From assembly GCA_023053545.1 (NCBI GenBank), contig JAKZAN010000002.1, forward strand, positions 3,208,375 through 3,272,374: a stretch of DNA of 64,000 nt, given 5' to 3'. Position 1 is the first letter of the stretch. Every line of letters starts with the position of its first letter. Of this stretch, positions 1 to 64,000 are shown in pieces. Source of the stretch: Lepidurus packardi. Taxonomy: Eukaryota > Arthropoda > Branchiopoda > Notostraca > Triopsidae. The notes under the pieces were generated by a model. The model saw only the letters and a program-made list of their open reading frames with translations, was not told where the DNA came from and made no database searches. The position numbers were made by a program, and so were the translations under genes.

Positions 1-472
1 GCTCTGTCGTTGAAATTCAAGACAGAACTTACCCCGTTTCTGGTACATTTGCATATTTCTTTAAGTTTGTTTTTGTATTATTCATTATTTTTTTTACTTT
101 GTAAAGTTATGGGGTTTTTTTCCATCTATGTATTTTAAATTATATTATTTTTGACCCGGTTCATTTTAGTGTCAAGTTGTGTTTCAGCAGTCTTTGATTT
201 TCAGTTATTTTATGTATTTATAATTTAGTTAATTTTTTTTAAATGTAATAACCGTCGTCGACTCACGCCTATTGCTTCGGACTTTATTAAGTGTGCGGTT
301 GTAGATTGTCACTGTTTAAGATTCTTGGAGCACAAGGGTAGGGTAGATTGGCGCCTTTTCAACGCAGTTTTGGTGGAGATAGGCATTCAGGTCACGTGTC
401 ATTAGTCGGAGTTCTCCTTCGGGCAGTTTTAGGCCTAAATTCCCTCGTTTTAGATCGCCAGAGAGGTTTGAG

Positions 473-548
473 ATGAATCTCGAACAAGGAGATTTTGGAA
501 ACAATTGGGGTTATAATTGTGGAGGAAGAGGCTTTGGTCCCCCAAGAG
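473..548 (+). CDS. Possible first coding exon of a glycine/aromatic-rich protein (partial)
   Basis: An ATG at 473 opens a 25-codon frame that is rich in Gly, Asn and aromatic residues (MNLEQGDFGNNWGYN, then CGGRGFGPPR). It ends at a strong donor, AG|GTGAGT, at 549. The composition resembles the low-complexity ends of RNA-binding proteins, but no domain is visible and I could not find a following exon before the opposite-strand lipocalin starts. The remaining exons may lie farther downstream with the lipocalin nested in the intron, or the frame may be a chance one. Identity unknown. Confidence 0.3.
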
Positions 549-792
549 GTGAGTATAATTTCCAGTTTTTAACCAATTTGCGACTAAATTAATTGTTATC
601 GTTATCCTCCCCGTGGTCATTTCTACTAAGTCTTTGTAACTCGTCGCGTTTATTGGTTCGCTACCTACATGTAACAGTTCAAACCTTGAAAACAATTATG
701 AACGAAACTTAAAAAATTTAAACAGCAGGGTTTTTAACTTCAAAAACGCTAAACTAGTATTAACATTAACAATGGAAAACAAGGAATAAAAA

Positions 793-1952
793 TTATGCCA
801 CGGCGGGGCAACCAGTTTGGTCTGTGTTGAGGAGATAACGACGTGGAATGTTCAAGGTATCCATCTTATTGGTTGCTTTTTGTACTACGTCACTCTGAGG
901 GAATCTGACGCGCGTTAAAATCCAAACGATTTGGGTGTTAATTAAGCCCTTGTTGTTGCAACTCCATACTAGAGCGTAGTTAGTGTAGTCCGTATCCAAA
1001 ACCCAGTATGGCGAGTCTTGTGGTGCGACTAATAGAACAAAGAATTAACATAATTTGTTTGTCGATGACTCGGCGAGCGAAGAGAAGGTTTTTCTGTCCA
1101 CAAACGTGCGTCAAACTGAATAAACAAACTCACAAGGAATGCTGGGAAACGTAACGCCTAGTTTAGCATTGGTTCCGTCAAGTAGCCTAGCGTAACCGCT
1201 AATGCTGACAGCTTTGCTAGTTCTGAAAAGAAGGAACAACATTTTTGGTTGTGGAATTATACAATAATAGTTCAACAATAATAATTATTCAACATTTTTG
1301 GGTGGTTGAATTATAAAAAGCTCGTTTGCAAGGATGGGTTTGTGATTTAGCCAGTCTTCCGGGGTTGGATGAAAGAGTTTGACTGCTAAATGAGCGAGAT
1401 AGCGAATTTTTTTGGGTTGGATTATAAATTTAGGGATTTTAGTAGAAGGGTTAACAACAAACCGTTGTCGGTTAGAGAGGGGTTTCGAGGGTTGAATTAA
1501 GGGTTTAACTGATTCTTACGTCTTGAATTAAGAATTTAGCGGTTTCTTGCTGGTTGGCTAAATAATCGGACGAGTTAGGAAGTAGGAGGATTTAGAAACT
1601 TAGGTTTTTAATTTAATAAAGTTACAACTTGCATTTTTTTAGTAGCACGGTTTAATACAGCGACTGTCCCATCTGCTTGTTTTGTATAAGTGGCTGTAAT
1701 GCATTTTTGGCCGAATTCGAAGGCTGCGTAGTATTTCTGGTGCTCATACCAAACTCCTGCGTACTGTGGATGATGATATCATGAATACTAAAATTATGTC
1801 CGACTTTTTTTTATTATTTTAAAGTGATGTACCTGTGTAACGTCAAAGTTCGCAACGACAGGATGATTAGGACAACTGCCCAAGAATATTTTTTGGGCTT
1901 GACCACATTGTGCTAAAAGAGCCACAGAAATCCACAACAGAACCTTATTCAT
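793..1952 (-). CDS. Secreted lipocalin, apolipoprotein D-like
   Basis: Four exons on the minus strand (1833-1952, 1633-1763, 1134-1222, 793-1028) join in frame to 191 residues. A signal peptide (MNKVLLWISVALLAQCGQA) is followed by the lipocalin first motif, C-P-x-H-P-V-V-x-N-F-D-V then Y-x-G-x-W-Y-E. The last exon holds the second apoD hallmark, Y-W-V-L-D-T-D-Y-x-N-Y-A-L-V-W-S-C, and a C-terminal D-Q-T-x-C-P. The length is typical of the family. ApoD-type lipocalins are extracellular beta-barrels that bind small hydrophobic ligands; the ligand here cannot be inferred. The intron between exons 2 and 3 fits only if it uses a GC donor (AT|GCAAGT), which gives codon ATA across the junction. A likely 5' UTR intron acceptor (TTTTTAATTACAG) lies just upstream of the start. 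Family membership is secure; the GC donor is inferred from phase. Confidence 0.9.
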
Positions 1953-3532
1953 TATTACTTTTACGTCTTTCCTCTTTTATCTGTAATTAAAAATGCGATC
2001 AGTTACGAAGTAGATCCACGTAGATAATTGGCTTCGGGAACCGAGACCGGTTTGGTTTTATCAGCGCGTACAATTTACTCTACCCGCCCCGTTACATTGA
2101 CCTTCACGAGCTGCCAAGAGAGATATGGAAATTTTTGCGAAAAGAACAGCGAAAATTTGCGCGATAAAAACAGGTTTATTAATGTAGACAATAAAAACTG
2201 AACAGAACTAGTCCACACCGGCCTCGAATGAAATAAAGGAATTAGACTACTGATCGAGGCTTACCTGTGGTAGAATTTGATAGAGATTTAATGAGAAGCT
2301 GGCACACGTGTGAGCTTGGCCCCCGAATTAAGTGGTATACTTAGTTAATTTTGCTATGTTTTCAAAGCAAATGCTCTGGGTAGACTGACGTTTTCGATCT
2401 TTAGCATGTACCGTTAGCCGCTTTATAGCTGAGAAGAATTTTCCTGGTTCTATAGTCACGAAGTGCTTTTGGGGTTGACCACAGAACCCTGTTAGAAAAA
2501 CGTCGTAATTTTACAATTTATTATATGAAATCTTTGACCAACAATATTTTTACACTGAAAAACTACGGTACAATAACATAATTCTACTTTTAAGTTTCGA
2601 AGTTAACAATGCTCTCACTTTACCTTTTATTGACGCTTGCTTTTGTATCAACAATGAATACACATTGCCATGACGCATGTATAATTATCCTGTACAAAAA
2701 CAGCTAAGCCACCGAGTGAAGTAAGCAAGCCGGAGTAACCCTGCGAAACTCGGTCTGGAGCGCCCTTCGTTTGGTTACTGTTTATTCTTCATTGTTGTGT
2801 CATTGGAAATCCATATTAATAAATCTTAATTCGGTATGCATTTCTAATGTGATATGTAGTTTTGTCCTGTCAATTTTGACTCCAATAAGCGGAAATTATA
2901 CTGCAGATCACAATAAGCGGCATGTATTGTATACTATCTTTTAAAAGGAATTTCACTTTACTATTTAACAATTGTAGAAACTAAGTTAAAAATTCCATCT
3001 TTTCTTGACAACGGTGAATTCTTCCCCTTCGAAAAAGAACCATAAATTAGACAATTATTCAGCTCAAAAGGAAACAAAACGCCAGAAATAAAGTATTCAT
3101 CGAATTACTCTAATCAAATTACTCTTCATACGGTTTTGTATAGGACTGTAGAAAGATCGCTGGGCTTAAAAAAAAATTCACAAGGCAATTGAAAAGCTCG
3201 CAATGCGGAACTTTTTAAGATGCTTTCATTATCCCCCGTGCAAATCTGCTAGCATTTCCAATTGGACTATTTACATTCTTTGTATTACGGTAACCCTTTT
3301 TACTAACTAGTCTGAGAAGTTATGAAGGTTAGGGGCTTTTTTTTAGTCATAAAAGTGCGCTGAAGTTCGTCACATTCCCTCGTTTTTCCGCGCTGTTCAA
3401 AATCCGTTCGCTGCCCGTCGGTTGTCGTTCAACATGGCGATGTAAACAAAATTCGAGTGAATCGTAGGAAGACGCAGTTATAGAAAATAATCTTTTTTAT
3501 TTGAAATCTTTGTAACTTTTCAAAGCTTAAAA
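1953..3532. other. Gene-free interval between the lipocalin and SURF1
   Basis: No open frame of useful length occurs on either strand. The two flanking genes are divergent, so the interval should contain both promoters. The SURF1-proximal part, about 3360-3440, is less AT-rich and includes a three-codon upstream ORF (ATG GCG ATG TAA) at 3434-3445, probably within the SURF1 leader. I see no repeats or RNA genes here. Confidence 0.6.
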
Positions 3533-4955
3533 ATGGCTTTAAGGCCGTGTGGGTCAGTACTTCTAAGCTTTCCAAGTAATACAACACACAATAAAAACCT
3601 AAGCTTAATGGCAAAACATCTATTATAGTTGTGCTTTTTATAGGTCGAACAAATCAATTTATCGCTTCATCAAGCAGGACTGGTTGTCAAATAGAGAGAC
3701 ACGGCTTGTCGTTGACTACTTGTTGCAGGTCTCCACTTGCTAGGAGAGCATACAGTAACAAACACTCAAGTTACGCTAATTTAAATAAATCCAAAATAGG
3801 TTTAGCTGGGATTTTGTTACTGGTAATTAAATCACTTATGTTGATCGTGATCTCTCATTTATTCCTTTCTTTAAAAAAGTCTGTACCTGTGGGTACGTTT
3901 TGTCTCGGTACGTGGCAAGTTTATCGGAGACAGTGGAAGCTAGATCTCATAAATTTGCTCCAAAGCAAGACCAAAAGTGAACCTATTCCTCTTCCTGATA
4001 AGTTCAGTTCACTTAACGCGGTTTTAATGAAACAATCTAACAAATTATCTTGTTTATTACAGTTTAGAACTGCTGAATCAGATGGAGTATCAGCCTGTGC
4101 ACGTCCGAGGCACATTTGATCACAGTAAAGAGCTTCTGATTGGTCCACGTTCATTGATTGTGGACGGCGATGCTGATTCTGCTGGAGCGGGGCTTATTTC
4201 CAGCGGCGGGCAGAGCGGTAGCATCGTAGTAACGCCGTTCAAGCTCTCCGACAGAAAGTAAAGGCTGTTCGAATTGTTTTTTACCGTATGTTTAACTCAA
4301 CTTTTGTTAATGTTCACAGTTTAACCATTCTGGTTAATCGTGGCTGGGTTGCCCGCAACAAAACGGATCCTTCTACACGTCCAGGAGGCCAAATTCAAGG
4401 CGAAACCGAGTTAGTAGGCGTCGTTCGCCTCTCCGAAAAGCGCCCTCCATTTATGCCAGCTAACCAACCACTTCAAAAGATATTTTACACCAGGTTTAAT
4501 GTTTTCAAACTCCAAAACCCTCGAAAAGAAGCCTCGAGTCCTTGATGCAATTGATTTTTTAGGGATTTGGAATCCATGGCCCAAATTTTGGGAGCTGCGC
4601 CCATTATGGTAGAAGCTGTAGCCAATTCAACTGTTCCAGGAGGTCCCATAGGCGGACAAACTCGAATTACATTGCGAAACGAGCACATATCTTATATATT
4701 CACATGGTAAATTAATGCGAAACCGTATTTTGGACAATAATTTCCGCTCTGTTTAGGTACACTTTGTCCTTAGCGACGTCCTACATGTGGTACCGAAGAT
4801 TTATTAGAGGTTTACCTATCATATAAAAATTCGAAGTTGTATAGTTTTAGTGTAAACACAAGTTTTGCAATACAGGTTACCCCAAAGTGAAAAACCAGTT
4901 TCTTTTGAAGATATTGACGCCCATCAGTTTCGTTTGGCCTTTTTCACGACCTTGA
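3533..4955 (+). CDS. Surf1: SURF1-like cytochrome c oxidase assembly factor
   Basis: Eight exons (3533-3575, 3644-3822, 3880-4001, 4063-4257, 4320-4493, 4563-4706, 4757-4809, 4876-4955) give 329 residues. SURF1 is an inner-mitochondrial-membrane protein needed for complex IV assembly. The N-terminus is basic and Ser/Thr-rich, as expected of a mitochondrial presequence. The first hydrophobic segment (IGLAGILLL) leads into [16 protein letters not shown]. Further family blocks are [22 protein letters not shown]...[41 protein letters not shown] and [17 protein letters not shown]. The last exon is less conserved and adds a short tail. The second intron (3823-3879) is 57 nt, a multiple of three and free of stops, so retention would insert 19 residues. 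An AATAAA overlaps the end of the gene. The product is clear; the last exon and the 57-nt intron are the weakest points. Confidence 0.93.
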
Positions 4956-4961
4956 AATAAA
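4956..4961 (+). terminator. SURF1 polyadenylation signal (AATAAA)
   Basis: A canonical AATAAA begins one base after the stop codon. The fucosyltransferase start is only 70 bp downstream, so the 3' UTR must be very short or overlap the next transcript's leader. Confidence 0.55.
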
Positions 4962-5025
4962 AGAAACCAGTTTTTCCTTCTCCCTCTGGTTAGTTGCACG
5001 ATCGTTATTTGCCTTGCTGGTCAAA

Positions 5026-6264
5026 ATGATCCCTTGGGTTAGCATACAATCGAAGTATAGACTCTTTGCGTCAGTATTTGTAGTTTTGTTTATCGTATTG
5101 TGGATTTTAATGCTTCAATTGCCCAGTATGGATTACGGAACGGATCAGAAGGATCACGTGTCGTTTGAAACCCGTCAAGAAGTTGCTAAAGATCATAAAA
5201 CTATCCTAGTCTGGGACCGGGATGTTTACAAGTACATCCAAGACTTGGTAGGTGAAGGTTTAAATTTTTTTCAAGACTATTGTGAAGTTAAGACATGCCA
5301 TATTACTGCAAACCGTCGTGTGATTGCTGAAGATGAGTTTAGTGCGGTCATTTTGTATTGGCCCCCAAGAGGCTCGCCTCCGGCGCGAAGGAAACCTCAT
5401 CAAGCATATATAATGTTTACTGGAGAACCAAATGATTTCAATTTACAAGACAAATCGAATTGGAACGACTTTTATAATTACACGATGACCTTTCGAGAGG
5501 ATTCGGATTTCTTTAGACCGTTTGGGTACGTGAAAGCTTTACATACTGCTCCCAAGACTCCAGAAAGAATAGAAAAGCTAATAACCCAACAGAGAATGGA
5601 AGGACAAGTTAACTACGCAAAGGGGAAGACGAAACTGGTGGCGTGGTTTGTGTCCAATTGTGAAACACACAGCCGTCGAGAGTTTCTCGTGCACAACCTG
5701 CAAATGTACGTGCCAGTGGATGTTTATGGAGTTTGCGGAAACTTGAGTTGCCCCGTGGAAGATTTTGAGTGTTATAAGATGGTGGAGCGAAGTTACAAGT
5801 TTTATTTTTCCTTCGAAAACGCATTTTGCAGGAATTATACCACAGAGAAATTCTTTAACATTTTGGCGTATAACGTCGTACCCGTGGTTTACGGCGGCGC
5901 CGATTATGCGAAACTAGCACCGCCACATTCGTACATTGATGCTACACAAATGACCGTTAAAGAATTGGCAACACTACTGAAAGAACTCGACCAAGATGAC
6001 GCTAAATATAATGAGTACTTTTGGTGGAAGAAACATTATGAGGTAGTGTACAAGAGAAAGAGCCTGGACGTACAAATGTTGTGTGATTTATGCGAGAAAT
6101 TGCACGTGCAAAAAGTTCAAGAAGTACGTCAAGTTTATAAAGATTTTGTTGGATGGTGGGGCGAGCAAAATCATTGCCATCAGTACACGAATGTTAAACT
6201 CCCGATTAAGGAGTTTAGTTTTTGGAATGTAAAATATCCCAGACCTGTAAAAATGCTTGTTTAG
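5026..6264 (+). CDS. Alpha-1,3-fucosyltransferase, GT10 family, single exon
   Basis: A 412-residue intronless frame encodes a type II Golgi membrane protein: a short cytoplasmic tail, one hydrophobic anchor at about residues 15-35 (LFASVFVVLFIVLWILMLQL), a stem, and a GT10 catalytic domain. GT10 enzymes transfer fucose from GDP-fucose to GlcNAc in glycans. The diagnostic nucleotide-sugar-binding block is present: F-Y-F-S-F-E-N-A-F-C-R-N-Y-T-T-E-K-F-F-N, then V-P-V-V-Y-G-G. Earlier family blocks include YIMFTGEPNDF and F-R-x-D-S-D, and the C-terminus keeps the Cys-rich region. I chose the ATG at 5026 (context CAAAATGA); the frame is open upstream but has no earlier ATG. It is all exonic while its neighbours have six or more introns, so either retroposition or intron loss is possible. 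The acceptor subtype (core versus Lewis-type) cannot be settled from sequence alone. Confidence 0.92.
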   Translation: MIPWVSIQSKYRLFASVFVVLFIVLWILMLQLPSMDYGTDQKDHVSFETRQEVAKDHKTILVWDRDVYKYIQDLVGEGLNFFQDYCEVKTCHITANRRVIAEDEFSAVILYWPPRGSPPARRKPHQAYIMFTGEPNDFNLQDKSNWNDFYNYTMTFREDSDFFRPFGYVKALHTAPKTPERIEKLITQQRMEGQVNYAKGKTKLVAWFVSNCETHSRREFLVHNLQMYVPVDVYGVCGNLSCPVEDFECYKMVERSYKFYFSFENAFCRNYTTEKFFNILAYNVVPVVYGGADYAKLAPPHSYIDATQMTVKELATLLKELDQDDAKYNEYFWWKKHYEVVYKRKSLDVQMLCDLCEKLHVQKVQEVRQVYKDFVGWWGEQNHCHQYTNVKLPIKEFSFWNVKYPRPVKMLV

Positions 6265-6925
6265 CCCGGATGAATAATGTACTTTAAAACGAGATTAAAT
6301 GGAATAGATTTGTTATGCAAGGACACGAAAACGTTTTAACACAAAATAACCGATCAGCTGTATTTCATTCCCACCAATAGTTGCGTAATCACTCCTCTAC
6401 TCGGCGCTAACTACTCCCCCCTTTACTTCTTTCTCCAACACACTGACAACCCTACTCCCTCCAACTTAACTGACTATCGCTTGCCACCTTCTCTTACTCC
6501 CTCTTTCTGACTAACTCTTTCCCAACAAACCACCACCAGAAAACCGTACAAAGAAAATGGATCAACCCCCCCCCCCCCCCCCCCCAACTCGATACTCTTC
6601 CATCGCCGTCCCCACACAAAAATATGTGACGTATCTACGTGCACATAACAGATTGTATAATAGATATGTGACCTATAATAAATATGGGCAGTATGCAGAT
6701 TTATAATAAATGCAATAAATAAATAGACACACTAAAATGTTTCATAAATTAGATAAGCCAAATAAATAGATAAAACGAAACAAACGAAGTGTCCTTTTCG
6801 TTAAACCTAAGTACTGGGAATGTATTTAATATATATTTCATGTAACTCGGCATGTATTACAATACTCTTAAAGCGATGAAAACTGGCTAAGTGAATTCCG
6901 ACTGATTTCCTTTTATATAAAAAGA
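6265..6925. other. Convergent 3' flanks, with a poly-C tract
   Basis: This stretch separates the fucosyltransferase stop from the opposite-strand phosphatase stop. It starts pyrimidine-rich (C/T runs at 6410-6540), contains a run of 19 C at 6566-6584, and then turns AT-rich with plus-strand AATAAA signals near 6677, 6705 and 6714 that probably serve the fucosyltransferase. No coding potential was seen. Confidence 0.6.
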
Positions 6926-8847
6926 TCAAATTTCTGTATGGAAAGTAGGGCGCTCAATATCCAGATAACGGAAAACTGCAGGCGCAAAGTACATGACTGT
7001 CACCCCAAGCGACCCATACGTCAGAAACTTGGATCCCAACTTCACAAACAGTTCGGCTGACTGCCCTGAATCTTCACCTTTGTTGACAAAGGATCTGTAT
7101 CTCACCAGTACTTGCATAGTAGCATAAGACACGGTTTTCATCACTGCCCTTGTCGCAACTACCATAATAAGGCCAATAATGGTTCGCAACAAACTTAAAC
7201 CCAACATGTCATAAGAAGGCCACAGAATTGAATACGGTGGAGGCACAGGTGGACCCCTGATTGATCCCAACTGGAAACTCAGCCACGATCCTAAATGCAA
7301 CCCAACTGCCGAGCCCAAAATTACCGCAGTATCCTCCCTGCAATTTAGAAACAAATAATCAGTAAATTTTTCAAAAGTGTTCGTTCAATGTCTAACCTCG
7401 CGGAGCTAAATTTCGAGCCAGGATAAATAACGAGCAAAGTTACGCCAGTTGTAATGAAAACACCGGGAGAAGATGGGTGTGACAATAGAAAACTGTCCAG
7501 CCAATGAGCGAAGGGAATGAGAATAGGCAGTAATAACCCTGCAAGGACCAACCCGGCAATAACATCCTACATACAAATAAAAACAATAATACCTATTATA
7601 AATATAATAATAAAGCTAATAAAAGTTAATATGTGAATAGATAAAATAAAAAATCGAATCAACCAAAAAATAATAGAATTACAATAAGAAATAAAAAAAC
7701 AGAAAGATATTATTCAAATCTCAATTAGAAATCAAAGTTAGAACCAAAAAAAACAAATATAAAATCAGAACCAACTTTCAAAAGAATGTTCTAATAAAGT
7801 TTACCAATACTGAATGCATCCCAAGGTACAATCGACTCAAAGAAACCAATATACACCACGTAATTGCTAAAGCCACTCCAAAGAAAACGGGATACTACAA
7901 AATTAAAAAAATATTAACAAAATAAATATTTTATACTTTGAAGAAAAAAAAAATTACTTCGTAACGATGCATAGTATACAAAATGACAGAGAACGGCACG
8001 GTAGCACTGACTAGGGCATGTGTCGAAGGCATTCCGTATTCCAAAGCCCATTTCGAATCCATCCGAACTACCGGAGGACATCGAGGTCTCGGCCAGCAGA
8101 TCACATCCTTTAACCCTTGACCTGTAAAAAAAATAGGTTTAGAACACAGCACAGGAAGTTATTGGGTTAGGCTTTCGTACGAGATAGAGAGCTGATAACG
8201 CTACTCGAAGCTGATAACTACAGGAAAAGAGATAACAGAGGAAAATTTCTAGGATGAATCATATACTCATACCTATGTACATAGATAATGCCCAGACCGT
8301 GACTATTCTTCTGCCTACAGCTCCATCAATGTTCCAAAACCAACAAGGAAACATGGATGCGTAGAAAATCTCATCACCTAATGCAGTTCCAAGGCAGAAA
8401 AGGTAGTACCAGTACCAATTATGGACTTTGTAGCTTTTCGAGTCATGGTCTGACTCCGATGAAGAGCTTTCATCGTCTGGAATGGTCGGCAAACTTCCAT
8501 TTTCTGGAAATAAATAAAAATAAAGCAAAAAGAAACTCAAATTTAATCTAAAATATCTCCTTTTAGTCAATTAAAATTAAAGACGAAATCTAATTACCTG
8601 AATTAAGTGATGCAAGCTTCGGTGACTGGAGAGTAGGCTTTCCATTGGGTATGAAATTAATTTGAGCTTTAGTGGGCGTGTTTATTACGGAATTGGGAAA
8701 GGTCGAGGAGAATTTAACATTCTGGCAATTGAGATTCCCCTGAGTTTCTGGTACGGGTTCTATTCCGAATTTGTGCTGAAATTGTGCCACTAAACCAGGG
8801 CCATTAAGGTAGTTAATTATCACTTTCAATCTGTCAATTAGACTCAT
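6926..8847 (-). CDS. Sphingosine-1-phosphate phosphatase (PAP2 superfamily)
   Basis: Six exons on the minus strand (8598-8847, 8273-8503, 7958-8121, 7805-7894, 7397-7566, 6926-7337) give 438 residues. The enzyme class removes phosphate from sphingosine-1-phosphate and related lipids at the endoplasmic reticulum. All three PAP2 catalytic motifs are visible: KDVICWPRP (C1, KxxxxxxRP), PSTH (C2) and SRLYLGMHSVLD (C3, SRxxxxxHxxxD). The PSTH form and the flanking ALGDE-FYASMFPCWFWN block are typical of the SGPP1/SGPP2 branch. Several hydrophobic segments follow, as expected of a multi-pass protein. The cytosolic N-terminus of about 95 residues is poorly conserved and ends in an acidic/serine run (DDESSSSESDHD). 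The C3 motif is split by the exon 4/5 intron directly before its catalytic-site Asp. The start at 8847 was chosen because an acceptor-like TTTTTCAG lies upstream, suggesting a 5' UTR intron. Confidence 0.93.
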
Positions 8848-9296
8848 GATTTTTAGATTAAGACTGACGCCCTGAAAAACACACACGGCACCATTTGTAT
8901 TCACAACCGAAATAACAACACAGGCTTTTCATGTCAGCTTTGCTAGCAAACGTACAAATGGACCTGGAGGCGGGACTTATGAAATACGTAACGTCAAGTC
9001 ACATGGAGGCGCTGGTTAATAAAAATGTTAACAACAATCAGAAATGTAAAGCGACTATGTAAAGCCATTACTTAGAAAATTTCAAAGACTTAATGACAAA
9101 ATAAATTACTGCAAAAGCAAGAAAGAAAGCTTCAAGCAACTAAATTGCAAAACTCTTGAACAGGGAAAAATTTAAGGGTGTGAAGAAATAAGACAGCCGA
9201 GTAGTCCAACAACAGTAAAGAACATATTGACTTAAAACAAGTAATCTTCTATAAGGAAAACAAACCTAGATGACAATGCGAAACGCGGACACTTAG
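8848..9296. other. Divergent intergenic region between the phosphatase and family gene A
   Basis: Non-coding AT-rich sequence. The part next to the phosphatase gene holds a TACGTAACGTCA stretch near 8985, which resembles a cAMP-response-type word and may belong to its promoter. The right end leads into the TATA box of gene A. Confidence 0.45.
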
Positions 9297-9304
9297 TATA
9301 TAAA
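9297..9304 (+). promoter_or_regulatory. TATA box of family gene A
   Basis: TATATAAA lies 48 bp upstream of the ATG. A pyrimidine-rich CATTAAA near 9329 is at the spacing expected for an initiator. Confidence 0.6.
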
Positions 9305-9344
9305 GGAGGCATAAAGTATCATTAAAACCGCACTTAGTATCAAA

Positions 9345-10298
9345 ATGAAGACCCTTGAGCTTATTCTTGTGATCTGTGTTAGTCAATGTCTCTGTGGTAG
9401 ACGACAATCATTTCTGTCATACACCTTAGCTTCGCACAATGGCGCCACTTTGCTCTTCCAAGCGATTGGATTGGGAAATACTCCGCAACGCAACGCTGAC
9501 AACTCAGTCTTAAATTTCGAAGAATTCGCACCCTCAGCTACTTTAAATTCAAACAATTCATCGGTTTCGAGACAAGATGCATCTGTTTCACGCCGACCAT
9601 GCAAAACCCAAGTCACCGTTAAAGGGCCACAGGGGAGACTCTTTCTTCCCAGCATCAGAATTGTAACTTCGTTCGCCTTTACGAATTCCGTTTTCAATCT
9701 CGCCACAACCAAATATTGCTACTCTTGGACTGGCGCCAAGCCGTCTTTTTGCCGCCGTAAACGTTCCCTGGAAGGAGTCAACAGGTTGTACCCCACCGAC
9801 GTCCTCGGGTAACATTACCTACTAGAACTAGCCTATAAGATCAATGCTAGTCTATAATTTCAACTTCTTCTTTGTCTATAGCTAATTCGTAAACCTTGTA
9901 TATTTTGAATATGCATACTATTAGATACTAAATATACATTTCAAATAATTTGGGAATACTTATTTGTTAGGTTGGAAACGACAGCCGTTCCTCATTTTGT
10001 TACAGACGAGTACGAATTGATTCCTAATACAGAATCTTTCAGCTCGCTGCAATCATCTTTGACCGATGACTTGCAAATAGATTGTGAACCAACTCCTGAC
10101 GAAGCGTCCGAAACCGAATACGAACTCGGAGGTCGTGCATTTTTTAACGTAGTGTCGGCTACCACAACGAGTACAATTACCCTTCTAGCAACCTCAGTAA
10201 CGACCACTTTGACCAACCGAATACTCTTCGGCTCCAGTCTTGATCCTATCAGCACATATTGCATTCCTCATGAGTACGCTGCCAGTGTAGTTTGCTAA
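9345..10298 (+). CDS. Tandem secreted-protein family, gene A (two-exon form)
   Basis: Two exons (9345-9808, 9971-10298) give 263 residues. I do not recognise the family. A signal peptide (MKTLELILVICVSQCLCG) is followed by SYTLASHNGATLLF, a Ser/Asn-rich spacer, RRPC, GPQGRLF, a Thr-rich stretch leading to KYCYSWTGAKPSFCRRKRSLE, and YPTDV. RRKR followed by SLE is a good proprotein-convertase site. Exon 2 begins ETTAVP, carries an acidic linker (DDLQIDCEPTPDEASETE), then GGRAFFNVVSATTTSTITLL, a further Thr-rich strand, and ends CIPHEYAASVVC. The order matches the multi-exon relatives: Thr/Val strand, C...C, polybasic site, ETTA.P, GRxxF, Thr/Val strand, C-terminal Cys. Here the first two and last two coding blocks are fused, leaving one intron. 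Gene B is the sister copy; their second exons are both 328 nt. Function unknown; probably secreted and cleaved. Confidence 0.85.
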
Positions 10299-11379
10299 AG
10301 AAGAAGATAAATTGTAAACCAAACAATTAAGCTGACTTAATGTAGTTAATTCCTGTGACCTAGCTTAATTAAGTAATACAAGCGTCCGTAGTATTTGAAA
10401 TAGTTTGTTGGATTTGTTGAATTAGTATACAACTTATTATGCGACGGAAGTTGGTTAAAGATTGGCAACAACATCGCTCTAGCCGAAGTGGAGTCGTGGC
10501 TTCAGGATATCACGCTAAAAACCTCGGGTTTACTTTGCTTTACCGATCTAATATATTTAATACATGACCAAGTCCATTAGGTATGTTTGCTAAACAGAGC
10601 CAGGTGGTTACGTGTACTGAGCAGGGGTTTAGTAAGAAAATACCATAAGAGTCACAAGGACAACTGAAAGCAAACTGACGACAATCCAATGACTAGAAAG
10701 TGGGGTGCTTTAAACAACAGAAAAACTTAGATCGACGTTATTATGGTTTCTTGTTGATTGAGAACTTCTTGAGCAAATACTTCTCTCAGCAATAAACTTG
10801 ACTAAGATGACTACGCAAAATTTGCAAAAAGTTCGGTACAAATACCGTGCAAAATATCGAGAGTCCGCAATTAAAAATTGACTCCTTTGACTCTGCGATA
10901 GTGCCCCATGTATCTAAAGAAACCTAAACTAAAGATTCCGGAATGGAATAAGTTTGGCACGCGTTTAAAACAATACAGTTTCCTTACACAGAGATTGAAT
11001 ACCTTGGTGTATTTAACCTTAATGTGGAACTAAACGCTTAAAATATCTTTTATTATGCCATAAAGTAGGTCTGAAAGAAACAAATTGGCACCAAGAAGAA
11101 CTATATACCTAACTTTAATAATAACCGAGATATTAAAACAAATATCTCTCTAAAAAGCACTATGGCAACGCCGTAAACTCTCAAAGCTGGTCTGGCCGTT
11201 GAAATTTTAACACAAGGAAGGCAGTGTCGTCATTACATGAGCAAGAGTTTATTTACAATTGTTTGTATAATCCAGAAGTCTACCGTAAGTTGTTTAATGT
11301 GATAAAAATATTATAGAATGCGTTTAAAACTTAAATATAATTATTAGAAGGATTATTAGAAATAATTTAGCATTATGAC
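10299..11379. other. Intergenic region left of the Tigger relic
   Basis: AT-rich non-coding sequence. No canonical AATAAA is found close behind gene A. No open frames, RNA genes or clear repeats were seen. Confidence 0.5.
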
Positions 11380-11856
11380 ACTGTGGAGGGTGATCCTGAA
11401 GTGGATCTTTTAAGCTCACCCTAGCTTTCTTATAAATTATTTCCTGCGTGGTTAAACCTCCTTTCATATGCCTTTCATTAATCCAAACTAACAGCAAGCT
11501 CTCCATTTCATCACTAATTTTTGGTATACCCGTGAAAAGACTCTTGAGACTCCCTTGGCCACCTTTGCTTTCATGATTGATTCTCTAATGGCTAAAATTG
11601 TTCCTATGGTTGACTCGATCACTCCATGCAGCTCCAAGATCCATAACTCTAGCTCCTGAGTCTTTTTTGTCTATAATTTCTGGCTTCTTTTCAATAGTAA
11701 GTGCTTTTCTACTCTTTCCACTTACGGTCTTCTTAGGTGCCATTTTGATAGCACTAAAAGAAGCATTGAACTTTCCACAAACTTCAAGTACAGAAAACAT
11801 AACAGAGCGCGCTTGCGGTTCGTAATGCGGAACGTTCTTTATGCGAGGCACCACTG
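11380..11856 (-). mobile_element. Degenerate Tigger/pogo-type DNA transposon relic, 5' part
   Basis: On the minus strand the sequence starts CAGTGGTGCCTCGCATAA, which looks like a Tigger/pogo terminal repeat, then repeats the words CGCATAA/CGCATTACGAAC. An ATG at 11743 opens MAPKKTVSGKSRKALTIEKK, then PEIIDKK, the N-terminal CENP-B-like helix-turn-helix of pogo-family transposases (compare KRK.LTIEEK.EII). After frame breaks a second piece reads MESLLLVWINERHMKGGLTTQEI (about 11420-11506), matching the block where the family has L..W...R..G..I....I. The catalytic DDE region and the other end were not found. It is inactive. It sits between genes A and B. Confidence 0.72.
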
Positions 11857-12124
11857 CACTTCTCTAGAGTAACAGGTGTTTAAGCGCACTTAGCTTAGGT
11901 TCTCCATAAGAAATGAAAATAAATAACCGCCATAAAGACAAATGAAATCAAAGAGATGGCAAGTTAAACGATTAAATTGCTAGATTTCCTGCCTCATCAA
12001 TTGGCAAAAAAAAAAATATACGTCAAAGAATTGTTGACTGAAAACTCACTTATGCCATTATGTAAATCCCCACCCCCATAATCTCAATTGACCAAAATGA
12101 CTAAGCAAAATTGCAAAAAATTGG
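11857..12124. other. Short non-coding gap upstream of gene B
   Basis: AT-rich sequence with an A-tract at about 12005-12016. Nothing else is visible. Confidence 0.4.
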
Positions 12125-12132
12125 TATATATA
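12125..12132 (+). promoter_or_regulatory. TATA box of family gene B
   Basis: TATATATA lies 44 bp upstream of the ATG, nearly the same spacing as in gene A, supporting a shared promoter design for the A/B pair. Confidence 0.6.
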
Positions 12133-12168
12133 GCGAGCGAAATAACCAAGGTTCACATTAGCCTCAAA

Positions 12169-13230
12169 ATGAAGACCCTGTACCTTACAATAGTGCTCTA
12201 TTTAACTCAATGTCTGTGCAATCCACAATCTTTGCTGTCTTACACGTTAGCAGGGCACAGTGGCGCCACTTTGCTTTTCAAACCCATCGAAATGCAAGAA
12301 TCACAACCAAAACTTGAAAGCCGAATGTTAAGTTTGGACGAAACCAAACCTTCATCAGATACTTCGGCACAAACTAATTCATCAATTTCAATCCAAGAAT
12401 CATCCATCTCTCGGCGTCCGTGCTCCCTAACCGCCGTTAGGGGTCCACAAGGAAGATTTTTTGTTGGTAGTAGTAGTACCGTGACCCTGTACTCGTTTAC
12501 TACCTCAACTTTTAAATACGCTTCTGTGGCGTATTGCTACACTTGGTCTGGTCTAGTTAAACCTAATCTCTGTCGCCGCAGGCGCTCTCTGGAAGAAGTG
12601 AAGCAGTTGTACCCTACCGCAGTATATCAACAAGGGTAAACTTACTACTTATTATATGTTGAATGCCTAGAATTCATTAAACTAAATTACCAATCAGGTT
12701 TGAAGATTTTAAATCAATGTAGAATCAAAACTAATAATCAAAGTTGAAGAACCGTAGAATCAATAAAAAACAAAACATTTAATTTTAACGATTAAAGAAT
12801 TAATACTAACCGATAACATATATCACTGATTGGAAATTTAACCATTTCATACGAAACAAAGCTTTCATTCTTGTATTGTAATGAATATTCTTCAATGTGA
12901 AGTTTGGAAACCACAGCTGTTCCTGAATGGATCCTTAATCCTGAACCACTCGACTCGCTGCAGTCTTCCCTAACCGATTCCTTGGACACGGATTGCGATC
13001 CGATCAACAGTGCAAATCTTGAAACCCAATCAGAACTGAGTAAAGGTCGGGCTCTGGTCAAAGGAATCAAAGGTTTCGTGTTACTTTACACCACATCGAG
13101 TACGGTTGTCGTCTTTACCACTTCAGTGACGGCTACCTTGACCAGCCGAGTCCTCTTCGCCTCTTCTTCTGGTGTCATTTCCACGTACTGCATTCCCCAG
13201 GAGTTTTCTTCTACAGCAGTCTGCGCTTGA
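12169..13230 (+). CDS. Tandem secreted-protein family, gene B (two-exon form)
   Basis: Two exons (12169-12635, 12903-13230) give 264 residues. This is the closest paralogue of gene A: the signal peptide MKTLYLTIVLYLTQCLC is followed by SLLSYTLAGHSGATLLF, a Ser-rich spacer, SRRPC, RGPQGRFF, a Thr/Ser strand, AYCYTWSGLVKPNLCRRRRS, LEEV and YPTAV. The RRRR|S site is stronger than in gene A. Exon 2 starts LETTAVP, continues through an acidic linker with DTDC, then GRALVKG, TTSSTVVVFTTSVTATLTSR, and ends YCIPQEF...VCA. An in-frame upstream ATG at 12088 would lengthen the protein by 27 residues, but the TATA box lies between, so 12169 is preferred. The exon 2 acceptor (GTGAAG) has a weak pyrimidine tract but preserves frame and the 328-nt length shared with gene A. 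Function unknown. Confidence 0.85.
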
Positions 13231-13266
13231 AATACCAGAAAAAGTGCAGCAAAAACGCATTTTTTC

Positions 13267-13272
13267 AATAAA
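13267..13272 (+). terminator. Polyadenylation signal of gene B (AATAAA)
   Basis: A canonical AATAAA 36 bp after the stop codon of gene B. Confidence 0.6.
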
Positions 13273-14817
13273 GTAAATGTCTCTTTATCACGTTGTTTTA
13301 TGCTCTATTACTATTGCACTGTTTTTGTAAAGCATTATATTTCATATTACACTGTATTGCCTTTGATTTACACTTTTAACGAAATACAAGAAAATCCAAA
13401 GCATTTGGACAGTTTTGAGAATATTAGCAACCGCGATAGATGGCGTTGACCGACAATGATTTTAATGAAAAACTTGACCGGTTCTAAACAGTTTGTACTG
13501 CACAAAACATGCAAAACTAGAAACCTACAAAAGCATGAATGAAATTTGAGTGCAGTACACATTTTCGAAACTCTTTAAATGTTTCGAGTATATTTCTTTA
13601 CATTTGCCAAAAAATACCATAAAACCTGCATTCCTATAGAAGTAGCTAGAAGTATAGATAGAATATAGATAGAAGTATAGAGTTTTGTTCGTAAAAACTG
13701 GAAAGAAATTCTTTGCAATTCACAAGGTAAAAAACCCCCACTGATTTCAGCCAGCTCTTAGCGTTTTAACACATTTATGGCTATACAAAAGGGCATTCAA
13801 CCTCCTCAGTGAGACGCAAAAGGAAAGAAAAGCCTTCCAGACACGTACATACACATGCAGAAAACTCCAGAAAAGTTTTTATCTTTTCAAATTTTAGGAC
13901 TTCATTTGCATTTTTTCCTTCTGTTTTCGGTGGGTTGCGTGATACCTTGCTCATGACCCTGACTTTCTGAGGCTTTCATTACTAGTGAGGATCACCTTTT
14001 TAAAATTTCAGACAGTGATGGACGAGCACAAGATGGCTTAGGTAAACCGAGCCCTTTCCCGCCCCATCGAAACAACATAAAAAAAAGAAAAGAAAAAAAG
14101 CTAAAAAACCCGTAAGCACAATGACCTGCAGAACAAATAAAATTCCCCGTAAGAGCAGAAAGATATGTGGTTAAGCGTGTTTAAACACAGACCATTAATG
14201 CTCCAAAAACTGGAAAAACGAGTTAACCCGTCTGGAATCAATTTTTCTATGTTTAAAGCGACCTGCGCAATAAAAATGGGCATTAGAAACAAGGTTAAGG
14301 ATAAAATTGATGTAAATATCTCTTTAGTTGACAGTCTAAACCATTTCAAAGCACAAACTTGGGGAAGGAGGGACTTTCCTTACACAGGTTTTATTGAGAG
14401 ACTTTTTTTTTTAAAGCGCATGGTTCCTCTTGTTGCATTTCCATAAGTACCTACTGAGGCATTACAAGGCTAAAAATGCATTTCAGGTTCAGGTTCAGGT
14501 TCGTTGTTCGGTTTCAGCTGGGGGCGACAAGGCGGTAAGAAAGATGAGCTCACCTTTTTTTCTTTTTTTTAATTAGTAAGATATGTTGATGTAGAAGGCA
14601 ATGGGCCGTGTGGTTTCGACCTCGGGCAGTTAGTTTCCTATTCATATTCTCTTGTTCTCATGTCAACTCATGTTCTCTTTTTCTGAAATTAGAATCATCG
14701 CAAGATTAGGTCGGTGGAACGCTGGGGGTGGGGTGAGGGTAATCTGAACCCACACCCCTCCTCAGGTGTTTCGTAAGTCTGATAGGCATCTTACCTCGGT
14801 TTTAGGCTCGTCCGGAG
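13273..14817. other. Intergenic region between genes B and C
   Basis: Non-coding. Contains short direct repeats (AGAAGTATAGATAGA words at about 13640-13680; GGTTCA repeated three times near 14487-14502) and a GATAGATGGCG word near 13436. Open frames of 60-90 codons near 14100-14450 have no recognisable content and no splice context. Confidence 0.5.
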
Positions 14818-14825
14818 TATAAATA
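14818..14825 (+). promoter_or_regulatory. TATA box of family gene C
   Basis: TATAAATA, 118 bp before the ATG. The same octamer recurs 102-112 bp before genes D, H and I. Confidence 0.65.
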
Positions 14826-14935
14826 GAGGTCAAATACGGATTGCAGCATTAGTCTGGGTCAGAGCAGCTTCCGTGCAAAATCACGCCACCTTCAAAGCGG
14901 TCAAAAAGTATTATAACAAAAATTCTACGTTCATC

Positions 14936-16045
14936 ATGTTCAAGCAAGTGATCATCTTCGTGAGCCTCGTGGCCGTAGTTTTGTCATCCGAATCCGAGCC
15001 GGCCAACCGTTTCTTGGCGTTCGCCAACACCAAGACTATCTCTTCCGTGGTTCTGACTACTACCACCTTGCCTACGACTGTGGCCAAGTAAATAGGATTC
15101 CATGATTTATAGAAATACTTAAAATACAAATTTCAAGCATAATTTATTAAAGAAAATTTAAGATAACGGTTAATTTTTATAAGCATAGACATTTGTTTAA
15201 GTTAGTGTAACCAGTTTGGTAAAAGCGAAGTACTTTTTTAGAACTTTATACCTTGGTTTTGTTTGTATTATAGTTTCTATGACATTGAGGGTTAATCTGA
15301 TGTAATTCTTGACTTATTTTTCCTCCAAAACCCTAGGACCTGCTATACCAGCGCTGCCGCCGCTCTTGTTCAATGTCGTCGCCGTCGTGGTATTGAGGAA
15401 CAACCTGAAATCATTGTTAATGGAGATTTAAAGCTTGCAGATATCCTTGCTTCAAAACCCGTCGAGTAAGGCTTCAAAATCTTATTTGCTCAGAATCATG
15501 AAACAGTTATTTTTGCATCCTCTTGGACGTTGTGTCCTTCATTGTTTCAAGGTTAAAATGTTGCACTGTTTCATAGATCATAGTTTTCTTTCTACAACAC
15601 AGTTTTTTCAAATGATCAAATGCGGTTGGTTTCTCTGATTTGTTCATTTTTATTCAATCGTAATAGAGTTGAAACCACCGCTGCCCCAGTTCTCCAAGAG
15701 TTCAAAGTACCAGAAGCTGCAGCTGACCTCCAAACCTCGTCCGAAGTTGAAATTTCCGGATTGGACAACTGCTTGGGTCGATCTGCTTTTGGAATTACCA
15801 TCTATTACACAGTAAGTGTTTTTCTTCTAAATTTGCATTGATCAATAAACAAATGGAGAAAAATGATACACTAAATTTACAGTGTACGAAAATTTAAAGC
15901 AAAATCTTTAATTTCCGTTGATTTTGTACATCCTCAGACTACCACCAGCATCATCCTTACTAGCTACTCGACCGTCCAATCAGGCACTTCCTCTTTCACT
16001 GTTGATGTATGCACCCCTGCCAATTTCCCTTATACCTTGTGCTAA
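14936..16045 (+). CDS. Tandem secreted-protein family, gene C (four-exon form)
   Basis: Four exons (14936-15087, 15337-15465, 15667-15811, 15938-16045) give 177 residues. The signal peptide MFKQVIIFVSLVAVVLSSES is followed by PANRFLAFANTKTISSVVLT, TTTLPTTVAK, then in exon 2 TCYTSAAAALVQCRRRRGIE, EQPE and an acidic region. Exon 3 starts VETTAAPVLQ and carries EISGLDNCLGRSAFGITIYY. Exon 4 is a second Thr/Ser strand (TTTSIILTSYSTVQSG) ending VCTPANFPYTLC. Junction phases are 2, 2 and 0, as in the relatives. Five cysteines remain in the mature region. The 108-nt last exon equals the sum of the last two exons of gene D (69 + 39). An unidentified family; predicted secreted and cut after RRRR. Confidence 0.87.
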
Positions 16046-17616
16046 ACCAGTGGAATGACACTGAAAGCAACTTCAATCCGGTTATTCTTTTTCTTTTAAC
16101 CAAACCTTCATAACTTATTTGCCAGCGAATCTGGTTTCCTGTTACTCTTTTTCTTGTAATCTTAGTCCCGTTACACGTCGTTTTGTTCCAATACAATGCA
16201 CTTTTTTAGTCCGTAAGATTATCTCCGTTTTCCTAAGACAAAACAAGTTGCTCAAGTTATTTACGTAATTACCTTGAGAGTTATAACTACGAACCTTATA
16301 ATCATTGATTTGTAATCCTTGAAGCTATTAAAAAATGTTTAACATAAACAAATTATGTTAGAAAAAAGTAGAGGTTAGTATAATTTTAAAATATTTGATT
16401 TTTTAAGTGGGACATGTTTGACGTAAATATATGCCCGGAAACTAATGAGGGGTCTGATGCACCGAAAGGTTTGTTCTGATAGTGATTTAGGACCAGTTCT
16501 GTTCAAACAGGCTTGGACCTTGACCATGGTTAGGTATTACAGTATAGGCAGAGACAGAAGGTCTAAGACCTCATTACAGAAACAGAGGAGGCTTTTAAGG
16601 AACGAAGAAAAAGTTAGAAAAAAAATCGCATAAAAGTTCTCTCATGAATATTCTCACGACAGTAACTATAAACCACAGGGTGTCCATATAAGGTCCCGCA
16701 AGAACATTTCTTTCTCCTATTTGTCATTGTGTAAAGTGTTGCGCATTACACAGCGAAACTCGTGAAGAGTTCAATGAACGTATGTTAAAAAATCTTGCCT
16801 CAATGGATTTGAAGGAAAAGGAAGATTGAAAATAACTCGCTAATTTCTTGCTTACTAATACATATATATATAACAGGAACAGTGTAACTATAAAGAATGC
16901 ACAAAGTACGTGTTGAGAAGCTTTCGAAGTAATGTGAAGCACGGTTTAATTACAATAAGAAACTATTTATTATATCCTTGTATATGCTTACATTTTATTT
17001 AATTTGCTGTATTATAGTAAAACTAATTTAGCAAAAAGTTTGCATTATATTTCTAAACTTTAGTAGTACTTAGTTTAGTACTAAAATAGGGTACTCAACT
17101 ATGAAAGTTTGTCTTCTTACTATTAAACCCTTGGAAGATTACAGGTGAAATACAAGTGTGTTCAATTGGTGAACTAATACTAAAGCAGCTAAGTATTTAA
17201 TTTTTATAACAATTTGGTCTTGCAGCGTATAGCTTCGTGAAACGTTACGTTCAACTTCAATCCTGTTAATATCTGTAATAGATACAATAAAGCAAAGTAA
17301 CCACTCTCTTTTCCAGTCTCCCATTCCGTCGCTTTTCCCGGCTATGCAATTACCGTAAGACGTTGCCACGCCAGACTGTGATCAAAAGATAAATAAGAGA
17401 CTTTTCTAGGTTATTAACCGAGCTGTTATAGCCCAAGCACCTTATTTCACGACGATTCGACTTTTTGAAAAAAATGTAGTAAAAGGAGAGGTGGGGAGAG
17501 AAGAAGGCAAGAAGCAGACAGGATGGTGTCCTTTGACTGGAGTTTCAGAGGCAATCTATTCCATTACAATCCTCTCAAGGTGACTGGAATCACGCCATAG
17601 GCTCCTTCTAACCGAC
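16046..17616. other. Intergenic region between genes C and D
   Basis: Non-coding, AT-rich; short open frames on both strands have low-complexity or random-looking translations. Nothing of note beyond the TATA box at its right edge. Confidence 0.5.
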
Positions 17617-17624
17617 TATAAATA
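17617..17624 (+). promoter_or_regulatory. TATA box of family gene D
   Basis: TATAAATA, 102 bp before the ATG. Confidence 0.65.
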
Positions 17625-17718
17625 CGCTGAGGCCTAGGATAGGGTCACCACACATTCTCTTGAGACTTCAGTGAGAGCAGTTGCAAACACTGTGAAAGCT
17701 CCAAAACACATTTACAAG

Positions 17719-19014
17719 ATGTACAAATCTGTGCTTCTTTTCGTCGCCGTTTTCGTGGCATACGCTTCAGCTCTTGAAGGAGCCAACCGATTCTTAGCCG
17801 CCACCAAGACCGCTACTTCTGTAGTTCTCAGCACTACCACCGTCCCTAGTACCGTAGCCAGGTAATCCTTAAATATTTTGATTTAAAACAAAAGTCATCA
17901 ATAATTGAATGTGCGAATCAGGACTTGCTATATCGAGAGTGCTGCTGGTCTCCCTCAGTGTCGTCGTCGTCGTGCTTTGGAAGAACAGCCCGAAGTTATC
18001 CTCGGCAATGGTGAAGACGTTGATTTGGCTGCATTGCAACCCTCCGAACGTGTGCAGTAAGTCAAATTTTGGCTAAAATACTTTTCTTTTTCATTTAAAG
18101 AACTAGGAAAAACTTAATTTTCGAATTTGTTTAAGGATACTGTGATAATGATTACATGATGTTAGATCAGTTTAATGTTCCTTTTAGGTTTTCTTCTTTG
18201 ATTTTTCGAAAGAAAATCATTAATGGAATTGAAATAGGAATATATGTAGGGCAACATAGGGCATATAGGAACATATATGTAGGGCAACATCCACCAAAAT
18301 CAAATTTTTCGCTTATTGGCAAGGCACGGCCAATCAGCGTAACATGTCTGACTTTGCTGTTGCCGTTTTATTTCATACACATTACGTCACAAAAACACCG
18401 CGACACGCTCAAATTCCAGTTTTCTTAATCATATTATTCTAAAAACTCAAGTACTATTTCGCGCTCAGAGGACACTAAATCGCTAAAAATTAGATTGTGT
18501 ACTCTATTTTCTAATATAAAGTTATTTGTTGGTAGCTATTGCTCTTTAATGTTGGCCTGTTTTTTTTAGAGTCGAAGTGACGGCTGCTCCCGCTTTGGAC
18601 GCTGCTTTCCCAGAGGATGAACCTCTGAAAGTAGGCAAGGATGAAGTCCAGAGCTCCACCGAAATTGAGATTAGCGGTTTGGGTGATTGTTTAGGTCGCT
18701 CAGCTTTCGGTCTTACCATCTATTACACGGTACAAAATAAAAAAAGAAAGAAACGCTGATACTGAAAAACAAAATACGTTTATTTCAAAATGCTTAACGA
18801 AAAATCTTTTTCCTAATCTAGACCACTACCACCGTTATGCTTACCTCATTCTCCTTCACCACTGTTGGCTCATCCTCCTTCACAGTTGGCGTAAGTCTAA
18901 TTTTATTTCTATTATTTGCACAAGGAAATGGAAACTATTTAAGAAAAACACGACTAATAAAGAATTCTTATACAGAAATGCACACCTGCTGGTTTCCCTT
19001 ACAGCAAATGCTAA
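17719..19014 (+). CDS. Tandem secreted-protein family, gene D (five-exon form)
   Basis: Five exons (17719-17861, 17922-18056, 18570-18729, 18822-18890, 18976-19014) give 181 residues. The signal peptide is MYKSVLLFVAVFVAYASA, followed by ANRFLAATKTATSVVLSTTT, VPSTVAR, TCYIESAAGLPQCRRRRALE, EQPEV, then VEVTAAP, EIEISGLGDCLGRSAFGLTI, YYT, the strand TTTTVMLTSFSFTTVGSSSF, TVG and the tail KCTPAGFPYSKC. It differs from gene C by an intron separating the strand exon from the 12-residue Cys tail; phases are 2, 2, 0, 0. It is a good reference copy: every family motif is present and all splice sites are canonical. The second intron (18057-18569) is the longest and contains a duplicated ATATGTAGGGCAACAT word. 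Function unknown. Confidence 0.87.
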
Positions 19015-21168
19015 ACAGCATCAGCAGCAACATCCCAACTCTTCAGATACAAAGCCACTTCCGCCAGAAGCATTTTAACTTAAGAAATTCGCAAAGAATC
19101 CCGGTGAAAACTTCCGAGTGTTTGTTAGGAATCTTTTGTGTTACCAAAGTTGTTTTTGTTTGTTTGTTAATCGTTTTCTTGTTTCGAAATATACAGCCTT
19201 GTATAAGCAACAAATGGAAAATTTTGTTTTTGTATTGAAGAAATTGAATGAAATTCTAAATGGCGAAACTTCAACTTTGAGGTATGCAAATGTAGACACA
19301 AACTGGACAGAAATATTAATGCTTTCACCCCATTCAAAACCTTGGCCGGTTTCGTAGTACTACACTCGACTGCTTTTGGCAGCCAAATGGCTGGCTGTTT
19401 CTCTTCATCCCTTGCTGTGGCTGGTTGAACAAGCAACAAGTAACCGTACCGGTGACGACGAATTCGTTCGCTACCGCTTGCAATAGGCTGTTGAACATTA
19501 GCAACGAAGCCAAGTAGGAGTGAGCTTACCGGTCGAAAGCAAAATTTGTTCGTTTCTCTTTGGCTTTGTAAAAGTAGTTCCAAGTAAAGCTACGAATCAG
19601 CGTTTATAACATTACCGGAACATTACCATAGCCTGTCTTCCATTGCCCATTTGAAATCTTTATCTAAATTTAGTTTTTCCATAAATCGAATAAATATTGC
19701 AAAAAATGGCTGAAAATGAAATCCGCGTATTTGGATGAAACTAATAAGTGTTCATTTCAGAGAGATTCCATTCAATCATAACATGAAATCCAAGATAATA
19801 AAGGGCTCATACAAGTTTACACGAAACAATTCTTGTATGCGTTTGTCTTTACAATAATAATAAAGGGACTTTATGAGAATTAGTCTAATTAACTATCTTA
19901 ACTGGCTCTCAGCCATGCTTTTATTAGCTAAACACAACCAATACCAATAGAACTACGCTTTCTAATGCTAAATATTCTTCTGAAACGAACAAAGCTAATG
20001 TCAGTCACAGTCAGCAAAGTTAGAAGAGAGTATGTCATCTTGGAAGTGGGTCGCCTGGAATTGGTGTATCAATGTCTGCATTGGGTAACTGCAATTGCCT
20101 GCATTGGGTAACGCTACTTCAGACATCCCCTGTCGCTTCCCTGTCTAGGATACGACATCAGCATCAATACCGCAAAACTACTCTTATGTGAAACGTGGCC
20201 AAGACCAATACGAACAGAAATATATAAACTTTTTAGATATTTTCCTTAAATGATTTTGAGAAAAGCACAGCAGCAAACGTGAAAACTTGTAAGAATCCTA
20301 GGCATTATACTTGACTGAATTTTTAAAAGCTGCTTACAATTATTGAATTAATTGTGCAGTGCCGCTCTGTGGGCAGAATCCATCCGCTTTCACATACATA
20401 TAACCCACATTACAAACACGGGCGTCTCTTGGCGAAACTTCCGGAGAAACTATTTGAAGTTGCTCTAAAGCGACTTTGGGTGAAAAATTACAGATTGTAG
20501 TCTACTCAAGCGACCAGTTGTTAGCGAAGCTATGAGTCAGAAACGGGTCGCAAACTAGGTTTACATTTAAAGAGAACATGCAAGATTCTCTTTGTCATAA
20601 CATGTTGCAGCATGTGACAAAGCTGTACGATAAGAGAACAAGTAAAAAAAAAAAACTTGATTGAGGTCATTTCTTTATGTGACCTGGTTCGGATGAGGAA
20701 TCAATTCGCAATCGAACGATCATTAAAAAAAAGTAGAGTTAACATTACTTTTCCTAAGCCAAAGGTAAAAAGTTTCCAAGGGAAATTACATCTTCGTGCC
20801 CTGGGATTCCCCAAACCGCAAGTCATACTGAGATTTTGAACTTATTCTCACAAAAGTGATTACTGGATTCGTTTTTTTCTGAGGATATGAAGAAGTGATG
20901 ATACTCCTTACGGGACTTGCTATGTAAATTCCCCAACCCTTTTTTGGAATTACTTAGTAGGTTATCTGTGGAATTGAAGACCCTTTTATTGGGGGGAATT
21001 TGTTCTTCCATATCCAGTATAACTTTAAAAAAATCGACATCTGTCGGCCTTTATCCAGTACATGTCATGTTTCCTTTTCTTAAGGTGAACGTGATTAGGG
21101 TTATAAAATAGATGTGACCATACAGATGTCATAAAAACTGTGAAGCTCCAAGGCATGGATACACAACA
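19015..21168. other. Intergenic region between genes D and E
   Basis: No gene seen. The part at 19181-19362 is a diverged duplicate of 22964-23147 behind gene E. An 18-bp direct repeat with core CTGCATTGGGTAACTGCAATTG-like sequence occurs near 20077-20112. The 60-138 codon frames here read as random. Confidence 0.5.
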
Positions 21169-21176
21169 TATATATA
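21169..21176 (+). promoter_or_regulatory. TATA box of family gene E
   Basis: TATATATA, 132 bp before the ATG. Confidence 0.5.
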
Positions 21177-21300
21177 GAGCAGGCATTAAATCTGGAAGCT
21201 CTATAAATTCATGATCAAAGCCTATCGAAGCACCAGTGAGAACAGGCAGCATTGAAATCAAATTTTAAAAAGTGTAGTTCATTCCCAATTTCTAGCCATA

Positions 21301-22250
21301 ATGCAAAAATCTGTGCTTTCTTTCGTTGCCGTGGTGTTGGCTACGATGGCTTCAGCCGAAGACTCTGTACCGCAGTCGGCCTACCGATTCTTGGCTGTCA
21401 CCCGATCCAGCACGCAGTTGGTTCTAACCACCACCACACTTACCAAGACTGTACCCTCGTAAGTTACCATCAAGTTAGATTTAAAAAAGAGGTTCGAAAT
21501 GAAGAGCGCGTTCTATTCTTTAAGATTTTGCTACTCTCCCGGGGCTGGTATCTCTCAATGTCGTCTTGGTCGTGGATTGAAAGAAGTACCGCAACTCCTA
21601 CTTGGGGAAGGTGAAGTGGCCTCCTTGGCATCAGAAATCGAACCCTCTAAGCCCGAAACGTAAGCAAAAATCTTTTAATTTTTCTCTGAAAAATAGATGA
21701 AAAAAAGGAGACATGTGATTTAAGTTTCCTTAATTTTTTAAACTTTCATCTCAGTGTTCTAGCAACCATTGCGGCCGTTTTAGACCCTACTGCACAGGGA
21801 ATTCAGCTACTTAACAATGTCGAGATTCAGAGTTCTTCTTCCGAAGTCGAAAGGGCTGGTTTGAATGAAGTCGGTCGTTCGTATTTTGGGTTCACCATTC
21901 ATTACACGGTAATTATACACCATTATTTGAGGTTAGAAATGTAAGCCTTTTTGTTTCTGTAGACCACCAGCACTGTCATCCTGACCTCTTACTCAACCGC
22001 AGTTTCTGGCTTGTCCTCATTTACTGTTTTGGTAAGTTAACTTTTTTTCAACTGTAAATGATAAACTTTTTAATAATGAAGTAATACTGAAAAAAATTAA
22101 ACATTTTGGATAACTATTAAATGGAGATGGCTTTACATTTTGTATAATTTTTATTTTTTACCTATACAGGGTTGCACACCGGCGGGTTGGACTTATTCCA
22201 CTTGTGTTCCTGAGCCTTGCAAAGTGAACATTTTGGGCCTTTGTCTATGA
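21301..22250 (+). CDS. Tandem secreted-protein family, gene E (five exons, cleavage site lost)
   Basis: Five exons (21301-21458, 21525-21659, 21755-21908, 21963-22031, 22170-22250) give 198 residues. The signal peptide MQKSVLSFVAVVLATMASA leads to AYRFLAVTRSSTQLVLTTTT, FCYSPGAGISQC, then RLGRGLKE instead of the usual RRRRG(I/L)EE, so the polybasic site is gone. The EISGL.NCLGRSAFG block reads VERAGLNEVGRSYFGFTIHY: the middle cysteine is missing. The tail GCTPAGWTYSTC is extended by VPEPCKVNILGLCL, adding two cysteines. All splice sites are canonical and the frame is intact, so it looks like a functional but changed paralogue rather than a pseudogene. It shares SPGA.I.QC and PSKPE with gene F, its nearest relative. 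Confidence 0.85.
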
Positions 22251-23368
22251 GAAGGCAAACAGAATTACAGTTATGCCCACTAAGCATCCCACTAAGCTTA
22301 TATGGACATGCCCCACTAACGAACATTTACCTGTTAGTATGTGCACAGTATAAATGTGCACAACTCTATCATTTTCGTTAAATTATAAACTAAAGATCCC
22401 GTCAGTAATCATTTACCGCACATGATTCTTACTAGCACAAACTTTTTAAGCTGAGAACGCAAGAAATAATTCACGATAACTAGCGCAAGAAATTGCGTAA
22501 AAGACATAGTTTGGACCATCCGGTAGCCATCTTGGGTGCTTTTGGCGCGTCAAGTTTCGCTTCCACCCACGTGGCAACCTACCTTGCCGCCTTGTATAAC
22601 AGCGATAGAAAACTAGTTTTACAACCTTGTTATGTATAAAATTGTTACTTGTAGCAGGGTTGCTTGTTCCCTTGTTGTTTCGTCAACCCTGCTTAATTTA
22701 CGAGTATTCTTCAGCGCAATAATAATACAATCATTGAAACACTATAAGACCAGTTTTCAGCAATCAAAAGATTGTTAGAATTATTTCTTCAAAACGTTGC
22801 ACTGAACAGTCTGTTTCTTTCTACAAGAAAGAAAAGTTTATACTTCAATTCTTCATAGAAAATTCGTTGGCTGTCCTTTAACTGAAAGTGAAGTGATTGT
22901 GCTTGTGCTTTATTGTGAAGTGCTTTATTGTGTGGGGTTGGTACCCGTTTTCCTGCATTGAAGTATATAGCCTTGTACTATACATGCAACACATTGAAAG
23001 TTTTGTTGCCGTTCTATTGCAGTGAAAAACTTTGAATGAACATTCAAATGGCAAACTTCGACTAGCACGCTTCTAAATTTAGTTTGAAACTGAACAGAAA
23101 TATTAATGCTTCAAACCCATGTAAAATGTTCTTCGTCGGGTTTCGTAAGCTAATAAAACCACTTTACCTCCTGTCCTCATGGAAAAAAATTTCGTAAACC
23201 TATCCATTATCAAATAACCTTAAGCAAAGGAAAAGGAATTACTTGTCGCTATGGGCACCAGAACTTTACTACAAATACCCACAGACTTCCTGGTTCAATT
23301 TACATAGGCTCAAGGACCGTCAGCGAGAGCAGCTCAGGGAAATTTTATCAAAAAGTTTCGGAAAGAAA
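22251..23368. other. Intergenic region between genes E and F
   Basis: Contains 22964-23147, a diverged duplicate of the segment behind gene D. No TATAAATA-type box was seen at the usual 100-130 bp before the gene F start, unlike the other copies. No genes. Confidence 0.5.
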
Positions 23369-24456
23369 ATGAAGAAATTTATGCTGCTTGTCCTAACCGT
23401 GTTGGCAGTGGTGATTTTTGCAGAAGAGCCATCAGTACCTGAAGCGGCCAATCGGTTTCTATTCACTTCTCGAACCAGTACTGCCTTGGTTTTCACCACT
23501 ACCACCATTCCCGTCACCAGGGCCGGGTAAATTAACTGAGTTACTTAACTATTAAAGTTAACTAAGTTCTGCATGTGATCGAATCGTTTTAATTTTGTAT
23601 ATTTGTTTCTCTTTTTTATCTATTTATCAGAACTTGCTACTCCCCTGGAGCTGACATCACTCAATGTCGTCGCCGCCGTGGCTTGGAGGAAACGCCTGAA
23701 ATTATCACGGAAAACAAGCATCTGTCCAACTTAACGGACATTATTGAACCTTCCAAACCCGAAAGGTATAACTATAAATATGGAGAATTTCCACCATTTA
23801 GCCCATAATAATTATTTTAATGATATTAGGGAATATTCTTAATCAAGTACGCAATGTCAGTACAATGTAACTAATTAAAAATTAAGCGAATTTTAAAAGA
23901 AAAGGAATATTCTCCTTAATACGTTTTGGGATTGGAATTTAGTGTCGTAGCAACAGCTGGCCCCGCTTTGGACGCCATTGTGCCCGAAATTCAAATACTT
24001 AATAAGGTTGAAGCTGAGAGCTCCTTTTCTGAAATAGACAAACTTGGTTTGATGAGCAATTTGGGTCGTTCCGCTTTCAAGTTGAATATCTACTACACGG
24101 TAAATGCAATAACTTATTATTTTAGTAATTAACTGGCTAAATGTTTTTAAGCCAATAAACCATGTTTTGTTATAGACCACAAGTACCGTCACCATTACCT
24201 CCTACACCACCACAATTTCCGGCTCGACTTCCACCTTCACCGTTAGTGTAAGTTATTCAAAATCCCTGATTTTTAACTAATTAGTTACTTTTTTTCCTGC
24301 CAATTTTATTATTATGAACGTAACCAGTCTAGTAAAAATGTTCTTAAAAATTTACTATACAGAATTTCAGTTTCAACACTTCTAACCTTTACGTCCATTT
24401 CCCCTCAGGGCTGTACTCCAATTGGCTGGACTTACACCACATGTCTGGCTGGCTAG
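23369..24456 (+). CDS. Tandem secreted-protein family, gene F (five-exon form)
   Basis: Five exons (23369-23526, 23631-23765, 23943-24099, 24176-24247, 24409-24456) give 189 residues. The signal peptide MKKFMLLVLTVLAVVIFAEE is followed by ANRFLFTSRTSTALVFTTTT, IPVTRAG, TCYSPGADITQCRRRRGLEE, TPE, a linker ending PSKPE, VVATAGPALD, then GLMSNLGRSAFKLNIYYT, the strand TTSTVTITSYTTTISG, and the tail GCTPIGWTYTTCLAG. The polybasic site is intact, but the cysteine before LGRS is Asn-preceded by Ser (no Cys), as in gene E. The strand exon is 72 nt and the tail exon 48 nt. Splice phases follow the family rule. The start could also be the in-frame ATG 12 bp later. No TATA box was found. Function unknown. 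Confidence 0.86.
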
Positions 24457-24794
24457 CTGACAAGGCAGCTTCAGATGCGAGTTGTAAATGATAAATACAT
24501 TGGTCAGTTATTCCTGTATGAAGTTTTATAAATTAAAGTAACAGTTAACTATATGTCTAAATTATTATAAGAAAGAGCGCGGAAGTTTTGCGACAATAGG
24601 ACGACTCGACAGAAGGACTTTGTGGATCTTTCAACAAATTAAGTAGCCCACCTTAATACTCGAGCTGGAAAGCTTAGCTTTTGACCAATTCAGAACTGGG
24701 GAAATCCCACGTTCAAAGAGCAGATGTTAAACTTGTCACGATTCTTGCATATTATTTTCTTTTTTGCCATTATTCTCTGGTGGTATTCGTAGGG

Positions 24795-24802
24795 TATAAA
24801 TA
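24795..24802 (+). promoter_or_regulatory. TATA box of pseudogene G
   Basis: TATAAATA, 68 bp before the relic ATG; the promoter word survives although the coding sequence is broken. Confidence 0.5.
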
Positions 24803-24862
24803 GCTTGAAGTTGCAAACGCATTGGACATAAGATCGCCAAGTGTTTAAGTTAAAGCAAGAAA

Positions 24863-25913
24863 ATGTTTCCGAAACCAAGTTTATGCCTCTAGGTCCCCAT
24901 CCTGGCGGTGTTTAGCGCGCAAACTGACGCTTCTGCACTCGCGGAACCTCTCGATCGCTTCCTAGCCATGACGCGGACTAGCATCCGTCATCCTTAGCGC
25001 AGCCACCCTTCCGACAACCGTACCGCGGTAATGAAAGCAGTCCCAATAGGGCTTTCTTACGTCATAAGAAATCCTAAGTTTTCTTAAGCTAGTCCGATAA
25101 ACTACAATAAGAACTCTTTCCTTATTCACAGGACCTGCTGTAATTCTAATGTAGTACTAACGCAATGCCGTCACCGTCGAGGAATCCAAGAACTACCCGC
25201 AATCGACAACTTAGACCGCGATTTGCACCTCAAGGAGATCCTTTCTAGTCTTTCTAAACCAATCACGTAAACACTCTAAACTTGTCAATCACAATTATTA
25301 TCTACCGGGAATTTTCTATATTAAGCTGTTCTCTTAACTATACACATTCCTATGAATTGGATAATTAAGTGTTTACCCTTAACTATACAGGCTTAACTTA
25401 CGATTTTATATTTCGTCCACTGGAAAATTCTACTATAAATGATCGATTAGCTATTATTGTTTAAAACATACATACATGTAATTACTGTAATAGTTAGAGT
25501 ACATACAATTACGATTCTGGAAATTCGCCTGTTTCTTAGTGTTGAACCAACGAAAGAACCCACATTGATCCAGCAGGCAACAGAATCCGATGAAGCATTC
25601 CTAGAAGATTCAACCGAGCTAGAAATACCTGCTCTACCTAATAGCTTCGGGCGTTCCGCATTAGGTCTTACCATTTGTCACGCTGTAAGTCCTCAAATAG
25701 AAACGAAACCGGTCTTTAGAACGCAAGGAATATAAGTGAAAACCGATTTTGCATCAAGTCTAGTAGTTAACTATATGACAAAACTCTTGTATTATTTATT
25801 TGAACAACTACTCGGCAACCACGAGCGTCATCCTCACCAAATTCTCCATAACTGAAGAAGTTTCGAGGTCAGCGATTGTACTCCATCTGGTTTTCCCCTT
25901 CTCAAAGTGTTGA
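24863..25913 (+). pseudogene. Tandem secreted-protein family, pseudogene G
   Basis: A decayed copy with recognisable exons at about 24863-25028, 25132-25266, 25540-25684 and 25815-25913. Exon 1 has an in-frame TAG at codon 10, inside the signal peptide (after MFPKPSLCL), continues as LAEPLDRFLAMTRTSIR, then changes frame into VILSAATLPTTVPR. Exons 2 and 3 are intact, with correct phases and splice sites: TCCNSNVVLTQCRHRRGIQE, and VEPTKEPTLI through LEIPALPNSFGRSALGLTIC. Exon 4 starts ATTSVILTKFS but its expected AG acceptor is CG, and a further frame change precedes the CTPSGFP tail. The basic site is weakened (RHRR) and the middle Cys is lost (NSFGRS). Two breaks, one stop and one splice-site loss make translation of a full protein very unlikely. 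Confidence 0.82.
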
Positions 25914-26402
25914 CAGACGATTAGAGTTGGTAATAAATTGGCAAGAATGTATCTTCTTAACTGATCTTCTGCATACGTTGAGCTTGTTTGCAATTCTTTT
26001 CCATTACTTTACGTTCCCCAATTGGCAAGCCAAGAAGAAATCGTTATTAAATATCGCAAAAAAACGATTCGCTTCTCAGGATATAGCAACTCTACAGACT
26101 TTTGGACAGGTGCAATACATTTGCAAGTGCCCCAGAGGTCATTGAGCAGTGGCGCAACTCATATCCATGTATGCTAATGATGTACCTAGGTCAGGAGACT
26201 TTTTCCTTGTCTGGTTTAGTAAAGCGTATAGTGTTGTACCTCCCATGATTCTCGATGGGGCCAAAACTGGTAGTCCGTGCCAAAAACGTAAGGAAAAAAT
26301 AGCGAAATGTAACAAGCTTTTACAGGCACTTTTGAATTGACGAAGTACTCAAGGGGAGGAGACCAAAGTCTGATAAAACAAACCGGTACTGGGTCTACTG
26401 TG
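25914..26402. other. Intergenic region between pseudogene G and gene H
   Basis: Open frames at 25876-26145 and 26149-26340 (+) have no recognisable domain. Non-coding as far as I can see. Confidence 0.4.
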
Positions 26403-26410
26403 TATAAATA
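26403..26410 (+). promoter_or_regulatory. TATA box of family gene H
   Basis: TATAAATA, 106 bp before the ATG. Confidence 0.65.
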
Positions 26411-26508
26411 CTAGGAGTTTTAACGCACTATTCGCCAGGATTCTCCCATCCTTAAGTGAGTGAAATCGAAGGTTCCAGGTTAGACCAGAGTAAAGTGTTC
26501 CAAAGAAA

Positions 26509-27430
26509 ATGTACAAGTTGGTACTTTTGTTCGTACTGGCGGTAGTTACTGCGAACAGGGAACCAGAAAGGGCCGGCCGCTTTTTGGCGGCTACCAGAAC
26601 CTCAACTGTAGTAGTTCTGAGTACTACAACGATTCCATCCGTTGTCAAAAGGTATACATTCTCTAAGGTAAGGGTTAATTTGGAGCTTTAACTAAAAATC
26701 TGACTCCTATCAGGACATGTTGGACTGCAGCTCCTGCTGCAGCCGTCCTCACCATGTGCCGTCGTCGCCGAGGAATCGAAGAACAGCCAGACGTCATTGG
26801 CTTCCAAGCTCCTTTTGACATCAAGCCTTCGAATACCCTACCGTAAGAGTGGTTAGTTTTTAATTCGTGTAAGCCCATCCTAAATTTTCCTGTGCTCTAA
26901 AGATTTCTCATTCAAAGCTTAAAAAGGTTTAATTATTAGAGTTTAGAGATACTCAAAAGCCCACATCACACTTAAGTTTGAAACGAAACATTGGTTGCGA
27001 ATGCACTTGTCTAAGATTCAGATCTTCAACTAGATTGCAAACGACAGCCTTACCCGATTTTGAAGAACCAAAGGCTTTCGGACTCGTCGATAAAGCGAAG
27101 AATGTTTTAGAGCCTTCCACCGAAGTTGAAGTTAGTGGCATGGAAAACTGTTTGGGTCGGTCTGCCTTCGGAATTACAATTTTCTTTACGGTAAGAAATG
27201 ACTTTTTCAAACTTTTCCTATACATTAAAAAGTTGGAAAAAGAGTTTAAAATTGGAGATTGTAAACTGAGGAGTTGGAAATTGGAGTTTAAAATTGTATT
27301 AATGCTCCATCATTATTCTTAGACTTCGACTACTGTGGTACTAACGTCCTTTTCGAAGAGCACTTCAGGAGCTACTACCTTCACATTGTCCAACTGTTTC
27401 CCCAGTGTGCTTGAAAGCGATAAATGCTAA
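26509..27430 (+). CDS. Tandem secreted-protein family, gene H (four-exon form)
   Basis: Four exons (26509-26651, 26714-26842, 27034-27190, 27323-27430) give 178 residues. The signal peptide is MYKLVLLFVLAVVTA, then AGRFLAATRTSTVVVLSTTT, IPSVVKR, TCWTAAPAAAVLTMCRRRRG, IEEQPDV, LQTTALPDFE, EVEVSGMENCLGRSAFGITI, FFT, TSTTVVLTSFSKSTSGATTF and a tail NCFPSVLESDKC. It belongs with gene I (TCW, MCRRRR, VVKR). The exon 3 acceptor is the second AG (CAACTAG), which restores codon CCA across the junction. The tail is less like CTPAGFPY than in other copies but keeps the cysteine spacing at both ends. The first intron is 62 nt. Function unknown; secreted and probably cleaved. Confidence 0.86.
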
Positions 27431-28952
27431 ATGTAGAGCTGATCCGGTACATTATCCGTTGATACATATTTATTGTTACAATTTAAATCATTGAACCAAT
27501 ATTGCCCAAACTTGTTCGAGGTAAATATCTTTGTCACACTTTTTGCTCCCATTTGTTGCGTTTATTTTACACCACTGATTGCTAAATACAAAATTCGAGT
27601 GAAAATTACAGGGTATAGTTTTAAATAATTTTATTTAGCTTGGATTCAAGTTTATAAATCATTATACTTAGCTTTAAAAACGAGAACATTTTTATAATAT
27701 TGAGAAATTTACACATTGTAAGGAAATGAATAAGGTTGGAATCGCTAAAGCCATTGTCAATATTAAAAAGAAAGATAAATGCAGCAATTGGCATTTGTCA
27801 GACTTTGCTGAATGTAAATAAAATAAACTGCAAAATGTGTTACACTACAATAAAATGCTTATAGTTTCCAAATTAAAACGTAGTTTACAATATTTCATTT
27901 GTGATTTCAAACCTGTCAATAAAGTACCTTTGAATTCTGCCTTTGTATTAATATTGCTAAATTCAGTGCCGATAAGGTAACGAAATATAGTAAATTTAAA
28001 ATAACTTTCTAATGACATAATGGCAGTAAGATAGCCAGATACGTAATAACGTTGTTCGAACAATGTTTAACCTAACAAACCAACATATTTGAGGTATCAT
28101 TTCGTCATTAACCTTGCTTCATTTATAATGTATACTTTTTTGTTTGACGACGTGACCCATAGTTTAGGTGTACACACTTTACTATTGTAAAACTTTTATT
28201 TTGACGTGACCTGCGTCAAGTCCTTCTCGATGAAGCTTACCTTTCATCTAATTCAATCAGCAAGCATGCAGTCACAGAAAAACTTCAGTAGTGATGTTAT
28301 CCAAAGATTGGACTTGAGATAGAACTGACCTAACGCAACAAAATCGTAAATAAGCTGACAAATAACGGAAAACGTAAATAACGAAAGGCATCGAAATGTT
28401 GGATAATATTGTTTAAAGTTTTAGTTGCCTACCTCCTAGTTTTGATATAAGCAAATAAGACAACATTTAACCGTAAAATTCCCCAAAATGGATTCCAATG
28501 AATAGATCATTTCAGATGAGGCAAAATTCAAAAGTCAGGGCACGATCACTACAGGTTGCCGGTACTGGCTAGCTAGCTGTATACATAATATACCTTATTA
28601 TTAGGAAAGTCTAAAGCAGTAAATAGGATGGCAGCATACATTTTGCCTTTGTAAAACGAAGACAGACAGAGTATGCACCAGGCGTAACTGCTTGATCTGC
28701 ATGAATCAGAAATCTGAAATACATTGCCCATAGCCACGTAACGCAGTCAAAAAGCACTACGCTAGTCATACGCCAGGTCAACAACGATCCTTTTTACAAT
28801 ACATGCTGCTTCGTAAGAAATACAAAGTTCGAATACCTGCGGAAGTTCACTGTAACAACGCCTTGAAAAGATTCAAAACAAAAGTTTGGCACACCCTAAG
28901 CACGCATTTCGCACGCAAATGCAGGAGGAGCTTAAAAGCGTTTAAGAATCGG
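27431..28952. other. Intergenic region between genes H and I
   Basis: AT-rich, non-coding. No family fragments, RNA genes or repeats recognised. Confidence 0.5.
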
Positions 28953-28960
28953 TATAAATA
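28953..28960 (+). promoter_or_regulatory. TATA box of family gene I
   Basis: TATAAATA, 112 bp before the ATG. Confidence 0.65.
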
Positions 28961-29064
28961 CCGGTAGCGTTTACGCAAAACGCCACATTGCACAATTTTT
29001 GCTTTCCACCTCTGCAGCAGTAAGCTTGAGTAGGGCAGTCTTCTCCCGCCCACAACCAACAAGA

Positions 29065-29963
29065 ATGTACAAACTGGTATTTTTCGGTTTCCTGGCAGTT
29101 GTTTGCATTAGTGTTGCAGGATTGCCAGCGGAATCGGAAGCGGCTTACCGCTTCTTGGTGGCTACTAGGATCAATACCCAAGTTATTTTTAGCATTACAA
29201 CGATCCCCACTGTTGTCAAAAGGTTCGTGTTGGAAGATCTTTCGTACTATCTCAACGTTAAGTACAACCATTCTTCTGTTAAAAAAATCCTTTTCCCTGT
29301 TTTTCAGGACGTGCTGGGTAAAGATAGGAGGTGCTGCTCCTGAGCTCACCATGTGCCGCCGTCGCAGAGGAATTCTAGAAGAGCCTGAAATCTTAGGCTT
29401 GGAAGATATCAAGCCTTCAACTGTAGTACCGTACGTTTTTCTTCTTTTTCTTGTTATTACATAAATAATCACCAAATCGTTTAAATATTTCTTACAATCA
29501 AGTAGTTTGAAGATTTTAGTTTTTTAAAGTAGGAAAGAAAAAAAATCTTTGGAAGTTCAAACCCCTCTAATAGACTTTCCGAATCAATTTTCATACAGTC
29601 TGGATGCTACGGTCCAACCCCAAGAACTGGACAAACTTGTTTCAGAAATTTCCTCAGAAGTGACCAATAGCAATACCGACCTGGAAACATCCTCCGATGT
29701 AGAAATTAGTGGTATTGAGAACTGCTTATTAGGTCGTGCAGCCTTTGGAATTACTGTTTTCCAGACAGTGAGTATCCTGATTCTGAAATTAAATAACGTT
29801 TTTATGTCAGACTTCGGAGTTTTTTTTAATAATTATTCTAAATTGTTATGTTCAGACCACTACCACAGTTGTAATAACTACCAAAACAACTTCCACGTCT
29901 GGAGATGTAACGTTCAGCTTAGGCTCGTGTGTCCCAAGCCAGGTTATAAATAACAAATGCTAA
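29065..29963 (+). CDS. Tandem secreted-protein family, gene I (enlarged third exon)
   Basis: Four exons (29065-29222, 29308-29430, 29533-29767, 29856-29963) give 207 residues. The signal peptide is MYKLVFFGFLAVVCISVAG, then AYRFLVATRINTQVIFSITT, IPTVVKR, TCWVKIGGAAPELTMCRRRR, GILEEPEI. Exon 3 is 235 nt against 145-175 in the relatives: it opens with a lysine-rich stretch (KEKKSLEVQTP) and carries about 26 extra residues of linker before DVEISGIENCLLGRAAFGIT, VFQT; note the extra Leu in CLLGR. Exon 4 (108 nt) is TTTTVVITTKTTSTSGDVTF ending SCVPSQVINNKC. The enlarged exon could come from use of an upstream acceptor, because the expected position before LEVQTP has no AG. Closest to gene H. Function unknown. 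Confidence 0.84.
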
Positions 29964-30771
29964 GCTTTGTTATTTAATTACGACCCTGACGACAGCTACG
30001 GTGCTTTACTGAAAAACATAATTTATAATGAATCGGTGATAATGTATTCCCCGTTTCGACAAATTCTTGATATCTTTTACCCGTTGTGTTCTCCGAATAC
30101 AAGACTCATTAAATTAAAACATAACTGTTTGATCCGTTTAAATTAAATCCATAATTACTTTAAATCTCCTCTGGTTTAGTTATTAGGAATTCTTATACAC
30201 TTTCACCCTTTCACTGAAGTTAAAGAAAGGTTACTAGATTCCCCACAAACAGACAACATTTCAATTCATGATCAATTCATTACTGCAATATTGCAAATGC
30301 CCTTATCCTACTTATAGTAGGATGAAAAATTGACAATTCAGCATTGAAGTTTTTACAGGCTAAAGGCCCAACTGCGAATCCCTGTGACGAGTCTAAAAAA
30401 ACTGGTCCCACCAGTCAAAAATGTTTTCCAACCTGAAACTCCGCCCTTGTCAGGTAGTCCTGTCCGACCTGGCTGTGTACACAATTTATCGAGAAGGAGG
30501 AGAATTTTTAAAACTATGTAAAGGTCAACGTCCAACCATCTAAGGAAGCAAAGCACAGGAAATAAGAATAGGCGATTCGGTGAACCGGAGCCTCTGTTAC
30601 TGAGAACGAGCAAAACCGATCTAACTGGATCTGTCAAACTATTCTGAAATAACTCGTTTAACTAGTTTTGAATACACGAAGCGTTCAATGACTCGCTTCG
30701 TTGACGATCGCATCTATAATTAGTTTTTTGGCAGCGTAACCAGTTAAATTTTTTTCATACCCTGGATTCAG
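29964..30771. other. Intergenic region between genes I and J
   Basis: Non-coding; an open frame at 30353-30637 (-) shows no recognisable content. Confidence 0.45.
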
Positions 30772-30779
30772 TATATAAA
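30772..30779 (+). promoter_or_regulatory. TATA box of family gene J
   Basis: TATATAAA, 102 bp before the ATG. Confidence 0.6.
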
Positions 30780-30873
30780 TGGTAGTGGATATCAATCCTA
30801 CATAGATTCTTCTCTAAGCTAGACACAGTATATACAAGTACCGATTCCCAAAATTTTACGTTTTGTCTTGACA

Positions 30874-32206
30874 ATGCAAAAACTCGTGATTCTCCTGACG
30901 GTAGTTGTAGCCGTCGTTTCGGCCGAAGAATTAGCGCCCGCTAACCGTTTCTTACTAGCCGCGACACGTACTGCTACCAGCGTCATCCTAAGCACGACTA
31001 CCGTGCCTAGTACCGTAGCCAGGTAAATGTGTTTTGGTTCAAGATTATATTTTAAGGACAATGTTCTTTAACGAAGCTCTTCTGTTGCTTCTTAACTGAA
31101 ACTCTAGAACTTGCTGGAAATCCGCTGCTGGGTCTCCAAGTGTTTCCCAATGTCGTCGACGTCGTGGTATCGAAGAACTTCCCGAATTGAAAAAATTCGA
31201 CGAAGGCTTAAACCCACTGGAAATTAAAGCGTCTGTCACCAAACCCCTTGCGTAAGTCGACTTTATAGTAATGCGTGATGTTGCGCTGATTCCAGAATGG
31301 CGTCTCTTATCGAAATGCTGTGATTCGTTATCGAATTATGCTGGTTGTAAATTCACTAAGAAACCTATTGCACCCTTACCCTAAACAAGGGTAAGAGATC
31401 TTGAACTTGGCCGACTCCATTTTGAACCCTTACTCAACTACCTGACCCTTTGCTGGATCAGCCAGCTGACCCTTTTATCCACCTTTCCCCCTCTTTGCAA
31501 TAAAGGGCTCCCGTTATCTGCAAGAATGAATTTCCAAAGAGATAGGGTCTCCCTTCCGTGACTTGCATTTCCGTCGCCTCCCTCAAGCATGAATTTTCCG
31601 AGGAGGAAAGGAAAGACGGCGGTTGAGTTGGCAGGGTGAAAAAAATAAATAAAATGGGATTCACCGTTTTCATTCCGAAGATGGTTCTACAAAGACGAAT
31701 ACCCTAAGCATTTGAGGTCGTTATAGCTCTGTAACGAAACTGCAGAAAATAAAGCCTTACACAGTCAGCATCAGCAAAAAATAAAATAAAAATTTAATCG
31801 GCATGTGAATTAAAGTCGCGAGGGAGATTTTATTTTAAAATTTATATCTTTGATTTTTCGTTAAACTAGTGTCGAACCCACCGCGGCTCCCGCAGTGCTT
31901 CAGTTTACCGAAGAGAACTCCGCAATCGCTCTTCCCGTCAAGATCACGGAAGTCGAATCTTCCTCTCATCAGGAAGTGGAAATCAACGGTTTCGAAAACT
32001 GCGCATTCGCTCGCTCTGCCTTTGGCGTCACCATCATCTACACGGTAACTTAACAAAGAAAGCTCGCTAATAAAATGTAAAAAAAATCCTTCCTTTAGGC
32101 CACCACCACCGTGATGATCACTTCTTACAGTTTCACAATATCTGGTACTTCCTCATTCGAAGTTAACGGTTGCACTCCTTCCAACTTCTGCTTCTCCAAG
32201 TGCTAA
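30874..32206 (+). CDS. Tandem secreted-protein family, gene J (four-exon form)
   Basis: Four exons (30874-31022, 31108-31251, 31870-32044, 32099-32206) give 191 residues. The signal peptide is MQKLVILLTVVVAVVSAEE, then PANRFLLAATRTATSVILST, TTVPSTVAR, TCWKSAAGSPSVSQCRRRRG, IEELPEL, a linker, VEPTAAPAVL, EVEINGFENCAFARSAFGVT, IIYT, ATTTVMMITSYSFTISG-like strand, and the tail GCTPSNFCFSKC, which has one more cysteine than gene D. LGRS is changed to FARS. The second intron (31252-31869) is long. It shares SPSTVAR-type exon 1 features with gene D. An AATAAA follows 72 bp after the stop. This is the last intact copy in the array. Confidence 0.86.
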
Positions 32207-32277
32207 TTTTAATTCCCCGCTCATTAATTTATTCGTTAAGTATATAGTTTCCAAACTGTAGAGTTTGTGTGTAAAGA

Positions 32278-32283
32278 AATAAA
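32278..32283 (+). terminator. Polyadenylation signal of gene J (AATAAA)
   Basis: Canonical hexamer shortly after the gene J stop codon. Confidence 0.6.
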
Positions 32284-34374
32284 AGCATAGTACCCAACTC
32301 TCTTGAAACACATATTTTTGAAAATCTTAATTGTCAAAAGAAAACGGCCCTGAAACTCGAAACGTTGTTTCAACATATAATTGACCTGGAACTCAAAACA
32401 CAGAAGGAGCTCTTAAGACGTGCAACATTTTGTTTCTGCATAAGCACATCAGCAAACCCCAAAAAGGAAAAGGGTCATGGTCAGAACTTGTTCGTCTTGC
32501 GCTACGTATGCATAGTGGCACTTGAAGAGTTCAAAGAACTTCACGAAAAGGAACCGCGACCAAGAAAGAAACCTTGAATTTAAATTGTTAATTATACAGA
32601 CGCTTCTGCCAATAAACTAATGAATCCCAAACTCAAACTTGTTCTCACATGTGAAAACCCTTACACTGTACAAAAACTGGTTTCCGGTTCAAGAAAATGA
32701 AGAAAAAAATCTTTCACATGCCAAAGTTCTCCATCCCAGCAATCAACCCTTTCGTGGCTTTGTCATGCTCTGTGGGACCTTCAGAACCTGTCTATAACAA
32801 AATTGTATTTGTATATTACTATAAATTTTTTTACACAATTTTTTCACACTTTGGTCGTTTGAAATCAGTAAGGAGTCGATGACCTAGCGAAAGACAACTG
32901 GTTCTTGCGGTTCATTGCAAGAATAGTACCAAATAGTAAGAAAAAAAATACCAAAGTACTAGTTCGGTGTGTCATAACAATTTACTGTTAATTCTCCCAT
33001 AGGCGTTTATAGTTAGAGCATGAAAAATCCCTTATTCCACTCCTGTTTACCTTCTGTGATTCAAAAAGACTTGTGCGAGTTCCAAAATCATTTAACATAC
33101 TTTAAGAGACACAGAGAATGTTAAACCCGAATAATTGAACTTTCATCGGGACAAACTGCTTCAATATTGAGAACTTTAAATGTTATGTGTCTGTGACCTA
33201 TATGCAAAGACCTATACATAATGTAACTTATAATCTTAATGGTAGGCTACCAATCATGAGTGCACATTATGTAGACAATTATTTGCATGATTAATAAATG
33301 CAACATTTACTAAATGGCTAATAATTCATGGATGAGTTTCATCTTAGTTTAAATGTGTTAACTTTCTTTTGTTTTAATTTGTACGTGTTTTAAAATGTTT
33401 CAAATATTTTTAAGATCTCTTCACTTTTTCATGAAACGTGATTTTTCCTTTAGATATGGTGAAATATGTATTTCTTGAGTTTTTTTTTTAAATGTCTAAG
33501 ACAAAAAGATTCCTAAAATTTATAAAACTTGAAATGTCTTTTCCCTTCTCAGAAATCTTCAAACACGTCAAACTTCTTTTTTTTAACTTTTTTTTTTTCA
33601 AATGTCTTCAAAGCTGGAACTTCTTTTCAATGTAAAAGTTTGGGGGAAAATCCTTAACAAAACGTATTTTATTGCTTTATTATTAAAAATTAACTGCTTG
33701 ATTGAACTGACAATATTTGTTCACGAAATATCTGAAACGTCTAACCAAGTTAATTCAACTTCTCGAGCTCTTACCATTACATAATTTTCCCTTCTTTTTC
33801 CATCATTTTACCGCTTTACAGATAACTGTAATTATTTTTTAAAAAATGAAAAGACAAAACAGCCAAATCACTGCGGTAAATTACTATTCACCTACATGAA
33901 AGGGAAAAACCAGTTGGGTCAATGCATTCTTTTTCGACGGTCAAGGGCTTCGCTGGACCAGCTCAAATTTGGCAATGATTTTCTGGACAAATAAACATCA
34001 TCCATAAAAACTCTGGCTGCACTTGGCAAAACTACCAGTTTCCTGTGTCATTTTTTACTGTGTACTCGCTAATACTTCTGCACAAAAAAGGGTTTACACA
34101 TGCCATTTTACTTTCAACCAAAAGTCCTACAATTCTTTTCTTTCCAACTCAATAAACATTTTAATAGAACCATTCATAAACGACAAAAAAGGTCTAATTA
34201 ATTCTTAGTGGAATAAGAATCATTCAATTAGGAAATAGAAAACTACCCATCTGAAATTAGCAGTTAAAAATGGAAAATATCAAATTTAAATCGAAATTTC
34301 AAAAAGAAGAAAAGAAAAGGAAGGGTTTTCAATAAAATAATGAAACACAAATCTACTCTTAATAGATGATTTCG
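32284..34374. other. Intergenic region between gene J and remnant K
   Basis: Strongly AT-rich, with T-runs near 33480, 33580 and 33830. No gene or family fragment recognised. Confidence 0.5.
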
Positions 34375-35191
34375 CTTTGTTGTGCTCCTGCTGCTGATGA
34401 CTTCACCTTCACGAATTTCAGCTGAATTTCCAGAGTTGGAAATCGAACATGAAGAAATTTCAACAAAGGATTCAGGCATTGAAGTCGAGAACGGAGAAAC
34501 TCCAACAGAAGTCTCAGACTTGGAAATCAAGAATGAAGCAAGTCAGTAGACATCGCATTAGGTCGTCTATCAACGCAAATTGTTACGGCAGTCACTTGGA
34601 AAACGACGACTGCGGCCACAACTGAAACAACCTGCGCGACTACATCGGCGCCACTGGCGTTTGTCCTAAATCCAGTTTAATTTTGCTTTCGGAATTCACC
34701 GAAGACGATAAGAATGAATTCCAACTCATTAAGCCTTCCAAACCAATCAAGTTAGTATTTACAAATAGACACATCCATAAAAAAATGGAAAGAGTGGACG
34801 GGTGACGTCGTTCTGTTTCTAACGACTAGATGACAACTGCGCCCGGAGACCTGTCAGAGGAAAAAGGGGAAGGGGTGGAGCCTATAGTTGCTGAAGAGAC
34901 TCCATGACTTCTAACGACTTCATGAGGAAAGAAAAGAAATGGCTGGACGGTTCCAGGGTGGTAAAACTCGACAACAGAGAAGAGTTTGTCACAAGTATGG
35001 CAGCCCTGAGAGCATATACTATGGCCCTGCCATACACAAGTTCCCTTGCTGCACGAGCTACTTCAAGCACTGCACGAGTTACTACGTACGCTACCTTCAC
35101 GATTACAAACAAGCGAACTGTCTACTCGGGCAGCAAGATGTACCTTGTTGGCCGTTGTACGCCAGGTAATTTCCCTTACAAAGCACGCTAA
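34375..35191 (+). pseudogene. Diverged or decayed family copy K
   Basis: Family-like pieces appear in order but in broken frames. At 34375-34551 a hydrophobic leader (VVLLLLMTSPSRISA) runs into an acidic linker (EIEHEEISTKDSGIEVENGE) with no in-frame ATG before the leader. At 34553-34676 a Thr strand (TAVTWKTTTAATTE) runs straight into TCATTSAPLAFVLNP, matching the exon 1/exon 2 join without an intron; the CRRRR site is absent. IKPSKPIK before a GTTAGT donor at 34751 matches the exon 2 end. TTAPGDLSEE near 34834 matches the exon 3 start but meets a stop, and a last frame to 35191 has ATSSTARVTTYATFTITN and ends RCTPGNFPYKAR. Multiple frame breaks argue for decay; a rearranged functional gene is less likely. 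Confidence 0.6.
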
Positions 35192-35817
35192 ACTTTTGTG
35201 TTGTTTATCAAAGAGAAGACACTTTCAGATTTTAAGCAGTCTTAATTATATAGCTTCATGGGTACAAAAACTACGTTAGAGTAAAGAAGATGCTTCCCAA
35301 AACCAGCCAATTGTTTGTCAAAGCTTTGAAGCAAAATCTAGCTGTAATGGTTTGCTATTACTGTTGTACCTATTTACATTTATACTCGAGACCTGCTTAG
35401 CAAAGAACACACAAAGGCTACACAATATTTTTTTAAATTGCTTAAAATCATGACATTGTGGTTTATAACGGTGATTTGATACTAATTTACCATTACAGAA
35501 AATTTGAGGTTATTTCCAAAAGAAACTATATTATAGCAGGAAAGGCCTCTATCGTTCAACCAAGAGTGTATTGTCGACCGAGTACGCAGCCCGACTCTCT
35601 AACATACGGTTTTACTTCCTGTATATACCCCTTGCTTTCAACCCCTACAAATAGGTCACGTGTAAAAACAGATAAGAAGAATACAAATTCGACTAGGTCA
35701 CAAGAGTATAAAACAATGTCTGGCCTGCAAAACTACGCACGTCACAATATTTAGGGGAAGAATTTGCTTCGCTGTTTATAATTAAAGAAAATTTGTTTGA
35801 ACAATTATGTGCGTTTC

Positions 35818-35925
35818 TTAGTATTACTATAACCAGCATTTTCTCTTGGACTTGCACGAACACAGTTACGGAAACTGCCACCGAAATTACTGATAAAATT
35901 ACTATCTACACAGAGTGCCTCTGAA
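35818..35925 (+). pseudogene. Isolated terminal-exon fragment of the secreted family
   Basis: After an AG acceptor-like CTTAG, the frame reads ITITSIFSWTCTNTVTETAT, EITDKITIYTEC, L and a stop. The Thr-rich strand pattern and the Cys a few residues from the stop resemble the last exon of the array genes. No other exons are near. The evidence is only compositional plus the C-terminal Cys. Confidence 0.35.
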
Positions 35926-37006
35926 TCGAGTTGTCCATTCAATTCTCTTCCAGGTTGTATTTAATTTAAGTTTCAAAATATTGAATGTTTAAAAGAAATA
36001 CATTAAGTTATCAACTTTCGTAGATCTTATATTAACAAGAAAACAACCTGGACCCTAACTAACGCCTTTTCGTCGTTACCGGAACTCATAACTTGTTTTA
36101 CATTCATTCTACCCTCAAAAATGCTTTTCAAAGGTCCACAGGTTTTTACGTCCTATTTATGTATAGTAAATTTTATATGCTTCCAAACAGAAGAAATTTC
36201 AGAAAAGAAATGCTAAGAAATTTCATACATGACTAAGAACGTTATTTTTGAAAATGTTCTATTGAATTGCCGTTTAGATGGCGCTTGTTTATTTTACCCC
36301 CCACCCACTAAAGAGTAACCAGGAGCCTTTTCTAGCGGGTTTCGTTCACGGTACGGGATTCAAACGCGGTTCATGGTACGCGGATCACATGGGGTCCAAA
36401 ATAACAGTTTCTTTTTGAAAAACGTACAAGCCAAATAAGTCAATTACACACGAATCCACCTAACTCTCTGCAAAACGCATTGTAAAGAGTCACGCGCGAA
36501 AACTCTGCACTATGAATGCTATGCATATTGTGCATTCCCTGGTTAATATTTAGTAAGCAAGCAAGGGGGTAAAGTAAGCAAGCGCAGCTGGAAATCGAAA
36601 GTCTTATGGCGCATTCCATTGGCTGGACTGGTGCAATACTTTGGCACTCCGTGTATAAACATACACATTTTGACACACCGAGTGGCAACAATACTGCACC
36701 ACTGGAGCCAGTGGAACACGCTATGAAATTCGCGCTGAACTACCGACTGCTTGTAGCTGTTCGCGGTCTTACAGCCTTCACTTGGCTTGAATTCGAACCG
36801 AAAAGTGCATAGAGCATTTGGCGTCAGCGCGCGCTTTGCAAAGCTTTATCATGCGCGTCTAACCCCAGCTAGTGAAACGAGAACCAAACCTTTCAGGGGT
36901 GTGAAACTGTACAAGAACCTTTCCGAAGTATGCGAATCATACCTTAGAGTCACCTACAAGTTACAACCAATATTTAACTGAACCTGAACGAACCAAAACA
37001 AGGAAA
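35926..37006. other. Intergenic region between the array and CacyBP
   Basis: Non-coding; the longest frames (36440-36981) have no recognisable domain. A TTTAGATGGCGC word sits near 36275. Confidence 0.5.
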
Positions 37007-37956
37007 ATGCCTCGCAAAATCGAAGAAGTAACTATCAAATATACAATAAATCAGAGAACAATTTAACTTAAAGTTTACTTCGTTTAACTATTCTTTAGTT
37101 AACCCAAGATTTGGAAGAATTCAGGAAACTTTTAGCTCAAGCTCAGCGCCCTTACGTTCAATCTCAACTTGGCTTGGAAATCCGCAAACTGGAATCTGAA
37201 GTAACTCTCCAGAAAGCTGAAACTCCTACTGAGATCCTTGCCAGCATTCCTTCAGTTCCTCAGTCCAAGCTAGCCAGCGCTCCGAAGTGTTATGACGTTA
37301 AATTAACCACTTACGGTAACCATATACTCGATTTCATTACTTTTGAAATCCTTAATTAATAAAATCCTCGATTTTCCTTTCTAGCATGGGACCAATCTGA
37401 TAATTTCGTTAAGTTCTACGTTAGCTTAAACAAGGTCCAGTCTTTACCCAGCGAAAACGTGTCTTGCTCTTTCACATCCAAGTAAAATCTAATAAAAGAA
37501 TAAAAAAAAGTCTAATTTCTCCTGACTAGATCTATGGAATTAAAAGTCTTGGGCTTGGAAGGGAAAAACTATACCCTCCCGATTACCAATCTCTTGAACG
37601 AAATTGACCCCGCCAAGAGCCATCACAAGGTCAAAACAGGTCAATTAAAAGCATTTCATTAGCTTGAGAGCTTCAATGAATCTCCTTTCTCCCCTTTATT
37701 CTTAGACATGGTAACGATTTTCTTGGCGAAAGCTAGTGCTGGCCGTTGGTCTCACGTCACGGTGGAAGAACGGAAAGTTGAAGAAGCTCGTAAGCCCAAA
37801 TTCGATGATGGCGCTGATCCTAGTAAGAGTTTAATGACAATGATGAAGCAAATGTACGACGATGGTGATGCCGAAACGAAGCGAACCATCGCCAAAGCCA
37901 TGATTGAAAGCCGGGAGAAACAAGCCAAAGGCCAGGCTGGATTCGATGACCTCTAA
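37007..37956 (+). CDS. Calcyclin-binding protein / Siah-1-interacting protein (CacyBP/SIP)
   Basis: Five exons (37007-37027, 37099-37315, 37385-37481, 37530-37639, 37706-37956) give 231 residues, the usual length for the family. CacyBP/SIP is a scaffold linking Siah-type ubiquitin ligases to Skp1 and binds S100 proteins. The N-terminal helical Siah-binding region is in exons 1-2 (MPRKIEE, then LTQDLEEFRKLLAQAQR and LEIRKLESEV). A CS domain follows, with YGAWDQSDNFVKFYVSLNKV and MELKVLGLEGKNYTLPITNL. The C-terminal SGS region has DPSKSLMTMMKQMYDDGDAE, KRTIAKAMIESREKQ and ends FDDL. The 21-nt first coding exon is short but the join restores the conserved helix. Introns are 48-71 nt. Confidence 0.95.
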
Positions 37957-38002
37957 ACATGGCCCCGCCCCCTTAATGTCAGCCCTTCTCTTTTGCTGCG
38001 AT

Positions 38003-38008
38003 AATAAA
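38003..38008 (+). terminator. CacyBP polyadenylation signal (AATAAA)
   Basis: Canonical hexamer 47 bp after the stop codon. Confidence 0.65.
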
Positions 38009-40200
38009 GTATTGAAACAGCTTCTTTTTCTTTCCGTTTACTCTAGTACGACCGTTTTCAGAGCTTCTGAACACGCCAACTTGACCTACAGCAGTCCACA
38101 CAATGTTAACGTGGAAAATAACGCCCACTTTTAGGGAATAACGAGTGTAGGTTCAGCTAGAAAAGAGAAGAGAGGGGAGAAAAAGGAATTGCGAAGCAAA
38201 ATCGTTCGACAAAATCCATTCCCAGCGCAGACTAGTACATAATTACGGCTTTCACGCATCCGTTTGCTTAATTTATCATTCGCGTGACTACACGGTTTTA
38301 ACTAGACAGCAACTCATAGACTGAAACATGGGTTGAAAAGAAGAAAAAAAAACGGGCCAGATTTAGAAGCTCCTCCCTGCCATTATTTCAGAGAGTGGGG
38401 GGGGGGGGAACTAAACAAACCAATAAATTTGGGCTACCTTGCTTTTTTAGGTCTCTCAAATCAAAGAAACGGAATTTATAGACGCGAGAGAGCATTTTCA
38501 TACAGGTCGTACATGTAAAGTTACTGAGCGGACTGTTAAGAAATAAGCCCTGGTCAGGGTCTTCGTTTTTCCTTTTTTCGCCACTGCTTCGATCCGATAC
38601 CAAAAACGCAAGTCGGAGTTACGCGACAAGTCAAGGGTAAGACCAATCCTTTCGTTCCAACGTTATTCAAAGGCAAGCCGGGCCAGCGCTACGAGTCCGG
38701 CCTGATTCAACTTGTGTGCCCGACGTTTGTCTCTTGTAGGTCAAATTTTTCCGAAATATAAGCTTACGGCCTTCCCCGTAAGGTCAAGTCAGGACTGCTT
38801 GGAGTTACTTTGTTCGTTAGCTTTTTACTAAGCTATACTCATTCTAAAAAAAGGCGGCGTAACGCTACAAGTCCCATCAAAAGCACCATTCATCGGACTT
38901 TAATCTCCTTGTTTGTTACCCTCTTTTGCGTTAATGCATCTCATGCGACGCCAGGCCGAAGTAACGTTACGAGTCCCGGTCTGTTTTTACACAAAATACC
39001 GCTAGCTTTTCAAGAAAGCAATAAACTAATTGTGACCAAATGTCCACAGTTAAAAATGTATAAAAATTAAGATTTCATTAGTATAATTACTATTTTCATT
39101 CTGAAATTCGTAACCACGCCCAATACTACTTCATTTCACATACAAACGTCAACGCCCTCTCCCTTAACAAAACAAAAAATAAATAAATGAAAACGTAATC
39201 ATAAAACGTAATTCTGTCCACACGGATCCTAATTTGTAAAACCTGCCGTTTTTATTCCCCTCGAAAACCTTAATGGGTTGTTCACATGCGGATTACCTAA
39301 ACTTGACAACCCCCCAGGGCGAGTTTTAGTACTAAAATCACGCAAACACACCCTCACCCCAAAAAATCCACCCCCAAAATCCTCCTGGTTTGATGTTCTC
39401 ACGTGACCTAGTCTCGTCCCCCCCCCCCCCCCCCCTTGTCCCGCCATTTTTTTACATTTAATAAAACGGTAGCAAAAAAAAAAATCCAATCTTTTAAGGA
39501 CAAAGCCCTTAATTGATAAAAGCTTCTCTTATATCCGGGATAAGACCCGCATTTTTTTTCGGAAGACGAATCTGTTATACATTTTGCCGTAACAAATCCC
39601 TAGGAGCTGCAGGCTTCCAAGCTCGACAGTTTACTGTAAACAAACACTGTAACTACATCCCCCAAGATGATACAGCCATGGTCTTTCTTTCAAGTCCCCA
39701 CCTCCTCCCTCCCTATATCAGAGAACTCGCATTGTTTATTAAGGCAGGTCTAAATTTAGCTAAAAGCTGAAAATTTGTACCTCCGGTACGCTCCCCCCCC
39801 CTCTATTGTCGGAAAAAAGGAAAGTAAGAAAAATAGAAATGTAATTTTTCTTGCCTTCAAATTGGAGCAAAGTGTCCCGCAAAGTTTAGAAAAGCAGTGA
39901 CATTAACGGGTATAAAAAGTGCAAGGTTCATTTTTCTCTTTGATCTTCCGCGATTGAAGGTAAAAGAAACGCGAATATGTTTTACGTGAAGGAGTGAAGA
40001 GGGCTAGAAAAAGAGGGTATAATACGTGTGTCGTTTCCCTAGAAAACATGGAAATAAAAGTTGGCTCTCTCGCGTAATTCACAGAAGCTCATCTGGAATT
40101 CCACGTTTTGCCATTTGAGATACCTTTTTCTAACAAAGAATGAAGGGAGACGAGTTGGAGTGATTAGATAAACGACAGGCAATTAGATTCCGACGTTATG
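38009..40200. other. Non-coding region with homopolymer tracts and short dispersed repeats
   Basis: A run of 12 G (38397-38408) and a run of 18 C (39418-39435) stand out. Three imperfect copies of an aacGYTACRAGTCC word occur at about 38683-38700, 38858-38875 and 38961-38979. No coding sequence recognised. Confidence 0.5.
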
Positions 40201-43200
40201 AGAAATATGAGTCAATCTTCCGCAGACAGGGTTAAGCGAAATCCACAGTGGAAAATGAGTTTCCGGACAACTCAGCTAATTCTATAGTAGTTATTTAAAT
40301 AAAAGAGCGTGGGTATAATTGGCAGAAAGTAAAATCGCGAATAAGATTCCGCAGCGGAATTCGGTGCTTTATGGTATCGTAATTACATAACGGAAGCTCC
40401 TAAGTACCTTTCCTCGGTCAGTTACAGAGATTGAGTGAGAAAAGATTTTTTTTTCTTTTCGCAGGGTTCTTAAATTCAATTCCACGGGAATCAAGTACGC
40501 GAAAAATGCTCAAGCAAGAGAAAAGGGAGACGGAAGAAGAAATTGGGCGATATTTATCACGGGGTAAGACTTATGGCTGGCGGAAGAGTATAGTGCTTGA
40601 GGTTATTGCCGGGGAGTTCCCCCCGTCAGACAATTCCGTGGAAGAGGCTATTCTTCCGCGGAAAGGGGAACAAAGCGGTGTAAGATAAGCTGCATGAAGA
40701 CAGATTTGACCTTACTTTCTTTTATTAAATTACATAGCCTTTTAACCATCCCAGAAAACCCCCAAAATATTTCTTCTATTACTGCCACTTTCCTTTGCAT
40801 GTACGGAATAAAGGGGCCAAGGGTGGAATACAGGGGATGGAAGGGAGTTAATTTCTGGAAGTAGTGCTGCTAGCTAGAAAGTAAACAGTTGGAATCTTTC
40901 TTCTAGGATGTTTAGGGCAGGAGTTATCGGCGATGAAAGCTGATTGGCTGTGTTCGCGGACGTCAGAATCGTAAAATTCGACTCGAGTTTTTTCAATCAA
41001 TTCAAGTCGGAAACCTATCGTCCAGTACCCCGTTGGACTCGCCTTCGCCATCCGCGTACGAATTGCAATAAATCCAGACCCTCCTGCAGAAGGTTTTTCA
41101 GCGGAATGGCATCAGCGGTCTTACAAAAAACGAGTGTTTCCTATTGGGAAGGAGTAGTGAGACTATTCTCTAGCTTAGCCAGACAAAGCCACAAAGTCTT
41201 TAGCGAGTCAGTCTATCTTCTGCGGAAGGGAGGGAAACCAAAAGTTGACCAAGCTGCGGAATATAGTCCCACGGAGGCCCGAGGAATTCTCTTAGAACTC
41301 CGTGAAATCGTATCCTTAGAACCTATTCTTAGAAACCTTTTCTCTCACTTTCCTTTTTTCTTCCTCTTTCGCCACGGAATTCGCATCAAATTGGATTTAC
41401 GGTCGCGGAATGATCGTCCAGACGTGCCAAATTTATTTCGAGAAAAAAAAGCTTTCCATTCATATGCATTGTGCAGCACTACTGACATCCCATTCCTTTT
41501 TTATTTTTGCAAAAAGCATAACAGCCTTGTCAAACATTTCTTCGTGGAACTTTTATGATTAATGGCCCTAAGGTGGCGGCGAGGGGGTAGAGTGACTGAA
41601 TCGACCGAAGAGGCGGGAGATTATGTCCCCATTAATGAGGCCTCCCAGCAAAACTGCCTAGAACGGGGCGGGGCGGGGCATGATAAAGTCTCGTTACAAT
41701 CGAAATGGATGCATTATGGATCGTTGAATGACTCGAATTTTGGGATTTCATCCTACTTTCCTCTCCCATTAGCAAGAAATCATCTCACAGACAACAATAA
41801 GCGCTGACAGCTTCGCCACGCCCTTGCAATCAACCCTTTCAAGCCTGGAATCGCCCACGCTTCCTTTTGTGTTCCTTTGGAAAGATCTTAATTGACGTAT
41901 TAAACTGCCGTCTGGTGGCAGGAAGTTGAGAGCCAATGGATAGAGATAAAAAGAGGAAGGGAAAAAATTGGGGAAAACATGAGAGGCTAAAAGGGACTCT
42001 GTCCTTCTGGCTTGTTAGTGCATAGTGATGCGACTCTCCGTTCTTCCTTTGATAGGATCTATACTGGTTATTTCTGTTCCTTTTTTAGCCTCGGGGGACC
42101 CAAAAGGGCCGTAAAAGGTTGCTGACCATCGCATCATTACTTATCGTGGGAAAACAAAAGGTTTCGGTCATTACTGGCCTCGTTTTCACCTCGATACTGA
42201 AGCCGAGTTGCAGTATTACTGCAGGGATTTTTAAAGACAAAATGGCCAGAAATTTTCTTGCACTTGCAGATTTTCGCCGGATATATATTATGTTTAAAGA
42301 TTGTCGAACCATTTTTGGGATATTGGCTTTGAATTGTTTTCTTTTCCGAGAAAAAAACTGTCTAGAAAAAGAATGATGACAAGTCGTCATTTTTCATAGT
42401 ATCGAGTTTGACTAACAGATTAGTGGAACGGAAAAACTTACGGAATAGTTGTTTTTATTTGGCTAATTATGCAGTATTATTTCTGTGTTATTGCAGCTAG
42501 GATTTATATATTTTTAGCCATACTTTTCATGAATATATAGAGAATTTCTTGGCTCTGGTAGCTTTCAGCTTCATAATGGATGGTTAATAACAAATAATAT
42601 ACGTATTTAATTGTGTATAGCTGTTTTTTACGCAATGATTTCAAATAGTATTTAATATTACTGCAGTAAAGTTTTCCAGAAATGTCATATAATTTTAATA
42701 ATTTCAGATGATAGTTACATAGAATGTGTGGTGTGAATAAAACGTTAACTTGCCAAAGTACCTGTTTCTCAGCTACGCAATTATGAAGACAAATTACCTC
42801 CATATTACTGCTACAGAAATTAGTGAAATTCCACACTTTCTTATTCGTAAGTCAAGCTATAAATCTGCCATGCTGGAAAGTCAAGCCAAACAAAACTTCT
42901 GTATAGGCTAATTTTGCTTATGTATAGAGCAATATTGCTTTGCTATTACTGCCACAAGTATTCCCTCCATAAAGTCACTGTTATCTATATTTCACACGTC
43001 TCTGCTTACAAACCTTATCCGCAACATCCACAACCAGTCTCAATACTACTGTAGAGTCTTCAAATCTAAACACATCTAATAGCAGCAATAATTCCGTTAA
43101 ACTTGTAAGTTAAACCAGAGTTATTCCAAACTTTCAACTGTGCAGTTCAGAGCCTAAAGATTCTGCTTTTCGTTAAGTTAAATATCTTCAGTTAAAAATC

Positions 43201-44303
43201 TTCGTTCAAATAAATTTCTTCAGTTAGAAGATCTCAAGTGTAAAATCTTTTACAGTCTGTCTCTTACAGGAAAATGAAAAAAAGAATAAAATGAAACGCG
43301 CGGATCTTCGTAACACACGCCGACGCCAGCTCCAATTAAACTCCGCCCTGGGGAGCACCCCGTTCATCGCCAGCGGCTACGGGCCACTTCCAGTCACTCG
43401 CTTACCGTGGTCCCAGTCAGACGTCAACTTCACTCCCTTTCGTTTGTCTCAAAGAAAAAACGAATCTCTCTCTTTTCTCTTTCTCTCTCTCGCGCCTTCT
43501 CTCTCTCTCTGTCAAAAAGCGAACGATATTTCTATCCGACTATTACTCGACGTGGATATACCTCCATTCCCTCTCAAAGAGTCAGAAAAGAAAAAAGAGG
43601 CCTGGGTGAGCTTGTTTGGTCGATATCGACATGTCATTTTTTACGAGTCAGTGAAGGAAAGAAAAATCTTCCAGCAACGCGAGAAAAAAAAGAAGAGCAA
43701 AGCAGCCGGTGTATACGCTTTTTCTATTTTTCTTTCGACCGTTGGGTGAAAGGATTGCTTTCGCATTTTTAGCCTCCGGCATTCACCAGAACGTGCTATC
43801 TTCCGAGTCCCAAACGCTGCTGCATTGCAGCTGGTGTGGTCGTTTTCTACTCCTGGTTTCGAACAAGTATCGCTTTTGTGGAAATTTGTGGGTTATATCT
43901 AAATTTTGCTTTGTCGTCCCGAAGCAAAATAGGAAAAACTCGGTGAACTTGGGCTGCAGAGCTGAAAGCGCTTAAGGTTGATAGGATATGCTCGGCGGTA
44001 CTTGACGTCCAAAGAAGTTTCTCTCGCTTCTGGGTGTGTAAATGCCATGTCTTTGTGCTCGTAAAGAAAGAAATTGCAAATTTAATAACTGGACAGCTTT
44101 GACGTGGCGTGTGTGGATGTGTGCTCCGCGCCGTGCCTTGTAGCCCGTTCCTTTCAATATTCCGTGTAGCAGTGTAATCAACAGCTTTTTGTTTAGCACA
44201 CTCACTCACTTTCTTTTATTTTGCTACTGGCTTAGCCGACGAATAACAGCCATACCTTTTTAAAGTGAAAACTCACGCAAAAGTGGAACCACAAGCGGAC
44301 GTC
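40201..44303. other. Putative regulatory region and leader upstream of frequenin
   Basis: Four kilobases without a convincing gene. It holds a cluster of CGGAA/TTCCG words (40218-41410), five exact TATTACTGC words (40777 and 42214-42952), a CT-rich stretch at 43470-43515, and a CTCF-like word near 41910. A 204-codon frame (40944-41558) has no ATG until residue 55 and no recognisable domain. Because the first frequenin coding exon begins at 44304, this region plausibly contains its promoter and enhancers. Confidence 0.45.
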
Positions 44304-47300
44304 ATGGGGAAGAAACCATCGAAATTGTCCCAGGATACCATCAACAGATTGACACAGGATACATATTGTAAGTTCTTTCCTTTTTTCTGTTCTAAGTTTA
44401 AGTAAACATTTATTCAAAATTCAGTGTACTATGGTAGGAACTCCATTTAGGGCCCACTTGAACACTTAGTTTCAATGTGTTTAAATCTTTACTTTAGGAA
44501 TTTTTTCGGAAAATTTTGTCAAGTTTCTTTGTTTTTATTATTATCCTTTACTTGAGAAATTTATAAGTTTGCGAACTTATTAAAGTTCTTTGTACATTTG
44601 TAATTTGTCAAATTTCCTTGCAGGGCTCTATGTGAGAATATTTTGAGTGAATTCTGAGCAAATTTTGAGAATATTTTAAAATGTAGACTTGAATAATAGC
44701 GGTAATAAAAGGGATACAAGTTCGATAATTAGCTTACTGACCAAAAACTACTCATAAAAACTATTCATCCACTATTTATAATATATTAAAACTAAGTTCA
44801 CATAAACATAAACTGCAGCTCTTGTGACTAGAAACAAGTCATTGATCGCGTTACGCCAATCTAACTAGAATGGGAATCCAGAACCTTTACCAATTACTTC
44901 CGACGTCCTTAAGAACGCTTTAAAGACAAGGCTAGAGGATGCTATTGGCAAATAAACCGTCAACTTCCTGGTACTGTTTTCGGATGTGGGCTCGGCTTTG
45001 AGTCCCATAGAGGAACAACAACGAAAGCTTTGGCATTGAGACTTATGCAAATCCAATCAGACTTTTATGTTTCATCCGGGAGCCCCAGCAGTCTCTCGAG
45101 CCACAAACAAAACGAAAACCCTACCCATCAAATTTGGGCTCAGACCTCGTGACTGCCCCTGCACACACAAAAGATCACAGAACTCATCTAACAATATTAG
45201 AGAGAGAGGAAAGGGTGTGATGGAGAGAGAGACAGAAAAAGGGAGAGAGAGAGAGATGGAGGGAGGGAAAAGAAAAGTCTAGCTTTTAACGGGACAAAGA
45301 CACACGTGGTTAGACTCCGCAACGAAATCTTTAACATGCTCAGCGTGTTACCTTTTCCTTTCTCCCGCAGCTACTAACGACAGATCCTTTACCTTGCTAT
45401 AAAAAAACCCTTCGGGATTCAGAGGCTCCGTTTGGCCACGCATATTTGGAAAACCTTCATATACGTACACATTAAAAGTCACCTTAACTCCCCCTCGCTC
45501 GATGTTGATTACTACAGCAACGCCATCTTGTGCTAAACATCTGTTACTCCCTATTTTTTTCTTTCTCAGCTTAGAACATCTGTTAGGTGTCTAATATAAG
45601 CGAACATTACATACTGAAGAAGCTTGTGCAATCTTGCGCATTAGGAACATTGCTAGAGTTAACGAAATAATTTCATTACTTCAGAAATGTGATACTTTGT
45701 GAGACTGTAATCAATTTTCTATTTCGTCTAATGTATACTCAGAATCTAATGATAATACTCATTCCTTTAGAGTTTTTCAAAAAAATTCAGGAATAATTTT
45801 ATCTCTGCAGAAAAAATTATTTGGAAAATTTCTGCTTTTTAACTTCACTTGGCTCTCCTAAAGATTGAAATTACGAATTTTTATGTTATAGTTGGATGCC
45901 TTTTTTTAAAAAAATATACAATTGGGAGAAGGATGTTAATTCCTACAGAAATGTTGCTAATATTCCGGCAGATTTGTAAATACGTAATACATGTGGTTGG
46001 TATGTACATATTGTTTTTAAATTAACTTATAGATCTGACAGGTATGAGTAAATATTCTGTAATAGTAAAAAAGGAATTTGGACAGAACACTTTTTTACCA
46101 AGGAAACCTGTGTTCTGCTATGTCTTCCGATTTTGGGATTCCGAAAAGACTAATTAGGAAAGTACTGAAGTATTTGAAAAAATTCGCTTAAATATACATT
46201 TTGCAAAAAACAAAATGGCAGATATTCTACCGACATTTCCATCCGTTTCTTAATTTTCTATTACAATTAAACGTGGCGCCTGCATTGAAAAACTGATTTG
46301 CGCAGAATGTAGTAAGCTTCCAAGTACAAATGCAAATTTCTGTCAAATCTCTTCACATTTCCCTGCTTGACTTCCTTCCAGATACCTGCGCCCTAAAACC
46401 GCAACTAAAGACAACAAATCCAAAGAGCTCGTGAATTTAAAATCACTCAAAAGAATGGCACATTTCTGCCGAAGAAATTCCTCCAAATCCCGTTATACAG
46501 GGACAAGCCTTTTTTTTTTTTAGAAAACTACAAAGATCCCGATAACTCCGTCATCCAGTATTCGCGGGACCCCTCACTTTTTCAGTTCTCTTTAAGTACA
46601 TAATCTCATCTGGGACGATCTCGTGCGTTCGCTGCAGCTCTTCTTTCTCTTTGATATGTCTGCAAAGTCCTGGCAGCAATACATACATAGACGACTGAAC
46701 AACGGGGACCTTTGCGTGCTTCTAACAGGGGCTCGCCGTTTAAATAATTCAAACCGTCGGAGCCACAAATCCTCCCTTGCTCATAGCACGAACAAACACG
46801 ACAGCCTTTTAAGAATGGACCCGCGGGGCATCACAATTGCCGGTATAACTAAAAGCAACAAGGCAAGTTTCCAGCCCTCCTCATCAAATCTCCTCTACCC
46901 TCCCTCGACCCTACTTAAACCTGTCGCCATTAACCAGCGCTTGTTAACACCATCACCACCTCCCCTCGGACGGCTACAATTCCCACGCCATCTAGTGGTA
47001 AAAATAACGAATGCAAAGGGAAAAGGTGCAGACAATGACTAACTGTCAGAATCCGGCCGCTTTTCCCGAAACTTATGAAAAACTGATACAAAAAATGGTT
47101 ACAAAATCAATGTGTTGCAGATTGGTTTTGAAAGGAAGCAACTTCAAGAATGTTTCTTACTGTTGGAAATAAATTACTTCACGCAGATTTACGTCCATTA
47201 CCCCCGCTGCTTTTCCCTATCAAGCCGAGCCAGTCCTGCACCTCCCATTTATTTTCTTAAAAAAATAAAAACTCCAGGCAAACATTCCCTTTCTTCTACG

Positions 47301-50300
47301 ATTTCTCTATTCGGCGAAAGGTGAAAAATGAAAGCCAAGAAATACTGCATTTCTGTCATGACTGGCAAATCACGCGACAATATCTCATCGGGAGAAACAA
47401 AAGAGGAAAACAGTTGTGAGTCTGGTAGTCGCACTACTGGACTTGCGGACGCCAGCAGACGTCCGCCAACACGAAACAAAAGAGAAACACAAAAAGGTCC
47501 CGCACAGTTTCGGGTCCTCTCCATTCCGTCATTGATTTCCGTGGGTTGAGGAAGCTTTGCTAAACTCCACCGACCCCCAACACCCGAACTTTCACCCTCT
47601 CCGTTCCCCTGTTCTTGCTTCCAGAAAGTCCGTGCGGAAAACCGGGCACCGCCTTCGGTTTAAGGAAGAAGGGAGGCGGAGCTTACCAAGAGGGATATAG
47701 AATGCTAGGAACCTAAGGTTTAGCGAGCAAGACAGAGAGGGAGAATGGGAAAGAGAATGCCAAGTTGAGGTTGTTTCGTTGATATATTTTAGACCTTCCA
47801 CTACCGAACAGCACATGTGGCAGCCTGTGAAAAGGATAATTGGGACGCGTCAAAATATAGCTTAAGAGAACCGAGTTGTATACATGTAATTAGCCACCAG
47901 GCTCATTTGCTAGAGCCCAGTTAGAGTGAGAACGTTCCAAAGCCTTCTCAAACCTTCTCCAAACTAGCCTATTCCCTTGATGGAGAGGCTGGAACCCTGG
48001 TTTAATGAGGGTTTAGAAAATGGGAATTTCTGCAGTTGACTTCTTACAGTGGGAAGCAGTTTCGATGAATCTCAAAGAAAGAACGCTCTCTTTGAAAAAA
48101 ATTAGGACTTATTTGGAAGAAATTGGATATAAACTTAGAATCTAAAATAAATAGGAAAAGATTGCAGGCCAAGTTAGAAGAATGGAAGTTATGGTAAAAA
48201 CAGAAATTGTTTAAGTAGTAGAAAAAGCAGCAGAAGTAAAAACTAAAAAATTATAAAAGTAGGAATAGTTGCAAGGGTCTTAATCCTGAGGATTTTTCAC
48301 GATTGCGAACTTGAAAAATTAAAAGTACTACAGAATTAATGGAAGCAATTTCCCAGGGTACTGGCAAGTACTGGGGGGAAACTTCTATGAGATTCGTTGG
48401 GAGATTCCACAGAAAGATTGGTAGGAATTAATACATCTGAACTGTCCAAACTTCTGTGATCACAAAAGCGTGTAAATCTATTCGATTTGCTCCGTATAAA
48501 ATTACTTCTGTACCCTTCATTATCACTGCCAAAATTTCTAAATTTCTACAGCAAAAACGCAGATTCTAAATGATCTCATTTCTAAGAAACTAAATTTCGC
48601 TTATTTTAAATCATTCAATCAGATCAGTGCTGGATTCCGAAGAAATATGGCCATGCAGTAATTATCTCTATTATATCTGAAAGTCATTTCTGTCTTTTTT
48701 TTTACGGAAACTCGCTTAATTAAACCCCAGAGTCGAAGATAGTCAAGAGAACAAGAAAATCGAAGACGAACTGTGGAAAAATGCCCAAAAAATCTATCAG
48801 CCGTAATTACATAAAAAATTTACTGTTCGGTACAAAAAAGAAAGCTAAACAGAGTAAGCTGGAGTAAGATAGCAATTTTTGGTGACTGTTAAGTATTCAT
48901 GGTTGAAACACGTCCTTACATTTCGTAAAGTAATTTATTAGGTCTTTCTGTCGATTTTCGTTTAAAAGCAACCCAAAATCAAAATTTTTCAAGTTAGGAA
49001 CACTCTAAGACAAAAGATAAAAAACGCGCCAATAAAGTAAAACCTGTGTGCAGTAAATTACTTCTCAGGTTCTGCGTAAATTCTAAAACGCAATTTCTGC
49101 CCGCTTATAAGCCGCCCGGCGGCTCTAGAGGAAAAGCAAAGTGCAATAAGCCTTCGGATTGAAGGATAAGGGACGTTGACAAACGAGTCTCATCCATCAC
49201 AAACTCTCAAGTTACAAGGGCAGCTTACCAACAAAGTGTTTTATCTTGAGCCGCCGCTAGACGGCGACTCTATAGAAACTCTTCAAAGGCTATCGATTGC
49301 AGATTCTCTTTCAAAATCAGCCACGAACAAATAAAACAACAAAGTTTCGCTTTACGGGCGGATGATCCTCCCCCTACCCCCTTACAAGACATCACGTGTC
49401 CCCTTCCCCATGCCCTTTTCAACCTTAAATCTCTTTTTTCCTCGGAAACGATTGAATTTAAGCGGGGACACTCTGTACAGTACTCAAACTATGGATCGTG
49501 TTATGGACTTTGTGTATTGACCAATGACAGTGCTTGTCCGTCGTTTCGACCAATCCTGTCGTTTCCAGACCACTACTACACTTACGCAGGGTTTTCAACA
49601 CATTAACCCTTTAAACTCCCCATTCATTTAAAGGAACAGGGCATTCAATTAAATGCCATTTATTGGGGCATATATATTATGGGCATTATTTATATTATGG
49701 ACACTTATTTATTAGGGCACATATTTATTTATTCATGGCGAAAATGAAGCAAGAAATTTATTTGTCAAGAATATTTTGATCAAGAATATTAGTATATATT
49801 TTAGTAGCTTGTGTGTTCTCCGTTTTGCCGACACGCTTCCAACCTCCGTGGCATTGGTGCCGCTAACTTTGACCAAAAACAAATATCCTCAGCCATCCCG
49901 TTCCATACCCGCTCCGCCTCGGCAAACAGCTCATCCACATTTCGCACGTTGTTTCGCACGTAGCGGCATTCTATCTGACTATGTGTCAACCATGGTCAGA
50001 CACAATGCCGGTTCTGACCTTGTGTCAACCCACCATTGTTGACACCATGCCTGTGCATGGTGTCAACCGAAAGTCTGGAGCATAAACGAAATGTATGCGC
50101 ATATTACAGCCACTGCTGCCCAGTGTCGAACAGATTCTGATTCACTGGAATACCATAGTATTATGGCAGCACTGATCTTCATTCCTATTTTAGTAGAAAT
50201 TAGCTTGAAAATAATGTTTTTAAACATCAGAAATGGAGCCTATACCGAGCTCGAAGTAGTTTTCCAAGTGTCACAAGTACCGCACTGGAGCAATACCCTT

Positions 50301-53300
50301 AAATTGCATATATATTTATCCTCTAGCCAATCTTGGGCTCAGTTCCAGAACGTTTTCTTTTTTTGACTCATTTCGTTTCCTTAATAAGACTGGGAGATAG
50401 CGAAATAAAAAGGGGGCGTATAGGGTAGACCCAATTTACAGTCCATTGACTTTCTGCAAAGAAGCATTTAATCCCGTGCGGCGTCAAAAGGGAAAAATAC
50501 AGACGCTGACATAGGCATGGCTATAATTTGTTCCCCAGACTCGCTGACCGGACATATCTTAAACGCGCTAGAAAACTCACTGGGAATTAAGCACCATCTC
50601 AGAAATACCCCGAGGCTCTTAACTCTGCGCTTAATGCTATAATGCACGGCTAGATGGCAGAGCAAAAATTAGGCAACAAGTCATGCATATAGTTAAACGC
50701 ATAAATAGATGAAATTAGACGCATTTCTGGGAAATTTGCAACATGGATTAAATTAGTATCCGAATCAACTAAGAAAAAGAAGTACTTCAACTGCAAGATA
50801 TATTTGATTCTTTTTTAATAGAATTCTTGTTATGTTTTAGGAAACTCTGAAATTTTAGTCATTCTTTAAGAAAGTATCTTACGGATGTTAAAGTTCCTAT
50901 TGGCCTATCCCTTACAACTAGGACAGGATGTAATTATCCGTGAGAAGAAACTAAAAGTTTTACAAATTCCTTCAGACATGTAGAAATATCCTTTTACGAG
51001 CGCAGTTCTACCGTGGAACTTGTACAAATTCTGAGAAATTCTAGTAATTCCATTCTTAATTTTGGAAAACATTAGAAATTCTGGTAGAAATTTCGCTCAA
51101 AGATTTTTATAACTGTGCTAGGAATTCTATAACAAGTTTTTAGATAACTTAATGATTCTCTCTAGAAGGACTGCAAACGCCATTTATAGACTTCCACAAC
51201 ATGTGGCAATGTTTCTCCTGTTCGGTTCGTTATTTTTCGGAAGCAAACTCGGTTACACTAATTGCAGCTGCTTTCTCATGGGCCTCGGGACATTAGGCTA
51301 CGGGTATGGGGGAAGTTTTGCACGACAAAGAGAGCCAAGGATCATTTATCTCGCAGTATAAAAGGCAACATGGAGAACCAGAAGGAAAACTTCGTCGGGT
51401 TACCCTCGCTTTTCTTTGTTCTGCCGATCCCCGAAAGACCAACTTTCTGTACTTGGCTGTAACTCAATAAGTTCCATTCAATTTTCCTCATTTTGTCTCA
51501 CTCGTGTTTCCTATCGTACCAATACCACACGCTGCCCCCTCTTTACCCTTCCCCCGCAAAAAAAACTGTGAAGGATGATAAGGAAAGCTAGGTGGGAACG
51601 CCCCTAACAAAGAATGATGACGTCACACTAATTGGATGGTTTCTTTTTGTTTGTATTGTGTGTACACTACATCCATTGTTAATGTGTTTCTCTTTTTCTT
51701 TGTTTTTCCATTTACAGTTGTGGAGAAGGAGATCAGACAGTGGTAAGTAGCTTTCTAGCAATCTTGACTACGCACCTGAGCCCCGCGATTCCGCACGCTT
51801 CGCTGGATGATGATTGTCTGAGTCGGTAAAACTGATCCGTAGGGACCAGTTTTCGCTCCTCCAAAGTATTGGCATCTCTATAAAAACTCCAAACTTTGAG
51901 CTTAATATTGAGCTTGCTTGTAGCCAGCAAAGACGCTTAGAGGTACCAGCCCGTATCAAGTGCCGGTACTTCCACCACTTATTCTTTCCCTTCGTTACAA
52001 ATAGAGTTAAATTTCCTCTAAGGAAAGTAACGCTGTTTTCCGGCTCTAGGTTAACTCGGGCAACTAAACGAACACGTTCATGCTAGCGAGGTAAAATGGC
52101 TCGAAGTACTGACAGTAATTGCTACCGGTACTCCAGTTTCGACGTTGCTGGACACTATGCTCCTTTTTGCAAGAGTAAGACTCTTTATTGCGAGGAAAAG
52201 TCGATACTGACATAAACTAACTTCTGTGAGTACCGACCGGTACACTACTGGTACTTTCGGCCCATTGTGTATAAAGAAACATTCGGCTCATTACGGTACC
52301 AGCTGCTTTAGTACTTGTTTAGAACCCAAGTTAAAAAGCCTACAACACAATCACAAGCTATTTTAGTACTGGCCGGAGCACGTGCTGGTACTTTCTGGCG
52401 AATATTTAATTCCGAGGAGGGCGAAGTGGCCGTTTCTTTTTCAATTCACGAGCTTACAAAGCTTTCCCAAAGTTGTCAAACCGGACCAGAAAACTCAATT
52501 TCCTCTCCTTTTATGGTCGCAAAATTTCCCTTAAAAGGAATTCTTTTGTATGTACACGGTAACCCTTCAAAAGATTCTAACTGGAACGCTTTGACCCATT
52601 TCGAAGCTTCCAAATATTTACCCCACGAAAAAAAGAAAAGTAAAATCTTTTCAAAGTTTTTACCAGACAAGCATATCGGCCCACTTGAACGACTTCAAGA
52701 GCCTCTCCTTTTCAGATGAAGAAGACGAAGCAGAAACACTGAGTTTTTCAAGGACCATTGAAAACAAGGAGCCAGTAATTATATGTTGTGATGCTATGAG
52801 TATAACAACCCCAAGAACTGCAGAACCTTGCAGACAAGACGCACAGCACAGTGAAATTCTTTCCCGTTCAACATTTTCTTTTCAGAAGAAATGAAAAAAA
52901 AATAAAAATAAAGAAACTAAATCAAAAATTGGTTGAAAGAAGAATCGTGTTGGGGAAAAAATACTAGAAAATGAGAAGCCCCCAGATTGTACGAATGACT
53001 TGGCCCACCCTAAAGACAAAGGGATCGTTCTTTAAAAGAAAATCCTTTCATCATTTTCGCTCACAGTAACTTTCATATAAAAAAATATGATTACGCCCCA
53101 ACACATCTGCTTCTAAAGGTAATGTACATTTCATTCTGGCAAAGATTAAAATAACATCGTACGAACCCTAAATAGGATCCATATTGGCTGAAACTTCGAT
53201 AAAAGTGGAGGGGCGTGGCTATTGCCGGTTGACTTACTTAGCCTAGGATTTCAACGTTCTGTGTGCTTTGCCCTCCAACCCTCTCTATTCGTCCTAAAGA

Positions 53301-56300
53301 TACCCCTTTACATTCGACTGGAACCCAGATCAGTAAACGATGATCTCGAGTTATACTGCCACGCGATCTCGTTTGCTTCTTTCTTCACTTGCGTACTGTA
53401 GTTTAACTTCCACTCTTCACCCTGTATCATTTACCCTCTCTAGTTTCACACTTAAACTACCCTCCAAATTTATCAAAACCCAATTTAGGATTGATGACCT
53501 CGGATTGTACTGTATTGATGTGACCAGGTTCGATTTCCATCTTAAGGTAGAAAAGCGGGTTAAAGGGTATCGATTCTTCATTTACCCTTTCTTACAGTTT
53601 TTTTATGCTATGTTCTCACTCCTGACTAGCTCAAGCGGGCAAAAAAAAAGTTCCCCAAAGAGAAGACGCCGATACAACATTATGAGAACTAATGGTCTGC
53701 GTCACCCTACCCGCATTGCGTATCACGTTCACCCAACGTACCCCAAGGACGCGTTACGCCCGTTACCCCCCAACCTTACCACCCTTCATCAGCGTAGAGT
53801 AAACCGCAACGGCGCTTAAGTCATAAACTTGTCCTATGTTGATAAACATAACATGTGGATAAACATACAGCAGTACTAACCGACTAAGGATTCTTGTCAA
53901 TGTCAGCCAAAGGCTTACGTTTCGAGCTAAGGACACGTATAGTAGTAATACCCCTACAAAAACTCCCCACCCTTTCAGGGCGTTGGCCATTTGGGGTGAC
54001 CTACCCGCCCTCACCAGAGCGCTTCGGGCAATAGTATCTCATACTTTGCCACGTTTTTAACGCGGCAATTAGCACCGCTCGCAAACCCCAACCATTAACC
54101 CTATCACTACCCAACACAAAGAGAGCGAGAGGAAAAAAAATCCCTAAATATCCTTTCATAATCAGTAAAGAATGCTCTAAATCCCAACGTTGTATTTATC
54201 TCTCTCAAGCTTCCTTGCGCTTTCGTCTAATAACATAAAATAAACCATCTGTAACGCCATCTAGCGGAATGGCTATTACGAACTTGCACGGAATTTAGTA
54301 TCCCTGAATACACAGTAAATCTAAAGTAACCGACGCCACTTATTACAAAAGCTAATGAAAACTTTACTAAATATTAAAGATAAACAACCCGACCCGCCAT
54401 CTATTGTATGGAACGCTGAGTAAGGGTATAAGGATAAGCAAATGCAAGGATGTATCAAACTACTAAAAATGTTTCAATATTTAAGAAATGGGATTAACTA
54501 CTTTAAAGGTTACATTCTGGGGAATAATACATCCGGAATAGGGTCAATACCAATATCGCTGACTTTGGCAACGGATCCCCCTCGGCCCTTCTTTCCCAAA
54601 AGCGCTGACGTATACGAAGTCTATAAAACTGTAGTACACCGGCAAATCAGAAAGATTGGATGGAATATAGACCGCTCGGTACACGATATTCTGATTCTCG
54701 TAACATTTTACCGCGGTTTATCCTCTCCGTTTACTTCATTCTTGGCAATAGCTATCTATAAAAACTCGGCCAGTAACCCTCATAACCTTGCTCTTACCCT
54801 TCGTTGGCTCTTTTTTTCCTTCTTCGCTTTACTGCTCCGCGAGAGTAAAGGTCGTGAAGAAAAGTGCCATTTCTGAGGCTCTAAAAACGGAAACAAGATA
54901 AGATTACAAGTCCCTGGAAGAAATTCTTGCAAAACTCGTTTGCTTTTCTTCCTTCTAGGTATACCAATCCTCCCAAGAAGAAATAAACCTTTTCCTCACC
55001 TTCCCTGGTATTCGCCAGAGTTTCAATGTCGTTCTATTTTTTTTTATTTATATTTTTACAGCAACTTTAGAGCAAGACACGCAAGATGGCTGAGTGAGCT
55101 GAGCGGGATACCAATACGAATAAGCCCCTCCCCTTCACCCTCTCTACCCGTCTTTAATCCAAAAAATATGAATCGTTCTTTAAAAAAAAATAGGCAACGG
55201 CCTTTTGCCCTTTCTATTTATTAATCCTTTGATTTTACATAACTTATCTATGATTGGGGCTATTTACAGGGGAGGGAGGGAAGGGGTGGAAGATAGGGCG
55301 AGGAATCGTTATTCCACTCCAACTGCAAGAGAAAGCCCTGAATATTTGTATGCCTATTTTTTTGTGCTAACTTTTAAACAGTCTCTAAGTTGTTCCATGC
55401 TTTACACTTACGAAAGAAAGGGGCGTAGCTTACCTTCTAACTTGATTAACCTACCTTTTTCTGACTTTAGTTTAAGGGAATTTAAAGCTCCATGAAGGTA
55501 ACTCGTGTTACTCTGATTGAGTTGCAACCTCGATCACTCTGAAGCTTCCTTTGGGGACGTATATTTTGGGAATTATATGTACCCATACAGCGCAAAAGTA
55601 AAAAAAGATGAAAATAAACCGTTGGACAAGCATACTGACTGATCACCGCGCCTCTAGGGGGCATGTAACCTAGCGTGTCCTACGTCAAGTGAACATTCAT
55701 TATATTTCGTCTTTCCTCCTCAAATAAACTCGTGGAAGTCTTTTGGCCTTTCAACAGAAATGACGAACGGCTTTCAGTAAATCATTTCTTTCCTTTTCCT
55801 TTTCTTATTTTCTCTTTCTTTACCGTCGCGCTCGGTATATAGTCAATACACATTCCTTAAGCTGTCGCTCAGCTTAGTCCCAAGCTACCCCCGTACTCAA
55901 TGCAAAGTAAACTATTTAGACCCTTTTTTATGGATGACAAGTAAAGGAAAAAACACACAAACGTAAACCCCTAGAATTTATTCCAAAAGAAGCAATCAAA
56001 CTACAAAAAACCATTCCAGGGCGATACAAATGAACTCGATGTCTTCTAAGTATCACCTCAATACTTTCAGATCTTTTTCCCATGAATGTTAAAGTACAAA
56101 ATTTTTCCTTTCCTTCCTTTGAAATTTCACAAAAGTAAGCTGGCAAGTAAGTTTTCCTTTCCCTAAAGCCGCTGAGCCGTTATGTTAACAGCCTTAGGCG
56201 CTTTCCCCTGGAGAGAAAATACAAATTTGTCCTAAGGATCTGTTCAGTGAGATAAAAAAGAATTTTTCTTCTACAAAAAGTTGGATTTTTTTTCTTCTCT

Positions 56301-58746
56301 TGGTGAATTTTGTCATGTGTGGAAGCCTTTGTGGGAGGTAATCAGGTATAATTTATGGCATTCATTAAGCAAAATAAGTATCGAGCCCATACCAGCGAAT
56401 TGTACATGTGTATTCTGTGTACGTTTTCTGGTGTGTGTGTGTGTATGAATGTTGGATATCTTAAGCGGAAAAAGAGAGTGACGGATGGAATTTTGGATGG
56501 GCGCGGATGGCTTTGGTGCGTGTAAAGATAGTGGACTATATACATGATTCTCCCTCGGTATATCCATACCTAATAACAATCGTGTACCGCGATGTTCGTG
56601 TGGATAGATTCATTTGAAAGTTTAATTCTCTCTCCGTCCGTTCCAGGCACAAAGGGTTCCTCAAAGATTGTCCGAACGGTCAACTAACAGAAAAGGTAAT
56701 TGTATATACTTTTTTTCCTTTTTAATTCCAACTATCGAAGAAAACCAATACGTTATAGAAACATGCAATATTATTAAGAGTTTCGGGTTTTAGGTCCCAA
56801 GCTGAGAAAATCGACTTCTTCTCCACATGCCGTTTTGGGAATTTCGGAAGTAGCAAAAGTATAATGTGACGTCATCACGACACTATGCTCTAATTGTTTG
56901 TTAAACTCTTACGGTTTTTTATTTTGTTTCCTCTTCGCTAATATTTTTCTCGCTTGGTTTTACGAAATCAAGTGAGAAAATACTTGCAAGTCTTTTTCGA
57001 TTACTCACTCAACATCTATGACGTCATAATCGCATTTAAAGCTCAAAATATTCGAACTTACTGCAGCAATTCCCACTTTTCTAGGAAAAATACTTATGCG
57101 AGTAATCCTCCAAAGAAATTTCAATGATGTCACAGGTTTAGCCAATCAGTCATCACCTTGATTTTCTCAGCTACGACGAAGTAGCTGCTAAATTAAGCAT
57201 TAGCGGATTAGCGGCTAAATTGCGCTAAGAATTCGCGACTAAAGTGCATTCTAATCATTTCGAATCGCTGTACTTGATAACCTCCTCTCCAATCAACTCA
57301 CAATATTAATTAACTATCCGTTTTTTTCCAAAAAAGTGAACGCTAATCACAACCCTATCTTGTATCTCCACAGGGCTTTATTAAGATCTACAAGCAGTTC
57401 TTTCCGCAGGGAGATCCTTCCAAATTTGCTTCCCTTGTCTTTCGAGTCTTCGACGAAAACAAAGTAAAAGCACATCTCATTCTCGCTAGTCTTGCTATTT
57501 TCTTTCCCCTACCGAAAAAGACCAACAAGAAGCACCCAAACCACCTCATTAATGTACCCCTAAGATCTTCAGCTTCCGGCTGAAAGCATTCCCCACGCAT
57601 TTTGCCTAAGGAATAAGTGTCCTTCGACAAGCCTTCCGGAAGATCAACCACGTAATTTCATCCTAAATCCTCCCCTTCCTTGTCCACACGTGTTAAGAGA
57701 GTATATTTATTTATCGATTTCCCAACCCCTGGATTCCTAATTCCTTCGCTGTGTTTACTTGAGCTCGAAACTTTCGCCGTTTTCGCCAAAGCTTCTCAAA
57801 CTTACAATTTGATTTTGCTTTCCGTAGGATGGCTCCATAGAGTTTGAGGAGTTTATCCGTGCCCTTTCTATCACATCGAGGGGCAATCTGGATGAAAAGC
57901 TGCAATGTAAGTGTTTAGTCAGAATCTCTAGAGGATCACTATAGAGGGAGTCAACACTCTCCGAGGGGTGCAAAACATCGTTTCTCACTTCGTCGTTCTC
58001 TTTTTTTTAATAAAAAAAAATAATAAAAAAATATAGATATTCACTCACTCTAGTTTTTCTGTTACTCTCCATTATGGCCGACAGGGGCGTTCCGGCTTTA
58101 TGATGTGGACAATGACGGCTACATCACGCGGGAGGAGATGTACAACATTGTCGACGCCATCTACCAAATGGTGGTAAGTACTAAAATGCATAATCCTAAA
58201 AAGAAATATTTCTTGTTTCTTTGAAGATACTGTGTTATTATTTTTCAAACTGCACGTCCTAATGTTTATTTTTTAAAATACAGTGGTAAACGAAATGAAA
58301 GAAGAAACTATTGTTGTTTCTAAACAAAAGAAAAAAAAACGCATCACCTAAATTAAGGAAATGCGACAATAGTTATTCTTCCTTGCTTTTCTGCGTTCTG
58401 CAAATTACAAAGGTTTCCAACTTCCTAAACACAAAGTTTACAATCAAAGTTCCTTGAACTTCTAAGCTTTTATCTCGCTTATGTAGTCTAGCTTAATAAT
58501 TTCATTGATTCCTTTCCAACAAGAGTAAAAAATTCGCTGAAATTAGTTCTGAAAACATTTATTGCTTTATATTTAAAGGGTCAACAACCAAACGTAGAAG
58601 ACGAAAACACGCCTCAACGACGAGTGGATAAGATTTTCAACCAAATGGATAAGAATAACGACGACAAGCTAACCTTAGAAGAATTTCGCGAAGGAAGCAA
58701 AGCTGATCCCCGAATCGTGCAAGCCTTGTCTCTGGGCGATAACTGA
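44304..58746 (+). CDS. Frq: Frequenin / neuronal calcium sensor 1
   Basis: Seven coding exons (44304-44367, 51718-51742, 56647-56695, 57374-57463, 57828-57906, 58085-58173, 58579-58746) give 187 residues, the exact size of arthropod frequenins. It is a myristoylated EF-hand protein that regulates synaptic release, PI4-kinase and Ric8. MGKKPSKL keeps the Gly-2 myristoylation signal. EF-hand 1 is the degenerate, non-binding type (around KDCPNG). EF2 ([12 protein letters not shown]), EF3 ([12 protein letters not shown]) and EF4 ([12 protein letters not shown]) keep calcium-binding loops, though the EF4 loop has Asp at the position usually Gly. The C-terminus ends VQALSLGDN. The first two coding exons are separated by 7.35 kb and 4.9 kb introns, whereas the others are 0.2-0.7 kb. 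All junctions are canonical and in phase. Confidence 0.97.
49801..49989 (-). mobile_element. Tc1/mariner transposase C-terminal relic
   Basis: The minus-strand frame ends [46 protein letters not shown] and a stop. This matches the C-terminus of Tc1-type transposases, where an L....W..I......L..SMPRR...V....G.HT.Y pattern precedes the stop. The DDE catalytic part is absent: just upstream (on the minus strand) the sequence turns into copies of a GTTGACAC word and a perfect hairpin. It is a short inactive fragment within frequenin intron 1. Confidence 0.7.
50038..50067. repeat. Perfect 13-bp inverted repeat (hairpin) beside the Tc1 relic
   Basis: GTTGACACCATGC, a four-base loop (CTGT), then GCATGGTGTCAAC. 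Partial copies of the same arm (GTGTCAACC) lie at 49983-49990 and 50022-50030. The group may be the remains of transposon end sequences or a separate small palindromic element. Confidence 0.75.
51743..56646 (+). other. Frequenin intron 2 (4.9 kb)
   Basis: Bounded by TG|GTAAGT and TTCCAG. Holds a dense cluster of GTAC words (51943-52391), CTCF-like words at 54256-54267 and 55651-55662, and a GT microsatellite (56430-56446). A CCCTACCC/GTTACCC-rich stretch lies at 53700-54000. No nested gene recognised, although a 159-codon frame is open at 53340-53819. Confidence 0.65.
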
Positions 58747-59036
58747 AACTCTGGATGAATCACCAAACCAGAAAAGATCATGTTATATCCTTCCAATTCT
58801 CTTTCTCTCTCTCTTTCTAAGAATCCTTGTTATGGGTGGCCAAAATACAAATTCGAAAGGGAAAATTGTCCGGAAATACAAACGGAGTTTTCTCTCTTTC
58901 TTATACACTTTAATTCAGTCCCTGAACCCCTTAGAATAAACCCTTCAAAATAACCCACCCAGCGCAGTCAATCTATTTCTTTTGTTTTTTTAACTCTTCA
59001 AGTTGGTTATTCTTCAGATTGTCCCAATGTTCTTCT

Positions 59037-59042
59037 AATAAA
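59037..59042 (+). terminator. Candidate frequenin polyadenylation signal (AATAAA)
   Basis: First canonical AATAAA downstream of the frequenin stop codon (about 290 bp). Further copies follow, so longer 3' UTRs are possible. Confidence 0.45.
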
Positions 59043-61416
59043 ACTTAAAGCTTCCGAAACCCATTTCTTTCTCCATTTTTCTTTGCATCTTTTCGAAATT
59101 ATGGTCTCAAATGGAGCAGAAACTCTTTAATTTCTTTGCCTTATTTCCAACAAACTGTAAAAAAATCTCTTGTTTCTTTCCCAATCTTTACTGTTTTCCC
59201 CCACTTCGATTTTTTCTATCTATTGTGAAAAATGTTGAATTCGATTTTTTTTTCTTTTTTCGCTTGATAATCTAAAAACGAAAACAGTTGACGCCATTAT
59301 AGCCCGAATATATATACAACGAGCGAGTTTCATTAGTAAAGCGGCGTGGCTGAAACTGTAAGGGTGAAAAAAGTGTGAAAAGCTGTTAAAAACGTGAAAT
59401 TGCTGGATTTTTGCAACAAAACTGCTCACAACGCCTCTAAATATGTTATTTCATCGTCTTTCGCTTCTTTCAACTGCATTTTTACCCCCTCCCTCCAATA
59501 CGTGCTACTTTTATCCTTCATGATTTCTTTAATGAATGAATCTTAAGCAAAAGAAACAAACGGTTTTTTTTAGTATTTTTTGTAGTAGCGTTGCACGATC
59601 GTAGGCCTTTAGAAAGATTTAAGCTTTCAATTTAGATTTTCCTTTGCAATTTCTTTCCCGTTTCTCCTTTTAATTTTAAGGAAAACCGAAAGTGGAAGAA
59701 AATAAGAAAGCTTTTAGATGTTCACCAAGCTGTAAAATAAACCAAAAACTTAGCTTTTCCAGTTTAGTTTCGAGTTTCTATGTTTTCTTTTAAATGTTTC
59801 ATCTCTTCTCCTTTCCCAATAAAGTCCAAGTGAAACTTTGTTGTCTTTCAGCAACTTTTCAAATTTGGTTTCAAGTTCAATAATTGTTAACTTTGAAGAA
59901 CATCAACAAAATTTTGGGGGAAAGTCCCAAATTCCGCAATACAATGTACATACTTTCAATGTTGGTGTAAAACTCCGCCCCTTTCTTGTTAGTTTATTTT
60001 TTATTCCCAGCCAAGAAAATGGATCATGGTCTATCACTTTCTCCCCAAACGCAAAATGCATTTTATCAATAAATGCCTTGTTGAATTAAATACCTATTGG
60101 TACGATGCTATACGTATCTCGTGAAATTCAGGCCTCCATTCTAAACCTTAGAAAGGAGTTTATCACGCTCTGGAGTATATTAAATGAGAGGTATATGACT
60201 TTTCCTGCCCCAAAAGTTGGGGAAAATGCCCCAGAGAACCCAAAATTCTCTCTCTCACACCTATTGCATACCAAACAAATATGCAAAACTCATTTCCCTT
60301 TCTCGCTTCGTTTTCTACAGGGATGAAAACGTGTTGAATGGGTCTAGGTGAAAATGGGAAAAGACGGAGCATTTCTCATCTCGGGCTCCCACAGTCCCAA
60401 ACCATTATAAAACGCACGATAAAACCTTAAAACGAAAAAAAAAGAGGAAACATCGGACTTCGACGTTTCAAATAAAAACATTGGATTTTGCCACGTTCTT
60501 CCTTTCCAACAATTAAAATGAATTAAAACTTTTTAGCGATACTTGTTGGTGCTTTAACACATGCATTATGTATATCGTCATAATCGCTTTCTAGCTGCCA
60601 ACTTCCTCGTTCACTGGCAAGAGAAAACGAGTCAACCCGTTTTCGTGAAAAAAAAATACCTAACAGGCAAAAGAGGAGAGGGGAAAGCTTATTCTTTGTC
60701 ACTGGTTGAGTTTTCAGCATTAAACTTAGAGCTAATTCCTTCCAATAATTAAGCAATACATAATTTTGAAAAAATACAATAGTTCAGAAAAATCAATGTA
60801 AAATTTGAACAATATATGTCCAAGGTACAATTTGCCCCTGGATTGTATACAAAATATGCAACAGTATTATGAGACGTTCCTAGATGGCAAGACCAATCAG
60901 TAAGAAGTCCAAAAGGCCGAGGCATTCCAAAATTAAACGGATTTTCGATGAATTTTCCTTTTGGAATTACAATCCTAAGAGTAAGAACTGTATACTTAAC
61001 TGAGCTAAAGGTTAGAGGCTGCTTTGAGCTTTTATACGAAAAAGGATGGAGATTACAAGTTGGGGACAAAGTGACAAATAAGGTTATTGTAAAAAAAGGT
61101 AATACACAATGTGTGACTGTAGGGAGCTCATTGAGGCAATGTAATTTAGACGAAGGAAGGTCACGTCTTTCTTCATTACAAATGTATTAATCCCTTTGAA
61201 TCGCGGTTCCGACGTGAACGGACAGTCTTGCTAGTGGTACCTCCGGAGGACGGTGGCGCTGCTGTTCCATATACTAGAACAGCAGGTTCTCCAGTTTCAG
61301 AACCCGGAGATAAAACTGACACTATATGTGGCACATAACTTTAAACAGTTATCCGGAAAAGTAATGTCAAACAGGTGTCACTCGACTTGAAAATTGGTAG
61401 TTGGATTAGAAATGCA
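59043..61416. other. Non-coding region downstream of frequenin
   Basis: AT-rich sequence with T-runs; part may be frequenin 3' UTR. Open frames at 59838-60326 and 60749-61190 have no recognisable domain. Confidence 0.45.
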
Positions 61417-61456
61417 TTAGGTTAGGTTAGGATATGTTAACTAACCTAACCTAACC
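61417..61456. repeat. Inverted interstitial telomeric repeat, (TTAGG)3 facing (CCTAA)3
   Basis: Three TTAGG units (61417-61431) are followed by a short spacer and then CTAACCTAACCTAACC (61441-61456). The 14-bp arms TTAGGTTAGGTTAG and CTAACCTAACCTAA are exact complements with a 10-bp loop. TTAGG is the common arthropod telomere unit. Confidence 0.8.
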
Positions 61457-61560
61457 TTGATGAGAATTGTTAAAACTTGCCCTTTCTTTCACTCCATGGG
61501 CTGAAAAAAGAAAAAATCATTGTTCGAAACGGATACCATAGTGTTATTTTTAACAGCGGG

Positions 61561-62218
61561 ATACAGTGTACATATGTTTGTCATTAAATTCGGAGAACGT
61601 CTTGCATGTGTTTCTCCATTCAAATCATTCGCAAGAATGCTCAGGATCCTTTCGGGTACATGGGCGTGCAAACATTGGCTGTAACCGGCCCTGGTTATAC
61701 CGAATGCGACTCCGCCCACCATTTCCCCCGCGCTCATTCCCATCCAGCTCTCGACCAAGGTTTCTACCTTATTCACCCTAAAAAACCGCCTCGAAGTGTA
61801 TCCAGGTAAACTTCAATCTCCCCTCTTTCTATCTCTTCTTAAATCCACTTACATCTTAAAAAGCTCTCGAAAGGAAAACCTTTTTTACATTGATAGATGA
61901 GGGTGCATATTGCTAGATGCGGTATGCGCTGCAGGATCCAGTACAGAATCCTCAGACTCTCCAGAAACTCACTACCAGCAACAACAACATCTCCATCACC
62001 AACAACATCATTTCTTCCTCTTGCCTTTTTGCGTTCCTCAAATTGCTTGTTGCAGATGTTTTTCAAGGTTAAAAGAAGTGGAAGAAGAGGTGGAAAATCT
62101 TCTTACTGGAATGCCAAGGGAAGCAGGTATAACGCAACTTTCCTTATACCCTGTAAACACCCTTATTTTGGTGAGTTTTAACAACACCCTCAGGATGACT
62201 CTGTTGTGACGGGAGAAG
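61561..62218 (+). other. Possible short gene of unknown type
   Basis: Two plus-strand frames read like protein but lack a known family. The first (61606 to a donor at about 61806) includes FGYMGVQTLAVTGPGYTECD and SAHHFPRAHSHPALDQGF and ends before CAG|GTAAAC. The second (after TTGCTAG at about 61914) includes a Gln/His-rich run and FSRLKEVEEEVENLLTG. The phases I could test do not join cleanly, and the minus strand is also open over 61489-61776, so this may be chance. Unidentified. Confidence 0.2.
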
Positions 62219-62283
62219 AGATCTTTCTTCTAGTAACAACAGAGCCATAACTTTTCCAACCCTGTTTGTTGATGACCGACTGG

Positions 62284-62292
62284 TATAAAAGG
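62284..62292 (+). promoter_or_regulatory. TATA box of the superoxide dismutase gene
   Basis: TATAAAAGG, followed about 115 bp later by CAG|GTAAAA (donor at 62403), consistent with a non-coding first exon of about 90 bp and an intron ending at 62973. Confidence 0.55.
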
Positions 62293-62402
62293 ACAGTATG
62301 CAATGGATTTGTAGCTAGTGCCATCCTAACGTGTAGTAAGACCAAAAGTCTCTCCTTAAGTACAATTCAGTAACTCCAATACGACTACAATAAGTTTAAC
62401 AG

Positions 62403-62973
62403 GTAAAACTCCTTAAAAGTCCTTAAAATTTCCTAATATTTAGTTAAATGAACGATATTCTAGTAAAAAGAGAAAAAGTTTAACATCTTTGTTCAAAACC
62501 GCAAAAAAATCTATCCATTTCAATTAAACTGAGTAAAACTCACTTGGATTCAAATTGAATGTTACAATTGCAAATGAAGTTTGAGTGAAATTTATGGAAA
62601 TTAGAGGCAAAGTATCAAAAACCATAAAACGAAGATTACCTGATATTCACTGACAATTATTTGCCTATTTTGATTTCTTACATCGTTCTTTATTTCATTC
62701 CTTAAAAAACGATTTTCTTACTATCTTTCTTAACCGAGTTTTTGAATCAAGTAAAACCCCCTTCAGAGAAGAAGTTACTACCCCTATTAAAAATCGGGAA
62801 ATTTAAATCCATTTCCATTAAACTGAGCAAACCTCGCTTGGAATCAAATGGAATGTTACGATCTCAAACGCAGTTTCAGTGAAATGTATTTAGATTAGAG
62901 GCAATTTAGGGTGAAATTATCATGGACAATGAAACGGACCTCAAAGATCTAATTTCTTTTGTTTGTGGAACAG
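62403..62973 (+). other. Probable 5' UTR intron of the superoxide dismutase gene, with an internal duplication
   Basis: Runs from CAG|GTAAAA to GTGGAACAG. Two diverged copies of a segment of about 100 bp lie inside it, at about 62512-62612 and 62808-62910 (shared order: ATCCATTTC, ATTAAACTGAG, CTTGGA, TCAAAT, GAATGTTAC, AGTGAAAT, TTAGAGGCAA). Confidence 0.5.
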
Positions 62974-62991
62974 TTGCGAAAAAAAACAGCC

Positions 62992-63261
62992 ATGAACCAA
63001 ATATGGTGCATCTTGGTGAGCACGATGAGCATTTTGATGTGCATGGCTTCTGGGGTTGCAAATCAGCAGGATCAGAAAGAAAGAAGGGCCACTGCACGGC
63101 TTTTGGATGAAAAGGGAGGACTTATTGGCGTTCTTAATTTTTTACAACCACCTAATGGCACAGTTCACATTACGGGTAACATCACAGGATTAGAACCGGG
63201 CAAACATGGAATCCATGTACACACCAACGGAGATTGCACTCAAGCCGGACAGCACTTCAAG
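62992..63261 (+). CDS. Secreted Cu/Zn superoxide dismutase, first coding exon (partial)
   Basis: Ninety codons run from the ATG to an AAG|GTATCA donor; the gene continues beyond the window. A signal peptide ([20 protein letters not shown]) indicates an extracellular enzyme. The SOD fold begins at [20 protein letters not shown], then [20 protein letters not shown] and [13 protein letters not shown]. The HxH pair supplies copper ligands, and the later His corresponds to the copper-zinc bridging residue. The enzyme class converts superoxide to oxygen and hydrogen peroxide. The loop between HVH and GQHF is several residues shorter than in typical Cu/Zn SODs (GD...GC..AG.HF). The remaining zinc and copper ligands and the active-site Arg lie outside the window. 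Confidence 0.85.
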
Positions 63262-64000
63262 GTATCATGTTTTTAAATAAATATATTATTCCTTTGAAAT
63301 TAACAGAATCATTTACGTCTCCATTTGTATATTATTAAGCGATGTGAGATTCCAAGTGAGCGACATTAATCGAACAAGCATTCTTAGCGTACTCCAGCGC
63401 CGAAAACTAAGGTTTCCGACGTGTTCTTTTGGTCAGCCGGGAACTCGTAACGTTAGTTTGACCTGCCGTACAAGACAGCACAACGAGCAATACTGAATAA
63501 TGAAATACCACGGAGTGCATGTTAGCCACTAACGCGAATCTGTCCAATTACTTAGGTTTCGTATTAAATTGCCCGGTGCCTTTTATTACGGGAGTCACGA
63601 AATCGATTTGTTCGTAGTATCTTTAGCTATTAATCGATATTTAGCTATTATCGATATTTAGCTATTAATCGATTCCGAACTCAATTACAGATTTAATATA
63701 AAAACAGACCCATTTCAATCTATCGGTTTCTTAAGCTAGCTAATTAATCTAATAGCCTTAATTTGCAAAAAAAGGTACACAAACGCAACGTGCCTCTCAA
63801 ATATCGAAATTCGAAGTGATATATCGATATTTTAAATCAAAGGCGATTACTTTGAATCTCAAATACCTTTTTTAGAGTACATATCGATGCTTAAACCGGT
63901 TCGTTGACTCCCAATTCCACCCGCACTAGCTAATATTGATATCCAACCCAATTTCTCTCTCGAGATCACAATCGCTTTACCTATTCTGGATTTCAACTAA
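63262..64000. other. Superoxide dismutase intron or flank, with ATCGAT-rich repeats
   Basis: No further SOD exon is recognisable. A unit of 17-18 bp, TTAGCTATTAATCGATA, is repeated three times at 63622-63674, and the ATCGAT word recurs near 63603, 63824 and 63882. Confidence 0.5.

What the first reader, a model, noticed from the sequence alone, without database searches (positions are those of the whole stretch)
9345..35191. Tandem array of an unrecognised secreted two-part protein family
Nine intact genes, one pseudogene and one decayed copy, all on the plus strand over 26 kb, encode 177-264 residue secreted proteins with a shared plan: signal peptide, RFL motif, Thr/Val-rich strand, TC(Y/W)...C, RRRR(G/S)(I/L)E, acidic linker, NCLGRSAFG-like motif, second Thr/Val strand, Cys tail. 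I can name no known family with this layout. The convertase-like site suggests release of two chains that may pair through disulfides. The number of copies and their divergence point to a lineage-specific expansion, as seen for secreted defence, adhesive, cuticle, reproductive or signalling proteins; the sequence does not decide among these.
Basis: partly seen in the sequence, partly recalled or inferred. Interest (0 to 1): 0.9.

Follow-up and report, generated by a model that had tools for sequence, protein, structure and literature searches.

The report
Clustered two-module secreted water-flea-like proteins
A crustacean, probably a water flea, carries a row of nine related genes for small secreted proteins built from two threonine-rich parts joined by a probable protease-cut site; they belong to a larger unnamed family whose job is not yet known.

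Summary
Nine intact spliced genes, one pseudogene and one decayed copy lie on the plus strand at 9345-35191. The array is one of at least four sites of a larger family in this 108.6-Mb genome: I built 20 models on contigs C2, C3 and C4. Across the 20, six alignment columns are invariant: four Cys, one Arg at the predicted cut, one Thr. Each half ends in a Cys-loop-Cys; a phase-2 intron separates the halves in all 20. Ten of the 20 scanned against Pfam, and three profiles against the PDB, gave no credible match. Five database fragments carry the same CRRRRGI(E/M)E first half, so the family is probably not confined to this genome. dN/dS was 0.27-0.43 in nine of ten chosen pairs. Best reading: a convertase-cut secreted precursor giving two Thr/Val-rich chains, each closed by a disulfide loop near its end, most likely an extracellular coat or matrix component; cutting, disulfides and role are inference. 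Disulfide pairing of the chains is not supported as a general rule. No structure model was obtained.

The parts
9345..10298 (+). gene A, 263 aa, exons 9345-9808 and 9971-10298; site CRRKR from 9750; extra Cys in each half
12169..13230 (+). gene B, 264 aa, exons 12169-12635 and 12903-13230; site CRRRR from 12571
14936..16045 (+). gene D, 177 aa, four exons; site CRRRR from 15374
17719..19014 (+). gene E, 181 aa, five exons; site CRRRR from 17959
21301..22250 (+). gene F, 198 aa, five exons; site CRLGR (about 21559, read), two extra Cys in an extended tail
23369..24456 (+). gene G, 189 aa, five exons; site CRRRR from 23665
24863..25915 (+). pseudogene H: family pieces with stops and shifted frames; still reads CRHRRGIQE
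   Evidence: three-frame translation only
26509..27430 (+). gene I, 178 aa, four exons; site CRRRR from 26757
29065..29963 (+). gene J, 207 aa, four exons (third exon start revised to 29533); site CRRRR from 29354
30874..32206 (+). gene K, 191 aa, four exons; site CRRRR from 31151
34361..35191 (+). decayed copy: remnant of the last module (YSGSKMYLVGRCTPGNFPYKAR) and linker-like pieces
   Evidence: (weak match to 35045-35182, E 0.06)

Best explanation
The array encodes secreted precursors of an unnamed arthropod family. Steps: (1) a signal peptide is removed (inferred from the hydrophobic N-terminus); (2) a furin-type convertase cuts after the Arg that follows the first Cys loop (inferred from the site); (3) basic residues are trimmed, so that the first chain ends in Cys wherever the basic run directly follows it (inferred); (4) each chain, a Thr/Val-rich and perhaps beta-strand segment followed by a C-x(8-13)-C loop, closes that loop with one disulfide (inferred from invariant Cys). 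The halves look like diverged copies of one module, which is suggestive, not shown. The second chain carries an acidic linker. Most likely role: a component of an extracellular coat, matrix or surface layer, expanded by tandem duplication and kept by purifying selection.
For: Four Cys, one Arg at the cut and one Thr are invariant in 20 of 20 aligned models (for W the Arg may be aligned by chance). R at P4 and P1 in 9 of 9 window genes and 16 of 20 overall; in the 16 non-C3 models P1 Arg 16 of 16, P4 15 of 16, P3 15 of 16, P2 14 of 16 (the C3 models read by eye). An N-terminal 11-residue hydropathy above 1.9 in 18 of 20 (B 1.84, R 1.43). The whole protein ends exactly in Cys in 13 of 20 and the first loop's second Cys directly precedes the cut-site motif in 14 of 20 and in 5 of 5 fragments. 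Linker intron phase 2 in 20 of 20 (printed; my arithmetic from the coordinates for the rest). dN/dS 0.27-0.43 in 9 of 10 chosen pairs. Module likeness: hhalign P 0.00022, probability 45%. Second chain acidic in 16 of 16 (-2 to -15), first chain near neutral, median +1 (first chain started crudely at residue 19): unlike strongly cationic peptides.
Against: No expression, proteomic or structural data. A hydrophobic-moment test found no clear alternating strand pattern (mean z -0.53 and 0.64 at 170 degrees, 1 of 16 above 1.64 each). Other module comparisons failed or were weak: probability 1.35%; 725 of 1000 controls reached the loop score; full modules 29.5 against 29.2 shuffled; 25 of 2000, best pair noticed beforehand; 41 and 505 of 5000; 240 and 50 of 5000. 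W lacks a convincing cut site at the usual place; R, T3 and V lack P4 Arg. The G-(I/L)-E that follows is kept more strictly than a convertase requires (recalled). Nothing in the data points directly to a coat role.
Confidence: 0.42

Rival explanations
1. Defence effectors: the cut releases a secreted peptide or two-chain protein that acts on microbes, with the acidic part as a masking pro-region.
For: Tandem array with pseudogenes, secretion, convertase-like site, TATA promoters in 9 of 10 window copies.
Against: First chain is only weakly charged (median +1, range -2 to +8 in 16 models); dN/dS 0.27-0.43 in 9 of 10 chosen pairs shows no arms-race signal at this coarse level; NF-kB-like sites within 400 bases upstream of only 1 of 17 copies, the pseudogene.
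Confidence: 0.22
2. Signalling or hormone-like precursors: chain A or the C-terminal loop of chain B is a cyclic peptide ligand.
For: Signal peptide, polybasic site, small disulfide loops near chain ends; the second loop reads C-T-P-x-x-(F/W)-x-(Y/F)-(S/T/P)-x-C in 9 of 16 non-C3 models.
Against: First loop varies in sequence and length (9-13); no amidation Gly just before the basic site in the sequences; 20 copies is many for one ligand (recalled expectation).
Confidence: 0.15
3. Reproductive or egg-envelope proteins (eggshell, ephippium, seminal fluid).
For: Secreted, Thr/Ser-rich (18-33% of the first chain in 15 models, F left out because the script missed its site), clustered, locally duplicated.
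Against: Purifying selection in the pairs tested; no tissue data.
Confidence: 0.13
4. The RRRR run is a binding site (for acidic glycans or similar) rather than a cut site.
For: CRRRRG(I/L)E is kept more exactly than a convertase needs (recalled), also as CRRRRGI(E/M)E in 5 of 5 fragments.
Against: F keeps only R..R (RLGR), A RRKR, pseudogene H RHRR and U RNGR, all fitting R-x-x-R; P1 is the one basic position without exception (16 of 16; 20 of 20, W doubtful).
Confidence: 0.15

Closest known systems
Five unnamed database fragments P0001-P0005
   Same: Thr-rich segment, C-x(9-11)-C, CRRRRGI(E/M)E; four of five end, by eye, near the family's exon border before the linker intron (P0001 runs on); three (P0003, P0004, P0005) start with a signal-peptide-like stretch and P0002 has one after an upstream extension
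   Different: Only first halves; a search with second halves gave none at E up to 1 among 924 candidates; organisms not given. P0001 and P0003 were in the profile, so their scores there are by construction
Convertase-processed secreted precursors in general (recalled; for example insect attacins or prohormones)
   Same: Signal peptide, R-x-x-R site, chain release expected
   Different: No credible Pfam match in the 10 of 20 models scanned; Cys-loop chains on both sides of the site
Arthropod cuticle and chitin-binding proteins (recalled)
   Same: Secreted, clustered, tandemly duplicated
   Different: No chitin-binding or cuticle Pfam domain among the 10 models scanned

Membership tests
Convertase-processed secreted precursor | N-terminal signal peptide | tested here: met
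   hydropathy above 1.9 in 18 of 20, a simple measure only
Convertase-processed secreted precursor | R-x-x-R ending in P1 Arg | tested here: met
   9 of 9 in the window, 16 of 20 overall; R, T3 and V lack P4 Arg, W has no clear site
Convertase-processed secreted precursor | actual cleavage | not testable with these tools
   needs mass spectrometry
Cationic antimicrobial peptides | clearly positive mature peptide | tested here: not met
   first chain median +1 (A is +8), second chain -2 to -15 in 16 models
Chitin-binding or cuticle proteins | recognised chitin-binding or cuticle domain | tested here: not met
   none at E up to 1 in 10 of 20 models; the only matches were fn3_6 (K) and an RTX N-terminal model (T3), both E 0.38 and below cut-off
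Any family with a solved structure | profile match in the PDB | tested here: not met
   A1 and A8 none; A2 two titin matches at E 0.18 and 0.82, not credible
Internally duplicated two-module protein | significant likeness of first and second module | tested here: inconclusive
   for; weak or against:

The most novel reading that the evidence does not exclude
An undescribed extracellular two-chain assembly: one Thr-rich Cys-loop module was duplicated inside a gene, a convertase site arose between the copies, and the resulting precursor spread over at least four genomic sites, with relatives in other organisms, giving a set of related chain pairs that could mix combinatorially in one secreted layer.
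Probability: 0.25. Interest if true: 0.6.

Novelty: new variant of a known kind. Interest (0 to 1): 0.42.

Why it matters
Water fleas are a test case for genes without known relatives. This family has a clear design, a testable cut site, a defined gene set (20 models) and hints of relatives elsewhere, so expression, cleavage and gene removal can be tested directly. If the two-module design is right, it would be a new secreted protein architecture.

Tried and rejected
Known family: Pfam on 10 of 20 models (D, E, K, A, T3, U, V, W, P, S4) and PDB profiles (14, 89, 90): nothing credible; the other 10 models were not scanned. Viral contigs: 24 stretches matched a pattern, none confirmed as a relative. 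C2:12.41 Mb and C1:8.65 Mb hits: Thr-rich low-complexity or unrelated frames, rejected by eye. Weak hits not followed: C4:1.279 Mb and C191, C1:13.78 and 6.76 Mb, C6:10.64 Mb, C1:1.26 Mb and C154, C2:5.00 Mb. A degenerate DNA pattern for the site gave 34 matches against 24 for the pattern read backwards; 12 of the 34 are family members by position. Upstream motif search found nothing beyond TATA (top 7-mer in 7 of 10, control mean of the top count 6.9). P0002 did not return; one search scored only the 7990 candidates sharing most words. Only P0003 and P0005 were searched in this genome (best 40% identity each), so that the other three fragments come from elsewhere is inferred from their sequences. 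Papers: nine searches, listings with abstract starts only, 28 and 36 empty; exact motif strings found three unrelated papers; PMC3584848 was searched for six terms with no occurrence. I found no paper on this family in those searches.

Full report
What is there. Nine intact genes (A, B, D, E, F, G, I, J, K) encode 177-264 residues, with GT..AG introns and matching phases. A pseudogene and a decayed copy show family pieces in broken frames. Nine of ten copies tested in the window have a TATA element within 150 bases of the ATG, against 16% of random window positions; with the seven copies outside the window then known the count is 11 of 17, against a shuffle mean of 3.9. Of ten chosen pairs, nine gave dN/dS 0.27-0.43 and one was undefined; dS exceeds 1 in six of the ten, so values are rough.

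The family is larger than the array. The window lies at G000:C2:3208375-3272374 of a 108.6-Mb genome. Searches with family proteins found a second group on the same contig, starting about 56 kb beyond gene K (M, N, O, P on plus, Q, R on minus; C2 3.2965-3.3119 Mb), one gene on C4 (S4), and a group of four on C3 at 6.481-6.487 Mb (T3, U, V, W). That makes 20 models; counts from this tool are lower bounds and several weak hits were not followed. M and N are recent duplicates (dS 0.09). A tree of 16 models groups A+B, F+G and M+N+O with starred support; 8 of 13 inner branches are open.

The organism is probably a water flea: 10 of 13 globin matches form five closely spaced pairs, three of them in one cluster on C3, as two-domain haemoglobin genes of Daphnia would (recalled). 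Its name was not established.

Design. In 20 aligned models the four core Cys, an Arg at the cut position and a Thr in the linker are invariant (the Arg of W may be a chance alignment). The first pair of Cys encloses 9-13 residues in the 16 non-C3 models and the second 9-10; the C3 models have 9-11 and 8-11 (positions). Cys counted after residue 20: seven models have just the four; ten have a further Cys before the second-half Arg motif; F has two extra in its tail; A and B have one extra in each half. A phase-2 intron separates the halves in 20 of 20 (printed; computed by me from the coordinates for the rest). The cut site is RRRR in 13, RRKR in A, RLGR in F, ARRR in R, PRVR in T3, RNGR in U, SRGR in V, and not evident in W. 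So P4 and P1 Arg together are in 16 of 20. This fits convertase cleavage, but the strict CRRRRG(I/L)E in many members is more than cleavage requires (recalled).

Are the two halves related? The layouts match (Arg-hydrophobic start, Thr-rich segment, C-loop-C). Tests were mixed: profile comparison of the first set gave probability 1.35%, all-loop scores were no better than permuted (725 of 1000) and whole-module scores equalled shuffled ones, and the best loop pair, which I had noticed before testing, was reached in 25 of 2000 shuffles. T3, whose loops read CLVIPPNLPPCP and CIPNINFPPCP, gave 41 of 5000 with Cys kept and 505 of 5000 with local shuffling; the four C3 genes gave 240 and 50 of 5000; profiles that include them gave P 0.00022 and probability 45%, on hand-picked module limits. 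I call the duplication likely but unproven. A simple hydrophobic-moment test did not show strand alternation.

Relatives. Pfam (10 of 20 models) and PDB profiles gave nothing credible. In a database of 5.8 billion proteins, two searches gave five fragments with CRRRRGI(E/M)E first halves (sequences in 16, 37); a third with second halves found none. Four of the five end, by eye, near the family's exon border. The database names no organism; P0003 and P0005 match this genome only weakly.

Working model. Secretion, convertase cut, trimming to Cys, two loop-closed Thr/Val-rich chains: inferred from sequence. A coat or matrix role is my choice because the chains are Thr/Ser-rich, not strongly cationic, under purifying selection in the pairs tested and tandemly expanded; none of this is direct. 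Defence, signalling and reproductive roles remain open.

Noticed in passing
   Followed up: partly
window 5014-6264 (+); 3631-4119 (+); 62959-63276 (+); 37708-37953 (+): Ordinary neighbours by Pfam: fucosyltransferase (GT10), SURF1, Cu/Zn superoxide dismutase (3 of 8 open frames tested matched), and an SGS-domain exon, probably calcyclin-binding protein (name recalled).
   Followed up: yes
L067 1604-2248 (C3:6484604-6485248): Gene V's linker intron (63 bases) has no stop and keeps the frame, so the unspliced message would also encode one open protein.
   Followed up: no
L052/L053, genes M, N, O, P: The start codon lies at or just after a 3' splice-site-like AG in M, N, O and P, suggesting an upstream exon, unlike the TATA-proximal starts of the window array.
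   Followed up: no
G000:C3 8583227-8698346 and C1 8303282-8304135: Five closely spaced pairs of globin matches, consistent with two-domain haemoglobin genes.
   Followed up: no
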